This document shows, piece by piece, positions 1 to 64,000 of a DNA stretch of 64,000 bases. The translations under genes and the position numbers were made by a program. The notes beneath the pieces are model-generated. The model made no database searches. It saw nothing but the letters and a program-made list of their open reading frames with translations, and was not told the origin of the DNA. Position 1 is the stretch's first letter. Every line of letters starts with the position of its first letter. Source of the stretch: Tribonema minus (taxonomy: Eukaryota > Sar > Xanthophyceae > Tribonematales > Tribonemataceae); assembly GCA_017506865.1 (NCBI GenBank), contig JAFCMP010000536.1, positions 620,001 to 684,000 on the forward strand, given 5' to 3'.

Positions 1-179
1 TACAACAGGACTTTTCCTGGAGTACCAGCCACCGGGTCTCCGACTACTCAATGTCAACTCGCGCACGAGGTCGTTCGCGCCGTCGCACGAGGTGCGTCAC
101 TTCTGCCTAGGTTTACAGCTAGCTCGCAGAAGTGCCAACGCCACAGAGATACCGTAGGTATTGTAACACTGCCACCCAC

Positions 180-551
180 CTTGACCACCTCTAGACTGTG
201 CTGCAGGCCGTCGGTCACCCCTCCGCCCGCCCCCCTCCCCCCCCCCTCCTCCTCCCCCTCCCCCTCGCCCTCGCCCCCCCCCGACAGCCACCGCGCGCGC
301 AGCCGCTCCTTCTCCCGCGCCGCGAACCCCTCCTGAGCGCTGCTGCCCTGCACCAGCTGACCACTGCCACCAGCGCTGCCACTCGCACGGGCACCGGCGT
401 CGGGGCCCCGCCCCCACCACGCCTCCGCCCCCGCGCCCGCAGACCGGTCCGAACCTGCAGGATCGTTCCTGTTCCCCGCTGCGACGGGCGCCGGCTCCAG
501 GTCCTGCACCTGCCGCCACAGCTGGTCTGCGCCCTGGAACACGCCGCTGCC

Positions 552-582
<31 letters not shown>

Positions 583-3057
583 TCATCGCCGCTGCTGCTC
601 GCGCCGGCGGCGGCGGCGGTGCTGCGCCATCGGCTGCCGCGCCGCGCGCCGCCTGCGCCGCCGCCGCTGCTGCTGCCGGCGCGTCTGCGGCGCGCGCCGC
701 CGCCGCTGCTGCCGGTGTCGCGGCCGCGGAGGCGCGCGGGGCTGAGCGCTGCTGCTGCGGCGCCGCGGCGCGCGCTGCCCTCGTACCACCGCACAAACTC
801 CTCGAACGTCACCTGCAAGAGCGGTATTACGAGGCTTGGTTCGTGAAGCAGTGAGTATGGATTGAAGTTGAGTGAGCCTATCATTTCAGGCAAGGTCACA
901 GCGGCGGGTAGATCAGCTGGGGTAAGGTCCGATGGGCTGGTAGCTTCCATGGGGGGGCTCAGCCGCCGCCAGCATTGGCAGCGCACGCACACTGGACATG
1001 GCCACGCTGTTATAGGGTACAACGAAAACCTGCTACATACAAGAGAGTACAGCAGTGACTGTTCCGAAGGCTGTCTGTCTCATCGCTGCTGGCGTGCACA
1101 GAATCACATGTTACACTACCGCGCTCAGCTAGGATGAGGGTGACGACTCACGTCGCCATTGGAGTCAAAGTCCATATCTGCAAAGATCTTCTTAAGGCTC
1201 AGCGCCCAATGGTTATAGGGTTTGAAGTTGGGGTCAACTTCATTTGCAGCGTGCAAAACTCACCTCGCCATTAGAATCAAAGTCCATCTCTGCGAAGATC
1301 TTCTTGGGGCTCAGCACGCCGTCCCGCCGTGGGTGCTCGCGCAGCGCCGCCATCGCCGCCAGCACTATCATCGCGCGCTTCACCCGCGCCTGCGCATGTG
1401 CGAAATATGTGTCGTTCATGCATGCTGAAATGAATGCAAGTGAACACTCCACGAGCACATTGCTCAGCACAAGCGCTGCGCGAACGCGCGCACACACACA
1501 CATGGTGCACACTGTGAATTGTGCCGCGTCGGCGACTGCACAACTTCAACTTTGTGCGCCACGCGGCGCTTCAAGCTACGCACTGAGTCAATGATGTGCC
1601 TACTGCCTTAACCAGCCACACTGTTCCATTCCAGTTCTCCAACTTCTTCTGAGCTGCCCCATCCCACTCGTGCGCCACTGAAACTAAAACACAGAGCTGC
1701 AATGGTGGCTGCAGCTAAACACACTCGAAGCCAGGCAGTGACATCTATGTGTTGCGTTTCCAGACAGAGTCTCCGTTTTCTTATGATGCTCCCGCGATCA
1801 GAGCTTGACAAAATGCTGGTACGTCAGCAAAGTTGAAGTTGAAGCTGAAGTTAAGTGCTGGGCGACACATATCACACACGACACTGACCTGCCCCTCGCT
1901 CCCCAGGTACTCCAGCGCGCCCCCCTTCCTGAGCTCGCGCCACATGGCGCTGATGAGCCGCTGGAACCGAAACGGAGCGCTGCTGAGGTCATATGCCCCC
2001 GCCCCCCTAGCATCAACACCCCCCTCCCGCAGCGACAGCCTCCCGAGGTAGCTGCGGCTGCTCCAATAGGGGCTATTTTGATCTGTTTTGCTGCTCCAGA
2101 AGGGGCTGTTCTGAGCGGTAGCAGCGCTCAGCATGGCGGGCTGCTTCTGGGGGTCGTCGTCGATCAGCCAGTCGGAGAGCACTACCTCCACCTGCGGCGT
2201 GATCGCAAGCGGGCAGCGAGTAAAGTGTGGGATGCCACTAATGTGGTGTGGCTGACAGTGAGAAACATGGTTGCTGGGGCATGGATGTTCATTCGCGCTC
2301 TTTACTGAGCAGATGCACATCTTCAACTTGAACTTGAAGTCTGAGCCGCGCCAAATGCACGATGTGCACTGAGGTTCGCGCAACAAGCAAACGGTTTCGT
2401 GTGGATAGGTGGAGAGGTTCATGTGATGCGGAGCAAATGACCTACTTCGACTCTGGATTGCAAGTGCACAACAGAAAGTGTTCCAAATGCAGTGAGCACC
2501 GGCTGACCAACACCGCATGCACTAGGGGTGTGACCAGACGGCAATGATGGACGACAACAAAGTGGCCGGCCTTTGTTGCTAGTGTCGGCCAACACATTGC
2601 CATATTGTAGCGTCTGTGCCTGTGCAAATCTGCCTGTCAGAAAGTCATGCATCACCGACAGGTGCTGGCCACTAGTGCACTGCGGCTTTGTGTGTGTGGC
2701 AGTGTACAAACGGGCGATGCTCTGTTGACGAGGCTGGAACCCTAAAAACCAGGATGCTACTGATGTTGAGGAAGGTGTGATTGAAGATTGTGCACTTTCG
2801 ACGATGCGAACGCCTTAGTAAGTTCGTTTGAAGGCATCCACTGACGACCAACAGCAAATTGAGTTAATGACGTGTCTCGCAAGCCTTACCTGCGGCGTGT
2901 CGTCTCCCGCAGTGACTTGGCTCACATGACGTGCTGCTGCGTTCGAAGACCCCCCCAGACGCCCATGACGCAGAAGAGGCGACTGCTGCTGGTGCATAGC
3001 GCATGCGGCGCAGCATGTCGTAGCAGCAAGGAGAGCGCGCCGCCTACGCGGAGCCAT
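180..3057 (-). CDS. EF-hand calcium-binding protein, partial gene model
   Basis: Coding exons read on the minus strand are 1889-2191, 1264-1389 and 180-812, all phase 0, joined by GT-AG introns. A possible first exon, 2890-3057, starts with ATG at 3057 and ends CCGCAG/GTAAGG. The join of exons 1264-1389 and 180-812 creates one canonical EF-hand: the loop D-F-D-S-N-G-E-V-T-F-E-E is split between its E7 and V8 residues, followed by FVRWYEG. The preceding exon encodes a helical, Trp-containing segment (LISAMWRELRKGG) that I do not recognise. The last visible exon is Gly/Ser/Arg/Glu-rich low complexity and ends at a GTGGGT donor at 179, so the gene runs on into 1-160 or beyond the left edge. The 5' end is unsure because 2890-3057 ends with the same CACGCCGCAG word as the acceptor at 2192 and could be a decayed junction copy. 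Calcium binding is likely; the role of the protein is unknown. Confidence 0.6.
1149..1205 (-). repeat. decayed copy of the EF-hand exon 3' end with donor
   Basis: This intron segment repeats the 3' end of exon 1264-1389. It still reads LSLKKIFADMDFDSNGD followed by a GTGAGT-type donor, with about six differences from the real exon end. It lies downstream of that exon in transcription order. No acceptor belongs to it, so it is probably not an exon. Confidence 0.75.
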
Positions 3058-3546
3058 ATTACGTGCGCACTTCTCTTTCCTGACAGTTCAGGCTTCAATG
3101 ATGGCCATCCAGACACCGCGGCGTGGTTCTTACTCAGAACCGAGGTAGCTATTAGATTTCCTCAGTGCTTGCGGGGACTGCTGCACTCTAGACGTTGAAC
3201 TGACCGTGTGTCTGTGATGGTCACTGCATGAAGTTAAACTTCAAACAGTGGCTGGCGCCAGTGAAGGCCTCAAAAAAATGTAAAGCTACCTCGCGAGCGG
3301 CGATCGCTTCGAAGGAGCCTACACGTCCGACCAGGGTGAGGAAGGCTACGCCATCCACACCGCCACCCCCATGTGCCACACTGTGTGTGATGCATGATGC
3401 GTTGGGACCTTCGATCTCCTCGCCCCTGGTCATTCGGTGTGAATGCAGCAACAACGAATGAACGGCACCACCAAAGCAAGCAGAACAAAGCAAGCTAACA
3501 CTAACGGCAACGGCAAAACGACGCTCAAGCAGCCCAACCTAGTTCG

Positions 3547-4212
3547 ATGAACGACAAGAAACTGGTGCTTGCGGCGATGGAGGTGTGCCCCAAATCTGGT
3601 CTCAGCAGGTTACTTGACCAAAATGCAGGCATCGGTGAGTCAATGCCTCCTTGGAGAGGCATGGGCATGTTTTGCGCGGACAAGGCAGTGGCTCAGAATC
3701 TGGCGCGATTCCCAGCGAAGCATGCTTGCATCCACACTTTCCACAAACTGCTGCCAGCAACACCATGGTGGCAGCGTGTTTCAGTGATGATCGACTGGAT
3801 GAACCTGCACTGGCCACCAGCAGTGCTGAATGCCAGCAGATTTGACGCAAGACTCCCTCATGATGCAACGGGTGACATCGTGGGAGCGCGCTGCCTGGCT
3901 CCTTTACGTCTTCACCGCTGGCCGCCCAGAGTGGATACACACATGATGGACGAGAGCATCCCGCCCTCATGCACAGTTTTAACAGGCCGTGACCAGTTGG
4001 ATCTGTTCCACATTGACAGCTTGGAAAGTCTCGACGCCACTTCGCAGGCGCCTCGACGGTCGTGCTGCACTCTGTGCCCACGCATCGCGCGCGTCGCTCT
4101 CATCGTGCAGACGCTCCACCTGGATCACTGTCCCGTAGAGCGGCCAATCGTTGTACCCGCGAGATCGCAGCTGGTCGCTGTGATATTCACATCGTCGCAT
4201 CCCTCCCCATGA
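3547..4212 (+). CDS. unrecognised ORF, 221 codons
   Basis: This frame is open from an ATG at 3547 to a stop at 4210-4212. It has no low-complexity bias, unlike most chance ORFs here, and carries clusters such as LPATPWWQRVSVMIDWMNLHW. No signal peptide, membrane helix or known motif is evident. No paralogous exon copies surround it, which sets it apart from the confirmed genes in the window. It may be a single-exon gene, a mobile-element fragment or chance. Confidence 0.2.
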   Translation: MNDKKLVLAAMEVCPKSGLSRLLDQNAGIGESMPPWRGMGMFCADKAVAQNLARFPAKHACIHTFHKLLPATPWWQRVSVMIDWMNLHWPPAVLNASRFDARLPHDATGDIVGARCLAPLRLHRWPPRVDTHMMDESIPPSCTVLTGRDQLDLFHIDSLESLDATSQAPRRSCCTLCPRIARVALIVQTLHLDHCPVERPIVVPARSQLVAVIFTSSHPSP

Positions 4213-5739
4213 GCACAGCTGCCATCCGTTCGCGCACCTGTCGCCGATCCCGCTCGAGCCATGTACAAAGTCGTAGAAGAACCGGATCAGGATGCCCCCC
4301 CTTCGGTGACCAAGGGCTTTTGGCGCACCTCTTTTGTCAGCATCCCATTGGCTGATGTGCTGATGCCATCAAGACTGCGGACACTGATGGTAGGGCTGCC
4401 CGAGTTCAATTACCCTATCGGCCTCCTTGAAGACGCGCTGGACGTCCTGGATTTGAAGCGCGAGCGGGCTGTTGAACCAGCCGCTTCGAATCACTACACG
4501 AGTGCCTGCATTGCGCGCGCTTCTTCACGTCAGCAGTGGCAACCTCGGTCCCCTACCTCTGACCCTAACCCCTACCTCCATACCTAGCGACGCTGCAGAT
4601 GCCTGCCGCATGCCCTTTTCCACTGCCCCCCCGGCGGTAGGCTCATCTAAGAAAGTTATTAATACTGTGAACCACATTTTAACACACACGATGACGGTGG
4701 TGTCTGCACAGTGTCTATAGATTGTGACATAGAAGTGTCTAGTTCCCCCAGATCTCCCTGCTCGCCGCTGTGTGCGCAAGCATACATACCTACTTGCGCA
4801 TACATACCTGTAGTGACTCACGAGGCATGAATGAACATGCACGGGAGCAGACGCAACAGCGCCGCTTCTTCGCACTGTGCAACAGGGGCAGAGCGCGAGT
4901 TCAGCGTGCAGTGCTCAAAGTTACAGTGGCGGTCAAGGCGCTAAATATCAGCGAGCTCCAAGACAGCGCGCTCGGACAAGCGTTCCGCCCCTGTTGAACC
5001 CTCGCGCACACACTTCTGGGACCGTCCGGTAGCGATCCGAACACTCGACTCTGACTCCCACCGAGACTTACAACTCATGGTACAGGGGGGGGGGGCTACC
5101 GGTTGGCTTGTGGCAACGAGCTGCACGTGACCAGGAAGGATCTGCATACTTCAAATGCCTTTGTGTGCTTTTTAGATGATGAAGTTTTCTTGAGGCCCTC
5201 CAAGTGTCAAATCGAATTCGATGGAGGCCCATTGGAGGGCACATTCAGACTACAGAACTGTAGGAAGCACCCTGCTCTCTTGAGGGCCTTTATTGACATG
5301 TGTCCACGAGTACATGCCGGTGGTCGTGACTTCACCACATACTTCAGTGCAAGCAGAGCTTACCATGCTGCCATGCGCGCTGCAGTAGACCCTGCAGATG
5401 CAATGTGCCAGCAGTGCACCGGACAATTACCACAAGTCATCAAGAGAAGATCGCAAAAAACACTTCCCAGCACTGCCTCCACACTTGCACATACTATGCA
5501 ACTCCGTCTCTTTATTCACTGGGAAACGAAAGTCACGGGCACAGGGACAACATCGACTGCCTGGGAGCGGCACCTGCAATCATCATTGATTGCGTGCGTG
5601 CACAATCCCCATCACACACGGGGGAGGGCGAATACCATACTACGGGAGGGAGTTACGGGAGGAAGTGTGTTGTGCTGCCTTCGCCGCGCCTCTGAAGGTG
5701 ACAACAGCGCTCAAATTGACTGGCGAACAGCAGCGCTGC

Positions 5740-6215
5740 TCAGGTGGGCAGCAACGCTCCGGTAGGCAGCAGCGCCTCACCGTCGTTAACACCATTGGAC
5801 AGCTGCATTCACATGGCAGCAGTGCTCAAGCGGGCCGCAGCGCTCATGGGCAGCAACGCTCACTTGGTCCAACAGCTGCAGCGCCGTCGACACCAGTCGA
5901 CAGCAACGCTCAGGTGGACAGCAGTGCTCAGTGGGCAGCAGCGCTCCGGTGAGCAGCGCTGTTGACAGTAGCGCTCAGCTCAACAGCAGCAGCGCCCAGG
6001 TTGACAGCAGCGCTCAGCTCAGCAGCAGCGCTCACGCGGGCAGCAGCGCTCCGGTGCGCAGCAGCGCTCAGCACTCAGGTGGTGGACAGCAGCGCTCAGA
6101 AGGCAGCGGTGCTCAGGGGTGGACAGCAGCAGCGCTCAGGTGGATAGCAGCGCTCACGTGGGCAGCAACGCTCGCTTAACAGCAGCCGCGTGCGGGTGTG
6201 GACGCAGCAGCGCTC
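5740..6215. repeat. GCAGCGCTC minisatellite
   Basis: Irregular tandem units of about 15-30 bp are built on GGTGGACAGCAGCGCTCA and variants. The core AGCGCT is palindromic, so both strands carry it. Plus-frame translations give SSAQVDSSAQ-type repeats, but frames shift between units, so I do not call it coding. The same word recurs sparsely at 8.69-9.8 kb and, as CACAACGCTCAG, at 52.4-52.7 kb. Confidence 0.8.
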
Positions 6216-6699
6216 AGGTCGGCGCAAAGGGCCTCGCCGAGTCACTCGCCAAAGCGGTGGCGGCGCCGCGGCGCGCGGGCGTCCTGCAGTGCAAGCACGG
6301 CAACGGCACAGCACAGTCAACATATGCGCACATGACCGGCATTTGTGAGGCGCACATGACGAGACTCTCATGCTGAGAGGTATGGTATTAGGGCGCTGTG
6401 ACAGAGCTCTCGATAAGTTTGGTAGAAAATGAGCACAGCGCACCATGATTGTTTCAGACTGGATATTGCTGCTGTGAGTATATCCCCCGCTTCTTTTGAA
6501 GCCCCCTCGCACATCAATCAGCATTCATCGTGTGTTTCGCTGGAGTCGCTCTCGGGAGCACCTGCGCCTCCCCACCAATAAGCACACCGATCGCGACACA
6601 CGTCGAGCATACGAGTCGCAAGCTGCAGACGCCCCCCTCAACGGTTCCGCTGCACAAGTGAGTACACAAATCGGGTGCAACTTGAACAACACCACCGCA

Positions 6700-7260
6700 A
6701 GTAGCAGACACCCGCCTTCAAACCCCACTCTTTCACTGTTCCCAGCACAGGAAGTACAGAGATCAGTTCAAACTTGAGCACGCGCGTCACAAGCACCTGA
6801 CACTGTTCAACAGGCAGTAGCTATGTACCCACATTCAACCTGTTCACCCGACTGTCCACGCCGCAGTGAGTGCATGAGTCATTGAGTCACCCACGCGGCC
6901 AGCATACGAGTGAGTCGCAGGCACCCGCCTCAAAAAACCCACCTCACTGCCTGCGCGGCAGTGAGTAAGTTGTTGCGTCACCACCGGGCTACAAGCAGCT
7001 GGCTTTTTTTGCAAGGTACCTACCTCAAGACCCCACCTCGCTGTCTGCGCCACAGCGAGTGCACGAGTCGTTGAGTCACGCACACGGCGAGTACACGATT
7101 GACTCGCAAAAACTCACCTCAAAATGCCACCTTTTCACTTTCCGCATGACAGAAAGCACACAAATCAATTGACCCTCGAGCGCGCGGTCACAAGCAGCGG
7201 ACCTTCTCCCCACAAGTTACCCACAAGACCTCAACACTCCACTTCACTGTCTGCGACGCC
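6700..7260 (-). repeat. tandem copies of the carboxypeptidase gene 3' end
   Basis: The word CCTCAAAACCCCACCTCACTGTCTGCG, which spans the stop codon of the carboxypeptidase gene at 7317-7319, recurs in decayed form near 6715, 6930, 7022, 7117 and 7225, at roughly 90-110 bp spacing. Each copy sits downstream of the gene in the same orientation. This is the 3'-end counterpart of the exon-junction arrays found in the introns. Confidence 0.65.
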
Positions 7261-7316
7261 TCGAGCACGCGAGTCACAAGCAGCTGCCAGTGACTCTTTT
7301 CAGCAAGACACTCACC

Positions 7317-10300
7317 TCAAAACCCCACCTCACTGTCCGCGGCAGCCGCGAGCTCGTAGCTCTTGCCCCCCCGCCCCGCCCCCGCGCGCCGCCGCACCCC
7401 GCTGAGCATCCACCCCGCCCCCGCCCCGCACGCAAACAAAGCCAGCGCTCCCAGCGCAAAGATGATGGTGGAGGAAGACCCCCTGTTTTGTGTCAGCGGC
7501 TCAGCAGGGCCGTCCCCCTGCACGGGGGGTGCGCTAAACTCCCCCGCGCCCAGGTCGGAGACCAGGGTGAGCGCTGTTGGCGCGCCAAAGTCGATGAAGC
7601 GCGTGAAGACGCTGCGGGGGCGGGAGGGGAGGGGGGGGGGGGGCAGGTGAAGTAACGTAATGTGAGACATGAGCAAATTGCTTTGGCGATGATAACCTAC
7701 ATGCCCTTTGCAACGTGGCGGAGGCAAGGTCGGGAGAGGGGGAGGAGGGGAGGGCCCTAGGGGGTCAGGCCTCAGATGACTGTGCGACGTGCGGTGATGC
7801 GGACACCAGCGCGTAGAAGCAAGAATTTGGCCATGGCACGGGGGCGGGGGGGGGGGCTGAGACAGGCTTAAGGTTAGGGCAGGCCTCAGATGATGGGACA
7901 GCATGACGATGGCAGAACAGCGCAGAGCTCCAAGCACTGGATGACTGTGCACCGCTGGCATGAACATGAACGACCAAGAGTGAGGAGAACAAATACCAGA
8001 AAATCCTGGCTCTAGACGACAATATTGAAGCAACTCCTGGTTGTGTGCATGCGATCATCAGAGGTACCACAAGGCGCGCCTTTCTATCGAGCAGGCCGTG
8101 ACGCTGAGCACATCTGCACGTTCTAAGTAAGCTGGACGTGTACCATCTAGGCTGTTTTGCGCCCTAAACGAAAGAAGACATGTTCGCCACGCTCTGCCAC
8201 GGAAATGATTATTGTTCAGTCATGTGAAAGCCGATGAGCTACGCACGTCATCATGGAGGGTGTGCGTTTTGAATCATGTTTCATCCGAGCCACTCACCCC
8301 GTGTGCAGCGCCGATTCGGGCAGGTTCCACTGCGGCGGCACCTCCTTCACCATGTCCTGCGTGACCGCTGAGAGCCGCAGTCTGTAGTTGAAGTTGAAGT
8401 TGCGGGCGAGGGAAAACATGATCAGAAGTGGAAGTGCAAGTTTGACCTTCTGCTCACCCTCTGAGGACGGCGCAAGGCTCAGGGCCGCATGAGTTTGAAA
8501 GTTGAAGTTAATGGTGAGGGAAGAAGGAGCGAGGTGAGCTTCCGCTGGCGAGAGGCGGTGCATTGTCACCGGCGCGAGGCTTGCTGTGTCTATGCTGCCC
8601 GTCCTGCGCAGTCCAAAGGCAGCACGTGCAAGCCCCAGCCGTGGGCCCCTTGCTCACTCACAGGAGGCCGTGGCACGAGGCTCAGGTAGCAAATCAGGCA
8701 GCGCTCACCATTAATAGCGCTCACCACTGGCAGCGCTCTCTCTCGGCGTTCCGCACCGCGTGACACAGCTCAGGTGCAGGGTAGGTAGGTGGCCTTACCG
8801 TGCTGTGAAATACCCTCAGCGCGGCGGCGCTCAGCGGCAGCTTAATGCCCTCAGCGCTGTGCTCACCGCGATTGCAACGACAGCGCCACGGCGCACGTCG
8901 GCGGCGACGCGGCAGCGCTCAATCACAACAATTTGCACGACGTGGCACCGCTTGTAGCAGGCTGCGTTGCCGCTAAGCTAACCCTAACCCTAACCAATGT
9001 ATTTGGTTGCTCGCCGTAATTGCAGCGCACCATCGCCGCCGGCTTGAGCCACAACAAGTCGCACGGCATGGCATCGCTTGTACCACTATATGGTGCCGCT
9101 GACCCAAACCCTAACACCCTCACCCTAACCCCAAGTAGCGCTCACCGTAATTGCAGCGCGCCGTCGCCGCCGGCTTGCGCCACCGACGCCAGCGACATGG
9201 CGCTCGTCGGCAGCGACAGCGCTCAATCTCAACAACAGCACCATGGTGCCGCAAAAGCCTCAGCAGCATTCACCATAATCGCAGCACGCCGGCGCCGCCG
9301 GCTTGTGTAATTGACGCCAGCGACATGGCGCTTGTCAACAGCGACAGCGCAGCGCTCAATCACAACAACAGCACTACGCCGCCGCTAACCCTAACCCTAA
9401 CCTCAAACAGTGTGATTGGGTGCTCACCATTATTGCAGCGCGCCATCGCCGCCGGCTTGAGCGACAGACGCCAGCGACATGGCACTCGTCGGCAGCGACA
9501 GCGCAGCGCTCAATCACAACAACAGCACTATGCCGCCGCTAACCCAACCCCTAAATTCAAGCAGTGCAAGTGGTTGCTCACCGTAATTGCAGCGCGCCGT
9601 CGCCGCCGGCTTGAGCGACAGACGCCAGCGACATGGCGCTCGTCGGCAGCGACAGCGCTCAATCACAAAAACAGCACTACGGTGCTGCAAACACTCAGCT
9701 GCGCTCACCGTAATTGCAGCGCGCCATCGCCTCCGGCTTGTGCGACTGACGCCAGCGACATGGCGCTCGTTGGCAGCGACAGCGCCTGTCCCACATCTCC
9801 CACCAGCAGCGCCTCGAAGGCGGCCCTCTCGGGGGTTGGCACCCCCCCTCCGCCGCCCTGGCTTACTGTTGAAGTTGACAGCAGGCAGGGGGCATTGAAC
9901 AAAGTGTGTGTTTGGGGCAATCGGAAGGAGCAGTTGCGTGGCTCGCTGTTGAAGCTGTTGTGGTAGGCGGCACGTTTCGTTAAGCGCGTCAGTGAGTTGC
10001 TTCATAGCAGAGCATGTCAGTGCGTCACTTGAGTGTCAGCGGTTGACGGCAGGCAGGGGGCATTAAACAATGTGTGAGTGCGAGGCACTTAATAGGACCA
10101 GCTGCCCTTACAGATGATGGCAGGCTTTGAATTCTTCATGAATGAATGCGTGTCATGGAGTTGCTCGGTATGTGCAAGTCAGTGAGTCGCTTCACTGTCG
10201 GAAGTTTATGGCAGGCAGGGCATGCAGCGTGGCGCGACACTGTAAAACGCAGCTGCACTGACTCGCTGTTGCAGTAGAGTTCAGGCGGCGCGTTTCATCA

Positions 10301-13300
10301 TGCGTGTCAGCGAGACGGGACAAGAGCTTCTTTTTTTTTATGAGTCACTCAGAGTAAACAAGTTGTGTGGCGACCGACAGTTGCCGCCTCTCACTGTTGA
10401 AGTTGAAGTTGAGGTTTGCAGAGAAGACACGTAGGTACACGACCACCACAGCTGACTGGCACAGAGCACAGCGTATGCATGTGCACCTATGTGCCTTCAT
10501 ATACTACAAGTACAACGTATACTTAATTGCTCTGCTGATCACCGCAATCGGTGCCACACGCGCGCACTTGACGCGACCAGCACCGAGCAACACACACAAG
10601 CGTGTATATCTCAAAGCATGCATGTACACTCGCACTTCATACAATTCAATTTTCGTACCTCTATACACATGTAATCTGCTGATCACCACACTCTGCATGC
10701 CATCAAAAACGCACCTGAAGCGACCAGCGCCGCGGGGAACGCCTGCGCCGACAAGTCAAACTCCCAGTCAAAGTCGCACACGTGTCCCTTCGGGCAGCCC
10801 TTAACAGGCAGTGCATCCGGCCCCATTTCCGCTATCGCCGCCTCCGCTGCGCCCTCCCCTCCCCCCCCTTCCCCGCATGCAGGGGGTTTCGCGCCCCCTG
10901 CTGGGAGCACTGTCGCGTTACCATCGGATGGCGGCGCCTCCTGGGAATTGTGCACGGCAGGGGCTGGTCTGAGTAAGCGAGCAAAGAGTATTGGTGTGGT
11001 GTGGTTGCCGCAGCAGCGCTCATAACGCTGACCTAGAGTTAGGGTCTGGCGGGCGAGCGGCGGCGTGGCACGCATCGCGTCAACACCCACGGCAGACGCT
11101 GCTGCAAAGGTTTCTGAGCCTAACCCTAACCCTAACCTAAACATAAACCTAAGCGCGGACGGACAGTGCCAGTGCGCAGCCGCCGCGGACCGAGAGAGCC
11201 AGGGTCGAGGTATATGCGAAGCGAACAGATGCGGACACGGATTAGGGTTAGTGTTAGGCGGCTGAGCTGTGCTGCGCAACCGTATTTGCAGTGGATGTGG
11301 CGTTTGGGGATGAGTAGTGAAGCATCCCATCAACCCTACTTCAAACCCTTGCTGCCGGTAAGGGTCTGCCAGCAATTCAATCTGCTGATGGAGTGCGTGC
11401 GCATGAGCTACCCGTACAAAGGTTATGTACCACTCCAAGACGTTTTAAAAGAACATGAATCTTGTGGCCCTGACGCAAAGTGATCGATTGAGATAACACA
11501 CACCCTGACCCTAACCCCAGCCCATTACGTTGCTGCAAGGAATTGGTCTGCGCACACAGCAGCAATCCCGACCCTGACCCTAACATGTACCAATCCTAAC
11601 CCTACCCCAAACGCTGATCCTAAGGACTTCATGCAAGGGAGGCAGGGCCGCTATAATGCAGACAGTGGCACGAGCTGAGCGGTGCTGTGCAACCGCGTTC
11701 ATGCCTACACCAGTGCTCACCGCGTTGCAGTAGTCCCCACCCCACCCCGACCGGCACAGGCACGCTGCCGCCGGTGCGTCGGGCGTCCCCGCCGGCACGC
11801 AGGCTCCGTGGTCACTGCAGACGGCGGTCGCAAAGTCAACCGAGCACCCCGGGGTCACCGCCTTGGAGCCGGGCGACGGCGCGGAGGACCGGCCGTCAGC
11901 GGTTACGGCGGTTACGCTGAGGCGGGGGGCAGATGGGGGGGAGGGGGGGGGGGGGTGAGTGCACGCGCTTGGGGGCCAGAGGGGGAGAGGCGGGAGGAAG
12001 GCCGGGGGGGGGGGAGTGCGCGCGAGAGGACGTAGAGCACTGCATGAGAGCCACAAAGAGAGAGCACTGCTCAGCACTACCCCTGACCCTACTGATACAC
12101 CTAGCCCTAGTCCTAACGCATCAGAGGTCGCTACGCGCGCGCAGGCACAGGCAGCGCGTGCAGAGCACTGCCAAAGTATACGACGATGGTTGCTGCGAAC
12201 TGTGCTTGGGCCCTCCAGAGATGACAGCTCTGAAGCTCCTTGACGGCGCAGGCAGGGAAGTACCCTGGCATCGGCAGCCACCGCTGTTGCGCCGGTGATC
12301 TAAATGGCCAACGCATCAAACACATATTACGTACCATTCTACTTGAGGATGATGGCAGAACCAATCATAGAATAAAGGCCAGTGTCTGTATGACTGCTGG
12401 TGCCTCAGGTAGGGTTTGCTGAGCAATGCTGCGTTCAGCCTGCTCACACATGCACAGATCACTAACAGATTGGGTATTGCATGAGTCCTGGTGGCGCGGT
12501 GCTGTTGTTGGTCCAACATGGCACTTCTGGCTCTTCGCGTCGCACTGCATGAAACTTCAAATGGGACGTCATCAGTGGCCCGAGCACTGGCTCACCTTCA
12601 GGTGCGCGCGCACACGCCCCCAATCTCTGCATTCACGAGCGTTAAAGTGAAATTCAGGGTTTCGCGCCCATCTTCTGCCCCCCCGCGCCCATCTTCTGCC
12701 CCCCCCCCCCCCCCCCTTATCACCTGAACATGTACCACAAACCACGATCGCCATGCAAACACACACACACACACACACACACTCACACACACACACACAC
12801 ACCGCAAACTTCAAAAAACCCTAGCACAAGCCCTGCAGGCCCTACTCTTTAACATAACCTTCCCCCTCTCACCCCCCCTCCCCCTTTCTCACCTGAAAGT
12901 GTACGTCTCCCCCGGCGTCAGCCCCTTCACGACAAGGGGGCTCGCGCCCCCCTCCGCCGACAGCCCCCCCGGGCTGCTCATCACCACAAACTTGGCCACC
13001 GTATCCGCCCCCTCCCCCTCACCAGCCGTGAACGCAATGCGCGCGGCATGCAAGTTTACTTGCGGGGTGCCGTCGATGGTGGGGGGGGGGATGGGGGGGG
13101 AGGGGGGGTCGGAGGGGAGGGCGGGCTGGGGGGGGGGCTGCTGGGGGCACTCTGGCGCGTCACCGGCGAGGCCTAGCCACGGGCCGACGACGGTTTTCAG
13201 GTCCTGCAACAGGGGACGAGACGCAATGAACGGGGCTTGTGAAGGGACAGTTGCGCTGTGTGGGGGTTGCTGGGGCACTCTGGCGCGTCACCAGCGAGGC

Positions 13301-16300
13301 CTAGCCACGGTCCGACGGCGGTTTTCAGGTCCTGCGGCGCAGAGCGAGATGCAATTTACGGGGTTTGTGGAGGAAGAGTTGGTTTTTCAGGGCGAGACGC
13401 AATTAACGGGGGTCGTGAAGGGAGAGTTGGGCTGTGGGGGCAAGGGCTGCCACGGGGGCAAGACGCAATTAAGGGGTGCCTGTGTATGTTACTCTGTGCT
13501 GAACTGCCTGCTGTGCAAGGGCTGTGAAGCTTGACTGCCTGCGCATGTCTGAACTCCCTGCTGAACTCTCTGCTGTGTGTTTGACTGCTGTGGTGCTTGA
13601 CTGCAGTCAACCATGAGGGTATGTAGGTTTATATGTGTGCATCAACGTCAACTTACCTGTGCGTAGTCCACAAAGCTCTTCTCGTTGAGGAAGCGCGTGA
13701 GCATGTCGAGCGCTGCTTTTGGCACGTCCATCGGCACCATGTGCCCCGCGCCGCGCACCAGCAGGTACGCCAGGCCGTTGTTAGCGGACTTCTCGCAGAC
13801 ACAAGCAGGCGCGCAGAGACCAGAGAGGCGGGCGATCGTGAGTGGATGTAAGCAGGGAGGGTGAGCATGGGGGCTAGAGGTGTGGGTTAGGGCTTGGGGT
13901 AGGGTTGCACGCCAGTTGCGCACGCATGCGCGAAGAGCAGCGAACCCAGGATTGCATGCAAAACTTGCAAGCACACATGCAGAACGGATAACCGCTGCAT
14001 GAGGGTTGAACTTCAAGTTGAAGTTACAGTGGAGCCGGGGAATTGCCTTCAATGTGAAAGTAGCATACACTAGCCTGAGCAACTTGTATGGCAGAGGATT
14101 TCAGAGCGCTGCAAGGCAGTTTCGTCCAGATCCAGGCGTCTCACTCGGAAGTCATTCCATGAATCTTGCCGGGTTTACCCACCTTGTAGTACCATGCGGC
14201 CCCCTGACTCATGTGACTCCAGCGTGTTCTATCATCTGGTGAGGGTTAGGGTTAGGGTTAGGCCTAACCCTAACCCTGACCTTAGTATAGCCCCCTACTC
14301 CACCGCCCACGCACTGCGAGCTGACTCGCGGTACGGATGCTGAGCTCTGGCCGTCAGCGCTGCCCTATCGCTGAACCACACAGCCGCTCCTCTCCGGACT
14401 CAACATGATCCATACATGTGGCAGTTCACCCACATTGTCGTACGCCGTTGCGCTGATGCTGAACCACACTGCGATTGGAAATCATCCATGACTGGAAATC
14501 ATCCGTAAGACTGACCGGATTTACCCGCCTTGTAGTACCCGCCGGCCCCTCAATGTCCCCGACTCAACCACCCACGCCCCCCGCGTTGACTGGTACTACG
14601 CACGCTGAATCTGACAGTCAGTGTATTCAACGATTGCCCTAATGCTGAACTCACCTGGTAGTAACCCGCTGGCCCCACGATGTCCCCCGCCTCAACCTCC
14701 AACGCCCCCCCTGCGCTGACTCGCGGTACGCCTGCTACGCTCTGACAGCCACCAGCATTCTCGATCTCACCCTGACGGTGAACCACACAGCGACTTGAAA
14801 TGATCCATACATGTGGTACTTATTTCACCCACCTTGTAGTACCCTGCAGGCCCCTCAATGTCGCCCGACTCGACCACACACGCCCCCCGAGCTAACACAC
14901 CGTATGCCTGCTCAGCTCTAACAGTCCGCGCTGAACTAACGCTGAGCCACACAGCCGATCCTCTCCACCTCAAAATGATCCACAAATGTGGTGCTTTGGA
15001 AGTACTTAGTTCACCCACCTTATAGTACCCTGCAGGTCCTTCGATGTCCCCTGACTCGACCACCCAAGCGCCGCGATCTGACTCGCGGTACGCCTGCGCG
15101 CCGGACCAGCTGAGCTCGGAGAGCCAGCGCTCGTTGCCGACGTGGTTGCAGATGAGGTCGTGCTGACCGTTGAAGAAGAGGAGGCGCTGGCCCGCTTCGA
15201 GGATGGAGGCGACTTGCGGCATGACGCCGAGGCCGTCCCACTGCGGGTGCATACGTGTTTTGAATGTGACGTGACCATCGAGGTGAGCCAGTGTGTATGA
15301 CGCGGTGTTTGACTACAGTACACATGAGTTGAAGTTGTAGTTGAAGTTCATGTTTGAAAAAAGCCAGGCGCTAGTCTAGCCCGCTTCGAGGATGGAAGCG
15401 ACTTGCGGCATGAGGCCATCCCACTGAGAAACGTGGAGGGGGTACAGTTGAAGTTAAGTTTATTTATAGAAGTTGACGTGGAGGCAGATGCCAAATGAGA
15501 ACTTGAAGTTGCTTTTGAAGCGTGACACAGCCAGGCGCTGGCCCCGCTTCGAGGATGGAGGCGACTTGCGGCATGACTCCGAGGCCATCAAGTGCGGATA
15601 CAGCGCACTTCAAGTTGGGGTTAAATGTGAAAGCTACAGTTGAAGTTGGTATATTGAAATTGATGAGCGGGCCCTTGCCGTCCCTTTGAGAATGCAGACA
15701 AAAATCCGGCATGACGCCGAGGCCGGTACGCTGAGGGTGCGAGGGGAGGGGGGGGGGGTTTGTCTGAACATGGCCATTGCACTGGACGCAGGCGGAGTCG
15801 CGGGCGCCATGCGCAGAGGCAGTGGTGCGGGTGCAAAGATACCTTGCACCAGGCCATAATTCAAAGTGATGCAGGAAACACCAGCCTGAGAACGGAGGCG
15901 GACACATTGGCGCACGGTGTACCTTGCACAAAGCGCAGGCCAGTGTATCTGGTGCATGGGAATAGGTTCACGCTGCACTGCGCGTCGCAGACAATACTGG
16001 CAAGTTCAAGCCTGCACAAGGCGGTACAGTGCGGCGAGTCGGTGCACTCCTGAACGCTGCGCGGGGGGTCATCCGCAACGTGCTCACAGCTACCTACATG
16101 CCCATGCACCACTTGGGCCTACCGTAAAACCTGTACGAACCCTGCGCCTATACGTACCTGCGCAATGCGGTATCGTACGGTTGGTCGGTGAACTCTTGGA
16201 ACCGCGCGGGGCCGTCCGCGACGTGCAGCGTTGCGCGCACGTACCTACCTACCCATGCACTGTTCCAGATTACTACGTCGTGAGGTGATAGAACGGCGGG

Positions 16301-19300
16301 TCCGCGTCGTCCGCGGCGTGCGCGCAACTGCGTACATGCCCACAAACTACTGGAAACCCGAACCTGAGCGAGGTGATGAAAGGGCGGGTCCGTGCACTCC
16401 TGGAACTGCGCGGGGCTGTCGGCGACGTGCACGCAGATACCTACCCACATACCCATAACCCAATCAATTCGCCAATCAATTGCAAATACGTACCTGCGCC
16501 AGGTGACAGAAGGGCGGGTCTGTGCACTCTCCTGGAAGGCGCGGGGCCGTCCGCGACGTGCAGCGCCGCGCACACACGTACCTATCTGCCCACAAACCAC
16601 GCCCAAATACCCATACATACGTACACATACCTGCGCGAGGTGGTAGAAAGGCGGGTCCGTGCACTCCTTGAACTGCGCGGGGTCGTCCGCGACGTGCAGC
16701 GCGGCGCGCACGTCGGCGCGGTTGAGGTAGTCCTGCACGGCGTCGCGCCCCGGCGGGAAGTCGTAGCCGAAGCGCCGCACGTCGTAGATGCACGCGCGCT
16801 TCCCCTGCGGTCCGCTGGCCTCGACGACCGCGTCCAGCAGCTCGTAGCACACGTTGCTGTGGCAAACATGGGCGGGGAGAGAGGATTTGACGGGGGAGTG
16901 CGCAGGGTGAGCTTGAGATCTCCGGTTTCCTAACCCTAACCCTACTCCTAACCCTGGTCGGAGTCAAAGCGCCGCACGTCCTAGGAACACGCGCGCTGCC
17001 CCTGCGGCATGCTGGCCTCGACGACCGCGTCAAGTAACTCGTAGCACACGTTGCTGAGGCGTGTGCAGAGGGGGCAGTGATCGGGGGGAGTGAGCTGAGT
17101 GAGCTTGAGGTTCCGCTTTCCTAACCCTAACCCTACTCCTAACCCTGGTCGGAGTCGAAGCGGCGCACGTTGTAGATGCACGCGCGCTGCCCCTGCAGCT
17201 GGCCTCAACGACCGCGTCGAGCAGCTCGTAGCACACGTTGCTGGGGGGTGGCACGTAAAACGGTAACTTAAACCCCGCGGTGCTGCTGACCCTATTCGCA
17301 GCCAAAGCGGTTCGCGTTGTAGGGCGCTGGCCTCCGCGACGGTGCCGTTAAGCTCGTAACACAACGTTGCTGAGGCGCGTGGGGAGGAGGGCGCATTCAG
17401 CGCCAGCATGCATAGGCGGCGGCGATTGGGGTGAGCATTGGGACGGGGTGACCTTGTCGTAGCCCTCAACCCACAGGAAAGCTCAGGTTGCGGGTTCCGG
17501 TATCAACAATGTTGAATAATGGACGACAGAGCAACCCTGGCAACGGTTGCGACGCGTGCGCCGTGGCCGGGTGTGCAAGCTTCGCGACTGAAACGCCATG
17601 ACCTTCTCAGATGGTACTCCAACTTTCGCACCGCACTTGAACTGCAAGGTCTGGCTTCGACAAGCGCCCAGGGCTGAGGCCAGGTTGCCAGGTAATGCCC
17701 TGCCCCCCCCCCCCCCCCTCATCCTCCCCCCCAACCTGCGGTTGCTCTCCTTGTCGATGTTGGCGCGGCGCGTCACCGCGCGCGGCAGCTTGAAGCACAT
17801 CTCAGGTACTACTTTGCCGCGGCACCTCCTCTCCCTCACATTTAGTAGCGCTTCTCGTCGCTGTTGGCGCGGCACGCCGCGGCGCGCGCCTGCGCCAGCC
17901 CACCTCAACTTCTGGCATGTCACCCCTCACCTGCGGTAGTTCTTCTTGTCGATGTTGGCGCGGCACGCCGCGGCGCGCGCCTGCAGCGCGCGCAGCTGCC
18001 CCTCCGCCACGAGCCCCGCGCCAAACGCGTACTCGCTCACGTCGTACTGGTACCGCGGCGCCGTCCACCCGTTGCCGATCGCCGCGCCCTTGACGTTGAG
18101 CACCACCGCGCTGCTGCCGCCCGCTGCTGCTGCCGCGCCGCCGCCATCTGCTGTTGCCGCCGCGGTGACACGCGCGTTCGCGTCGAGGATGTACACGATC
18201 ATGGAGGGTATGTAGTGGCCGGCGTGTGACTCTCCGGTGAAGTACAGCGCGCGCGACGCGAGCGACGGGTGCAGCGCCATGAACCCCTGCAGGAAGGCGT
18301 AGAAGTTGGCGTCGACCTGCGCCTCGCTGTCGGCGTACGTGTCGTCCGCGGTGATGCTCAGCCCCGTGCCGACGGGCTGGTCCACGTAGAGCACGTTCGC
18401 GACGTTGTGCCAGCTGCGTCATTGGAGAAGAAGACCGTGTGTGGCGCTGCTAGTCATGTGACTGTTACAAAGCGATATGCACACGTGTTAGTGCTCAGTG
18501 AGCGTACGTGTCGTCTGCGGTGATGCTCAGTCCCGAGCCGACGGGCTGGTGAACGTAGAGCACGTTGGCGACGTTGTGCCAGCTGCGTTGCGAGAGCAGC
18601 GGGCGCGCGTCAGGGACTGCCGGCTGTGTAAGGACTGTTATGTGTAGCAGCATGCACATGTCTCAGAGTGCTCAGGTGTACGTGTTGTCCGCGGTGATGC
18701 TCAGCCCAGTGCCGACGGGCTGTAGAGCACGTTCGCGGCGCTGTGCCAGTTGCGCCATTAGAGAAGAGGACCATGCTAATGTGGCTGTTGGTAACGTGGC
18801 TTTTGAGTAGTAAAAAGGAACATGCCGCAAAGTGCTCAATGAGCGCAAGTGGCTGCTAAGGTGACGCACAGCCCCGTGCCGACGGGCTGGTCCACGTAGA
18901 GCACGGTCGCGACGTTGTGCCAGCTGCGCCGCGAGGAATATGACGCGTGCGCGTCAAGCGCGCAGCAGTTACGGCAGTTGCGGCTCAGTAGGCGAGGAGC
19001 GGCGACGCCGGGGAGCGCAACAGCTGCACGCGCGGCAGCGCTCAGCGTGGTGTGCGTTCGCGCAGTACTGGTTGAGCGTTGCCTCAAGAGTGCGAAACGA
19101 CCACTGTCCAGCTGTGGCAGCTTTGCATGATGTATGTTCACCTTGCATTGTGATAGCGCTATCTAGCTGTGGCACCATGTACTAAGGCCTGTGCGCCTTG
19201 AACTGTGATGGCTACGTACACACGGTGTTGACTGGCGAGGTGAATGTTGAAGTTCAGATCAATCTGCCGCTGCCGCAAACATCACACGAAGCTGTCGTTG

Positions 19301-20324
19301 AAACTGGTGCTTGCTGCTCAGTTCACGGCCATACGGCCGCTTGGTGACTGCTGCAGCGAGGTGCATGGGCCAGCAACCAAGTTGAAGTGAGCATTAGTAG
19401 CTACTAATAGTGATAGTCTAGTTGAGAAAGTACATTGGCGCGCTTAATGAGGGATGATGAGCATTTTGGTAAGGAACATTATATATCGTGGCTCACTCTC
19501 GCTCCCCAACGCTGGTCGCTGCTGCACCTGATTCATCAATCTAACCCTACATACCCACAACCGGAACCCAGCACATCTGACTGCTCATCACGACTACAGC
19601 ATGTGAGATATGAATCCTCACTGCAAGTGTCCATCCTAATGAGCAGCATATGCATTAACATTGGCCAGACAAGGTATTCAGTATTGCTCGTCCAGTGAAG
19701 TTCAGCCATGCTGCAGCGCAACACAAATGCCATGTGCTCACCCGTATGCACTCAGCAGGCAAACACACCAGTATGGTGTCACCGCTCTTGTTGTCACACT
19801 TATACAGAACCAGGGCCATAATCTATGGCAATTGCAGTCGACAGGTGGTATACGAGATGCAGCAGCCCTCACCTGTACATATTGCCTGTCAAGTCCTTTT
19901 TCTTAGGCCCCGTCAGCTGCAGAGGCCCATTCTCCAAGAACAACCCGTCCATGGAGCTGCAGCCTGGCCCGCCGTTCAGCCAGATGACCAGCGGATCCAG
20001 AGCTGGTTTGTTAGCACTCTCAAACAGCCAGTAGAACAGCTTGCCGCCATTGACAGGGATGTATCCTGCGTACTGCTTGGCGGTCAACGCCCCGTCCTGC
20101 AGGCCAGGCAGCTTTGTTACAAGGTGATCGCTTGCTTTGGTGGCGTCCGCTCCAGCGCGCCGGTGCTGCTCGTGCCGTAGGTGCCCATGGTGTTTGTGCG
20201 AGGTTTTTCGCCCGCCGCCTGCCGCCGCATCGCTGCTGTTGGGAGGCGTCCTCCGGCTCTGCACTGCTCCGGTGCAGCAAAACAGCAGCACCAGCGCTAA
20301 CCTTGGGCTTCCCAGCAGCCACAT
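7317..20324 (-). CDS. membrane-anchored S10 serine carboxypeptidase with FnIII and EGF-like domains
   Basis: Eleven minus-strand exons join in phase: 19873-20324, 17931-18413, 16631-16856, 15019-15240, 13657-13791, 12893-13203, 11721-11916, 10715-10940, 9709-9865, 8298-8381, 7317-7611; 928 residues. Residues 1-23 are a signal peptide. S10 motifs follow in order: [10 protein letters not shown] (115-124), [11 protein letters not shown] (160-170), GESHAG with nucleophile Ser213, catalytic Asp415 in [11 protein letters not shown], and His478 in GAGHMVP. Then come a proline linker, a fibronectin-III-like domain (about 545-630), an EGF-like unit with six Cys (634-673), a SEA-like stretch (about 750-840), a transmembrane helix (about 879-900) and a short basic tail. 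The family cleaves C-terminal residues from peptides in secretory or vacuolar compartments; the anchor recalls Kex1, but the added domains suggest cell-surface or Golgi placement. The usual GESYAG is GESHAG here. Exons 8-10 are the least certain part of the model. Confidence 0.88.
8690..9700 (-). repeat. array of carboxypeptidase exon 9 3'-end copies
   Basis: The 3' end of exon 9 (9709-9790), which encodes [21 protein letters not shown] and ends at a GTGAGC donor, is repeated about five to six times downstream. Clear copies lie near 9585-9665, 9435-9510, 9270-9345, 9135-9230 and 9010-9085, at about 120-150 bp spacing, with fainter ones to 8880. Short CCTAACCCTAACC tracts separate the units at 8979-8995 and 9385-9402. 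Several copies remain open in the exon frame. Confidence 0.85.
12759..12802. repeat. CA microsatellite
   Basis: A near-perfect (CA)n run with one interruption lies in the intron between carboxypeptidase exons 6 and 7, next to a C-rich tract at 12700-12717. Confidence 0.95.
13255..13350 (-). repeat. copy of carboxypeptidase exon 6 5' end and acceptor
   Basis: This block repeats 13145-13215, the first part of exon 6 with its CTGCAG-type acceptor. It lies upstream of exon 6 in transcription order. Further reduced repeats of the flanking intron word GAGACGCAATTAACGGGG continue to about 13480. Confidence 0.75.
14165..14900 (-). repeat. array of carboxypeptidase exon 4 3'-end copies
   Basis: The end of exon 4 (15019-15090, reading [15 protein letters not shown] then GTGGGT) recurs downstream at about 14830-14895, 14655-14745, 14520-14600 and, weakly, 14165-14215. 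Spacing is 140-350 bp. The donor context is retained, for example GTGGGTGAAAT at 14830 and CAGGTGAGTT near 14655. Protein-level similarity falls with distance from the real exon. Confidence 0.85.
14241..14281. repeat. inverted interstitial telomere repeat
   Basis: GGGTTAGGGTTAGGGTTAGG is joined directly to CCTAACCCTAACCCTGACC, a nearly perfect palindrome of two opposed telomere tracts. It lies in the intron between carboxypeptidase exons 4 and 5. Confidence 0.92.
15365..15735 (-). repeat. array of carboxypeptidase exon 4 5'-end copies
   Basis: The start of exon 4 (15180-15240, reading [17 protein letters not shown]) is repeated upstream near 15375-15428, 15530-15600 and 15700-15735. Copies keep parts of [15 protein letters not shown] in frame. 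TTGAAG words and G runs lie between units. Confidence 0.85.
16020..16575 (-). repeat. array of carboxypeptidase exon 3 3'-end copies
   Basis: The end of exon 3 (16631-16715, reading [20 protein letters not shown] then HLAQ and GTATGT) recurs five times downstream, near 16500-16570, 16375-16440, 16275-16330, 16165-16235 and 16025-16095. Copies end in the same CAG/GTA-type donor. Average spacing is about 120 bp. Confidence 0.88.
16970..17380 (-). repeat. array of carboxypeptidase exon 3 5'-end copies
   Basis: Three upstream copies of the exon 3 start (AACGTGTGCTACGAGCTGCT and following bases) lie at about 16970-17060, 17155-17245 and 17300-17370. Each keeps the CAGCAACGT-type acceptor context. 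Telomeric CCTAACCCTAACCC tracts at 16930-16953 and 17121-17143 sit at equivalent places in adjacent units, so they were probably duplicated with them. Confidence 0.88.
17690..17915 (-). repeat. carboxypeptidase exon 2 3'-end copies
   Basis: Two decayed repeats of the end of exon 2 ([12 protein letters not shown] then a CAG/GTGAGG donor) lie at about 17735-17810 and 17845-17915, directly downstream of the real donor at 17930. Confidence 0.75.
18490..18940 (-). repeat. array of carboxypeptidase exon 2 5'-end copies
   Basis: The start of exon 2 ([20 protein letters not shown]) is repeated upstream near 18505-18595, 18685-18760 and 18860-18935, at about 180-bp spacing. The copies still read [11 protein letters not shown] or close variants. 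Confidence 0.88.
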
Positions 20325-20683
20325 ACTGGTTGCTGCACTGATGCTGGTGCAGCAGGCTCTCTGCTGATCTGTTGTCTGGAGCTTGGTCTGCAGTCCGGCA
20401 ACTTCCTGGAAAACTCACCAGGTGCACAGACAGATTACCTACTGTATCGCTTGCGACGAGGCGCTTCCGTCCGGGACTGCGTGGTTGGATAGCGGAGACT
20501 GACATGGGGGAGGGGCGATAGCAGCCGGCTTAACGGCAGACTCGTGTGCGTGTGTTGTTCAATAGTCCAGAGCCGGAGATTTTTTCACAGTTGACGCGGT
20601 GCCGAACACACAGTCCGCGTTGAGAGATCGCGCCAGAGGCTGACATAGTTGCGTAAGCAGCAGCACGAGGCGGGAGTGGATCG
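20325..20683. promoter_or_regulatory. head-to-head spacer between carboxypeptidase and ammonium transporter genes
   Basis: Only 359 bp separate the two divergent ATG codons, so both 5' UTRs and core promoters must fit here. I see no clear TATA box or other known element. The assignment as a shared promoter rests on geometry alone. Confidence 0.6.
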
Positions 20684-23600
20684 ATGGCGGACTTGCAGGT
20701 GGACGTGGATGCGCTGGCTGCAGCCGTCGTCGCCAACAGTTTGACGATCAGAGCTCTGGTGCTGCTGGCGGGCGCTGTGCTCACCTTCTTCATGCAAACG
20801 GGGTATGCCATGGTGCACGTGGGCTGCGTGCAGCTGAAAAACACCAAGGTGAGGCCTCTTTCGTGACAGCTTCATCTCAATAATCGCCTGCATGTTCTCA
20901 CAAGTGGTTCATGCATCAGAGTTGAACATCGCCAAGGAGAGCAGGAGGCGCTGACACTGTGAGCGGAAGGTTCGGTGTCGTCTGGAGATGGTGCGCTGTA
21001 TGATTCTTTTGATCAGCTGGTGACAGCAATCTTGTCGCACGTTGGCGCAGACATGGGGTCTCCGAAGCCGTTCGTCGCGTATAATCTCCAGGCTCTGATC
21101 GCTGCCTCAAACTCGGCACTGGAGTCACAGGAAACCACTGTCCCACAAGGTCGGATGTGATCAATGCTGCTGCAGCTGGCACTTGTGGCCACGACGCTGC
21201 TTTGGCAGCAAGACACTTCTGCTTTGCCAACGCGATGTTCAACACCCACTTCAAGTCACACAGGCTTAAGTGGCACGTGAACTATCCGTGTATGAGGATT
21301 TGTACACTTTGTCCGCTAAGCAGCGTACATGAGACTGGCACCGCGTGCCAGTAGGTGTTGCATCATGCAAAGAAATTGCGTGGCCAGTCGAGAGCCTCAA
21401 AGTTGAAGTGGGGTGAAAGGTGTGTGTTCATTACGCCACCGTCATGCAGAAGTGCTGGTGCAGACATGTACGCGTATATCATCATATGCAATGGAATGTG
21501 CACGTGTGTATGCATCAAAATATATGGACAGCATTGCACTACGATGAAATCTGGCCTGCTGTGGCAGAGGTGAGCATTAAGTCACGTGATTCAAGTGTCA
21601 TTGCACAATGGAGAGCCGGATGTGCACGAGCCCCGTTTCACATTGGCGGAGAGGCTCATTGAAGTTCTCTGCACAGATGTGAAGTTGGAACTTCAAGAAA
21701 AATAGTCGAGTGCTGTGCCTTATACTGGTGGAGAGGTTGATTGAAGGGCACTGCCACTAAACCACAGCTACTTGTGTGTGAGTATATATGAGCATGCAGT
21801 GTCAGCTATAGCGGATGCCGTAGGTCACAGTGTGTCCCCAAAGTCTCATCTGACAGCTTCGCTTGACGCTGGTTGATATTGCGTGCGCCGAGCGCAGCCG
21901 CCAATGGCCTTGAAGTTGGTGACGCCCCGCTGGCCATAAACTTCAACACAAATCAGACAACAGAACTTCAACATGCGACAAACAACAGCAGCCCATGGAC
22001 TCTACGCCACTTACACCTCATGGACACCTCTGCGCACCTTGCAGATCACGCGCGCACCCCCCACTGTTTTGCATTTGGTGGCGCGCAGCGCTCAACCTGT
22101 GATACTAGTTCACAGTACTTTATTCGCTTCCGCTTGAGGGGCGGAGACCCTATCACGCGCCACGTCGTACAGCCCACAGCGCGTATGCCCCCATGGAGCT
22201 TGTGCACGCCTTCCCTGCTACAGAATTCAGGAATGATTAGGCAAACGCGCTCCGCCCTCTTGTCTTGACGCACACGCCAGACTGCAGCGGCCCTGCGTCA
22301 CGAAGACCTGGCGAGACGGACAAAGGCGCCCAGATGCACGGCGCAGCGCTGCTCGACCTCCGGTACACCTTCAGCGATGCTCAGCGCTCAACCTCTGATG
22401 ATACCTACCTACCTGCTCCCCGTGTAACTGTATCGCGCGCAGAACACGCTCATCACCAACGTGTTTGACTCGGCGCTGGCGAGCATGGTGTGGTGGCTCA
22501 TTGGGTTTGGATTTGCGTTTGGGGACTCGGACAGCAGCTCCAACCCGTTCATCGGCAGCGACGGGTTTGCATTATGTGAGTGGCAGTGATCAGCAAACTG
22601 CAAACTAACTTCAACTCACACGTTTGTATCGTTAATCAGCAACGACGGCTTCGAGCTCTGTGAGTGGCAGCAATGAGCCAACCACAAATTATGCTGAATG
22701 CCAACTTGTGTTGCTTCAGCTCTGTGTTGTTACCGTCCATCGGCAGCAACGGGTTTGCTCTGTGAGTGGCAGTGATCAGCAATCTACCACCCATTGCGAA
22801 ACATTGTTTTTGAATTTAGTTGAATCATGAACACTTATCAATGGTTTGTATAACATTAATTGAGAATTGAGTTAAACCATCAACACCTGTAAACATTAGT
22901 GTTGTTCATCGGCAGCGACGCCTGGGCACTCTGTGAGTGGCAGTGATCAGCAAACCACGATTCATCCTGGAATATTATTTGAGAATTGAGTTGAATCATG
23001 AACACTTGAACGTGTTAGTATCGTCCATCAGCAGCAACGATTTGGCGCTCTGTGGTTGCCACAAACCATACTGGAATGCTCCAACTTTAAGTTATGCCAA
23101 CTTTTCATGTTGACACCGTTCATCGGCAGTGATGGCTGTTTTTTGCGCTCTGTGAGTGGCAGCGACCAGCAATCCACAAACCATGCCAGTTCAGCATGGT
23201 GTTGAAGATCATAGCACTTCTGCGCATGAGTGCCAACATGAGCTGCTTCTAGGTCTAACGGCTGGCTCCATACCAGGACCCGCTCACGTTCAATTGTCCT
23301 TGCAAGAGTCAGAGCGATGCAGTTTTGCAATGTGCATCGTCGCTATAGGTGGCCTTGCCTGTACACTTCACTCACTGTGGTCTGCGGCGACTTTTTACCA
23401 GATGCACAATACTCAAAAGTGCCTTGCCAGTGCACAATACAGTAGTGATAATAACTGATGCATACACAAGGTTACTGCTACAAGCAGTGAGATATCGCCG
23501 CTGCAGGCTGCTACGCCTATGCATTTGGCAGTGATATGCGGCGACTCTCCACCAGCCTTTCCCGCCACACGAAAGCATTGCCGCAGCGCACGTTGTGACA

Positions 23601-26600
23601 GGCTCATGAGATCATGGCGCGAGAATCGTTACGAAAATGAAACACTTTGAAGAATGTTGATTAGCAGTGCACTCACTACACAATTGAGCGCTGCCGTGCT
23701 TCCTCACGATCGAACAAGAGCGTCCTGAGAGCGTACAGCTGCTCACATTGCCAGAGGTGGATGACCAAGGGAGCAGACGCAGGACTTGCGGCGAGAGCGG
23801 GCATATTGCCTAAAAGAGAGAGCAGCACACAACACGTGCACGAACAGGCTTGGGTGCGCAGCGATGCTCAGCCTCAACATGTACTGAGCTATACGCTGTC
23901 AGCAAGCATGATGATGTGATTGGTGGGCGCTTTCGCGACCTCATCTTGCGCTGAGCACTGCAACTTCCCCTACAACTTCAACTTGTGCTGAGCGATGGAA
24001 CTCCACTACATCCCGTTGCCATCGCACAGCGGGCTCTGAGTTCAGGGGCGACGACCCCTCCTCCCTGCTGGCGATACGGTGGGCGTGGTGGCTGCTGCAG
24101 TGGGCGTTCGCGGGAACCACGGTGACCATCACCAGCGGCGCCGTCGCGGAGCGCATCACGTGGCCCGCGTACGCCATGTATTCTGCGGTGAGTGCGCCGC
24201 CTCTTGGGGCAATTTTTTTATTAGCCAAATGGTTGAAGTATTCTCCCATGTACCACTTTGAACTTGCTTAGGCTTTGTGTACTGTGTTTGTACTGTGAAT
24301 GTACTCGAGGTGACCTTCACGAGCGGCGCCGCCACGGAGCGCATCACGTGGCCCGCGTACGCCATGTATTCCGCGGTGAGTGAGTGCGCACGCTCTGTCT
24401 CGCGGGAAGCGAGCATTTGGTGCGTTGTCCCTGTGAACTGCGTGCAAGTTCAGTGTACTGGGCATGTACTGTAAGTGTACTAGAGGTGTTCATCACGAGC
24501 GGTGCCGTCGCGGAGCGCATCACATGGCCTGCGTATGCCATGTACTCCACGGTCAGTGCGCTGCTTCTTGGGGCAAATTCAAGCTAAACGGTTAAAGTAC
24601 ACTCTGAGGTACGTCTGTGAACTTGCTCAGGCTCAGTGTAATGTGCTTGTACTGTGTATTGGATGTGACCTGATCAGCAGCGCCGTCGCGGAGCGCATCA
24701 CGTGTCCAGCGTACGCCATGTATGCTGCGGTGAGTGCGCACCGCTGTGTGTCTCGCAAAGTGCGCGCGTGTAGCGAGTTGTCCATCATGATGGTACCGGG
24801 TGTGCCAGTTCAGTGTACAGTGCGTGTACTGTGAGCATACTCGAGGCGACCATCACGAGCGGCGCCGTTGCAGAGCGCATCATGTGGGCTGCTTACGCCA
24901 TGTATTCCGCAGTGAGAGCGTACGCACGCTGTATGTGTGTGTATGTATGTAGCGCGTTGTCCCTGTGTAATGGGTGTCAGCTGTGTGTACTGTGCAAGGA
25001 CGTTCAACGGCGTAGATGCTGCAGCGCACGGCTCACGAACGCAGAGCCACTCTGCTGACCCACCAGGTTGCCCCGATTGAATTCTGGCACATTGGCGAGT
25101 AGGATGTCACCTGTGAATGGTAGGCATGGTATGCTAACCCTGACCCTAGGGCCCGAGCAGCCCCTTTCTCGCAACAGCGGCAGTCGACTCTGACCCTGAC
25201 TCTGACTGGCCCATCACCTCGCCTGTACGACCGCCTCCCCCCCTAGCGCATTGTGCATGTGTGTGCCGTCCAGTGAACATAATAGTGTTGCACTTGTGCT
25301 CTGTCGGTCTTCAGGTGTTCCTGGGCTTTATCTACCCCGTGGTGGTCTACTGGGCATGGAGCATGGACGGTTGGGCGAGGTGAGTTGAAGTTGAAGTTGA
25401 CAATTTGTCACCATAACCCATGGTGGAAGCGTTTGATTGATGTCTGTAGCGAAGCTGAGCGAGATGGCTGGGCCAGGTGTGTTGAAGTTGTTGTCTATCT
25501 TGGTGGAAGGGCAGGGTTTAGGGTGAGGTGAAGCAAAGCTGGCCCGGTGCATATTGGCGCGGTGAAATCAACTTAAAGTTATCATAGTCACCCATTGGTG
25601 GAAGGATTATGTAGCTTCAGAGTCAGGGTTGGGTGAAGTAGTGTTGTCCTCAATGCTCAGGCGTTGGCGTGGTGAAGTTCGCTTCTCTGCGCTGTGTCTG
25701 CGCACAATTTGGTGGGCAGTGATGGTTCCACATGCCGAGGATGGACTAGAAATTATTCTGCGGTCCTCTTGCACTGTAGTGAACCTAGAAAAAACACACG
25801 CGGTTGTCTGTAAAAAATACTACGAAAGCGCATGGCATCTATGTGCATGTATGAATGTCAATGCACATGATTTGTGGTGTTGTGGCAGCTGTCGGCATGC
25901 ATGTGTGAGAATGTACATTACTTGGTGGTGTTCCCATGCACTTGACTGCACTGTTGCGTCCCCAACTGCCACAATCTATGGCTGTCTGCCAGCCCTCAGC
26001 GCGCCGCTCACTACTGCCCTATCGCGTTTATTCTCCGCGTTACTGCCGCAGCCCGTACCTGAGCGCCTCGGACGACCTGCTGTCAAACTGCGGCGTCATC
26101 GACCACGCCGGATCGGTGCGTCACCTCCTGTACTTCAAATTGAACTTACACCTCTACCAACGTCGTGCTCCAGATGAAACCTTTTTTGTGGATGTTCTCA
26201 GCGAGGTTTAGTGTTAGGGTCAGGGTCAGAGAGAGGTGGTTTTGCCGCCGTGTTTCACACTGCATTCAAGTGACGCCTAAGCTGGCGAGTTGTAGCAACT
26301 TGGTTTTGGTTGTCGTTGTACTTCGTGCTGGAGCAGTATATCATTTCGCACTGTACCTCAAGGTGTACTTCAAGTGACACCCTTTTTTTGCAGATGAGGC
26401 GCAGCAATCCCGTTTGGTTGTCGTTGTACCTCTTGCTGGAGCGGTACCGTCACGTCGCACAGGGCATATCAGCACAACAAAACTGCGAGGGTGACAACGC
26501 TAACGCCATTGAATGGGCTGTGGCGAACACGTACTCTAGCGCAGCGGCACGTCACCGCCTGAAGCGTCCGTTTGCAGAACATGTTGAGTTTCATTGGTTG

Positions 26601-29600
26601 TAGTTGTGTGAAGCGTCTGTGTGCAGAAGCAGCGGCGTCAAGTTTCATCGGACGACCTGCACAGCGGCGGTACAGGCTGGCCTCAACAGCTGCGCGCATT
26701 CAAGAGCAGCAGCTGTAACCGCCTCCTTGTTTGCTCGGCGCATCCTGCGCACTGCCCTCTGGGTTGGAATGAGGGCTAGGGTTAGGGTCAGGGTTAGGCT
26801 TTCGTGTCCGCAAGCTCTCACACAGGTTACACTCATTTGCGCTGCGCACCGGAGAGCCGTCTGTTACCGCCCGTGCAAGCTGAGGCTGGGAGCCTTGGCG
26901 CTGCTGGCTCTTTGGAAGCTGTCTGGCACCCCCGTACGGCAGGCTGCCAAGCATGCGTCAGCGCTCGTCGCTGCAGCAGCGCTCAGCGGCAGGCGCAGCA
27001 CGCTCATTGTTTGATCAAAGTGCCCTACCAAGTGAACAGAAGCAGTACCTGACGGCCTTTGCAGCTGCTGCCGCTCCCTCTGCGCGCCGCATTGACGCCG
27101 CTTGCTTGCTGCATGCTCCCCCCTAACCTTAACCTTAAGGCGTCGTGCACGTGTCGGGGATGGCAGCGCAAAATTTGTACTGCGAGCAGCACTAACTGAT
27201 AGTGAAACTGATGCTTCGAGGTAGTAACTGACCGGCTCCGCTGGATTCTCTGCGCGCCGACCTTACATTGCCATGTCTGTGATGCCTTGTTTCGTGCCGC
27301 CTGACCCTACCCCTAACCCTAACCTTAGGGCGTGGTGCACGTCCGCGATGATGGCAGCGCTCAAGCAGCAGTAACTGACAGTAACTGACTGCCTTTGCAG
27401 CTGCTGCCGGTTCCTCTGCGTGCTGGCCTGAAATTGCCCTGTCTCTGCACCCAGGCCTTAGATCGCCACGTCTGCGGCGCGGTCTGCGCATGTTCCCTAA
27501 CCCTAGCCCCAACGCTATGCATGCGACAGGGCGTCGTGCACGTTTCTGCGGGGATGGCAGCGCTCGTCGGCGTGGCGATCGCAGCGCAAGAGCAGTAACT
27601 ACAAACAGCAGTAATTGATAGTGATATCGCTAGTAACTTGACCACCTTTTGCAGGCGCTGCTGTATTCTCTGCGCGCCGGCCTTAATGGTGCGATACGTG
27701 CTGAAGCGTGCCCCCCCCCCAACCCTAACCTTAGGGCGTCGTGCACGTGTCTGCGGGGATGGCAGCGCTCGTCGGCGCGGCGATTAACAGCTACTGACAT
27801 AACTGACAGTAACTGACCGCCTTTGCAGCTGCTGTCGTATTCTCTGCGCTCTGGCCTTGATGGTGCGATGTCTGCGATGCTTTCTGCACGCCGCTGTCGA
27901 CATCTGCGCGCAACAGGGCGTCGTGCACGTGTCTGCGGGGATGGCAGCGCTCGTCGGCGCGGCGATGCTCGGCAGCCGGCACGGCCGCTTCATCGAGGGC
28001 ATCGCGCGCGAGATGCCCAAGGTGCGAACAACACGTGCCAGTTCGTTGTAATTATATACCTCGAACTATGCACTCTCGTGATGTCAGCCACAGGATGATC
28101 GCTGTCGTCCCGCTCTCGTTATACAATATATGAGCGCTCTCGTTAAATTCAGTGGTAATCAGTTGTGCAGCGTCGCGCGCCATCACTGCGGCAGGTGATG
28201 CCCAAGGTGCGATGACACGTGTCAGTTCCTTCGAAGAAAAAAATATGTTTTCATCACATCAATAGCTGCACTCGTGATATCAGTGGTGATGAGTCGTTGT
28301 CGCGTTTGGATGTGGAGCGTCACGCTCCGTCAGGGCGGCAGGGCTCCTGCTCTTGTGATATCAGTAGTGATCAAGCGGCGTGTTCTTTGAGGGTATCACG
28401 CGAGAGATGCCCAAGGTGCCAAAAACGTGTCACTTCTTCAAAGATACACATATACTTCGAAGTACATGAAAAACGAATCAAAAAGATTGTTGGGCTCTAG
28501 GTGACAAGGGATGGTTAGCTGCAAGTGCCTTCCACCAATAACCGTGGTCGCCGCTGCTGCAGTCATTAGCCACACAGTGCCACCATATATATCTACTTGT
28601 AAGCAACTAGGTATGTATAGACTATACATCTGCACTCGTGATATCAGTAGTGGTCAGGCGGCATTGCGTTCGCATGTGGAGCGTCACGCTCCATCAGCGT
28701 TGCCAACCACCACATGGTCATCGGTTATTGTTGCTGCAGGCCAGCGATACTGCCACTAGTAGTGTTAAATACGTGGCTAATTGCCGTGTGAGCATTTGTC
28801 CTCATTTCAGGTCAGGTTATCATTTGTCCTCATTTCAGGTCAGCTGAGTCTATCACATTATCACCGCAGGCCAGCTGGGTGTACCAGGCGCTTGGCACTC
28901 TCATCATGATTCACATCATGTATAGAAGTACGTACCGGAATGCTGCTCATCGTCACACGGGGTGGGGGGGCAGTATATGTCGCTTCAAGTAAAGGAAGAG
29001 CACAAACACATGAAAGCAAACAGCTGTTCTGGCATATCCATCTGTCCTTATTGCTGCAGGCCAGTTGGGTGTACCAGACGCTTGGCACTCTCATCCTGTG
29101 GTTTGGGTGGTTTGGTAAGTAAAGCAAGAGATGAACACATGAAAACAAACAACTGTTCTGACATTTCCATCGGTTGTTGTTGCTGCAGGCGAGCTGGGTC
29201 TACCAGACGCTCGGCACGCTCATCCTGTGGTTTGGGTGGTTCGGCATGGTGGGCTCAATCGGCTTTGGCTACACATCGGGGGGGGACTCTCTAGTCGCAG
29301 CGCGCGCCATGGTCAACGCCGCCATTGCAGCGGGCACCAGGTCTGTTTAGTGTTACTGTCGGCAGTCTTACTTACTTTACTTGCTACAATAGGGTCGTTT
29401 AAAACAAGTAGTTTACTGACATCGTGTGGCAGGATTGGGTTCGGGTGGTCTGGCATGGTGGGGTCCATAGGCATTGGCTACACCTTCGGGGGGGGACTCG
29501 CTGATCGCGGTGCGCACCATGGTCAATGCCGCCATTGCTGCGGGCACCAGGTCTCTTAATTGTTGATGCGCATGCATAGGTCTTGGACGCATTCTTACTT

Positions 29601-32600
29601 AATGTCATGTAGGGGTTTGAATGTACTAACGTTGGTGACTCAAAGGCGCGGTAAAATGGCAGTTTTGGCTGCGGCGCGTGCCATTGTCAACGTCGCCATG
29701 GCAGCAAGCATCAGGTCTGTCCATGCGCATACATTGCTCCTGGCCGCAGTCTTACTTAACGCCACAAAGTGGTTTGTAGCAGGATTGCTGCGGTGCGGCC
29801 ATGGTCAATGTCGCCATTGCTGCGGGCACCAGGTTTGTCCATGCGCATACATAGCTCTTCGTTGGTGTCATTGCGGCCATTCAGGCGGCACTAGGTCCAT
29901 GTGCGTTAAAGTCACCGCGTCCGCTTTAGCGGGCACTAGGTCCGTCCATGTGCATTCATAGCTCCGGGCTGAAGTCAACGCGGGCACCAGAGCAGAAGCT
30001 GTTTCGGGCTTTCTCCATAGGGCCGCCGCCATGTGTTGCGGGGGATGATGATGCTCAGCAGCAGGCATGGCGTCGTCTACAAGTGACCAAGCGGAAGGTA
30101 CTCGGATACTCATGTACTCAAGTACTCATGATTTTGTTTCGGATTCGGGTCAAAGCCAGAAGCGCTGCTCTCGTAACGGTTGTCCGAGTCTCGCGGTTAA
30201 GATAAGTGTGGCAGCTGCTCAGCACGGTGTGCAGTTACTCAGGGTTACGGTCAGGGCTAGGGTTTACTCGGCGACATCAACATCGTCATCGCCCTCACTT
30301 GCCAAGCTGGTGACGTGTTCATGTGAGCCGAGGACGCTTTCTCCGCTGTCCCCTCCCCCTCCCCCCCACGCGCCCCCTTGCGCAGCTGCCTTACATATGT
30401 GATCCTGTCGCAGCTCCTCGACAGTTCACGTCATAATCGTCATCATTCGTCATGTGTGCATGTGACCTGATGACGTTAATCCGCTTTCTCCGCTCCCCCC
30501 CCTCCCCCCCCCCCGTGCGCGCGCGCAGCTGCCTTACGTGCGTGATCCTGTCGCAGCTGCTCGACACGGTGCTGTCGATGGAGGCGGCCAACAACGGCAT
30601 CCTCAGCGGGCTGGTGGCGATAGCCGCGGGCGCAGCGGTGGTGGAGCCGGAGGGCGCGTTTGTCATCGGCTTCATTGCGGCGCTGTGCTACTTCTTCGGG
30701 TGTGTATGCACTCTGCGCGGTATGAGTGTGTGATTGTTGCAGTTTCGTGTGCGTCAACTTCAATAAGTGCGCTCAGAAAGGCCAGCGCGACTGCTGTCCC
30801 TTGCGCTTTGTGCGCGGTCTGCGCCAAGCGGTCATGGCGGCACTGGAGCTTAGGGTTTGGGTTAGTGTTAGGGTTAGGTTTAGGGTTAGGTTAAGATGGC
30901 GCGAGCGTCGTCGCCGGCCGCGTTGCAGCCCCCTGGGCTGTGGATGAGCCCCTGAGGTGCTTGTGTGAACCGGTGTGTGGGTGAGGGCTGAGAATGGTTA
31001 GGGTTAGGGTTAGGGTTAACCTGACCCTAACCAGTTAGGGTTAACCCTAACCCTAACCCTACGCGCGCATGTGTGCGGCCGCCGCGCATTCGCCTCCAGT
31101 GACTCTCGTAACACATATTTAGCTGCTGAACCTCTGTGTTGGCTGCCGGCTGGAGCTGGCCTACCGAACACGTGAGACCTTTTCAATACTGAACACCCAT
31201 GCCTCGAGCGCTAAAAGCTTGCACACAGAAGTCTTTTTGACTGGTGGATACGGTGGTACTGTTTGACTCGTGGCCAACTGCTGCAGCAGCGGCGACCATG
31301 GTTACTGGTGGCAGGCACTTGCGGCTAACCATCCCTTGTCACCTAGAGCTCTACGATCTTTTGATTTGTTTTCATTTAGCGCTCAACGTGGTTGCGAACC
31401 CCGACCCCACAACCAGTTGTCCATGCCTCGTGCTTTCCTTTTCAGCGCGCTCCGCATCGCGCGCCTGCCGGCGAAGTGGGAAGCGGACAATTTGCTCCAA
31501 TGCCGGATCACAGGCCTCATCGTCAGGGCTCCCGTTTGCCCTGAGGACGAAGCTCCCGCGCCGGTTCTGTCACTCTCCAAACCAGTACTCGTCCGCAGCA
31601 CACACGCTTATCTGTGTTGCTCCGGCTCCGTGTTTTCCGCAGCGCGCGCCTGCTGGTGAAGATTCAAGTCGACGACGTTGTAAACGCATCGCCGGTGCAT
31701 CTGTGCGCGGGTGCATGGGGGCTCATAGCGCCGGGCCTGTTTGCCACCGGCGAGCTGTACCAGGGGGCCTACGGCGTGATCGGAGGGCGCGAACAGACGT
31801 GCTGCGGGGCTTTCTATGGCTGCAGCGGCGATCAGGTGCGCTACTGCGCTTCAAGTATGTCAAGTTCAAGCCTTCGTGCCCCTGCCAAGGGGGGGGGGGG
31901 TGGGGGGCTTCGACGTGCTCGGCGGACGCGAACAGACGTGCTGCGGGGCGTTCTACGGGTGCAGCGGCGACCAGGGTGCGTCACCGCGCTTGAAGTTTGT
32001 CACGGCGCTTGAAGTAGGGCATATTCCCTTTGTGTATCATAAATCAGGAAGCAGGCGGGGGGCCCAAGGCGTGCTCAGCGGCCGGGATCAAACGTGCTGC
32101 GGGGCTCGCAAAGGTGTGTTGTCGAGCTTGAAGTTTTTAGATTCACGTCGCAAGTGCAGAAGCGATCGGCTGCACCACTGCACTCATAAAACTGCAGTGT
32201 TGCATGTCGTGATGAGGCATGCTGCGGGGCTTACTGCGGCTGCAGCGGCGAGCAGGTGCGTCGCCGCGCTTGAAGTTGACTTCGCAGACGCAAATTAATG
32301 TGCTCGAACTACAGCTGCATTCGGGCGCGTCATCGTGCTTCTACAAAGCAGTGCGTCAAATCCTACCTGGTCTTAACACTACCTGAATCCTGACCTTGGG
32401 CCAACACCAGGTGCGTCGCACTTGAAGTATAGCTTTGAGTACTCGTGCATTTTCATGGACGACGCAGCGACGACAAGGTGCATCACCGTTCTGGAAGTAT
32501 GCCCTCTTCAGTTCTTGTCGTTCTGTGAGCCCCATTGGCACTCACCGTCCTTGAGGTTTGATTTCGGATCTCTGAGCATCACCACACTGGCGCAGCCCTC

Positions 32601-34419
32601 TTTTGCCGGCGCATCAGGGTGAGCGCTCCGTGCTCACGACTCGTGACCTTATTCATTCTCAAAGGACTCGTGAGTCGCTCGCCTGCCCTTCGGTATCACA
32701 GTGGACGGCATCCAGCAAGGCTTCTTGTATTTCGTGCCCTCATGTTAGTGACCAGCAGCATCTGACGCCGTCATCTTCTCTCCGCTTGCATGCTCGTGTG
32801 GACGATCCTTGTTTGAACTTCACCTCGGTCGCCCTTCACCGCAACTTCACTTGCTTGCGTGCTCCCTCATGTCCAACAGTCAAGTTCACAGGTTCAACTA
32901 TTACTTCCGCTTCTGTGCTGCAGCTGGTAGTGCAGTGATGTGGTCCTGAGCTCATACAGACTGTCGTCTCGCACGCTCGCGTGTTTGACAAGTTGAACTT
33001 TCAACGCCTCATGTTGCAGCTAGGACTCGTGTTGAACTTGACCTCATTCGCATGAAGTGCACTGCTACGCTCCCGTGCTTGACAGTTGAAGATGTCAATG
33101 CAACAACGTCGTGCGCCGAAGCTAGCATTCCTGGCTGTACTGATGTTATCGGTTCACTTAGCGTCTCTCCTCTCGCGCTCGCGCGCTCAACAAGTTGTTG
33201 AAGTTGAACTTGAAGTTTCCACCGTCACATCCCCCCCCCCCCCTCCTTTGCAGCTCGGCGCGCAGCTGGCCTTCCTGGTGGTGATCGTGTGCTGGGTCGG
33301 TACGCTGGTCGCTGCCACCTTCTTTGTGGCAAAAGTCACCGTGGGCCTGCGCCTCACCACGGACATTGAAGACGTAGGCATGGACCTTTCTAAGCACGGC
33401 GGGCTGACGCTGGCAGCCGTGACGGGGGTGCCGCCAGTGCTGCAGCATCTGGGTAAGCCCGCCTTTGCTCAAATTGGCGATTGCCATCGTACGCAAGGCA
33501 TAAGTAGTTGAAGTTGAAATTGTTAGAATGCTCTGAGGGGGGGACATTGGCATGGACCTGTCCAAGCACAGCGGGCACACGCTGGCCGCAGTGACGGGGG
33601 TGCCTCCAGTGCTGCTGCACCTGGGTGAGCTGAGCTTTCATGCACTCGAAGTTTATCTTGAAGTTTGATGAAGTAAGCGTGACCACGGACATTGAAGACG
33701 TAGGCATGGACCTGTCGAAGCACGGCGGGCTGACGCTGGCTGCGGTGACGGGGGTGCCTCCTGTGCTGCAGCATCTGGGTGAGCTCGCCTTTGCTCAAAC
33801 TGGTGATTGCCATTGTTTTGCGAGGCAGAAGTAGTTGAAGTTGAAGCTGTTTGAGTGCTCTCAGAGGGGGGGCGTTGGCATTGACCTGTCAAAGCATGGT
33901 GGGCTGACGCTGGCCGCGGTGACAAGGGTCCTGCCCCTGCTGCAGCATTTGGGTGAGCTGAGCATTGGTTCTTGTTGTCGCCACATGGATATGTTGAGGT
34001 TTGTACATGAAGTTGCATCTGACTCATGATCTGAGTAAGCTGGCTTTGTTCATATGGTGATAACGTGCGTCCGATGCAGGATAGGTTGAAGTCGGTGATC
34101 TCCGGCGCTGATGTCATTGGTGTGCATTCGCCCACGCACTCTTCTGACCCTGATTTGTGACTCTGTCGTGCGATGCTGCTGCAGTCACGGGCGGCCATGT
34201 GGTGCAGACTGCGCCCCTGCGCGGCAACGACTCTCACCCTACTCTGAGTCATTTTGCGACTCTATTGACGACTCAAATTTGTGACTCGCCTTTGCGGTGC
34301 TGCTGCAGTCACGGGCGGCCACGTGGTGCAGACTGCGCCTCTACGCGGCAACGACAGCGCCGACGGCACGGACGAGAACAACGCCAACAGGGAGGCCGCC
34401 AGGCGCGCCACGTACGTTA

Positions 34420-34454
<35 letters not shown>

Positions 34455-35435
34455 TCAGTGCTCACCAGGCATTGCCTCAGCGCTCATCTAATTAATGTCT
34501 CAAGGCCGACTGGAGGGATTCTGTTGCCTCAGTGCTCAGTATGCGCTGCTGCCTGTGTCAAGTACTCAACCTCGAAGTATGAAACAATGCTAACAAGAGG
34601 GAGGCAGGTAGGTGCGCCATGTACATTGCTGCTGCTGCTGCATCAGTGCTAACAAGCTGCTGCTTCAGCACTCATCTAAATTAGTGCCGCAGGCAACGCC
34701 AACAAGAGGGTATGTTGCCGCGCCTGCCTCAGTGCTCTATATGCATTGCTGCTGCCTCAGCGCTTGTCTAAAGTCGTGTTTTGAAGAACGCGAACAACAG
34801 AGAGGCGGCCAGGTGCCCCACGTACGTTGCTGCTGCTGCCTCAGTTCTCAGCACGCATTGCTGCCTTATTGCTAAACTCGTGTCTCAAACAACTCCTACT
34901 CTGCCTTGATGAATACCTACCAGCCTGCACTGCAGCACCACGCTCTGATTCGCATGTCCGTAAGTTCTCGCATTTGTCGCAATACGCATCTTGATGTGTG
35001 CTTCAAAATCGATGCGTGTAATTTGTTCGTGCTGATGGCTCGAAGAAGTGCAAATGTGCACCTGCACAAAGTCAAACATAAGTTAATGATGGCATATACG
35101 TCGAAGCATGCATGATCATGTTCAGCCTGCTTGCCCACTCTGATGCTGAAGCTGAGAGAAACATGCAGACCAATGTGATGTTGACAAACTCTCACTGCTT
35201 ACAGCATTTGTTGGGACCTGCAACTGGTGACTGCAAAGTCTTTGCACATGTTAGTCCCGTATCACCTACGCAACACGTCGCAACAGGCTAAGCATATGCC
35301 AGCGCTGATCTCCTTCGTTTCCATTGCACTCGGCTGACCACATCGCCTGCCACTAACCTCAACCCTTACCCTTCGCTCCGCCTTGACAGTCAAAGGAATA
35401 ACAACATGAACAGCCCCGGCGAAGGCGTCCTCTGA
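20684..35435 (+). CDS. AMT-type ammonium transporter
   Basis: Twelve plus-strand exons join in phase: 20684-20848, 22443-22575, 24030-24187, 25315-25379, 26052-26115, 27917-28021, 29189-29340, 30529-30699, 31643-31835, 33254-33452, 34309-34411, 35390-35435; 517 residues. The product is a polytopic membrane protein that moves ammonium into the cell. Family marks are FFMQTGYAMVHVG and LKNTK (about 35-55), the signature SGAVAERITWPAYAMYSA (135-152), GVIDHAGS, and the twin pore histidines His199 (GVVHVSAGMAAL) and His357 (SPVHLCAGAWGLIAPGLF). The C-terminal region has the expected GMDLSKHGG and a hydrophilic tail. The usual GFN-x-GS after LWFGWFG reads GMVGS. The ORF was closed by finding the small last exon, whose phase and TGA fit exactly. 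Exons 11 and 12 rest on splice logic rather than homology. Confidence 0.9.
22640..23165 (+). repeat. array of ammonium transporter exon 2 3'-end copies
   Basis: The end of exon 2 (PFIGSDGFAL then GTGAGTGGCAGTGATCAGCA) recurs five to six times downstream: near 22640-22680, 22730-22785, 22900-22960, 23020-23060 and 23115-23180. Copies keep TTCATCGGCAGCGACGG and the GTGAGTGGCAGTGATCAGC donor context. Spacing is about 90-160 bp. Confidence 0.9.
24295..24930 (+). repeat. array of ammonium transporter exon 3 3'-half copies
   Basis: Four downstream copies of the signature-motif end of exon 3 lie at about 24310-24375, 24488-24553, 24667-24731 and 24845-24912, with a regular spacing near 178 bp. They read SGAATERITWPAYAMYSA, SGAVAERITWPAYAMYST, SSAVAERITCPAYAMYAA and SGAVAERIMWAAYAMYSA, each followed by GTGAGT, GTCAGT or GTGAGA. 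No consistent acceptor precedes them. Confidence 0.93.
27125..27790 (+). repeat. array of ammonium transporter exon 6 5'-end copies
   Basis: Four upstream copies of the exon 6 start (GVVHVSAGMAALVG, with the pore histidine codon) lie near 27137-27172, 27326-27362, 27530-27592 and 27735-27785, about 195 bp apart. A CTAACCTTAGGG-type tract precedes each, where the real exon has its acceptor. Copies nearest the exon are the best preserved. Confidence 0.9.
28165..28445 (+). repeat. ammonium transporter exon 6 3'-end copies
   Basis: Two downstream repeats of the exon 6 end (IAREMPK then GTGCGAACAACACGTGCCAG) lie near 28165-28235 and 28385-28440. Both keep GATGCCCAAGGTGC and the following ACGTGTCA word. 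Confidence 0.8.
28460..28575 (-). repeat. dispersed repeat family, copy 1
   Basis: This segment, read on minus, matches 31265-31365 and 46525-46610 on plus. The shared core runs from GACCACGGTTATTGGTGG through GGCACTTGCGGCTAACCA to CACCTAGAGCTCTAC and ATCTTTTGAT. Three copies in one window, in both orientations and in introns or spacers, mark a dispersed element of about 100 bp. No terminal repeats or tRNA-like boxes are evident. Confidence 0.75.
28865..29115 (+). repeat. ammonium transporter exon 7 5'-end copies
   Basis: Upstream copies of the exon 7 start (ASWVYQTLGTLILWFGWFG) lie near 28868-28912 and 29058-29115, each preceded by a TTGCTGCAGGC-like or CCGCAGGC-like acceptor. The second copy is open across the whole motif. 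Confidence 0.88.
29430..29950 (+). repeat. ammonium transporter exon 7 3'-end copies
   Basis: Downstream copies of the exon 7 end (GSIGFGYTSGGDS...MVNAAIAAGT then AG/GTCTGT) lie near 29432-29552, 29668-29718, 29790-29836 and, weakly, 29925-29945. Each ends in a CAG/GTCTGT-like or TAG/GTCCGT-like donor matching the real one. Confidence 0.88.
30996..31062. repeat. inverted interstitial telomere repeat
   Basis: GTTAGGGTTAGGGTTAGGG runs into TTAACCTGACCC and then TTAACCCTAACCCTAACCC, so TTAGGG and CCCTAA strands face each other within 70 bp. The tract lies in the intron between ammonium transporter exons 8 and 9. A related tract lies at 30855-30895. Confidence 0.9.
31265..31365 (+). repeat. dispersed repeat family, copy 2
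   Basis: Plus-oriented copy of the element also at 28460-28575 (minus) and 46525-46610 (plus). It lies in the same host gene as copy 1 and forms a widely spaced inverted pair with it. Confidence 0.75.
31900..32480 (+). repeat. array of ammonium transporter exon 9 3'-end copies
   Basis: Copies of the exon 9 end (GGREQTCCGAFYGCSGDQ then GTGCG) lie near 31905-31975, 32050-32115, 32210-32262 and, faintly, 32455-32485. The donor-side word GGTGCGTCACCGCGCTTGAAG is retained. Confidence 0.88.
33540..33965 (+). repeat. array of ammonium transporter exon 10 3'-end copies
   Basis: Three downstream copies of the exon 10 end (GMDLSKHGGLTLAAVTGVPP then VLQHL and G/GTAAGC) lie near 33545-33632, 33680-33786 and 33870-33960. 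All are open in the exon frame, and all end in CTGGGTGAGCT, a stronger donor than the GTAAGC used by the first copy. Which copy is spliced cannot be told from sequence alone. Confidence 0.9.
34170..34835 (+). repeat. ammonium transporter exon 11 junction copies
   Basis: A 5'-end copy with acceptor TGCTGCTGCAG lies upstream at 34174-34240. Decayed 3'-end copies (GAGGCGGCCAGGTGCCCCACGTACGT) lie downstream near 34590-34630 and 34785-34830. A (CTG)n run at 34422-34453 follows the real donor. Confidence 0.75.
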
Positions 35436-37268
35436 GTGCTGTTGAGCACTGCCACTGCAGCCTTTGGACCAGTCGCCAATCGGGCGTCACGAGCACGCTG
35501 TGCCCACGACAGCGGAGCCTTCGGCAGTAGCGAGCGCTGCCATTTGCAGTGGCGGCGCCACGCGCTGCGCGCGACGGTCACGGCTGCTGCCGCTTTGAGG
35601 TCAGAGTCTGACTCCACGTCGCCCTTAAGTCCAGAGTCTGACTCCGAGTCTTCCTCAACCAGTTCGCGCGCACCACTTCTGGTGCCACTCTTTGTTTGAG
35701 CACCCCGTAGCTGCCCATCAGAAACTCTGGTGCTGTCGTTGTCCCAAGCTGAACGCTGTTGCCTCGGCGCTGCGCCTAGGGTTATTGTCTTAAAAGAGTT
35801 TCCGTCAGAGAGGCCACCTGCTCTGGTCAGCACTGCTCCTCAACATCCTCTGACTGCTGCAACCAATCATCGGCCGCTGCACTCGGTGATCAGCACGGAA
35901 AGCAACAGCTTCTATGGCAGGACGTGCAGCTGCAGAGTGCTCCGTATGGGCTCTACGAACACGACGGATTCAGCTTCAAGTTGTTGAAGTTGTGTGCGGT
36001 CATGTTTTGATCCCCGCAGGCAGCGTATGTTGCAGGTTCGCGGCTGCGTCAGCTGGGTTTCGCGCTTTGGCGCAGGACTGGAAATGCCTAATAAATGGCC
36101 ATCCGTTGCGCGAGTTCATGATTAAAAATGGACATCCCCATGATCCCGCACATGCTGTGCTGCACCTATGGCATCTGCTGCTTTGTCACATTCCAATGAT
36201 GCTTGGACTCTATCGCGACTTGGCGCTTGCCTTGCTGCTGCCGGCAGCACAGTGCCTGTTTGCACCTTCAACATCTCCTCATGCAGGTAAGATGAACATG
36301 AACTCTGCTGGTTGATCAATGCCAACACTTGGGCTACCATGTTCAAGAGCTGATGAAGATGATCTTGAAGTACGTCGGTGCCGCAGGAGCGCCGTCGATA
36401 TAGGTAGAAGGTCTGCGCGTGGCGCCAGCGACACAGCTACCTGCGCTTGGATCTCTCAAGCTGAAGCCCAGGAGACGACAGTTATGCTGGTCGCGCCCGT
36501 GCCCCGGCAATGACGTCTTCGAAGAGCGCAAGGTAAGAGCCAGCGTGATGCAGCACGCGACGGCCAAGCGGAGCCTGCTCTGAGCTCTGCCTTTGGAATT
36601 CACTTTTCGAAGTTGGCAAATGCGCCCATGAAGGCGGTGAAGTGGCGACGGCAGCGTGTGCGCCTCCTCAATGTCGCAGTCTCCGCCGCGTGTGCGCCGC
36701 TATCGACCGCGTGCATTTGCCTCCGCCTCCTTGAGAGCTATGCTCGTGCGGATTGTGGCGTGGCGTTTGAAGTCGTGTTGCCGGGCATATGCGCAAGCAC
36801 ATCGCGCCGTTGTCTCCTTGTGCCTCTGCGGGAAAAACATATGGCATGTCAGAAGTTGAAGTTTTTCCAGTACTTCACCTCAATCATCGCACTTGCCAAC
36901 CTCGAGCATAGCCTTCGCGATCTCAGGTAGGATATTTGTTGTATGCTGAGGCAGACAGACAGAGCCATACATCGTACAGGAAATGGCAACGCCACGCGTA
37001 TGACCCAGCGCAGCAGATGATTTGAGAGGTCTGACACCAAGCAGGTTTTTCAAAGCAGCATGAGATATTGAGTGTGATCTGTACTCAGTGCCATCCAATT
37101 TGTCCATTCGTCCACAGCTTGACAACCTCAAACCTTCCTCATATCAAGTTCAAGTTTCTCTTCGCCAAAATTGAAAAATTCTGCTCCCCCCCCTCCCCCC
37201 ATTCCAACCCGCTCCCCTCGCATTCATTCTTACGAGGCAGGCAAGAGTGCAAGAGCGCAACGCAGATC
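35436..37268. other. intergenic, no recognised gene
   Basis: Spacer between the ammonium transporter stop and the secreted-protein start. Short overlapping ORFs exist on both strands, but none shows a family motif or consistent exon structure. I see no RNA gene here. Confidence 0.5.
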
Positions 37269-39270
37269 ATGATGAGCTTCCGTGTCGCGCTGCTCGCCTT
37301 GGCAGTGACGCTGGTGGGCGTGCATGGCACGTGCACCACAAAGGTGTATCAAGCTGGCGGGCAGCAAGTGTGTGTCGATCCTTGCAGTGCATCGCAGGTG
37401 GTGTATGATTCATCAGGTAAGACAGCCGTGGCCGTGCCTTACGCCCTCGAGAGCCCGCAGCATACACCTTGAGAACTTCATGTTTGCCCTTTGTCATAAC
37501 TCGCACCACTTGTGCACACGGACTGCGGGACTACAGAATGGCTGGCGGCGCTTGCATGTGATGCGTGCGCTGTTATGCTAGGCCCGGCTGAGCCTGAAAG
37601 CCGAGACGGTAACGTGAGATGCGTTGGTGAGCCTCACTGAAATCTTCGTCGAACACAAGCAAAGCACTGTTTCACGATCAAGTACCCTTGTTCGGCGCAT
37701 CATCTTCTCGCAGGCAAGGCCATCTGCCTTCAGTACACCTCCACGTCGAACTCGACCAAGAAGATCTGGTAAGGGTCGTTGGAGAGTTTTCTCTTGATCA
37801 TGGCAATCTTGTAATCTTGAGGCACCATGCTCTTCAATGGCACCTGAACAGCACTCCCTCGAAGCCGAAACCAACACGACGGATCTCCAGAGACCGGATC
37901 CAGGTGTCTGGACCGGTCGCGTCAGAAATGACGACGGCGAGGCATGTGACACCAGTCATCGACTCAAACAGTCTGTTTGTGGCGGTGCTTGCCGCCTCCA
38001 TGGATGGGGCGTGCACGAACGTGTGCCCGGTGGTGTTGCTCTGGATGTCGATGTTGACCACAAAAATGTCCAGGACAGCTGCCCCTCTGGCTAGCTCGTT
38101 TGTGCGGACAGCCCGCATGCCATCGTCCTGCCACGCCAACACCCGCAGCGCTTGCTGGGACCTGGACAGCGGGTCAGCCGCATTTCTCGCAGGTGCAACC
38201 ACGCGCGAACCAAAGTTCGAACAAACTTCAAGGATTAACTTCACACTTCAGAGGAACAGGGCATGCATCTGCACAGAACAACCCTGCTCTCTGTTTGGTT
38301 GCTCACTGATCGGCAAAATTTTGAAGTTCAGAATTTGCCCCCCTCTGACCCCAACTCTAAGTTCAACAGAGCCTTGTTGTCGAGGCCGAAAAAGTGCGCG
38401 CAGGCATTGCATCATAACATTGCCCTCTGGCGCACACAGGCGCTCTCCTTATGAGGTGGGCTTGACTGTATGTTCAGCGCGCATCAGCAAATCTCAACAA
38501 CCACATGAATCATTCGAATCAACACGTCTGTCCGTCCTCAAATTTCAACACAAGATGTATCAGATTTCAACACAAGGTTTATAAATCAGATTTCAACACG
38601 AGATTTATCATTTATCTGGTGTTGAAGACTGAGGCCGGACAGACGTGTGGATTCAGGGGTCCCGGGTAAGTAATAGTGTCACTGTCGCCGCGACATGCCT
38701 GCTACATTGACTGGAGCAAGAACCAAAGGAAACGTGAAGACACTGTCAAGACGACTGCACAACAATTCTACAGCCAGCGTAACCATCGCCCTTGAAGTCA
38801 TTGAAGTGACCGCCTACACCGACCACTAGCGGGTGCCCTGTGGGCTGTGCAAACTTCTTGGTCCCCCCGCCGCTGCGAAGGACCGGTAGACAAATACCCC
38901 ACTGCATTGTTATCACAAAGTCGATGAAGTGATCACTCAAACTTTGTGAGGTGCAGCCTGTATACATATATGCCACGCGTCGCCACGAGGCAGTCTAGAC
39001 CCCCCCTTCAAAGTTGAACTTCACTGCCACTGCTAACAACAATCCCGCGTGCTTTCCCTCCCCCGCAGCCCCCAATCCAACATCTACTACACCCAGGGCG
39101 GCACCCCCGTGTGCGTGCTGACCCCCAAGAAGACGGCGCTGTGTCCTCCCGACAGCATCGCGTACAGCAACGGCACCACTCCCGTGTGCGTCATGCTCAG
39201 GAGCGGCAACGGCGCGTGCCCCTCCAGCGATATCAGGTACAGCAACAGCGTGCCGTACTGCCTGGTATAG
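37269..39270 (+). CDS. small secreted Cys-rich repeat protein
   Basis: Three exons, 37269-37416, 37714-37768 and 39069-39270, join through GT-AG introns with split codons (G/GC and TG/C) into 134 residues ending in TAG. The ATG-ATG start opens a signal peptide (MMSFRVALLALAVTLVGVHG). The mature part is about five degenerate repeats of the form C-(P)-x(3,4)-I/V-x-Y-x(3,5)-G-x-x-(P)-V-C-V: units begin at CTTKVYQ, CSASQVV, CPQSNIY, CPPDSIA and CPSSDIR. Ten Cys in the mature chain suggest disulfide pairing within or between repeats. No catalytic motif is present. It could be a cell-wall, scale-associated or extracellular ligand protein; I do not recognise the family. Confidence 0.8.
37834..38244 (-). 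CDS. antisense ORF within an intron of the secreted-protein gene
   Basis: An open minus frame of 136 codons lies inside intron 2 of the secreted-protein gene. Unlike most chance ORFs here it is not low complexity (for example LDIFVVNIDIQSNTTGHTF and CLAVVISDATGPDTWIR). A shifted frame continues from about 37845 to 37733 with LKSMVPQDYKIAMIKRKLSN, so a frameshift or a splice may join them. No family is recognised. It may be a nested gene, a mobile-element remnant or chance. Confidence 0.3.
   Translation of the reverse strand: MKLILEVCSNFGSRVVAPARNAADPLSRSQQALRVLAWQDDGMRAVRTNELARGAAVLDIFVVNIDIQSNTTGHTFVHAPSMEAASTATNRLFESMTGVTCLAVVISDATGPDTWIRSLEIRRVGFGFEGVLFRCH
38512..38656. repeat. foldback repeat
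   Basis: Arms at about 38515-38542 (CGAATCAACACGTCTGTCCG) and 38618-38654 are inverted copies with a few mismatches. The loop holds three units of GATTTCAACACAAGATTTAT, about 22 bp each. It resembles a small foldback element in intron 2 of the secreted-protein gene. Confidence 0.75.
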
Positions 39271-41708
39271 GGGCCTGCTCCGGCGAGTTCAACTTCAAGT
39301 TGAAGATGGGCGGCCTTTGCACTTCAAGGCAGCGCTCGCCGTTCGCAACTGCCGTCGTTCATTAAAGGAGCTACCGCAAACTACGTCAATTTCGGAGGAC
39401 ACCTGAGGTTGCCGTGGTGGCATCTGGCTCCAGCGGCGCGGGAGCGTCAACTTGAAGATCAGGGTTCAACAACGAGGAAAGGGGGTTGCACTTGGGGCTT
39501 GCGGAGTGCCCCTCTGGTGCCCTAGCGCCGTGGTGGCTCATGTAGAGTTTAGAAGGGCGAAAGCAGCATGCGCAGTGCCGGTAGACCATGATCATAGCTG
39601 TAGCATTTACCGAGGGGAAACGGGGGAAAAAGGGATACAGTAGAGCTTGAGCACTGCTTATCTCTCGGCTATGGCAGAGACTTGGGAGGGCGCACTCACG
39701 GGCAGTATGCAGTGGTGCGCGCGCAGCAAGGGCTACAGCAGCGGTGAGAAGGCAACACCAGTGAGATGTGGTGGTGGCCCTGTGTAAGGACAAGCCAAGT
39801 GCCACGGTACTTTCTAACTTGACAACGGGTAATGAGCAACTGCGTTTTACATTCTGGTGCGGATACTGTGCTTGTCTTCTGCTTGTGCTGTTCGGACTGG
39901 TTGCCGGTGTCGCGCTCTTTCAATGATTCAGAAGAGCTGCACCCATTGCACGTTGTGTGTCATGCTGATTTTCCAGAATTCTGCCAAGAGCATGCGGTGA
40001 AAGAGCTGCGGTGACAAGAGATTGCAGGCAACACCGTGTGTGACTCCCCTCTTTGCGCGCATGCATGTGCATTGCTCTGTTGCCTGCTTGCGCCAGTACG
40101 CAATCTCTCTCTCTCCGCAGCAGCATTCACTTCATTGGTCAAGACGGTGTGCGCTGTTGAACTGAGTCAAGATTCAGGTTGCACTGGAATTGGGTACTTG
40201 AATTTGCTATGGTTTGGCGGAACACTCAGCCCCAGAGTACGCATCTTGCCAGCACAGACCCTTCAAAGCGGTACATGCAGCATTGCTGCCACGCATACAG
40301 GTGTTCTGTGGTCCTGGTGCGGCTTGTGCAATGTGCCATGCAAGAGGCATCCCCCCCCCCCCCCAACAAAAAACATGAGCAAACGAGACTGCACATGCGA
40401 TCAGGACTTCAGTTTACAATATCGCGCAACATGGTGCATGTGGGCGTCCGCCTTTGCTTTGGCAGTCGCTAGCACCCTGAAGTAGTCGTATGACGCAGAG
40501 CAAATGCTCAGTCGGCGGCCAAGTAGTCACTTCTGCCATGTATGCCGGGCGGCACTGTTGAATTGCTGTCTCATTACCTGCATGTGAGGATGCCATGAAT
40601 TACACACACACTTGGCACCGTCGTTTAGAAGTGATCGTCAATGCGCATCGAGGCACTATCAATGTGCACACAAGATGCATGTAGATTCTGGTAGCAAGCT
40701 GGACATCCACCGTCTGGGCTTTTTGCGCGCCCCAAGTGAGAATGAATAAGAAGTACAAATACCCACAGCCCTTGCAACCCACAGCAGGCATACACTCACA
40801 GGCAATTTCGCACCCTAGTTGGCGTGTATATGTATGAGTATGTAGTCTCAACAAAAAGCAGGTTGCAGCACACTAGCAGACAAATTTACACTCCAACTCA
40901 CAGGCGCAAAGGTAGTATTTACGGCAAGGCAGTTACGAGGAAGTAGCCGCACAAGCCCAGGCCTCAGGAACACTACTCCACACATACACTCGATACTCGC
41001 CACAGTGTCCAAACGCTCAGGACGATACGCATTGAGGAAAACTACTACTGAAAACCAACAACTTCTGCAACATGACGCCAATCGCTAAACATGGCAGGCG
41101 GCCGCTGGGCGGTCCGCGGCCGCATTCCGTAATAACGCCTTACACAGCTCGAATGTCACGGGAAGTTGGAAGCGGGCAGGGGATTGCAGCAACGCTCAGC
41201 CACAAGGGGGGGGCGTGCGCAGATGGCCCCTGCATCTGGTGCAGCAAGACTCACAATCTCACACAGCCCAGGTTATTTCTAAGTCAGCTACTGGGAGCAG
41301 ACATAGGGGCCAAGTCGCTCAGAGTTGTGCCCGCTTTGTCATACGAACTCCCAGTAGGCTGGGCACAGCAAATCTGGTGCTGGCCAGTATGGGGGGAAGG
41401 GCCAGCGGCGTTATACGCAAGAGGCTGGCACCTACACCCCCCTGGCGGTACACGCATGGCTCAGACAGAGGCGGGGGGGGGCGGCTGGCGCTGCTAACAG
41501 AAGCCCATCCCCTGGATATTCAGCCTCAGCTGTGGGGCACCGGCAGGGGCAGCGGCCCTTAAGAACTCGCCGCAGCGTTCACACGTAGGTGGCGGCCATG
41601 ACTCCGCGGATTCCCCCCTCTCTAAATTACAACACGAATCCCCTCCCCTCTCCCCTAGCGGTGCTGTAGCGGAGAGGGGTGGGGGGAGGGTGGGGCAGGC
41701 AGCAGCGC
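39271..41708. other. convergent intergenic stretch, no recognised gene
   Basis: The secreted-protein gene (plus) and the UBA gene (minus) converge here. ORFs such as 39386-39805 minus and 40036-40485 plus carry no motif I know. The segment 40680-40740 resembles 8105-8170 over about 45 bp around AAGCTGGAC and GGCT-TTTTGCGC, so it may hold a dispersed repeat. Confidence 0.45.
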
Positions 41709-44700
41709 TCAGTCGCGGTCGGTGGTCTCCGGCGACCGGCTTCGCGCGGGTCGCCCCTGCGCTGGCGCCGCCTGCCTTGATGCCCTTGAGCGCTGCTGCA
41801 GCGCTGCCGACGCTGATGGGCCCGTTGTGTCAGCGATGGAGGGCGGCTGCGGGGAGGGGGGGGAGCAGAGGGGGAAGGGGGGGACAAGGGGGGTGTTCAG
41901 GGGGTGACGCAGCTGCAGCATTTCGTGACGCGTCTTTACCGATGATTGTGACACGTCTTTGCCAATGGTCATTGAGGCAGACATGTAAATTTGGAGTGTG
42001 CCACAGGGGTCATAACTGTTGCCGTATTTGTGGCAGTTTGTGATGGGCCGCAAGACTGTGCAAATGCTCTGTGCGCCATGTCACTCGCTTCCACTTCAAG
42101 GCTGAAGTAGTTAGCACGCTGGACGGCATGTCACCTACACATGCACGCCGACTTCAAGGTTGAAGTATGTATTTGCTTGAACATGGCGTGGCTCTTTCAT
42201 GCTTTCTGCCAGCTTCACTACTTGGTGGACCACATTGAAGATATAGAGCGCCGCGCATTCGCATCTGTCCCGCTTCTGGTAGTGACATGCCACGCACTGA
42301 GCACCGATGCACTTGATCGCCTACAGGCAGGCAGGCAGCATATCTGGTCAGCACAAACCGCTCAAATGACCCCGCTAAATGTACTGCTGTTGTGAAACAG
42401 GCTGTAGCTAGAGCCGAGCTTTCCGGCCTGAACGACACGCGCTGTTTGGTCACCGACTCTACGCTCGCAACAAAATGCTACTGCCGTCGCGTCAGGGCAA
42501 CCATTAGTGCTAGGCTTTTAAGAACACGGCGCAATGCAAATAAGTAGGGTTGGGGCTTACCACACGGCTCAGCGCGGGGCCCGCCAGTAGCTCATCACCG
42601 ACGCGGTCGCGGGCGTCGTTCTCAACCTGCAGAGCGGGCACATGAAGGCGGGGAGGTAGGCATACTGTGAAACATAGCGCGCTGATATTCGCGCAGGCGC
42701 AGGTGCGTTGCGCCTTCAAATTGGATGTGCACTGCAGCGCGTGTGTGCGTGGGGGGGCACACTGGAGGCGTGAGCGCCAACTTGAAGTGAAACGTGGCCT
42801 GTCTGGGAGATTGGCGCAGGTCAATAATAACTTGTGAGGCGTACCATGGCGGCATGCACGTGGCAAATGGCCGGCTTCCTTTGGGGCATGCTACCTCTCG
42901 ACACAAGCGCATGAGGGAGGTCAAAGTGTCTTACATGGCCTTGGAGTTGTAATCATGTGCAACGCCACGTGAGCATATTGTTTAGTGAGCAAGTGCGGGA
43001 TACAGCGGTGAGTGTGAACCAGTTCAAACACGCGTGTATGCAGCAGTCTGTGCAGCAATCGTGCGGCATGTAGGCAGTGAATAGCTGCCTCTCGTGCAGC
43101 CGTCATGCGCAAGAGTCCATCAGTGCACGGCAAGCGTGCGACCTAACCCTAACCCTAACCCTAACCCTAAGATCAGTCGCCCACCAGCCTCTCCGAGAGT
43201 CTCCCCCGCAATGGTGCCTAGTCAACTAGCTGCAAGCTGCCACGATGCGCGCTGACGCAGCAACACACAGCGTCTGATAGCTCAGCGCATTGAGTGTTCG
43301 CGGCAGCACCATGCGTGTGGGAAGCTGCACACGCTTGACACTACCATCTTGTCGTAGCTGAGTCGGTTGAGGCGTCACGTTGCGCAGTGCTCAGTCAGCA
43401 GTCCAAACTTCAGCCCCTGCCTAGATACCTCGCGCCATCTTTTTATACCTATCTTCTGCCACATCGCAAACAAAAAGACTTTCAGTTAAGTGTCCGCCTC
43501 ATCTGCATGCGATTAACCACGGTGTCACACCTTGAAGGCGCTCGCAGTGCCTCCTGAAAGGCGGCGATGTCGCAATGCGCAGTGCTCAACCAACACTCCC
43601 GTTTCTAGCCCCTTACCTACATACCCTACGCCACCCTCTCATACCTACCGTAGTCATCAGCTGAGCACTGTCTCACCTGCACGCCATCCGCCGCACCACC
43701 ACGCCCCAGCGGCATCCCGGGTGCCTTCTTGCAAGCGGCGATGTCGCGATGCACAGCGTTAAGCTGGCGCTCTCGATCCCAGCCCCCGGCGTGACGCGCG
43801 ATGCTGCGCGCCCGCGCTTCGAGGCGCGCGAGCCGCTGCAGCTGCTGCTGATCGCTGACGAACTTGGTGAAGTTCGCGCACGCGCCGCTGAAGACGTTGC
43901 CGCAGAAGTCGAGAATGCCTGTGGGGACAGTTTGAGCGATGGGGGGGGGCTGTGTAAGCACGTGGCAATAGACGCTTCAAGCTCGCAGAGTCTGCGAGAA
44001 GTATATATATGTAGTGCTGTTCCTGAGGGCCATGCGCGTATGTGTCAGCTGCTGCTGATCGCTGACGATGTTTTTTGAAGTTCGCGCACGCGCCGCCAAA
44101 GGCGCTGCCTGTCGGTGCGGTTTAACGACGGGAGGGGGAGGGGGGGCATATGCCTGTGTGGGTATGTGACTGTAGATGCGTTAGACTCGAGCAATGGGGG
44201 GGGGGGGGGGGGTAGTTGTGTAGGTTTGCAGCAATAGACACATTACACTTGAGCGATGGGGGGGGGGCGAGGGGGGCATGTGCTTGTGTATGTGTGTGGT
44301 GATAGACACGTTCTCCTCGCAGGGTCTGCGAGTATTATGTATGTATAGTGTTGTTCCTGAGGGCCATGCGCGCATGTGCGTGCTCCCTAACCCTAACCCT
44401 AACCCTAACCCTAAAACTCTCATACGTGCGGTGGTTTCGTTGCAGGGGGTCATGGGCTGCGATGACGCCTGCCCCCGCGCAGCAAATGCACAGAAAGCTC
44501 TTGTTGTCACGAGCAAATGTGTGAGGACCTAATGCCTGGGGGCAGGCACTCAGTGCGCGCCGCTGCCGTATAGCTTTCTGCAACGTGATCTGATGAGAAG
44601 GGTGAGTTTTCAAGAAAGGCGGCGAAGAAACACAGAGACGCTGACTGCTGCGCTGAGCGGTGATGCAGGCAGCTGGAATGTGCTACGCGCTCAGTTGCAG

Positions 44701-47700
44701 ATAATATACATACATATGTCAGGCTTGAGTGAAGATGTTTTCCTTGCCACAAACTCCAAGACTCAATGAAGTTCAAGACTCACCCTTGAGAGCATCTGCA
44801 GAGCCTTCACACGCGCTGTGGCCAGGCGCGTCCTCAGTGCTCAGCTCGTCAGAACCCCCCTGCACGTCAGTCATGAGGGGCAGCGTGACAACGTCGCGAG
44901 TTACGACTCTTTGACATGCGAGTGGTAGACTGTTGCAGTTTCAGGGAACTGTGTGTCGTTGAGAAACTGATGAAAGTTTACCTTTGGAATGTTGCAGTGA
45001 GCCAATGTGAGCGGCCGCCACAGTGACCATGCCGGCAGCAACGCATCTCAATTTACTCATCTAACCCTAACTCTAACCTTAACGCTGCGTGCCTCTTCTC
45101 CTGCATGAGGCAGCATCACATCTCAACCTACTTGCTGCCTCACCGTTCCCTCTGAGGACTGCCAGTACATGGCGCGCAGAAGCATGCTCACTTACAGACA
45201 CTCAAGAAGCTGTATCACGTCATTGTTCTACCCAAGCGTTCCACTGAAGTGGGCTGAGGTGCTGGTGCTCTGCCTCTGCCATCCAAAGCGGCAAGTGTTC
45301 CCAACACAAACATGCATTTATTTCACATTCTGTGTAGCTCGCAGCCAGCCTCTAACATCCTGAAATGGCGCCTCTAACCAGCAACGCTGAGCGGTGCGCA
45401 ACGACAACTTCAAGATGTTCGTGCACACTGTAGAAGTTCCAGCGCGTAACTCACCTGAGCACTGTTCTCCTGCGCACGTGCCGCAGGCTCCAGGTCTTGC
45501 GGCTGCGCGACTTCAACTTCTTGAGGCCGCGCAGCTTCAACTTCAAGCGCGCGCTGCAGCCGCGCGCGCAGCCACGCGCGCAGCCGCCGTCGCCGCGCCT
45601 CCGCCGCCGCCGCCGCCGCCGCCGGACGGAAAACGTCCTCAACACTGAGGCGTGCGCTGTTGGCGAGCAGCCAGTCGAGCGCTGCCTCGAAGTGACGATT
45701 GTTGAGCGCTGCTGTGTTGGGTGGAGCGCCACCTCTTGCGGCGCGCGTCGCGGCGAGCGCGCGCGTGCACCAGCGCGCCGGGAAGCCCATGCCGTGCAGG
45801 TGCGCGGCGAGGCGTGATTCCGCTTCTGCCTCCAGCTGCAGGGGGACAGGGGGAAACGGGGGGGGGGGGGGGGGGGGGGATGAGGGGGGGGGCTTGTGTG
45901 GGTGCTGCAGCAGTACGCCGGTGCGAAGCACGCAGGTGATTGCCGCAAGCGCTCGTGTAGTTCGCAACGCAGGCTTACGCAATACAACGGGATAGGTTTA
46001 GGGTTAGGGTCAGGCTTAGGGTCAGAGTGAGGGTGAGGGTGAGGGGTTAGGGTTAGGGTTCGGGCTTGGCACGAGTGCAGGCGGCCATCTTCTTCAAAGC
46101 AATGACCGGGAATATTACTTTGTATGCGTTACCAAGTGCATATCACTGATCTGTCATCATAAGCTGCAGGTGATGTGCAGCCTACGCTGATCCTGCAAGC
46201 CAGGGTTAGGGTGACGGTTAGGTTAGGGTTAGGGGCCTAACCTAACCCTAACCCTACGCATGCGGGTAGTGACACAGTACCGATACCGCCTTTCCTACAC
46301 AACTTTGGCACAGAAGGTAGTCACCACAACATCATGCACAAATTGCCACAGGTGCCCGTAGAAAAGCGGCCAGACGCGCATGGCATGATGATCGGCAGAC
46401 ACTTTTGCTGAGCAAACTTGAAGACGGCAAAGTTCAAGCGCAGACTTGCCTTGGCGCTGACAGCGATCCGCACCAGCTCTGGCATTGCGCTTTGCACAGA
46501 CTGTGCCAACTTGAGTGCAGCGCCGACCACGGTTATTGTTGGAAGGCACTTGCGGCTAACCACTCCTTGTCATCTAGAGCTCTACAATCTTTTGAATCGT
46601 TTTCTTGAATCTAATGTGTTTACCTGCGCATCTAGCAGCGGCAGCTCTGAGCTTACTAGTAGCTTCGCAAGCACGGCAAACCGCGCCTGCCTCACAACTT
46701 CAACAAAGCAAAGTTCAAGTGCAGACTCACCACGGTGATGCCCTCGCGCGCTGCGTGGTCTCGCTTCGCGAAATACGCGTCGAGATCAATGACGGGAGCG
46801 GGGACGAACGGCGCCGGCGCGGGAACCTCTGCGGCAGCGGCTTCTACCGCCGCGCGCGTGCCGTCATCGGACGGCAGCGTCTGCGCCTCTCTCCCGCGGC
46901 TTCCGCCTTGCGCTTCTCTTCGTCGTCGCGCTTCTTTTCGTCGTTGTCAATCAGCGCCACCGTCTTCTGGGTCGCGATGGCCGTGCGGTTCTCGGCGTGC
47001 CGCTCGAAGACGTCGTCGCCGGGCACGAGCGCGAGGAGCGTCACCGTTGTTTCTACGGCCTTGAGTTCGAGGAACTCGCGCGTGACGTAGCTGCTCGGCT
47101 GCGGCCACGCGCGGATCATCTGCGTGTACTTCAACTTGAAGTTCTCGTCGCCCGCGTGACCGGCGCGCTTCAGGAGCGCGCTGAGCCAGCTGCGCAGGGG
47201 GATGCGCTCGCGCGTGCGGGGGCAGAGGGCTGATGCTGCTTCAAGTTGAAGTTGAAGGTCAAGGGTGTTATCATAAGGCTCGCCTGTGGCATCTTCAAGT
47301 TCAACTTCCAGTCCCTGGTTGCGAGCGATCGCGTCGGCCACTGCACGTGTCGCCGCTGCATGCATCGAGACCTGCAGCAAGGGTGGAGCGTCACCGAATG
47401 CGGCAGTGGGGGCGTGATGATCAGTGCTTAGGGTTGCAAAAAGGCGTATTTTGAAGTTTATTTTGGAGTTCACGTGCCCCTTTTGTGGCAGACTGTATGC
47501 TCGGAATTGAGCAGACTCACCGCATGCCCCACAAATACGCCCTTCATGCAGCATACTATCATGTTGAAGTTTGCTCACGACGTATTCCTGGTTGCCAAAT
47601 ACGCCCCAAATACGCCGTATTTGTGTGGCCAAATACGTTTTTTTGCAACCCTAGCAGTGCTCCAAGTGAAGTTGTGCGCACTGCGTTCAAGTTGGTCATA

Positions 47701-48677
47701 GGCATAATGGCGCCAGATGAGCTTGACTTAGAGCTGAAGTCGTGCACTTACCACTGGTATTCATTGATTAGTCTGTCGGATACAGCAACAGCGGCCGAGG
47801 CGCAGATTACCGAACGTGCAGAGAGTGCTCATTTTCAATACACATGGGCAGTGAATCTGATGCCTTCACACCATCCCTGCTGCATCTTACGATGTGCACA
47901 AGCGGTGTAGTGGCGCTTTCGTACAGCGGAACATGAACAACAAGGGAGTGTTGTCCTACTCAGTCTGGTGTTCAAGTTTCGAAGTTCAACAGCGAGTCCT
48001 TGACACCGGGCCAATCTTGCTTGTGCCACAGTGTGAGAACTCTCAAGCCTCTCTTCGCGTGTTAAAAATGTCTACTTGCGCCCTTGAAAAGGCAAGTGTT
48101 CTGGCGCATACTATAGATATATCCTACGCCCTTGTGATGCGTATGCCATACGGTACTATCTATAGTTATAACTTTCAGGTTCAACTTCAAGTCGGCAGAC
48201 TGAGTTCAGCACCTGTGCCTCTTGGACCCCCTCCTCTGGCAGCCTGAGGTCTTGCGTCTCAGGCTGCTGTGCCGCGCCTTCACAAAGTTTTTCCAGGCTG
48301 ATGCTGTTTATCTTGATAACTTTTACTGCTGCTGGCGACTGGTCAGGGGTAGGGACTTGGAGTTGCTCGTTGTCGGCATCGCCCAGCGGCTGCGACTCGG
48401 CGACCTCCGGCTCGAACTCCTGCTGAAGGCTTTGCTGCAGGGACGTCGCTTGGTGCTTCTCCTCCTCCTGCTGCGTCTGTGGGTCAGTCACGATGTCACT
48501 TGCAGGGTGCAGCCTCGCCTGTACCTCGCGGACTGCGGTCTGGACCAGGGGATGCTGCGCTGCGTGACCCGCCAGCTGCTGGACCGGGCCAGTGATTGCC
48601 TTGGGCGCCATGCAGCTGGCGACGTGCACGACGGGGCGCAGTGCGCCCGCTACGAGGCGGACGACACAGCCCAGCAT
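41709..48677 (-). CDS. UBA-domain protein, unknown family
   Basis: Seven minus-strand exons: 48213-48677, 46731-47371, 45455-45835, 44784-44859, 43677-43918, 42561-42626 and 41709-41846. Phases agree except inside exon 2, which needs either removal of 2 bp in GGGAGAGAGGCG (about 46893) or an 80-nt intron (about 46883-46962). The model gives about 668 residues, or about 642 with the small intron. Exon 3 encodes a UBA domain: L-x-x-MGFPARWCTRALAATR...NNRHFEAALDWLLANSARL, the three-helix ubiquitin-binding fold. Exon 2 opens with a helical region and a segment (TREFLELKAVETTVTLLALVPG) I do not recognise, then Lys/Glu-rich sequence and VIDLDAYFAKRDHAAREGI. Exon 4 is acidic, exon 5 helical (QQLQRLARLEARARSIARH), and exon 7 a basic Arg/Ser-rich tail. 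A role in ubiquitin signalling follows from the UBA only. Confidence 0.72.
43143..43171. repeat. interstitial telomere repeat
   Basis: Four and a half perfect CCCTAA units lie in a UBA-gene intron. Similar short tracts occur at 11119-11137, 44387-44415 and 51063-51087. Confidence 0.95.
44035..44105 (-). repeat. copy of UBA-gene exon 5 5' end
   Basis: The block repeats 43843-43930, the start of exon 5 (GILDFCGNVFSGACANFTKF), with deletions. It lies upstream of the exon in transcription order, as in the arrays of the other genes. G runs and a telomeric tract (44387-44415) follow. Confidence 0.75.
46198..46258. repeat. inverted interstitial telomere repeat
   Basis: GGGTTAGGG-type sequence on the left meets CCTAACCTAACCCTAACCC on the right within 60 bp. 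Degenerate TTAGGG-like sequence also fills 45990-46065. Both tracts lie in a UBA-gene intron. Confidence 0.88.
46525..46610 (+). repeat. dispersed repeat family, copy 3
   Basis: Plus-oriented copy of the element at 28460-28575 and 31265-31365. It lies in the intron between exons 2 and 3 of the UBA gene. Confidence 0.75.
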
Positions 48678-50221
48678 GATGCTGCTCTCGGCGACGGCTG
48701 TTGCTTGGCTTTTGCTGTATTAGCTCTGTAACTCGGGAACTCTGTCACGTGTGTGTGGGAGAGTGAGCGTGCTTTCAGGCTGCTCGTCTAGCACGGTCTC
48801 ATCGACCAATACTTATGCCACTGATTTCTGCAGCCAAGCTCAGCATCATCTCGCACCTCTCGACTGGCTGACAAACGGAAGGACACGGACCTTGAGGCGT
48901 GATGCTGGCGGGAGGAGCAAAGGGCACGAGGAAAGGAGCGTGATGCGCCAAGGCAAACTCAACAACTGGCGGAACCGATCTTAAGGTGGTATCCGTCAAA
49001 TTCCACTTGCTGACACGCAAGGCAGCAGCACCCATCGAGGCGGGGCGGGGCACTCAAGGTGCGCCAGGAGCAATCCGTCAGCCGCAGCCGCGGGCGCTCG
49101 AGGTAAACCCCAGGCAGCCAAGATCCACGCCCCTTGAGCATCATGGCGAAACTCCGTCGTGTGCCGCGCCAGATAAAGCTGCGGTCGCTGTCGCAAAGAT
49201 GTCGACGCGCAGTTCGCTGCCTGCGGCTGGCGCAGGCTTGACGAGTTGTAGCATCAGGCTGCCGCGAGCACAGGAGTAAAAGCCTCAGTTTCGCAGGCCG
49301 TCGTGTGTGTATCGCTCACGGCTTGCTCGAAGCATCACAATGCGTTCATACAACGCGCAAGAGACAGCAGGAGAGTTTGATGGACATGATGCGTGCAAGC
49401 CGGGACGGCTCTTTTTTCGCGTACTTCAACACACCAGGGCAAAACGTGCAACCAGTTTTGACTGGGGTGCGTCATGTGTGGCATGGCGCATGCAACAGCA
49501 GCGGCGAAAGCATCAAGCAGCAATGAGTTTTGCTCGCTTGCGCTGCTGCCGATTTACAGTTTACTGAGGTATGTCGCAGCTGGCTGCCCAGCTCCCACAG
49601 ATCAACTCGCAATCACAAGTTGATTCACAACCTCGCTCAGTGGGACCTCTGGCACGCCTGGCAAGGGGCAGATGAAAGCACAAAAGCGGCTCAATGTTGT
49701 GTCCTCAGCAAGGCATGTCGGCACAGCAGAATGCAGCTGTGTGCACTCCTGATTCCTGCTTTCATCAGGTGTTTCTCAGTGGTCGGTCGGTGCGCTCTTC
49801 AATTTTATTTCAGCAGCACGGTGCCTTGCTCGGTGTGTAGCTGTATGTAGGTCTGCATGAAGGAGAGGCAAACAAACACATTTCCTTCCAACACAATTTT
49901 TGCCACAGGCATGGTAAAGGTGACGTTCACACACTGTTGCTTGGTGCTACAGCAACAGCATACTTCAAGTGAAGCTTTAAGCTTTTTTCACTCCTGCCTG
50001 CAAGTTGCGGCGCCACATCATCACGAGCTCTCTCTTGCACTCTCACCATTTTCCACATGAGCTTCAGCATCACACGAAGGCGTCGAGAGCACGCAAGAAA
50101 CCACTTCACCTTCCCGTTGCACACATGCTCTTATCTCGCCCACTGGCACCATACAAGCCATTCTCATACATCGTCTGCACCGTCAAACAATTCCAGGTCA
50201 GATCAGAGGCCAAATTACGCT

Positions 50222-50582
50222 GAGGCGGCGGCAACGGCGATGGTGGCAGCGGCGATAGCAGCAGCACCGGCGGCGGCGGCGGCGGCGGCGGCGGTAACAG
50301 CGGCGATGGCGGCAGCGGCGGCGGCGGCAGCGCGGTGGCGGCAGCGCGGCGGCGGCGGCAGCAGCGGCGGCGGCGGCAACAGCGGCGGCGGCGGCGGCAG
50401 CGGCGGCAGCGATACCGTCAGCGGCGGCGGCAGCAGCGGCATCGATGGCGGCGGCAGCGGCGGCGACGGCGGCAGCAGCGGAGGTGATGGCGCCGAGGGC
50501 GGCAGTGGCGGCAGCGGCAGCGCGGCGGCGGCAGCGGCAGCGGCGGCAGCGGCGGCGGCAACGGCGGCGGCGGCGGCGCACA
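50222..50582. repeat. GGC/GCA trinucleotide repeat tract
   Basis: About 360 bp of GCGGCGGCGGCA-type sequence. It is open in several frames on both strands (poly-Ala, poly-Gly, poly-Arg or poly-Pro), which is a consequence of composition and not evidence of a gene. Confidence 0.92.
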
Positions 50583-52369
50583 GGCAGCGCTGCGTCAACG
50601 GCGCTCGCGAGCGCTGCATACGGTATGCATGTCGCGCTGGCACCAACTTGCGCGCGGCCGCACGTGGCAGCGGAACTGCGCCATTGCAACATCTTCCTTG
50701 TGCCGCCGCGTTGCATACTTACCTACATAGCGTTGCATACTTACCTACGTACCCGTGTGTGTGTTGCTGGGCGTGAGTACAAGCGTGGTGACAGAAGGCG
50801 AGGGTCAGGATTGGGGTTAAACGCCATGGCGATGGTGAGGCGTAGAGCTGAGGCACTGTGCAGCATTCACACGCCCTGCTTAAACCAAGATCCATGCGTC
50901 CTCAAGACCTCGTTGGTAATGCATAAACCATGGAGGCGACCGGACACCGCAACGGATCCGGTGCCAGATCACAAATCACTTTAGAAACGTTTTGTGTGTG
51001 CTGTTCTTACGTACGTCATGGCATGCCAGTGTACCAAGCTGTTAACCCTGACAAAGCTGTTGACCCTGACCCTAACCCTAACCCTTGGTCCACAACCTGC
51101 ACCAATCACGTGCCAGACGACCATGCCTTAGTTATGGTGCGGTGATGGCAATTTGCGCCGCTCAAGAAGGATCTGCCAAAAAATGCAGCAGTGCTCAAGT
51201 TGCATGTAACATCTAAACAAGAAGCGCGCTACATACGCGCCAAAGCCACCACCGCACGAGCCCCCCATGGTCAGCGACCTGGAACATTGCCTTCGCGGTG
51301 CGCAGCGTTCTTGGCAAAAACTGGACGGCGGGTATGTAGCAATATACGCATGCATACGGTATGCAGCGACAGCAAGTAGCTGGTCGTCGCAGCTACGCGG
51401 TCGATGTCGTCCCGCGTTGCGTTTGCGGCGCGCAGCGTTCTTGGCGATATTTTGAGAGGGTGGGTGTATAGCTATCTGCGTGCGTTAATACGGCACTTCA
51501 GTATGTAGCAGCAGCCCGCTCACATGTTGTACATGGTCGCAGCTACGCGCTCAATGTCGTCCCCCGTGCGCGCGCGCTGCGACCACTGCACGCGGCGATG
51601 CATTGCGCGTGTATGGCGCACACAGCAGCATGTGAGTCAGTCCCGCACAAACGGCACAGCAGCAGGAGCAGCAGCAGCAGCCGCCGCACGCGTGTGTGCA
51701 CATGGGGAAGGGACGGAGCGTCAGCGCACAGTATGCATTCCTACTGTAAGCACCCGGCGTGCCATTTGCATTGCGCTGTGGCTGCAACCCGGCGCGCAAG
51801 CCGGCGTATGGCTCAGAGTTTTGTACGCCGCAGACCAAAGAGGAGCGCATCAGCAGCTAACCCTAACCCCAATGCTGACCCCAAGCAGCAGCTCAGAACC
51901 AACCCTAAACCTAGCCCTAAGAGGAGTGCACAGCACCTCAGGACCAGCACCGATGACCGCCGCCACCCTAACCCTAATCCTACGCAGCAGCAGGTGCACG
52001 AGCGGACCTAACACTCACGCTTACTCGGACGTCTTACCCTAACCCTCAGGGGCTGCGGCGCTCACACCTGATGCTGGCAGCTCGCCTTGACACTCATGTA
52101 ACACTCAGAATCCGTGCCCGTGACTGTGCCCGTGACCGTCCCCTTCTGCTGTGGCACCGCGTACGCGCGGCCGTCAGCAGGGGACTGCAGCGCTCGCATC
52201 TGAGCACTGCCGATGCGTCGCCTACACTGCGCCGCAGCCACAAGCGTGGCGCGAACGATGGCATTGCGCCACCGCCATTCTGCGCGATGGGCGCTGCCGC
52301 CTGGCCGCAAGCGGCGTGCAAGCGGGCATTGTGACACAGTCGTTCCCCCGGGTGGGCGCTGCCGCCTTT

Positions 52370-52710
52370 GTGTGACAGCGCTCAGATACCAGTGGCACAA
52401 CGCTCAGCAAATGTGGCAGCGCTCAGGTGCCCGCCGTTACGAGGCAGCACTCAGACACCTGCCACGGCGCTCAGCTACGGCCGCAGTGCTCAGCATCTCT
52501 TCACCAGTGACACAGCGCTCAGCCATCTGACAGCGCTCAGGTACCTGCCAGTGGCACAACGCTCAGCTCTGTGACACAACGCTCAGCCATGTGACAGTGC
52601 TCAGGTACCTGCCAGTGAACAATGCTCAGCTCTGTGGCACAACGCTCAGCTATGTCGCAGTGCCCACGCACCTCCAGTGCCACAACGCTCACCTATGTGA
52701 CAGTGCTCAG
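52370..52710. repeat. ACAACGCTCAG minisatellite
   Basis: Irregular units of 20-50 bp are built from GTGGCACAACGCTCAGC, TGACAGTGCTCAGGTACCTGCC and variants. The GCTCAG core relates it to the minisatellite at 5740-6215. Confidence 0.8.
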
Positions 52711-53619
52711 GTGCCTGACAGTTCATGAATATGGATGCAACATGAGGCCCCGTGGAGCAGGCAAGGAGCGGGCGGCATCGCTGCTGCCGCGCACGGCCGC
52801 GGCGGAGCGGCGGGGGCCTGCTGGCGTTGTGCGAAGCGCGCGCGGCGGGCGGCGGGGGCCCGGAGGGGTATGGGTCTGCTCTAAGGTATGTATGCTGGTG
52901 CTTTTGGGGGTATACTTGAAGCTAGCGTGATGAAGTCGCATTCTTCAACTCTGTTGGTGATCATGGTCATATCGTGGTCTCTCACGCGCGCTTCGATCAG
53001 TATCATGGAAAGACAGTGATGTGCACGCAGTGGCGGCGGGCTCAGGGGGACGGCGGAGGGGGGAGGGGGGGGGGGGGGGGTACGTAGGGGTAGTACATAG
53101 CACAAAAAGGGGTGCTGAAGTCGGGTGGTATGCCATGCGATAGCGTTGTTTGCGCATGTGCAGTTCACTGAATGGCTGCCTTCAGTCGCTTCCACAAACT
53201 CACCAAGTATGTGAGCTACGCATCTGCCCGTGTGCAGGGAAAAACTGTACAGCCGCTGTTGTGCGCCACGCCGCATGCGGATCCACGCTTTGTACAAAGC
53301 AGCATGTACTTGCATAAGCAAGATCATAACCTCAAAGAACATGCTTTAGTGTGATGATATGGTCACCTACATCAGGTGAAGTCACCTCGTGGAGCATGAC
53401 ACTAGTTCAACGGCATCGCCGGCAGCTCTGATCATTTTTGTGGCACTGCAGATGCTCTGAGAGCCCTAAACAGCACATATCTGGCTGCTTGGCTGTCTGT
53501 ACAGGGCCCATGGGCAGCAGGTGAGGCAAGGTAAGCAAGGGGCATGCTCGCTGTGATGTGAGCTCTGTTGAGAGTAGGATTAGGGTTGGGGTGGGGTTTT
53601 TCTAGGGGTAGAGAGGGGG

Positions 53620-53825
53620 GGGGGCGGGGCAACTGGCTGGCTGTTTCGTTGGATTTTGGGAATGCTCAAGTTACTGCTTGCGTTTTAGGTGCATGTATCG
53701 TCACTGAGCCGGTTTGTGCTGGGGGGGCGGGGCAATCGGCTGGCTGTTTCGATGGATTTTGGGAATGCTCAAGTAACTGCTTGCGTTTTAGGTGCATGTA
53801 TCGTCACTGAGCCGGTTTGTGCTCG
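53620..53825. repeat. two-copy tandem duplication, about 103 bp
   Basis: The unit GGGGCGGGGCAA(C/T)...GGCTGGCTGTTTCG through GTCACTGAGCCGGTTTGTGCT occurs twice in direct repeat with about five differences. High identity marks a recent duplication. Each unit has GCGTTTTAGGTGCATG, which resembles an acceptor. Confidence 0.92.
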
Positions 53826-54351
53826 TGCCTAGAGTCAGGCTTAGGTTAATTTCAACACAAATAAGATAGTCAGCTGCGGTTTGCGAGCAGGTTGCAAGAA
53901 ACGCCTGTTGCTCACTATCGAGTGCGTATGTGCAGACGTTGTTGTAATGATGTGGATCTGGATCTGCATGTGTATGGGGAGGGGGGACACAGGGGCACGA
54001 GTATGCTTTGCAGTGGACACGGCGGCATGCTTAACTGTGGCATGGGCCTGCCTGGAGCACACAGCCGCGGCAGTAAGGCGCCAGACATATTCACACCAGG
54101 ATGAGAATACAAGTGCTTCACGAACATGAGTTTCTTCTTGGCATCTCTTTGGTGTTGCATCTGACTGGCCTTGTGACTTGTTGCTTGAAGATGTTTACCA
54201 TTTGCACTTCTTGTGCAACTGCACCTGCCCTGGCACCCTGTGTCCTCTTTCGCCTAGATGACCAGTCCGTGGTCATTTCCGAACAACCCATGCTTGAGTA
54301 TGTCAGCAAGCGCTGCGCCCCTCATCTGCATGCTATTGTAACAGAGCATCA

Positions 54352-54659
54352 AAGTTCTTCCCAGACTCGAGCCAGAACTTCATGATGCAGAGGTCGCCCA
54401 GCAGTGCATGCAGGTGCCTTACGCCCAGCAACGCCATGCGCAGATGGACTGCCCTCAGCAGTACTCATTTGGTATGCCTTACCCCCAGCAGCAGGCCATG
54501 CAGATGCCCATAATCTCTCAGTCTACACCTGTAGCCGCCCCCCGGAAACTTGCCCAGGCTGCGCGGCGCCTGATGCTTGAAGGGAGGGCACAGAACAGCC
54601 GTTGCGCTTTCCATGACACAGCAATGGGCCGCAATGGCTGCCACCTTAAAGGGGCATGA
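54352..54659 (+). CDS. Gln-rich exon-like ORF, unrecognised
   Basis: After a possible acceptor (ATTGTAACAG, ending 54351) a frame stays open to TGA at 54657-54659. It reads KVLPRLEPELHDAEVAQQC, then two related segments, MQVPYAQQRHAQM and FGMPYPQQQAMQM. A GTATGCC donor-like site at 54473 could end it earlier. The internal near-repeat and sober composition suggest true coding, but neighbours do not connect to it. Confidence 0.3.
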
Positions 54660-54817
54660 TCAAGGCGGTTGCAATGCTATCAATACACCATTCAACAAGT
54701 TGGCTAGGACGCCTGGCATAGATGCCAGAGGTGCCTGTGGAACTAACCAGAAGTGATGTGTACTGGGGGCATATATGCTTCGTGTGTGTGGTAAAGATGT
54801 GTTTCAAAAGGCACATA

Positions 54818-54968
54818 TGATTCGATGAATACATTTATGAACATTTCGCAAAGCAGATGTCATATGGCTCTCTTTGCCCGCTCGTGTGCAATGAATGCCA
54901 TGGTGTCACCTGCAGCTTCGGCATGCTCTATTGACGTTTTATGCCAGCATGAATTTTGTGTTGTGGAT
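54818..54968 (+). repeat. direct repeat, left copy
   Basis: Matches 56098-56242 over about 145 bp, from GATTCGATG-ATAC through GGCTCTCTTTGCC-GCTCGTGTG to GACGTTTTATGCCAGCAT, at roughly 80 to 85 percent by eye. Together with the hairpin at 56321-56883 it suggests a decayed mobile element or a segmental duplication. Confidence 0.85.
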
Positions 54969-56097
54969 TGTTGTATGGTGACTAGTATTTAAGTAAAGCT
55001 TGCATGTGTGTGTGATGTTAGACAATGTACATGTGACACCCCACCTCCTCAGTTTTAGTCATCAACTTGATGTGCATATTGGTTTTCACACATGCAAAGT
55101 CTTAAACCGTTTGCACCTGCACGCCATGTGCATTGCTTGCCGCTGCTTTAGGTGATTGTTGGTACGTTCTGGTATACGGTATGCGGAATTTGATGGAGGC
55201 TGTGGTGACGGAGTGTGCCAGCAGGATGTCAGTGCCCCGAGGAGTGTACCCTAAAGCTCTCAAGGGCATTGCCCTGGCCAGTGGCACTTGAAGAGGGGTC
55301 TTCCTAAGACCCCTTGCACAGTTGATTGATGCGCGAAATCGCAGTGTAGCGCCATTCAAGGCGTAGGCGTGGCAGGCTGTACTCAACGCGAGGCATTGTT
55401 CATGCATTGTTCATGAATGTGGTGTGCTCTCAACACTCGCGGAAAACAGTGCCTTCGACGAGGCTCTTGTATGGGGCCTCGCCCCGCAATCGCGTCGCCT
55501 CCCTCGCAATCGCGTCGCCTCCGCTGCGTCGACGAACGCCTGGCTGACACCTTCTGGTGTGACTATTACTAGAAGCTGATTGTGTTCTCACCCTGCAGTC
55601 AGGCGTCTGGCAGAGCCGGTAGCTGTGTGTACTGCCGTAAAAAGGCGTTCACGTCCGATGTAGGCAGGTAATGATCCCGCTGCTCCACATTGCCGGCGCC
55701 GCATATGACGATGCCAATCAGCATGCCGTCACTCCGGAGCACACGGGAGCGCCAGACCACCCCTCATGCGCGTATGCTCCGGTAGTGCAGATACTGCTTG
55801 GGGCTTCTATTACGTAGCCGTGGTCGTAAGCAATGCCGTCGGAGAGTTCCGGTTTGCGCGCCACGATGTGTGCGTGGTGTGTTTGTGTGGGTTCCATGGC
55901 GGGATTGGGGGGCGGAAAAGAAGGTAGTGCCCTGCACCGCCAGGACCGTAGCCCGTCGGAGCCTGCCGGCTTAAGTCCGCTTGCAGGTATTCAGACCTGA
56001 CCGCCTGCAGACCGTGGTTCGCACTTTGACGGAAGTGAATGTAGGGGAGTGGAATGTAGGACACCTATGGTTCCTACATACGGAAACCCATGGCTCT

Positions 56098-56242
56098 TAG
56101 ATTCGATGGATACACGAACATTTCACAAAGCAGGTTACGTTGTGGCTCTCTTTGCCTGCTCGTGTGTAATGAATGCAATGGCGTCACCTGCAACTTCGGC
56201 ATGCACTACTGACGTTTTGTATCAGCATAAATTGTGTGTCGG
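56098..56242 (+). repeat. direct repeat, right copy
   Basis: Right copy of the sequence at 54818-54968, about 1.28 kb away in the same orientation. It ends about 80 bp before the large inverted repeat. Confidence 0.85.
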
Positions 56243-56320
56243 CGGGCGTCATGGTCCACAAGCGAGCGCAAGCGAGCGCGCGCCGGGCGCACGCTTTCTA
56301 CTTCGTGCCGGGCTAGGATG

Positions 56321-56883
56321 CCGCTCAACTATACGGTGCCCTATGATGTGCCCTATTCATCTCCTTCCACGTGCGTGGCGCGAACGTGCGTGGCGAACAG
56401 CTGATCGCGCACGTGGAGGACGCATAGTCCAAGTCATCGCCACCAACAAGGCGGGGGCTTCGTACTTTGTGAATGGGTGTTTCGTGAAAGCAGAAAACAC
56501 GGGCCAGGTGATTACAGTGGCCCAATATGTCTGCTGATGTCGGCTGCTGATGTCTGCTGACATCGTCTGCTTGCAGACGATGTTGTCTGCTGATGTCGTC
56601 TGCTGATGTCTGCTTGCAGACGATGTTGTCTGCTGATGTCGTCTGCTGATGTCTGCTGACATCGTCTGCTTGCAGACGATGTCCTGAAAGTCGTGATAGT
56701 GGGCCACTGTAATCACGTGGCCTGTGTCCTCTGCTTCCACGAAGTATTCATTCACAAAATACGAAGCCCCCGCCTTGTTGGTGGCGATGACTATGCGTCC
56801 TTCCATGTACGCGATCAGCTGTTCGCCACGCACGTGGAAGGAGATGATGGGGCACATCACAGGGCACCGTATAGTTAAGCGGT
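56321..56883. repeat. large inverted repeat with palindromic centre
   Basis: The left arm (56321-56530) and right arm (56690-56883, inverted) share CTATACGGTGCCCT, CACGTGCGTGGCGAACAGCTGATCGC-like and GCCACCAACAAGGCGGGGGC blocks. Both arms, read inward, encode IATNKAGASYFVN and GHVITVAHY or GQVITVAQY. The centre (56527-56690) is built from TCTGCTGATGTCGTC and GTCTGCTTGCAGACGATG units, themselves palindromic. The whole could fold into a hairpin of more than 500 bases. Confidence 0.9.
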
Positions 56884-57060
56884 GCCTCTCGCTGTTGGTA
56901 CATCACCGTTTTGGTGTGCAGCACCTGCACTTCAAGTCCAAAAGTTTTGAAGTGGAAGTTAAGTAAGTTGAAGTTGGAGGAGTTTATTCGGAAGTTGTGG
57001 AGAGAGAGAGAGAGAGAGCGGGCATGTCGGTCGTCATGCTGCCTCCCGGCTGAGGGGTGA

Positions 57061-57705
57061 ACCAGTTTGACGAAAAGTGGCAAGTTGAGATGCTCGACCG
57101 GATGCAGATTGGTTCCCCAAGTCGTCGCCTACGACGAGCAGCAGCAACCTAAAGGCTGCGTCAATGGGGTCGCGATCCGGGTCGCCGATACAGTCTACAT
57201 CGTGACGGTAGCTAGTTTCACGATTGATGCGATGGGCTTCAAGGCAGTCTTCAAGCCCAAAAACAAGCCAGATGTGTCGGTTTTGGATCTGATGCTGGTG
57301 AAGGCGCCCAAGCCCCCCTTCCATAACCAGTTCGATCTAGCGGTGTTCCAGCTCCAAGAGAAGCTCCCGTTTCTTCCTCGATTCTTTCCGGTAGCGGGCA
57401 TGTCCCTTAGCAGCGTGATGGCTCCCGTGGTTGCTCGGGATCAGGAAGGGGTGCTCCGCCTGCGGACTGGCGTGGCATGCGGCGCCACAGGCAACTACCA
57501 CCTCACCACCGCACTCACCGATGAAGGTTTTGCTGGCGCGCCCGTGGTCGACGCCATCGGCAATTTTGTGGGCATGGTCACAAGGGCAAGCGTCTCCACG
57601 GGCCAGCCGACGCGCTTCCTGACTGCAAGTGCCGTTCGCATATTCGCCTGCACGGGTTCCCCACCGGTGCCGCTTTTTCCGGGCATATACGATGTCGAAC
57701 TCTGA
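57061..57705 (+). CDS. trypsin-fold protease-like ORF with lost catalytic residues
   Basis: A frame of about 214 codons is open from after the TGA at 57058-57060 to TGA at 57703-57705. Its first in-frame ATG comes only at about residue 55 (DAMGFKAV), so this is an exon after a possible CCAG acceptor at 57065 or a pseudogene. The order GVAIRVADTVYIVTVAS, then FDLAVFQL, then LTDEGFAGAPVVDAIGNFVGM fits a chymotrypsin-like fold: VTVAS stands where -TAAH- carries the catalytic His, the Asp of FDLAV is kept, and GFAGAPV replaces G-x-S-G-x-P. The compact layout and the end G-x-x-G-x-P-V...VGM recall small viral-type or Trypsin_2-type serine proteases, but that link is inference. As written it should be inactive. 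Confidence 0.5.
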   Translation, partial: TSLTKSGKLRCSTGCRLVPQVVAYDEQQQPKGCVNGVAIRVADTVYIVTVASFTIDAMGFKAVFKPKNKPDVSVLDLMLVKAPKPPFHNQFDLAVFQLQEKLPFLPRFFPVAGMSLSSVMAPVVARDQEGVLRLRTGVACGATGNYHLTTALTDEGFAGAPVVDAIGNFVGMVTRASVSTGQPTRFLTASAVRIFACTGSPPVPLFPGIYDVEL

Positions 57706-57967
57706 GGTGAGACAGCTGTAGAAGCCTCTACCACCTACAGGCGTTGTGACAATGACAACTGGAAGGTCGCTCTACAAACCTGGCATGAGATCACAGTGTT
57801 GGTCTTCTTCTCATGGATGAGCGCCTGATATATGCGAACAGCGGTATGGTCGGTGACTCATGAGCACCTGCTACAATGAAAGACCTTGTCAATGAGCGCT
57901 TATAGATGGCCATGAGTGACCACAGCTGTTGGAGTGCAAGTTGTATCTGTTGTTGATGGGAATATCA

Positions 57968-58110
57968 GCTCTCTATGTGTGCAGTTCAACTTGCATTAGT
58001 CTAGCTTCTCGCGCTCACCTCTCATGTGTGCAGTTCAACTTGCACTAGCGTCTCGCCTTCAGCTAGGTGTGCAGTTCAACTTGCATTAGCGTCTCGCACT
58101 TGCACATCTC
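57968..58110. repeat. three-copy tandem repeat, about 50 bp
   Basis: The unit TGTGTGCAGTTCAACTTGCA(T/C)TAG(T)CGTCTCGC occurs three times with small differences. Its centre is the TTCAACTTG word common throughout the window. Confidence 0.88.
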
Positions 58111-59045
58111 TCACGGGTCAGAGACGGCAGTTTCATGTTGCAGTATCACCTGCTCGTGTGTTTTCGCAGACCAGTATCACTCTAGCATCACCCTGCGACT
58201 GGGATGTGTTCTCCATGTGTGCCTGGCTCAGCACCTTGGCTGCAGTGCCCGCCTCTGCTAAGCAGCTTGCTACAGCAATGACTGCGTCACGCTATGACTG
58301 CGTCAGGTTATGAGCCTGGCGCGCTTCCTCTGCGCGCTGACGCAGCCGCCATCGCAATGGGATTCACAAATGCCAGTATTGACCATATTGTAGGCATACG
58401 CAGATGCTGCTCAAATGTGCTGGCGGCCATGCGTCTGTTTACACGTCGACACGCCTATGCCGATTGCAGACAGGCCGTCCTGCAGCAGCGCAGCAGCAGC
58501 AGCAGTGGCACAAACACTGTGGTAACTCATCATTACTCTGATCCCTGATCCAGGATCCTAGATGCAGCGCCACTCGTGACCTCCGATGCACGTCAGTGTT
58601 GGTTCTTCGCGGCGTTACAGATTGGCTGCTTTGCGAGTCAGTCTGTCAAATCAGCATTAGCTGCTATGCTTTTTGCCTGTGGGGGGGGGGGGGGGGGGGG
58701 GCGCAGAGTTTTCAAGGGGTTGCTGATCGCGAGTATAATTGTAGTTGCTATGCCAAGGTCAGCCTCGTTATGACTGAGCTGGAAGATTCTCAGTTCTGAT
58801 TACGCACAGCAATGGACCTGCTTTCTCGATACTTGAGAGTGTGCTCTGTCTTTGCTGCCTCTGCTGCCTGGCATGCCCCTGCACTCTTTGCTAGTGTCAA
58901 GTCTTGTTGAAGGTGAAGCTGAACTGCAACATTAACCTATTCCTAAAAACAAGCTGAGGTATAACGCCACAAACTCACACCAAACAAGCAGTGTGTAGAG
59001 CACGGCAGCGACGCCACTGTGTGACTGCGAAGCACTTCAAAAACG

Positions 59046-62000
59046 TCATCGTTTCAAAGCCGCGTGCCCCGACGACTTGATGTGTGCAAACAGCTTTGTA
59101 CGGCTGCCAAATGCCTGGCCGCACACCTGACACGCATTCTCCCCCCCTCCTTTGCCCCCCTTCGGCGCTGCCGCTGCCGCTGCGGGTGGGGGCTTGTCAC
59201 CCCCCTTTCTCCGCCGCCCCTTCTTCCCCCCCTTCTCAGCTGCTACGTGCATCGCACTGCCGGCCGCTGCCATGGCTGACCGGAAAACGGTTTCAGCGGT
59301 TTCAGCGGTTTCTGCGGTTTCAGCGCCCGCGCCTTGCTCCTCACTCTCGGCGCTGCTATCATGTTGAGCGTTGTCATCACCTGCTGCAGCAGCAGCGCTC
59401 ACGCGCGCGCTGACTTGCTCCAGAGCGTCGCTGTCACTATCACTGCCTTCGCGCTCCTGCGCCGCTGCTGGAGCTTTGCGCGGCGCGCGCTGCTGCTGCC
59501 GGTGCCCGCGATGGCCGCCGTGATTGAGCGCGCGCGCAATGTACGCGCTCTCAAAGTCATCGTCGGAGCTGCTGCTGCCGCTGCTGTCTGAGTCGCCGCT
59601 GCTGCCGCTGCTGCTGCTTGATGCACGCTGCTGCCGCCGCTGCTGCTGCTGCTGCTGCTTGCGCCGCCCTGCCTTGGGTAGCGGCAGCGGCAGCGGCTCC
59701 GAGCTCTCGTCAGAGCTGTCACTGGAACTGTGCTCATGTTGCTGCTGTTGTGGTGGTGGTGATGGTGTAGCATGTTGTGATGGCGGTGCCGGTGGCTTAT
59801 CTGCTGCTTCCAGGAGCTGCTTGAGAGAAGAGCGCAAGGAAAGAGCGATTGGGTTAAATAGCTAAAGTCACGCCAGAAATGCGTGCTTCCACTTCATGGG
59901 GTCTCGCCCTTGCGTAAGAGCACGGCGATGCAGCAATGCACAAGCGAAGAGGATCAAACTGCAACATCAAACTGCAACACCTACCAAGCACAGTGCTGCG
60001 GTGATACCGACCGCAGCGATCGTGACAGACACTCCCCATAGCAAGGTGATCGCGCCGTGTGCTACCTGCTGCCGCTTCGACAATTCAACCATGCACCAGG
60101 GCTCAGCGTAGATTGCCGAGCGCCGGATCTACGCTAAGCGCCGACACAGCGCGATGACCGCTATGACACCGTCGTGTTTGTCATGTCAGAGGCGTCAGAT
60201 TGGGAGTGCATGCAACGCACGACAGCTGGGCGTAGTAGAGTACCTGCGACCCGTTGCGCGCAGTAAGCGGCGGCGCTGGTGACTGACTATTGAAACACGA
60301 TGATTCGTAGCCCTGAGCGTGATGCTGAAGACAAACCCAACCCCAGCTTTGTCCGCAATGCGCACAATGGTCAGCGAGCGCTGCCGCATCCCATACACAT
60401 GTACATACACGACCCTCCACCCCTGCAACTTCCGAGTATGTACAGCAGACGAAATGAGGATGTCACATGCTGTTGCCGTTACACAATGGCAGTAGAAAGT
60501 GTAACATCCTTGCATCCTTGTTTGAGTACATGGGGGTAGGTATGTGGGTGCTGTCACAGCGATCAGAGCCGTTCGACCGTCATCGGCCGCCGCGGCGCGC
60601 TCCACATGCGTAGCCCAGTCAGTTGAGCACGTGCCCTGCGTTCCTTCTGTTACGCACGTACTTGCACACTAGTCACACCACATCAATGCTTGTGCGCGTG
60701 CATGCATAAATCAAGGACTTCTCTGAAGCACTTGCGTATACTGCTGTTGCTTTTATGCACGCATGTACATGGGCATGTACGGTTAGACTGAATGCATGTA
60801 CTTTTATTATATTCCACTTGTGGCTGTGGAAATGCCATGTTGTAGGTGTGTCGCCTTGTTCTCACTCTTGGATGTAGCATGGAAAGCTTGCACGCCACAC
60901 CCCGCCCCCCACATCACCCCCAACAAAGCACCCGCAAGCGACTGTCCCCCACATACTAGCAGGGATACCAAACAAAGCTACAAGACTCTCCCCCCACAGA
61001 CAGACCCGTCTTAGGGCCACCCAGCTCCACGCAGACTCCATCTCAAAGTTTTCATGCAGGCCAAGGTCACTATAATGGGCCCTGAACTGGAGATTGTGGC
61101 TATCTACGTGAACCCCGATATCATGAAGATAAGCAGAGGGCGTCACTGGGCGCCAGGCGCTGACGCTAGAAAGAAAGGCTATATAACTAAGCAAAGCATC
61201 GCATCCTTGATGAGCGGGACGGTGGTTCACCGGGCCTCCCATATCACCCCCAACAAAGCATCCGCAAGCGACTGTCCCCCACACACTAGCAGGGATACCA
61301 AACAAAGCTGCAAGACTCTCCCCCCACAGACAGACCCTTCTAAGGGCCACCCAGCTCCACGCAGACTCCATCTCAAAGTTTTCATGCAGGCCAAGGTCAC
61401 CATGATGGGCCCTGAACTGGAGATTGTGGCCATCTACGTGAACCCCGATATCATAGAGATAAGCAGAGGGAGTCACTGGGCGCCAGGCGCTGACGCTAGA
61501 GAGAAAGGCTATATAACTAAGTAAAGCATCGCCTCCTTGATGAGCGAGGTCACGGCTCACCGCAGGCTGCAAGCCTGACAAGATATTGCCATTTACCGCT
61601 GCGAGTAACTTGTGGTTGGTGCCGTGGCGTGCAGCCGACTCCGCTTGCTCTCCAAGCACGCCAAGCCGCTGCCTGTCCCTCCTCCGCACGCCAGCCAGGG
61701 CTTCCGAGACACCACCACACGTTTGAAGTTCTCTCGAAGGGGCTACGCACGCTGGCATCACCTGAGGGCCGCTGGTGCTAGCTCCTGCAAGCCCTGCAGC
61801 CCAGCCCACCCACCAAACCAGCCGCATTCGCTGCCACGCCTTTCGGCGTTAACGAGCTTGGGACGCTGTTTGTACTTGTACATATATATACCGTCATGTC
61901 GCTATTTAAGCCGGCCGGACACCTAATCAAAGTGATATTTGGCCCCAAAACTATTTAAGCCTGGGTAATATATTCGCTGGATGCAATATAAGCCGACCCC

Positions 62001-63309
62001 CCATTTGGTGTGCGTATAGCTGCACAAGTTGGTGCGTGTAGCTGCTTGCACGTTGAAGTGAAGCTGCTGTTGCTGCCTGCACGAGAGGCTCAGGATGGCC
62101 TCTTGAAGATATCCGTGATGCAACGCTGCGCTCCGCAGCCCACCTCTGAACGTCTGCAGCCCACTTCTGAGCCTGTTTCAGCTTCGTACGCAGCAGCCGT
62201 CGAAAAACATGTAAAACTCAACAACAACTTGAACTAAAACGCCGTTTTTCTGTACCGCGCCAAACAGCCACGTGTGGGCTTGTTGTGTGTGGCCTTTGAG
62301 GGTGGCTTATAGAGGTCAACCTAATATAAGCCTGGGGATACAAAGGCTTGATTCGATTTGCTTGTCCGACGTATACAAATGCCTGTTTTAATTAGGTGAC
62401 CGGCCGGCTTAAATAGCGACATGACGGTATAAATGTGAGTGTCGCCTCACCTCTTCAGCCAGCAGCGCCGCCTCCAACTCCGCAACAGTCATCGACGCCA
62501 CGTCGCGGTCCACGCCAGTTACGCCATCGTCAGTTACGCCATTTTCAGTTACGTCAGTTACATCCAGCAGCGCGGCCTCCAGCTCCTCCACGGTCATCGA
62601 CGCAACGTCGCGCTCTAGGCCACCTGCGGTGATGTCGGGTGCGCCGTCGCCGGTCGCATCCTGCAGTGCCGCACCACAAAGCAATATATATGCAGTGATA
62701 TGCATGAGCTTGCAGCGCGTGTGCCAGGACTGACGTCAGCCGATTGGGGTGATCCAGCTGCATTTCGCGGAATGCTACTTGATGCGCTAATGCCTGTCAG
62801 AGGTGACGTTGAAAATGCTAGCCACCTACGTGGGGCTATATCACACTTGGACCGTGCTGCAGCATGGTAGCCTACATTCCCATCCACCGGTTGTCCGCTC
62901 CCTATTTCTGGAAATCCTACCGAGCCAAAGTGACACCAGCCGCAAGACCAAGTTGAACTTGTATCTGCGACGCCTCCGACTGATTGGCTGATCGTTGACT
63001 GCATTAGTTTGTCCTTAGCTTCAACCTCAACTTGAACTCCCCATCTGCGATGCCCTCCAATTGGTTGGTGAACTGCTCACACGGCCACCGGAGTGACACC
63101 TATAAGCACTGTCTCGAGCCACAAAGACAAGTTCGACTTACCTCGCCGCCGCCGTCTGACCGCTGGGTTGACGGCTCATTGCCATCTGAATCGCTGTCTT
63201 GAGCCTCCGCCAACGCCTCTCGCAAAAGCTCCACATCTAGCTGCTCCAGCCTCTTTTTGTGCGCCTTGCTCGCCTCGTGATTGCCCATCTGCTTCTCAGA
63301 CTTGAAGTC
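59046..63309 (-). CDS. DNAJC21/JJJ1-like co-chaperone, C-terminal three exons
   Basis: Minus-strand exons 63142-63309, 62451-62660 and 59046-59816 join in phase 0 (56, 70 and 256 residues). The first starts FKSEKQMGNHEASKAHKKRL, the C-terminal half of the U1-type zinc finger of DNAJC21 proteins (F-K-S-x-K-x-x-x-N-H-x-x-S-K-x-H). The last ends with the second C2H2 finger, CQVCGQAFGSRTKLFAHIKS then GHAALKR and TGA, matching that family's C-terminus. Family members pair with Hsp70 in late 60S ribosome maturation. The J domain and the Cys half of finger 1 must lie beyond base 64000. Between the fingers are Ser/Asp- and Gln-rich stretches. Exon 62451-62660 contains an internal duplication of RDVASMTVEELEAALL. 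A TIR element and a tandem duplication sit in the last intron. Confidence 0.85.
60905..61550. repeat. two-copy tandem duplication, about 329 bp
   Basis: Bases 60905-61233 and 61237-61550 are direct copies with few changes. Both strands are open across most of it: plus reads KVTIMGPELEIVAIYVNPDI in each copy, minus reads LLSYIAFLSSVSAWRPVTPS in each. The plus reading slightly recalls the strand pattern of endonuclease/exonuclease/phosphatase domains of LINE elements, but copy 1 has a TAG in that frame. It lies in an intron of the DNAJC21-like gene. Confidence 0.85.
61889..62429. mobile_element. non-autonomous TIR DNA transposon (MITE-like)
   Basis: A 541-bp element is bounded by 39-bp terminal inverted repeats (TACCGTCATGTCGCTATTTA onward through AAGCCGGCCGG and CACCTAAT) at 61889-61927 and 62391-62429, with a single mismatch. 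A TA dinucleotide at 61887-61888 and 62430-62431 is a plausible target-site duplication, as for Tc1/mariner-like or PIF/Harbinger-like elements. TAAGCC words recur inside both ends. No transposase ORF is present. It lies in an intron of the DNAJC21-like gene, 19 bases after its 5' splice donor begins. Confidence 0.85.
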
Positions 63310-63384
63310 CTGTAGGGGAAGGAGAGTCACATCATGAAGTTGCTGATTGTCATCATGCGTGTGTGTGTGTGTGTGAGTGCGGGG

Positions 63385-63660
63385 GGGGGGGGGGGGGGGG
63401 CTCGTAATTGCCCATCTGCTTCTCGGACTGAAGTCCTGTAGAGGATGAAGAGTCACAGGGTGAGGTTGCTGATTGGCACCATGTGTGCAGGGGGGGGGGG
63501 GGGTCGTGATTGCTCATCTGCTTCTCGGACTTGAACGTCCTGCAGATAATGAGAGTCACATGGTGAGGTTGCTGATTGTCATCATACGTGTGGGGCGGGG
63601 GGGGGGGGAGGCTCGTGATTGCTCATGTGCTTCTCGGACTTGAAGCCCTGTCGGGCGCAG
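63385..63660 (-). repeat. array of DNAJC21-like exon 5'-end copies
   Basis: The exon start at 63270-63309 (DFKSEKQMGNHE, with acceptor CTACAG) is repeated three times upstream, near 63398-63440, 63503-63545 and 63610-63655, at about 105-bp spacing. The intron-side word GAGAGTCACATGGTGAGGTTGCTGATTG is duplicated with it, and G runs separate the units. Confidence 0.92.
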
Positions 63661-64000
63661 AGTCAGGTACGTAGTGAAGTTATTGATGTCATCACGCGCA
63701 AGAGGGGGAAGGGGGGGGAGAGGAGAAGACAGGGGTGGGGCCTGAGGGGGTTCGCCGCTCGCGATGGCCGCTATTCGACTTTTCTCACGCACTGCCTGAG
63801 GTTGAAGTATCACTTGAAGTAGTACTTGAAATAGGACTTGATGTGTGTTGATCACTCATCAACCCGGTGAAAGCCGCGTGCTGCTGGCGCATATGACAAG
63901 CTCAGTGCGCGCATCAAGCATGATGCGGTGCCGAACTCAAAGCCTACACCTTACCCCGACCCTAACCCTACGCAGGCGTGTGCAGCAGCGCATGCAGTTT

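Follow-up and report, generated by a model that had tools for sequence, protein, structure and literature searches.

Zhuo and others reportedly described, in 2007, human introns derived from tandem arrays in which each repeat carries splice sites, the arrays being exonic and the sites used alternatively. The repeats found here in the yellow-green alga Tribonema minus (Xanthophyceae) also carry splice sites, but these decoys appear to be unused. Tandem genomic duplication of an exonic AGGT segment is presented in a review as a source of new introns (PMC3443670). As outlined there, this route resembles the situation in T. minus in that a local tandem duplication occurs within a gene and its effect is hidden by splicing; it differs in that a new intron is made, whereas in T. 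minus existing introns appear to lengthen, the copies form arrays and exon-intron junctions are duplicated. In the potato RdRp gene, as in T. minus, splicing signals were inherited from a tandem duplication across an intron-exon structure; there it was a single recent event that created an intron and added exon sequence (PMC4974935), whereas in T. minus there are many decayed copies per junction and the encoded protein is apparently unchanged. The same article mentions a fission yeast gene in which an intron extends over four copies of an exonic 24-bp stretch (PMC4974935).

Novel intron positions in Drosophila, ascribed to sliding or tandem duplication, resemble the T. minus case in that gene structure changes through short tandem duplications that contain splice sites; there the new positions originate in coding sequence that was duplicated and includes a proto-splice site (PMC2891723), whereas in T. 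minus existing introns hold arrays of decoy junctions. Stwintrons and introner-like elements are also introns with extra splice elements; they form dispersed families with terminal inverted repeats, whereas T. minus copies are local, direct and similar to their own exon (PMC8469720). The literature searches made here listed no account of such junction-copy arrays.

Junction copies in the AMT and SCP genes

The window, the whole stretch of 64,000 nucleotides that was analysed, was compared with itself by BLAST. Direct HSPs were 72, of which 71 joined sequences less than 5 kb apart, and only 6 inverted HSPs lay within this distance. A reading made from the sequence alone (the sequence-only reading) had claimed that introns on both strands contain tandem copies of their own junctions, and this was borne out in an ammonium transporter gene on the + strand (AMT, Pfam PF00909, 20684..34450, gene end approximate) and in a serine carboxypeptidase S10 gene on the - strand (SCP, Pfam PF00450, 13651..20324). 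The AMT model was based on tblastn of T. minus protein P0001, splice sites set by frame and Pfam, and the SCP model on tblastn of T. minus protein P0121, splice sites and Pfam; spliced translations were identical to these proteins at 468 of 468 (AMT) and 491 of 492 (SCP) aligned residues. Window coordinates of the copies are accurate to a few bases.

The first 10 AMT exons are at 20684-20848, 22443-22575, 24030-24187, 25315-25379, 26052-26115, 27917-28021, 29189-29340, 30529-30699, 31643-31835 and 33254-33452; the last, exon 11, begins at 34309 and was placed via an NANREAA stretch that it has in common with P0002. Donor copies follow exon 2 (22576..23184, exon-like part ending at about 22659, 22763, 22932 and 23146, with GT in all four), exon 3 (24188..24996, ends at about 24375, 24551, 24729 and 24911, spacing 176-188), exon 6 (28022..28420, ends at about 28206 and 28415), exon 7 (29341..29860, ends at about 29550, 29714 and 29832), exon 9 (31836..32277, ends at about 31974, 32130 and 32255) and exon 10 (33453..33960, ends at about 33624, 33778 and 33952). 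Acceptor copies precede exon 6 (27043..27916, exon-like part starting at about 27139, 27329, 27530 and 27735) and exon 7 (28739..29188, starts at about 28740, 28870 and 29060). A single acceptor copy precedes exon 8 (30335..30528, start at about 30382), and one was found upstream of exon 11 (34153..34308, exon-like start at 34185).

The SCP exons, in the order of transcription, are at 20324-19873, 18413-17931, 16856-16631, 15240-15019 and about 13791-13651. Acceptor copies were found for exon 2 (18414..18935, starts at about 18582, 18749 and 18923), exon 3 (16857..17400, starts at about 17053, 17240 and 17369) and exon 4 (15241..15735, starts at about 15423, 15592 and 15730), and donor copies for exon 2 (17725..17930, ends at about 17839 and 17735), exon 3 (16010..16630, ends at about 16494, 16363, 16275, 16159 and 16016) and exon 4 (14180..15018, ends at about 14832, 14654, 14526 and 14182, plus a match to the intron side only at about 14448), all on the - strand. 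Apart from these intron copies, a stray 23-base match was present inside SCP exon 2.

Two other sites on the - strand show the same arrangement. Three acceptor copies (starts at 63435, 63539 and 63647) lie upstream of a zinc-finger exon (zf-C2H2_jaz-like) that starts at 63309 (63241..63720); its Pfam score of 19.1 bits is below the cut-off of 22.6. One donor copy (1146-1203, 58 bp, 88%) lies downstream of the 3' end, at 1258-1315, of an exon that we call EF-hand-like from the motif read by eye alone (1146..1315). The earlier count of five genes is therefore vouched for in four (AMT, SCP, zinc-finger and EF-hand-like); the region at 62.45-62.67 kb is ambiguous as a fifth. An Rfam search of the window gave no match.

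Polarity, extent and junction preference

In AMT and SCP, copies were found at 17 of 27 probed junctions (n = 50), all donor copies downstream and all acceptor copies upstream of the exon, in its own intron. Three SCP paralogues on another contig had copies of the same polarity at 7 of 44 junctions (n = 15), with only 1 and 3 copies in paralogues A57 and B59, respectively. Over these five genes, two in the window and three elsewhere, for which exon-by-exon models were made, 24 of 71 junctions were therefore copied into the adjoining intron, and all 65 intron copies had the correct polarity. Strict polarity, as first proposed, also held at 14 further loci that the sequence-only reading had not covered, where 48 of 49 exon-edge copies followed it. 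From this count, 12 matches within another called exon were excluded (10 in arbitrary and 2 in DEAD-box loci); five of them were upstream 3'-end matches, opposite to the polarity, and two further matches were exon-interior. Without this cleaning, and with parts of the window included, polarity was followed in 62 of 68 cases; five of the exceptions were upstream 3' matches of one exon (locus L070) that resembles a neighbouring called exon, and the sixth came from locus L066.

Arbitrarily chosen 6-kb loci contained junction copies in 5 of 8 cases, at 11 of the 21 well-called exons. Local direct repeats covered 10.9-17.5% of the bases in sampled sequence, against 0-0.6% for inverted repeats, and a single inverted exon match was seen in the 14 further loci. 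One to five copies were detected per junction, with a median spacing of 169 bp (10-90% range 104-202, spacings of at least 300 omitted), in agreement with the two to six copies at about 90-200 bp first noted. In a hunt for older copies, 9 of 47 junctions without matches scored above the 90th percentile; on the wrong side the figure was 3 of 38. The difference is suggestive at most of older, undetected copies. An assembly artefact has a negligible chance of accounting for the arrays: the copies are about 12% off the exon, have diverged filler between them and are found again on independent contigs. These results confirm that the pattern is real and extends beyond the window.

We consider it about 75% probable that introns lengthen by local tandem duplications, many of the surviving ones spanning junctions, and that the decoys are ignored through exon definition. 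Short-range tandem duplication in units of about 100-200 bp would lengthen T. minus introns, and an event spanning a junction would place an extra exon end and splice site within the intron. A donor copy would be viable only downstream of its exon and an acceptor copy only upstream, because the mRNA then stays the same, provided that splicing uses the site at the border of the real exon; an exon-interior duplication would alter the protein.

In the 14 further loci, exon-interior matches were 2 compared with 49 at exon edges. Repeat families within introns were junction-linked in 22 cases (8,992 bp) and intron-only in 6 (771 bp); here and in the masked counts, AMT intron 10 was taken over 800 bp only. 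This ratio is inflated, since selection holds the real exon still and exon-bearing copies remain detectable longer; when the exon-like parts were masked, it became 13-15 to 3, or 16 to 8 with a laxer cut-off. Growth by duplication of junction-spanning DNA, the interpretation put forward initially, is the best reading of these data, and as a whole it is partly supported. The check proposed with it, whether exon or intron interiors are duplicated as often as junctions, came out mostly in its favour, the margin over intron interiors being smaller after masking. The observed 22 of 28 also exceeds the 4-12 junction-linked families expected from geometry, an excess that masking shrinks; this excess and the near lack of copies in A57 and B59 count against our preferred reading. 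Shorter ancestral introns would remove the excess. Where the duplicated unit is large compared with a short ancestral intron, junctions would be favoured with no need for targeting.

The arrays might instead be ordinary intronic minisatellites that include a junction by chance, the splice sites being irrelevant. Units are indeed repeated head to tail in the introns, as in intronic minisatellites, local direct repeats are as abundant as given above, and 6 of the 28 families are intron-only. However, junction-linked families are still the majority after masking, and the polarity together with the near absence of exon-interior copies shows that selection on the mRNA shapes the survivors; we regard this explanation as unlikely.

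Anatomy and decay of the copies

Each copy consists of an exon end, the intronic splice motif and filler; in donor copies, the exon end runs into a GTRAGT-like sequence and then into intron filler. This argues against the copies being birth marks of introns that were born when an exonic AGGT segment was duplicated in tandem. That route of intron gain is an accepted one (PMC3443670), but it predicts an intron copy joining the upstream exon end to the downstream exon start, and its chance of applying here is very slim.

Homology drops steeply near positions +6 and -5 relative to the splice site. In donor copies, identity to the real junction was 0.83 over the last 10 exon bases, 0.76 at +3 to +6, 0.54 at +7 to +10 and 0.34 at +21 to +30, and among the 65 matches (probe of 60 bases on each side) 56 extended at least 20 bases into the exon and 23 at least 20 bases into the intron. 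Such a boundary, together with the excess of junction-linked families over geometric expectation, is what would be seen if exon ends and their splice sites had been copied preferentially, for instance via RNA, via a splicing intermediate or in templated repair of breaks, and the copies inserted in the intron. However, fillers were homologous between copies in 53 of 92 pairs (above the 95% point of a null built from other arrays), and a homologous partner was present for 58 of 70 units, which indicates that whole units were duplicated. Moreover, donor copies include intronic positions +1 to +6, which are absent from spliced RNA, and their orientation is almost only direct. G/C runs were rejected as a breakpoint signature, a run of at least 5 being present at 4 of 47 distal copy ends compared with 6.4% of array-intron windows, and this also speaks against targeted copying, which we hold to be improbable.

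When decoys were compared with one another unit by unit, the exon half was better kept than the filler (identity 0.795 versus 0.70; 3.3 versus 11.9 gap openings per 100). In a version based on long HSPs, which mix several units per HSP, divergence was about equal (0.28 and 0.30); the unit-wise result is preferred. Plain neutral decay of whole duplicated units predicts neither the better-kept exon half nor the steep homology boundary. Part of this is due to ascertainment by exon similarity; what remains would call for exchange or for some other process. Once freed from coding selection the copies would decay, the exon half remaining visible longest because selection keeps its reference, the real exon, from changing, and occasional exchange between copy and real exon probably also refreshes it.

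Copies were said to be decayed and usually to keep the reading frame. The exon part could be aligned in 47 of 65 copies, the other 18 being under the score cut-off; divergence from the exon was about 12% (334 of 2,771 bases). Changes private to copies were spread nearly evenly over codon positions (49/45/63; 63 of 157 at the third, P = 0.08 for an excess), whereas those private to the real exon were not (2/4/18, P = 4e-5). Indels were present in 12 copies, 14 of the 15 not being multiples of three, and 3 copies had a stop in the exon's frame. The claim therefore holds for decay and only partly for frame: near-even codon positions and frame-breaking indels give no support to selection on decoy reading frames, and the apparent frame keeping is residual similarity to the exon, not a property of the copies. 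The decoys look little or not constrained and the real exon constrained, although changes private to copies may be weakly enriched at third positions.

Changes common to subsets of the set formed by the real exon and its copies were at third positions in 25 of 33 cases (P = 8e-7). The proposal that nearer copies are younger was not supported, the nearer copy being more similar to the exon in 20 pairs and less similar in 22. Third-position-biased sharing and the lack of a distance gradient fit exchange with the real exon, or repeated seeding from it; some exchange between copies and real exon is likely.

Splice-site choice and annotation

The splice dinucleotide, said to be usually kept, was retained in most of the 49 of 65 copies anchored without gaps (GT in 28 of 34, AG in 11 of 15), at about the level predicted from the identity of neighbouring sites. 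Many decoys have a strong-looking donor such as GTGAGT. This strength, the better-kept exon half and the slight tilt of copy-private changes to third positions are features that might be seen in decoys maintained by selection, whether as alternative ends, as poison sites or to regulate splicing. However, dinucleotide retention is no higher than expected, indels and stops occur freely, and the coding constraint characteristic of a functional alternative exon or tandem splice site was not found in the copies. In addition, the decoys are skipped in a relative: at decoy-bearing introns of B59 and C60, its transcript-derived proteins P0241 and P0243 pass directly from the end of one real exon to the start of the next. 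Functional decoys are accordingly quite improbable.

The choice among splice sites was presented as a problem for the cell, which it is in principle; as decoys lie outside the exon they resemble, it can be solved by taking the nearest pair across the exon. Exon definition, in which the acceptor and donor closest to each other on the two sides of a short exon are paired, is the most likely reason that decoys are ignored, and the duplications appear hidden by splicing, as far as protein models and the relative's transcript proteins show. A broader version of our reading, in which junctions are hotspots of duplication and exchange, units are nucleosome-sized (about 170 bp), exon ends and decoys evolve in concert while filler drifts, introns lengthen genome-wide, thousands of strong decoys are tolerated and exon definition is strict in a stramenopile, is tentative, and we would give it less than even odds.

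Long introns and the choice among near-equal sites are old questions, usually studied with designed duplicates. In T. minus such duplicates occur naturally: they are copies of real junctions that differ by degrees in age and in distance, none of them inside the exon, which makes its genome a natural test of correct splice-site choice. Decoys also call for caution in annotation: in the published AMT model (P0001), the last exon is drawn from the first exon 10 donor copy, so that a decoy was taken as the last exon and the conserved one was missed.

Junction copies and their polarity

Centred probes of 60+60 bases for the 71 junctions of five modelled genes of the yellow-green alga Tribonema minus (Xanthophyceae), the source of the window, were each searched against their own gene region (E<=0.001). 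Copies were found for 24 of the 71 junctions: 11/19 in the ammonium transporter gene (AMT, + strand) and 6/8 in the serine carboxypeptidase S10 gene (SCP, - strand) of the window, and 1/14, 2/14 and 4/16 in A57, B59 and C60, three SCP paralogues clustered on contig C335. The sequence-only reading had claimed that introns carry decayed direct copies of the adjacent exon-intron junction with strict polarity, and this was borne out: all 65 copies sit in the intron adjoining their junction, 44 donor copies downstream of their exon and 21 acceptor copies upstream. The same search gave one extra match, of 23 bases, inside SCP exon 2. An AMT exon 11 acceptor copy, found besides the 65, also obeys the polarity, as do the copies in the window's zinc-finger and EF-hand-like genes.

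To avoid the choice of genes made in that reading, two further samples were analysed: eight 6-kb stretches on eight contigs, placed at round coordinates, and six loci around DEAD-box helicase matches. In these 14 loci exons were called from codon usage, the five modelled genes serving as training set, with protein support limited to a myosin head match (sampled locus L067) and the DEAD-box matches, and exon parts were re-sought within 1.2 kb. The polarity held here too, being obeyed by 30/30 edge copies in the arbitrary loci (copies in 5/8 loci and 11/21 exons) and by 18/19 in the DEAD-box loci (5/6 loci, 10/18 exons), counts that leave out 12 matches within other called exons, 5 of them against polarity, and 2 exon-interior matches. 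At locus L070, long coding exons matched neighbouring called exons, that is, repeats lie within the coding part. At spacings of 40-1200 bp, the share of sequence in direct repeats is 17.5% for window tiles (first 60 kb), 15.5% for the arbitrary loci, 14.4% for the DEAD-box loci and 10.9% for the carboxypeptidase cluster; for inverted repeats it is 0.6% in the arbitrary loci and 0% in the other three. Junction-copy arrays are a genuine feature, spread across the sampled genome. The top-scoring direct repeat of the window is a direct duplication at 60898-61546 (319-330 bp, 94% identity).

Duplicated units and proposed intron growth

Identity to the real junction was measured in 34 donor and 15 acceptor junction-anchored copies. 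Donor copies showed an identity of 0.83 over the last ten exon bases and 0.88 at +1..+2, falling to 0.76 at +3..+6, 0.54 at +7..+10, 0.43 at +11..+20 and 0.34 at +21..+30. Acceptor copies mirrored them, with 0.90 over the first ten exon bases, 0.83 at -2..-1, 0.71 at -5..-3 and 0.45 at -10..-6. The sequence that stays similar is the part under selection in the real gene, exon and splice motif. Filler homology exceeded the 95% point of a null taken from other arrays in 28/49 exon-copy pairs and 25/43 copy-copy pairs; as filler is homologous between units, whole units were duplicated. Between copies, the exon half was better kept than the filler (0.795 versus 0.70 in a unit-wise comparison, 0.72 versus 0.70 in a cruder one). 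Part of this excess arises because copies are detected by exon similarity, and the remainder most likely reflects exchange confined to the still-similar half. In AMT introns 3 and 10 and in C60 intron 6, two filler types alternate (A-B-A-B) with a period double the basic spacing, suggesting that blocks of two units were duplicated.

The view that junctions are duplicated more than intron interiors stood in part. Among repeat families in 36 introns (41,039 bp), 22 (8,992 intron bp) extend into an exon end and 6 (771 bp) are intron-only, where uniform mRNA-sparing duplication predicts 4-12 junction families out of 28, although copies bearing exon sequence are more readily detected. The excess shrank when exon-like parts were masked, to 13-15 junction-linked versus 3 intron-only components, or 16 versus 8 at E<0.01, with a generous criterion of assignment ('near a junction copy'). 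The part of some introns that lies outside the array (in C60 intron 2, 749 of 854 bp lie within it) suggests that ancestral introns may have been short; if so, most tolerated units of ~170 bp must touch a junction. Because of this possibility and of the detection bias, we do not claim targeting of junctions.

Tandem duplication itself is already known. Searches among open-licence papers turned up no description of introns arrayed with copies of their junctions, and none of the titles and abstract openings listed for T. minus announces one. The closest work among these papers concerns intron gain through tandem duplication (PMC3443670, PMC4974935, PMC2891723) and stwintrons (PMC8469720). We propose that existing introns lengthen through arrays of duplicated junctions, in which splicing enforces the polarity and the decoys decay almost neutrally, a combination that is new to our knowledge. 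For T. minus, we infer both the mechanism of duplication and that of site choice.

Coding constraint, probable exchange and splice-site choice

Codon positions were compared in 47 of the 65 copies (2,771 aligned bases). Changes private to copies (n=157) fell 49/45/63 on positions 1/2/3 (third-position excess P=0.08), those private to the real exon (n=24) 2/4/18, and those common to subsets of a set (n=33) 5/3/25. The 47 copies contained 15 indels, one of them a multiple of three, and 3 stops. Coding constraint is thus present on the real exon and little or absent on the copies. The subset-shared changes trace the history of the constrained exon, so the copies took sequence from the real exon at various times, by seeding or by exchange. 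No gradient of divergence with distance from the exon was seen (20 pairs for, 22 against), which favours exchange with the real exon over a conveyor in which the copies closest to the exon are always the newest.

Many decoy donors are GTGAGT or near it, so a stronger motif is probably not what singles out the real site. Assembled transcripts of what is, by similarity, a relative yielded the proteins P0243 and P0241 (TRINITY... names; source EukProt). Their consecutive residues map to the real exon ends of C60 and B59 at introns that hold decoys in T. minus; exact joins were then sought with equal length imposed, and the relative is represented by its transcript proteins. Mature splice-site choice in T. 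minus would, on this indirect evidence, skip the decoys. These lie outside the modelled exons, which are short (63-483 bp) and separated by long introns (378-2168 bp). Exon definition is established knowledge, and we infer from it that sites may be paired across the exon; if the nearest acceptor and donor are so paired, every decoy would be ignored.

Gene models and telomere-like arrays

The top matches of the two draft window proteins were T. minus P0001 (ammonium transporter) and P0121 (serine carboxypeptidase). Placed by tblastn, the spliced exons were identical at 468/468 aligned residues of P0001 and 491/492 of P0121, the splice sites having been picked with both proteins in view. In window 33453-34450, the published P0001 runs out of frame into part of a decoy copy, where it ends, and misses the conserved last AMT exon (NANREAA), which starts at 34309. 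From SCP exon 2 (window 17931-18413), the published P0121 omits 16 residues that are open in the genome, owing to either an erroneous model or a short intron. At L057, a locus on contig C335, the published P0242 lacks residues around the GGPGCSG motif; in the gene these are encoded by one exon together with the first part of the following one.

Short interstitial telomere-like arrays (TTAGGG/CCCTAA, at least two units) numbered 14 in the window, where 20 shuffles averaged 0; they lie at 8982, 9389, 11124, 14246, 27311, 30998, 31045, 43147, 44385, 45998, 46047, 46223, 51070 and 51966. Across the T. minus genome (158 Mb, 554 contigs), the three-unit pattern gave 11,474 overlapping matches, versus 0 for the reversed control. 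The array at 27311 lies just upstream of a decoy acceptor at 27329.
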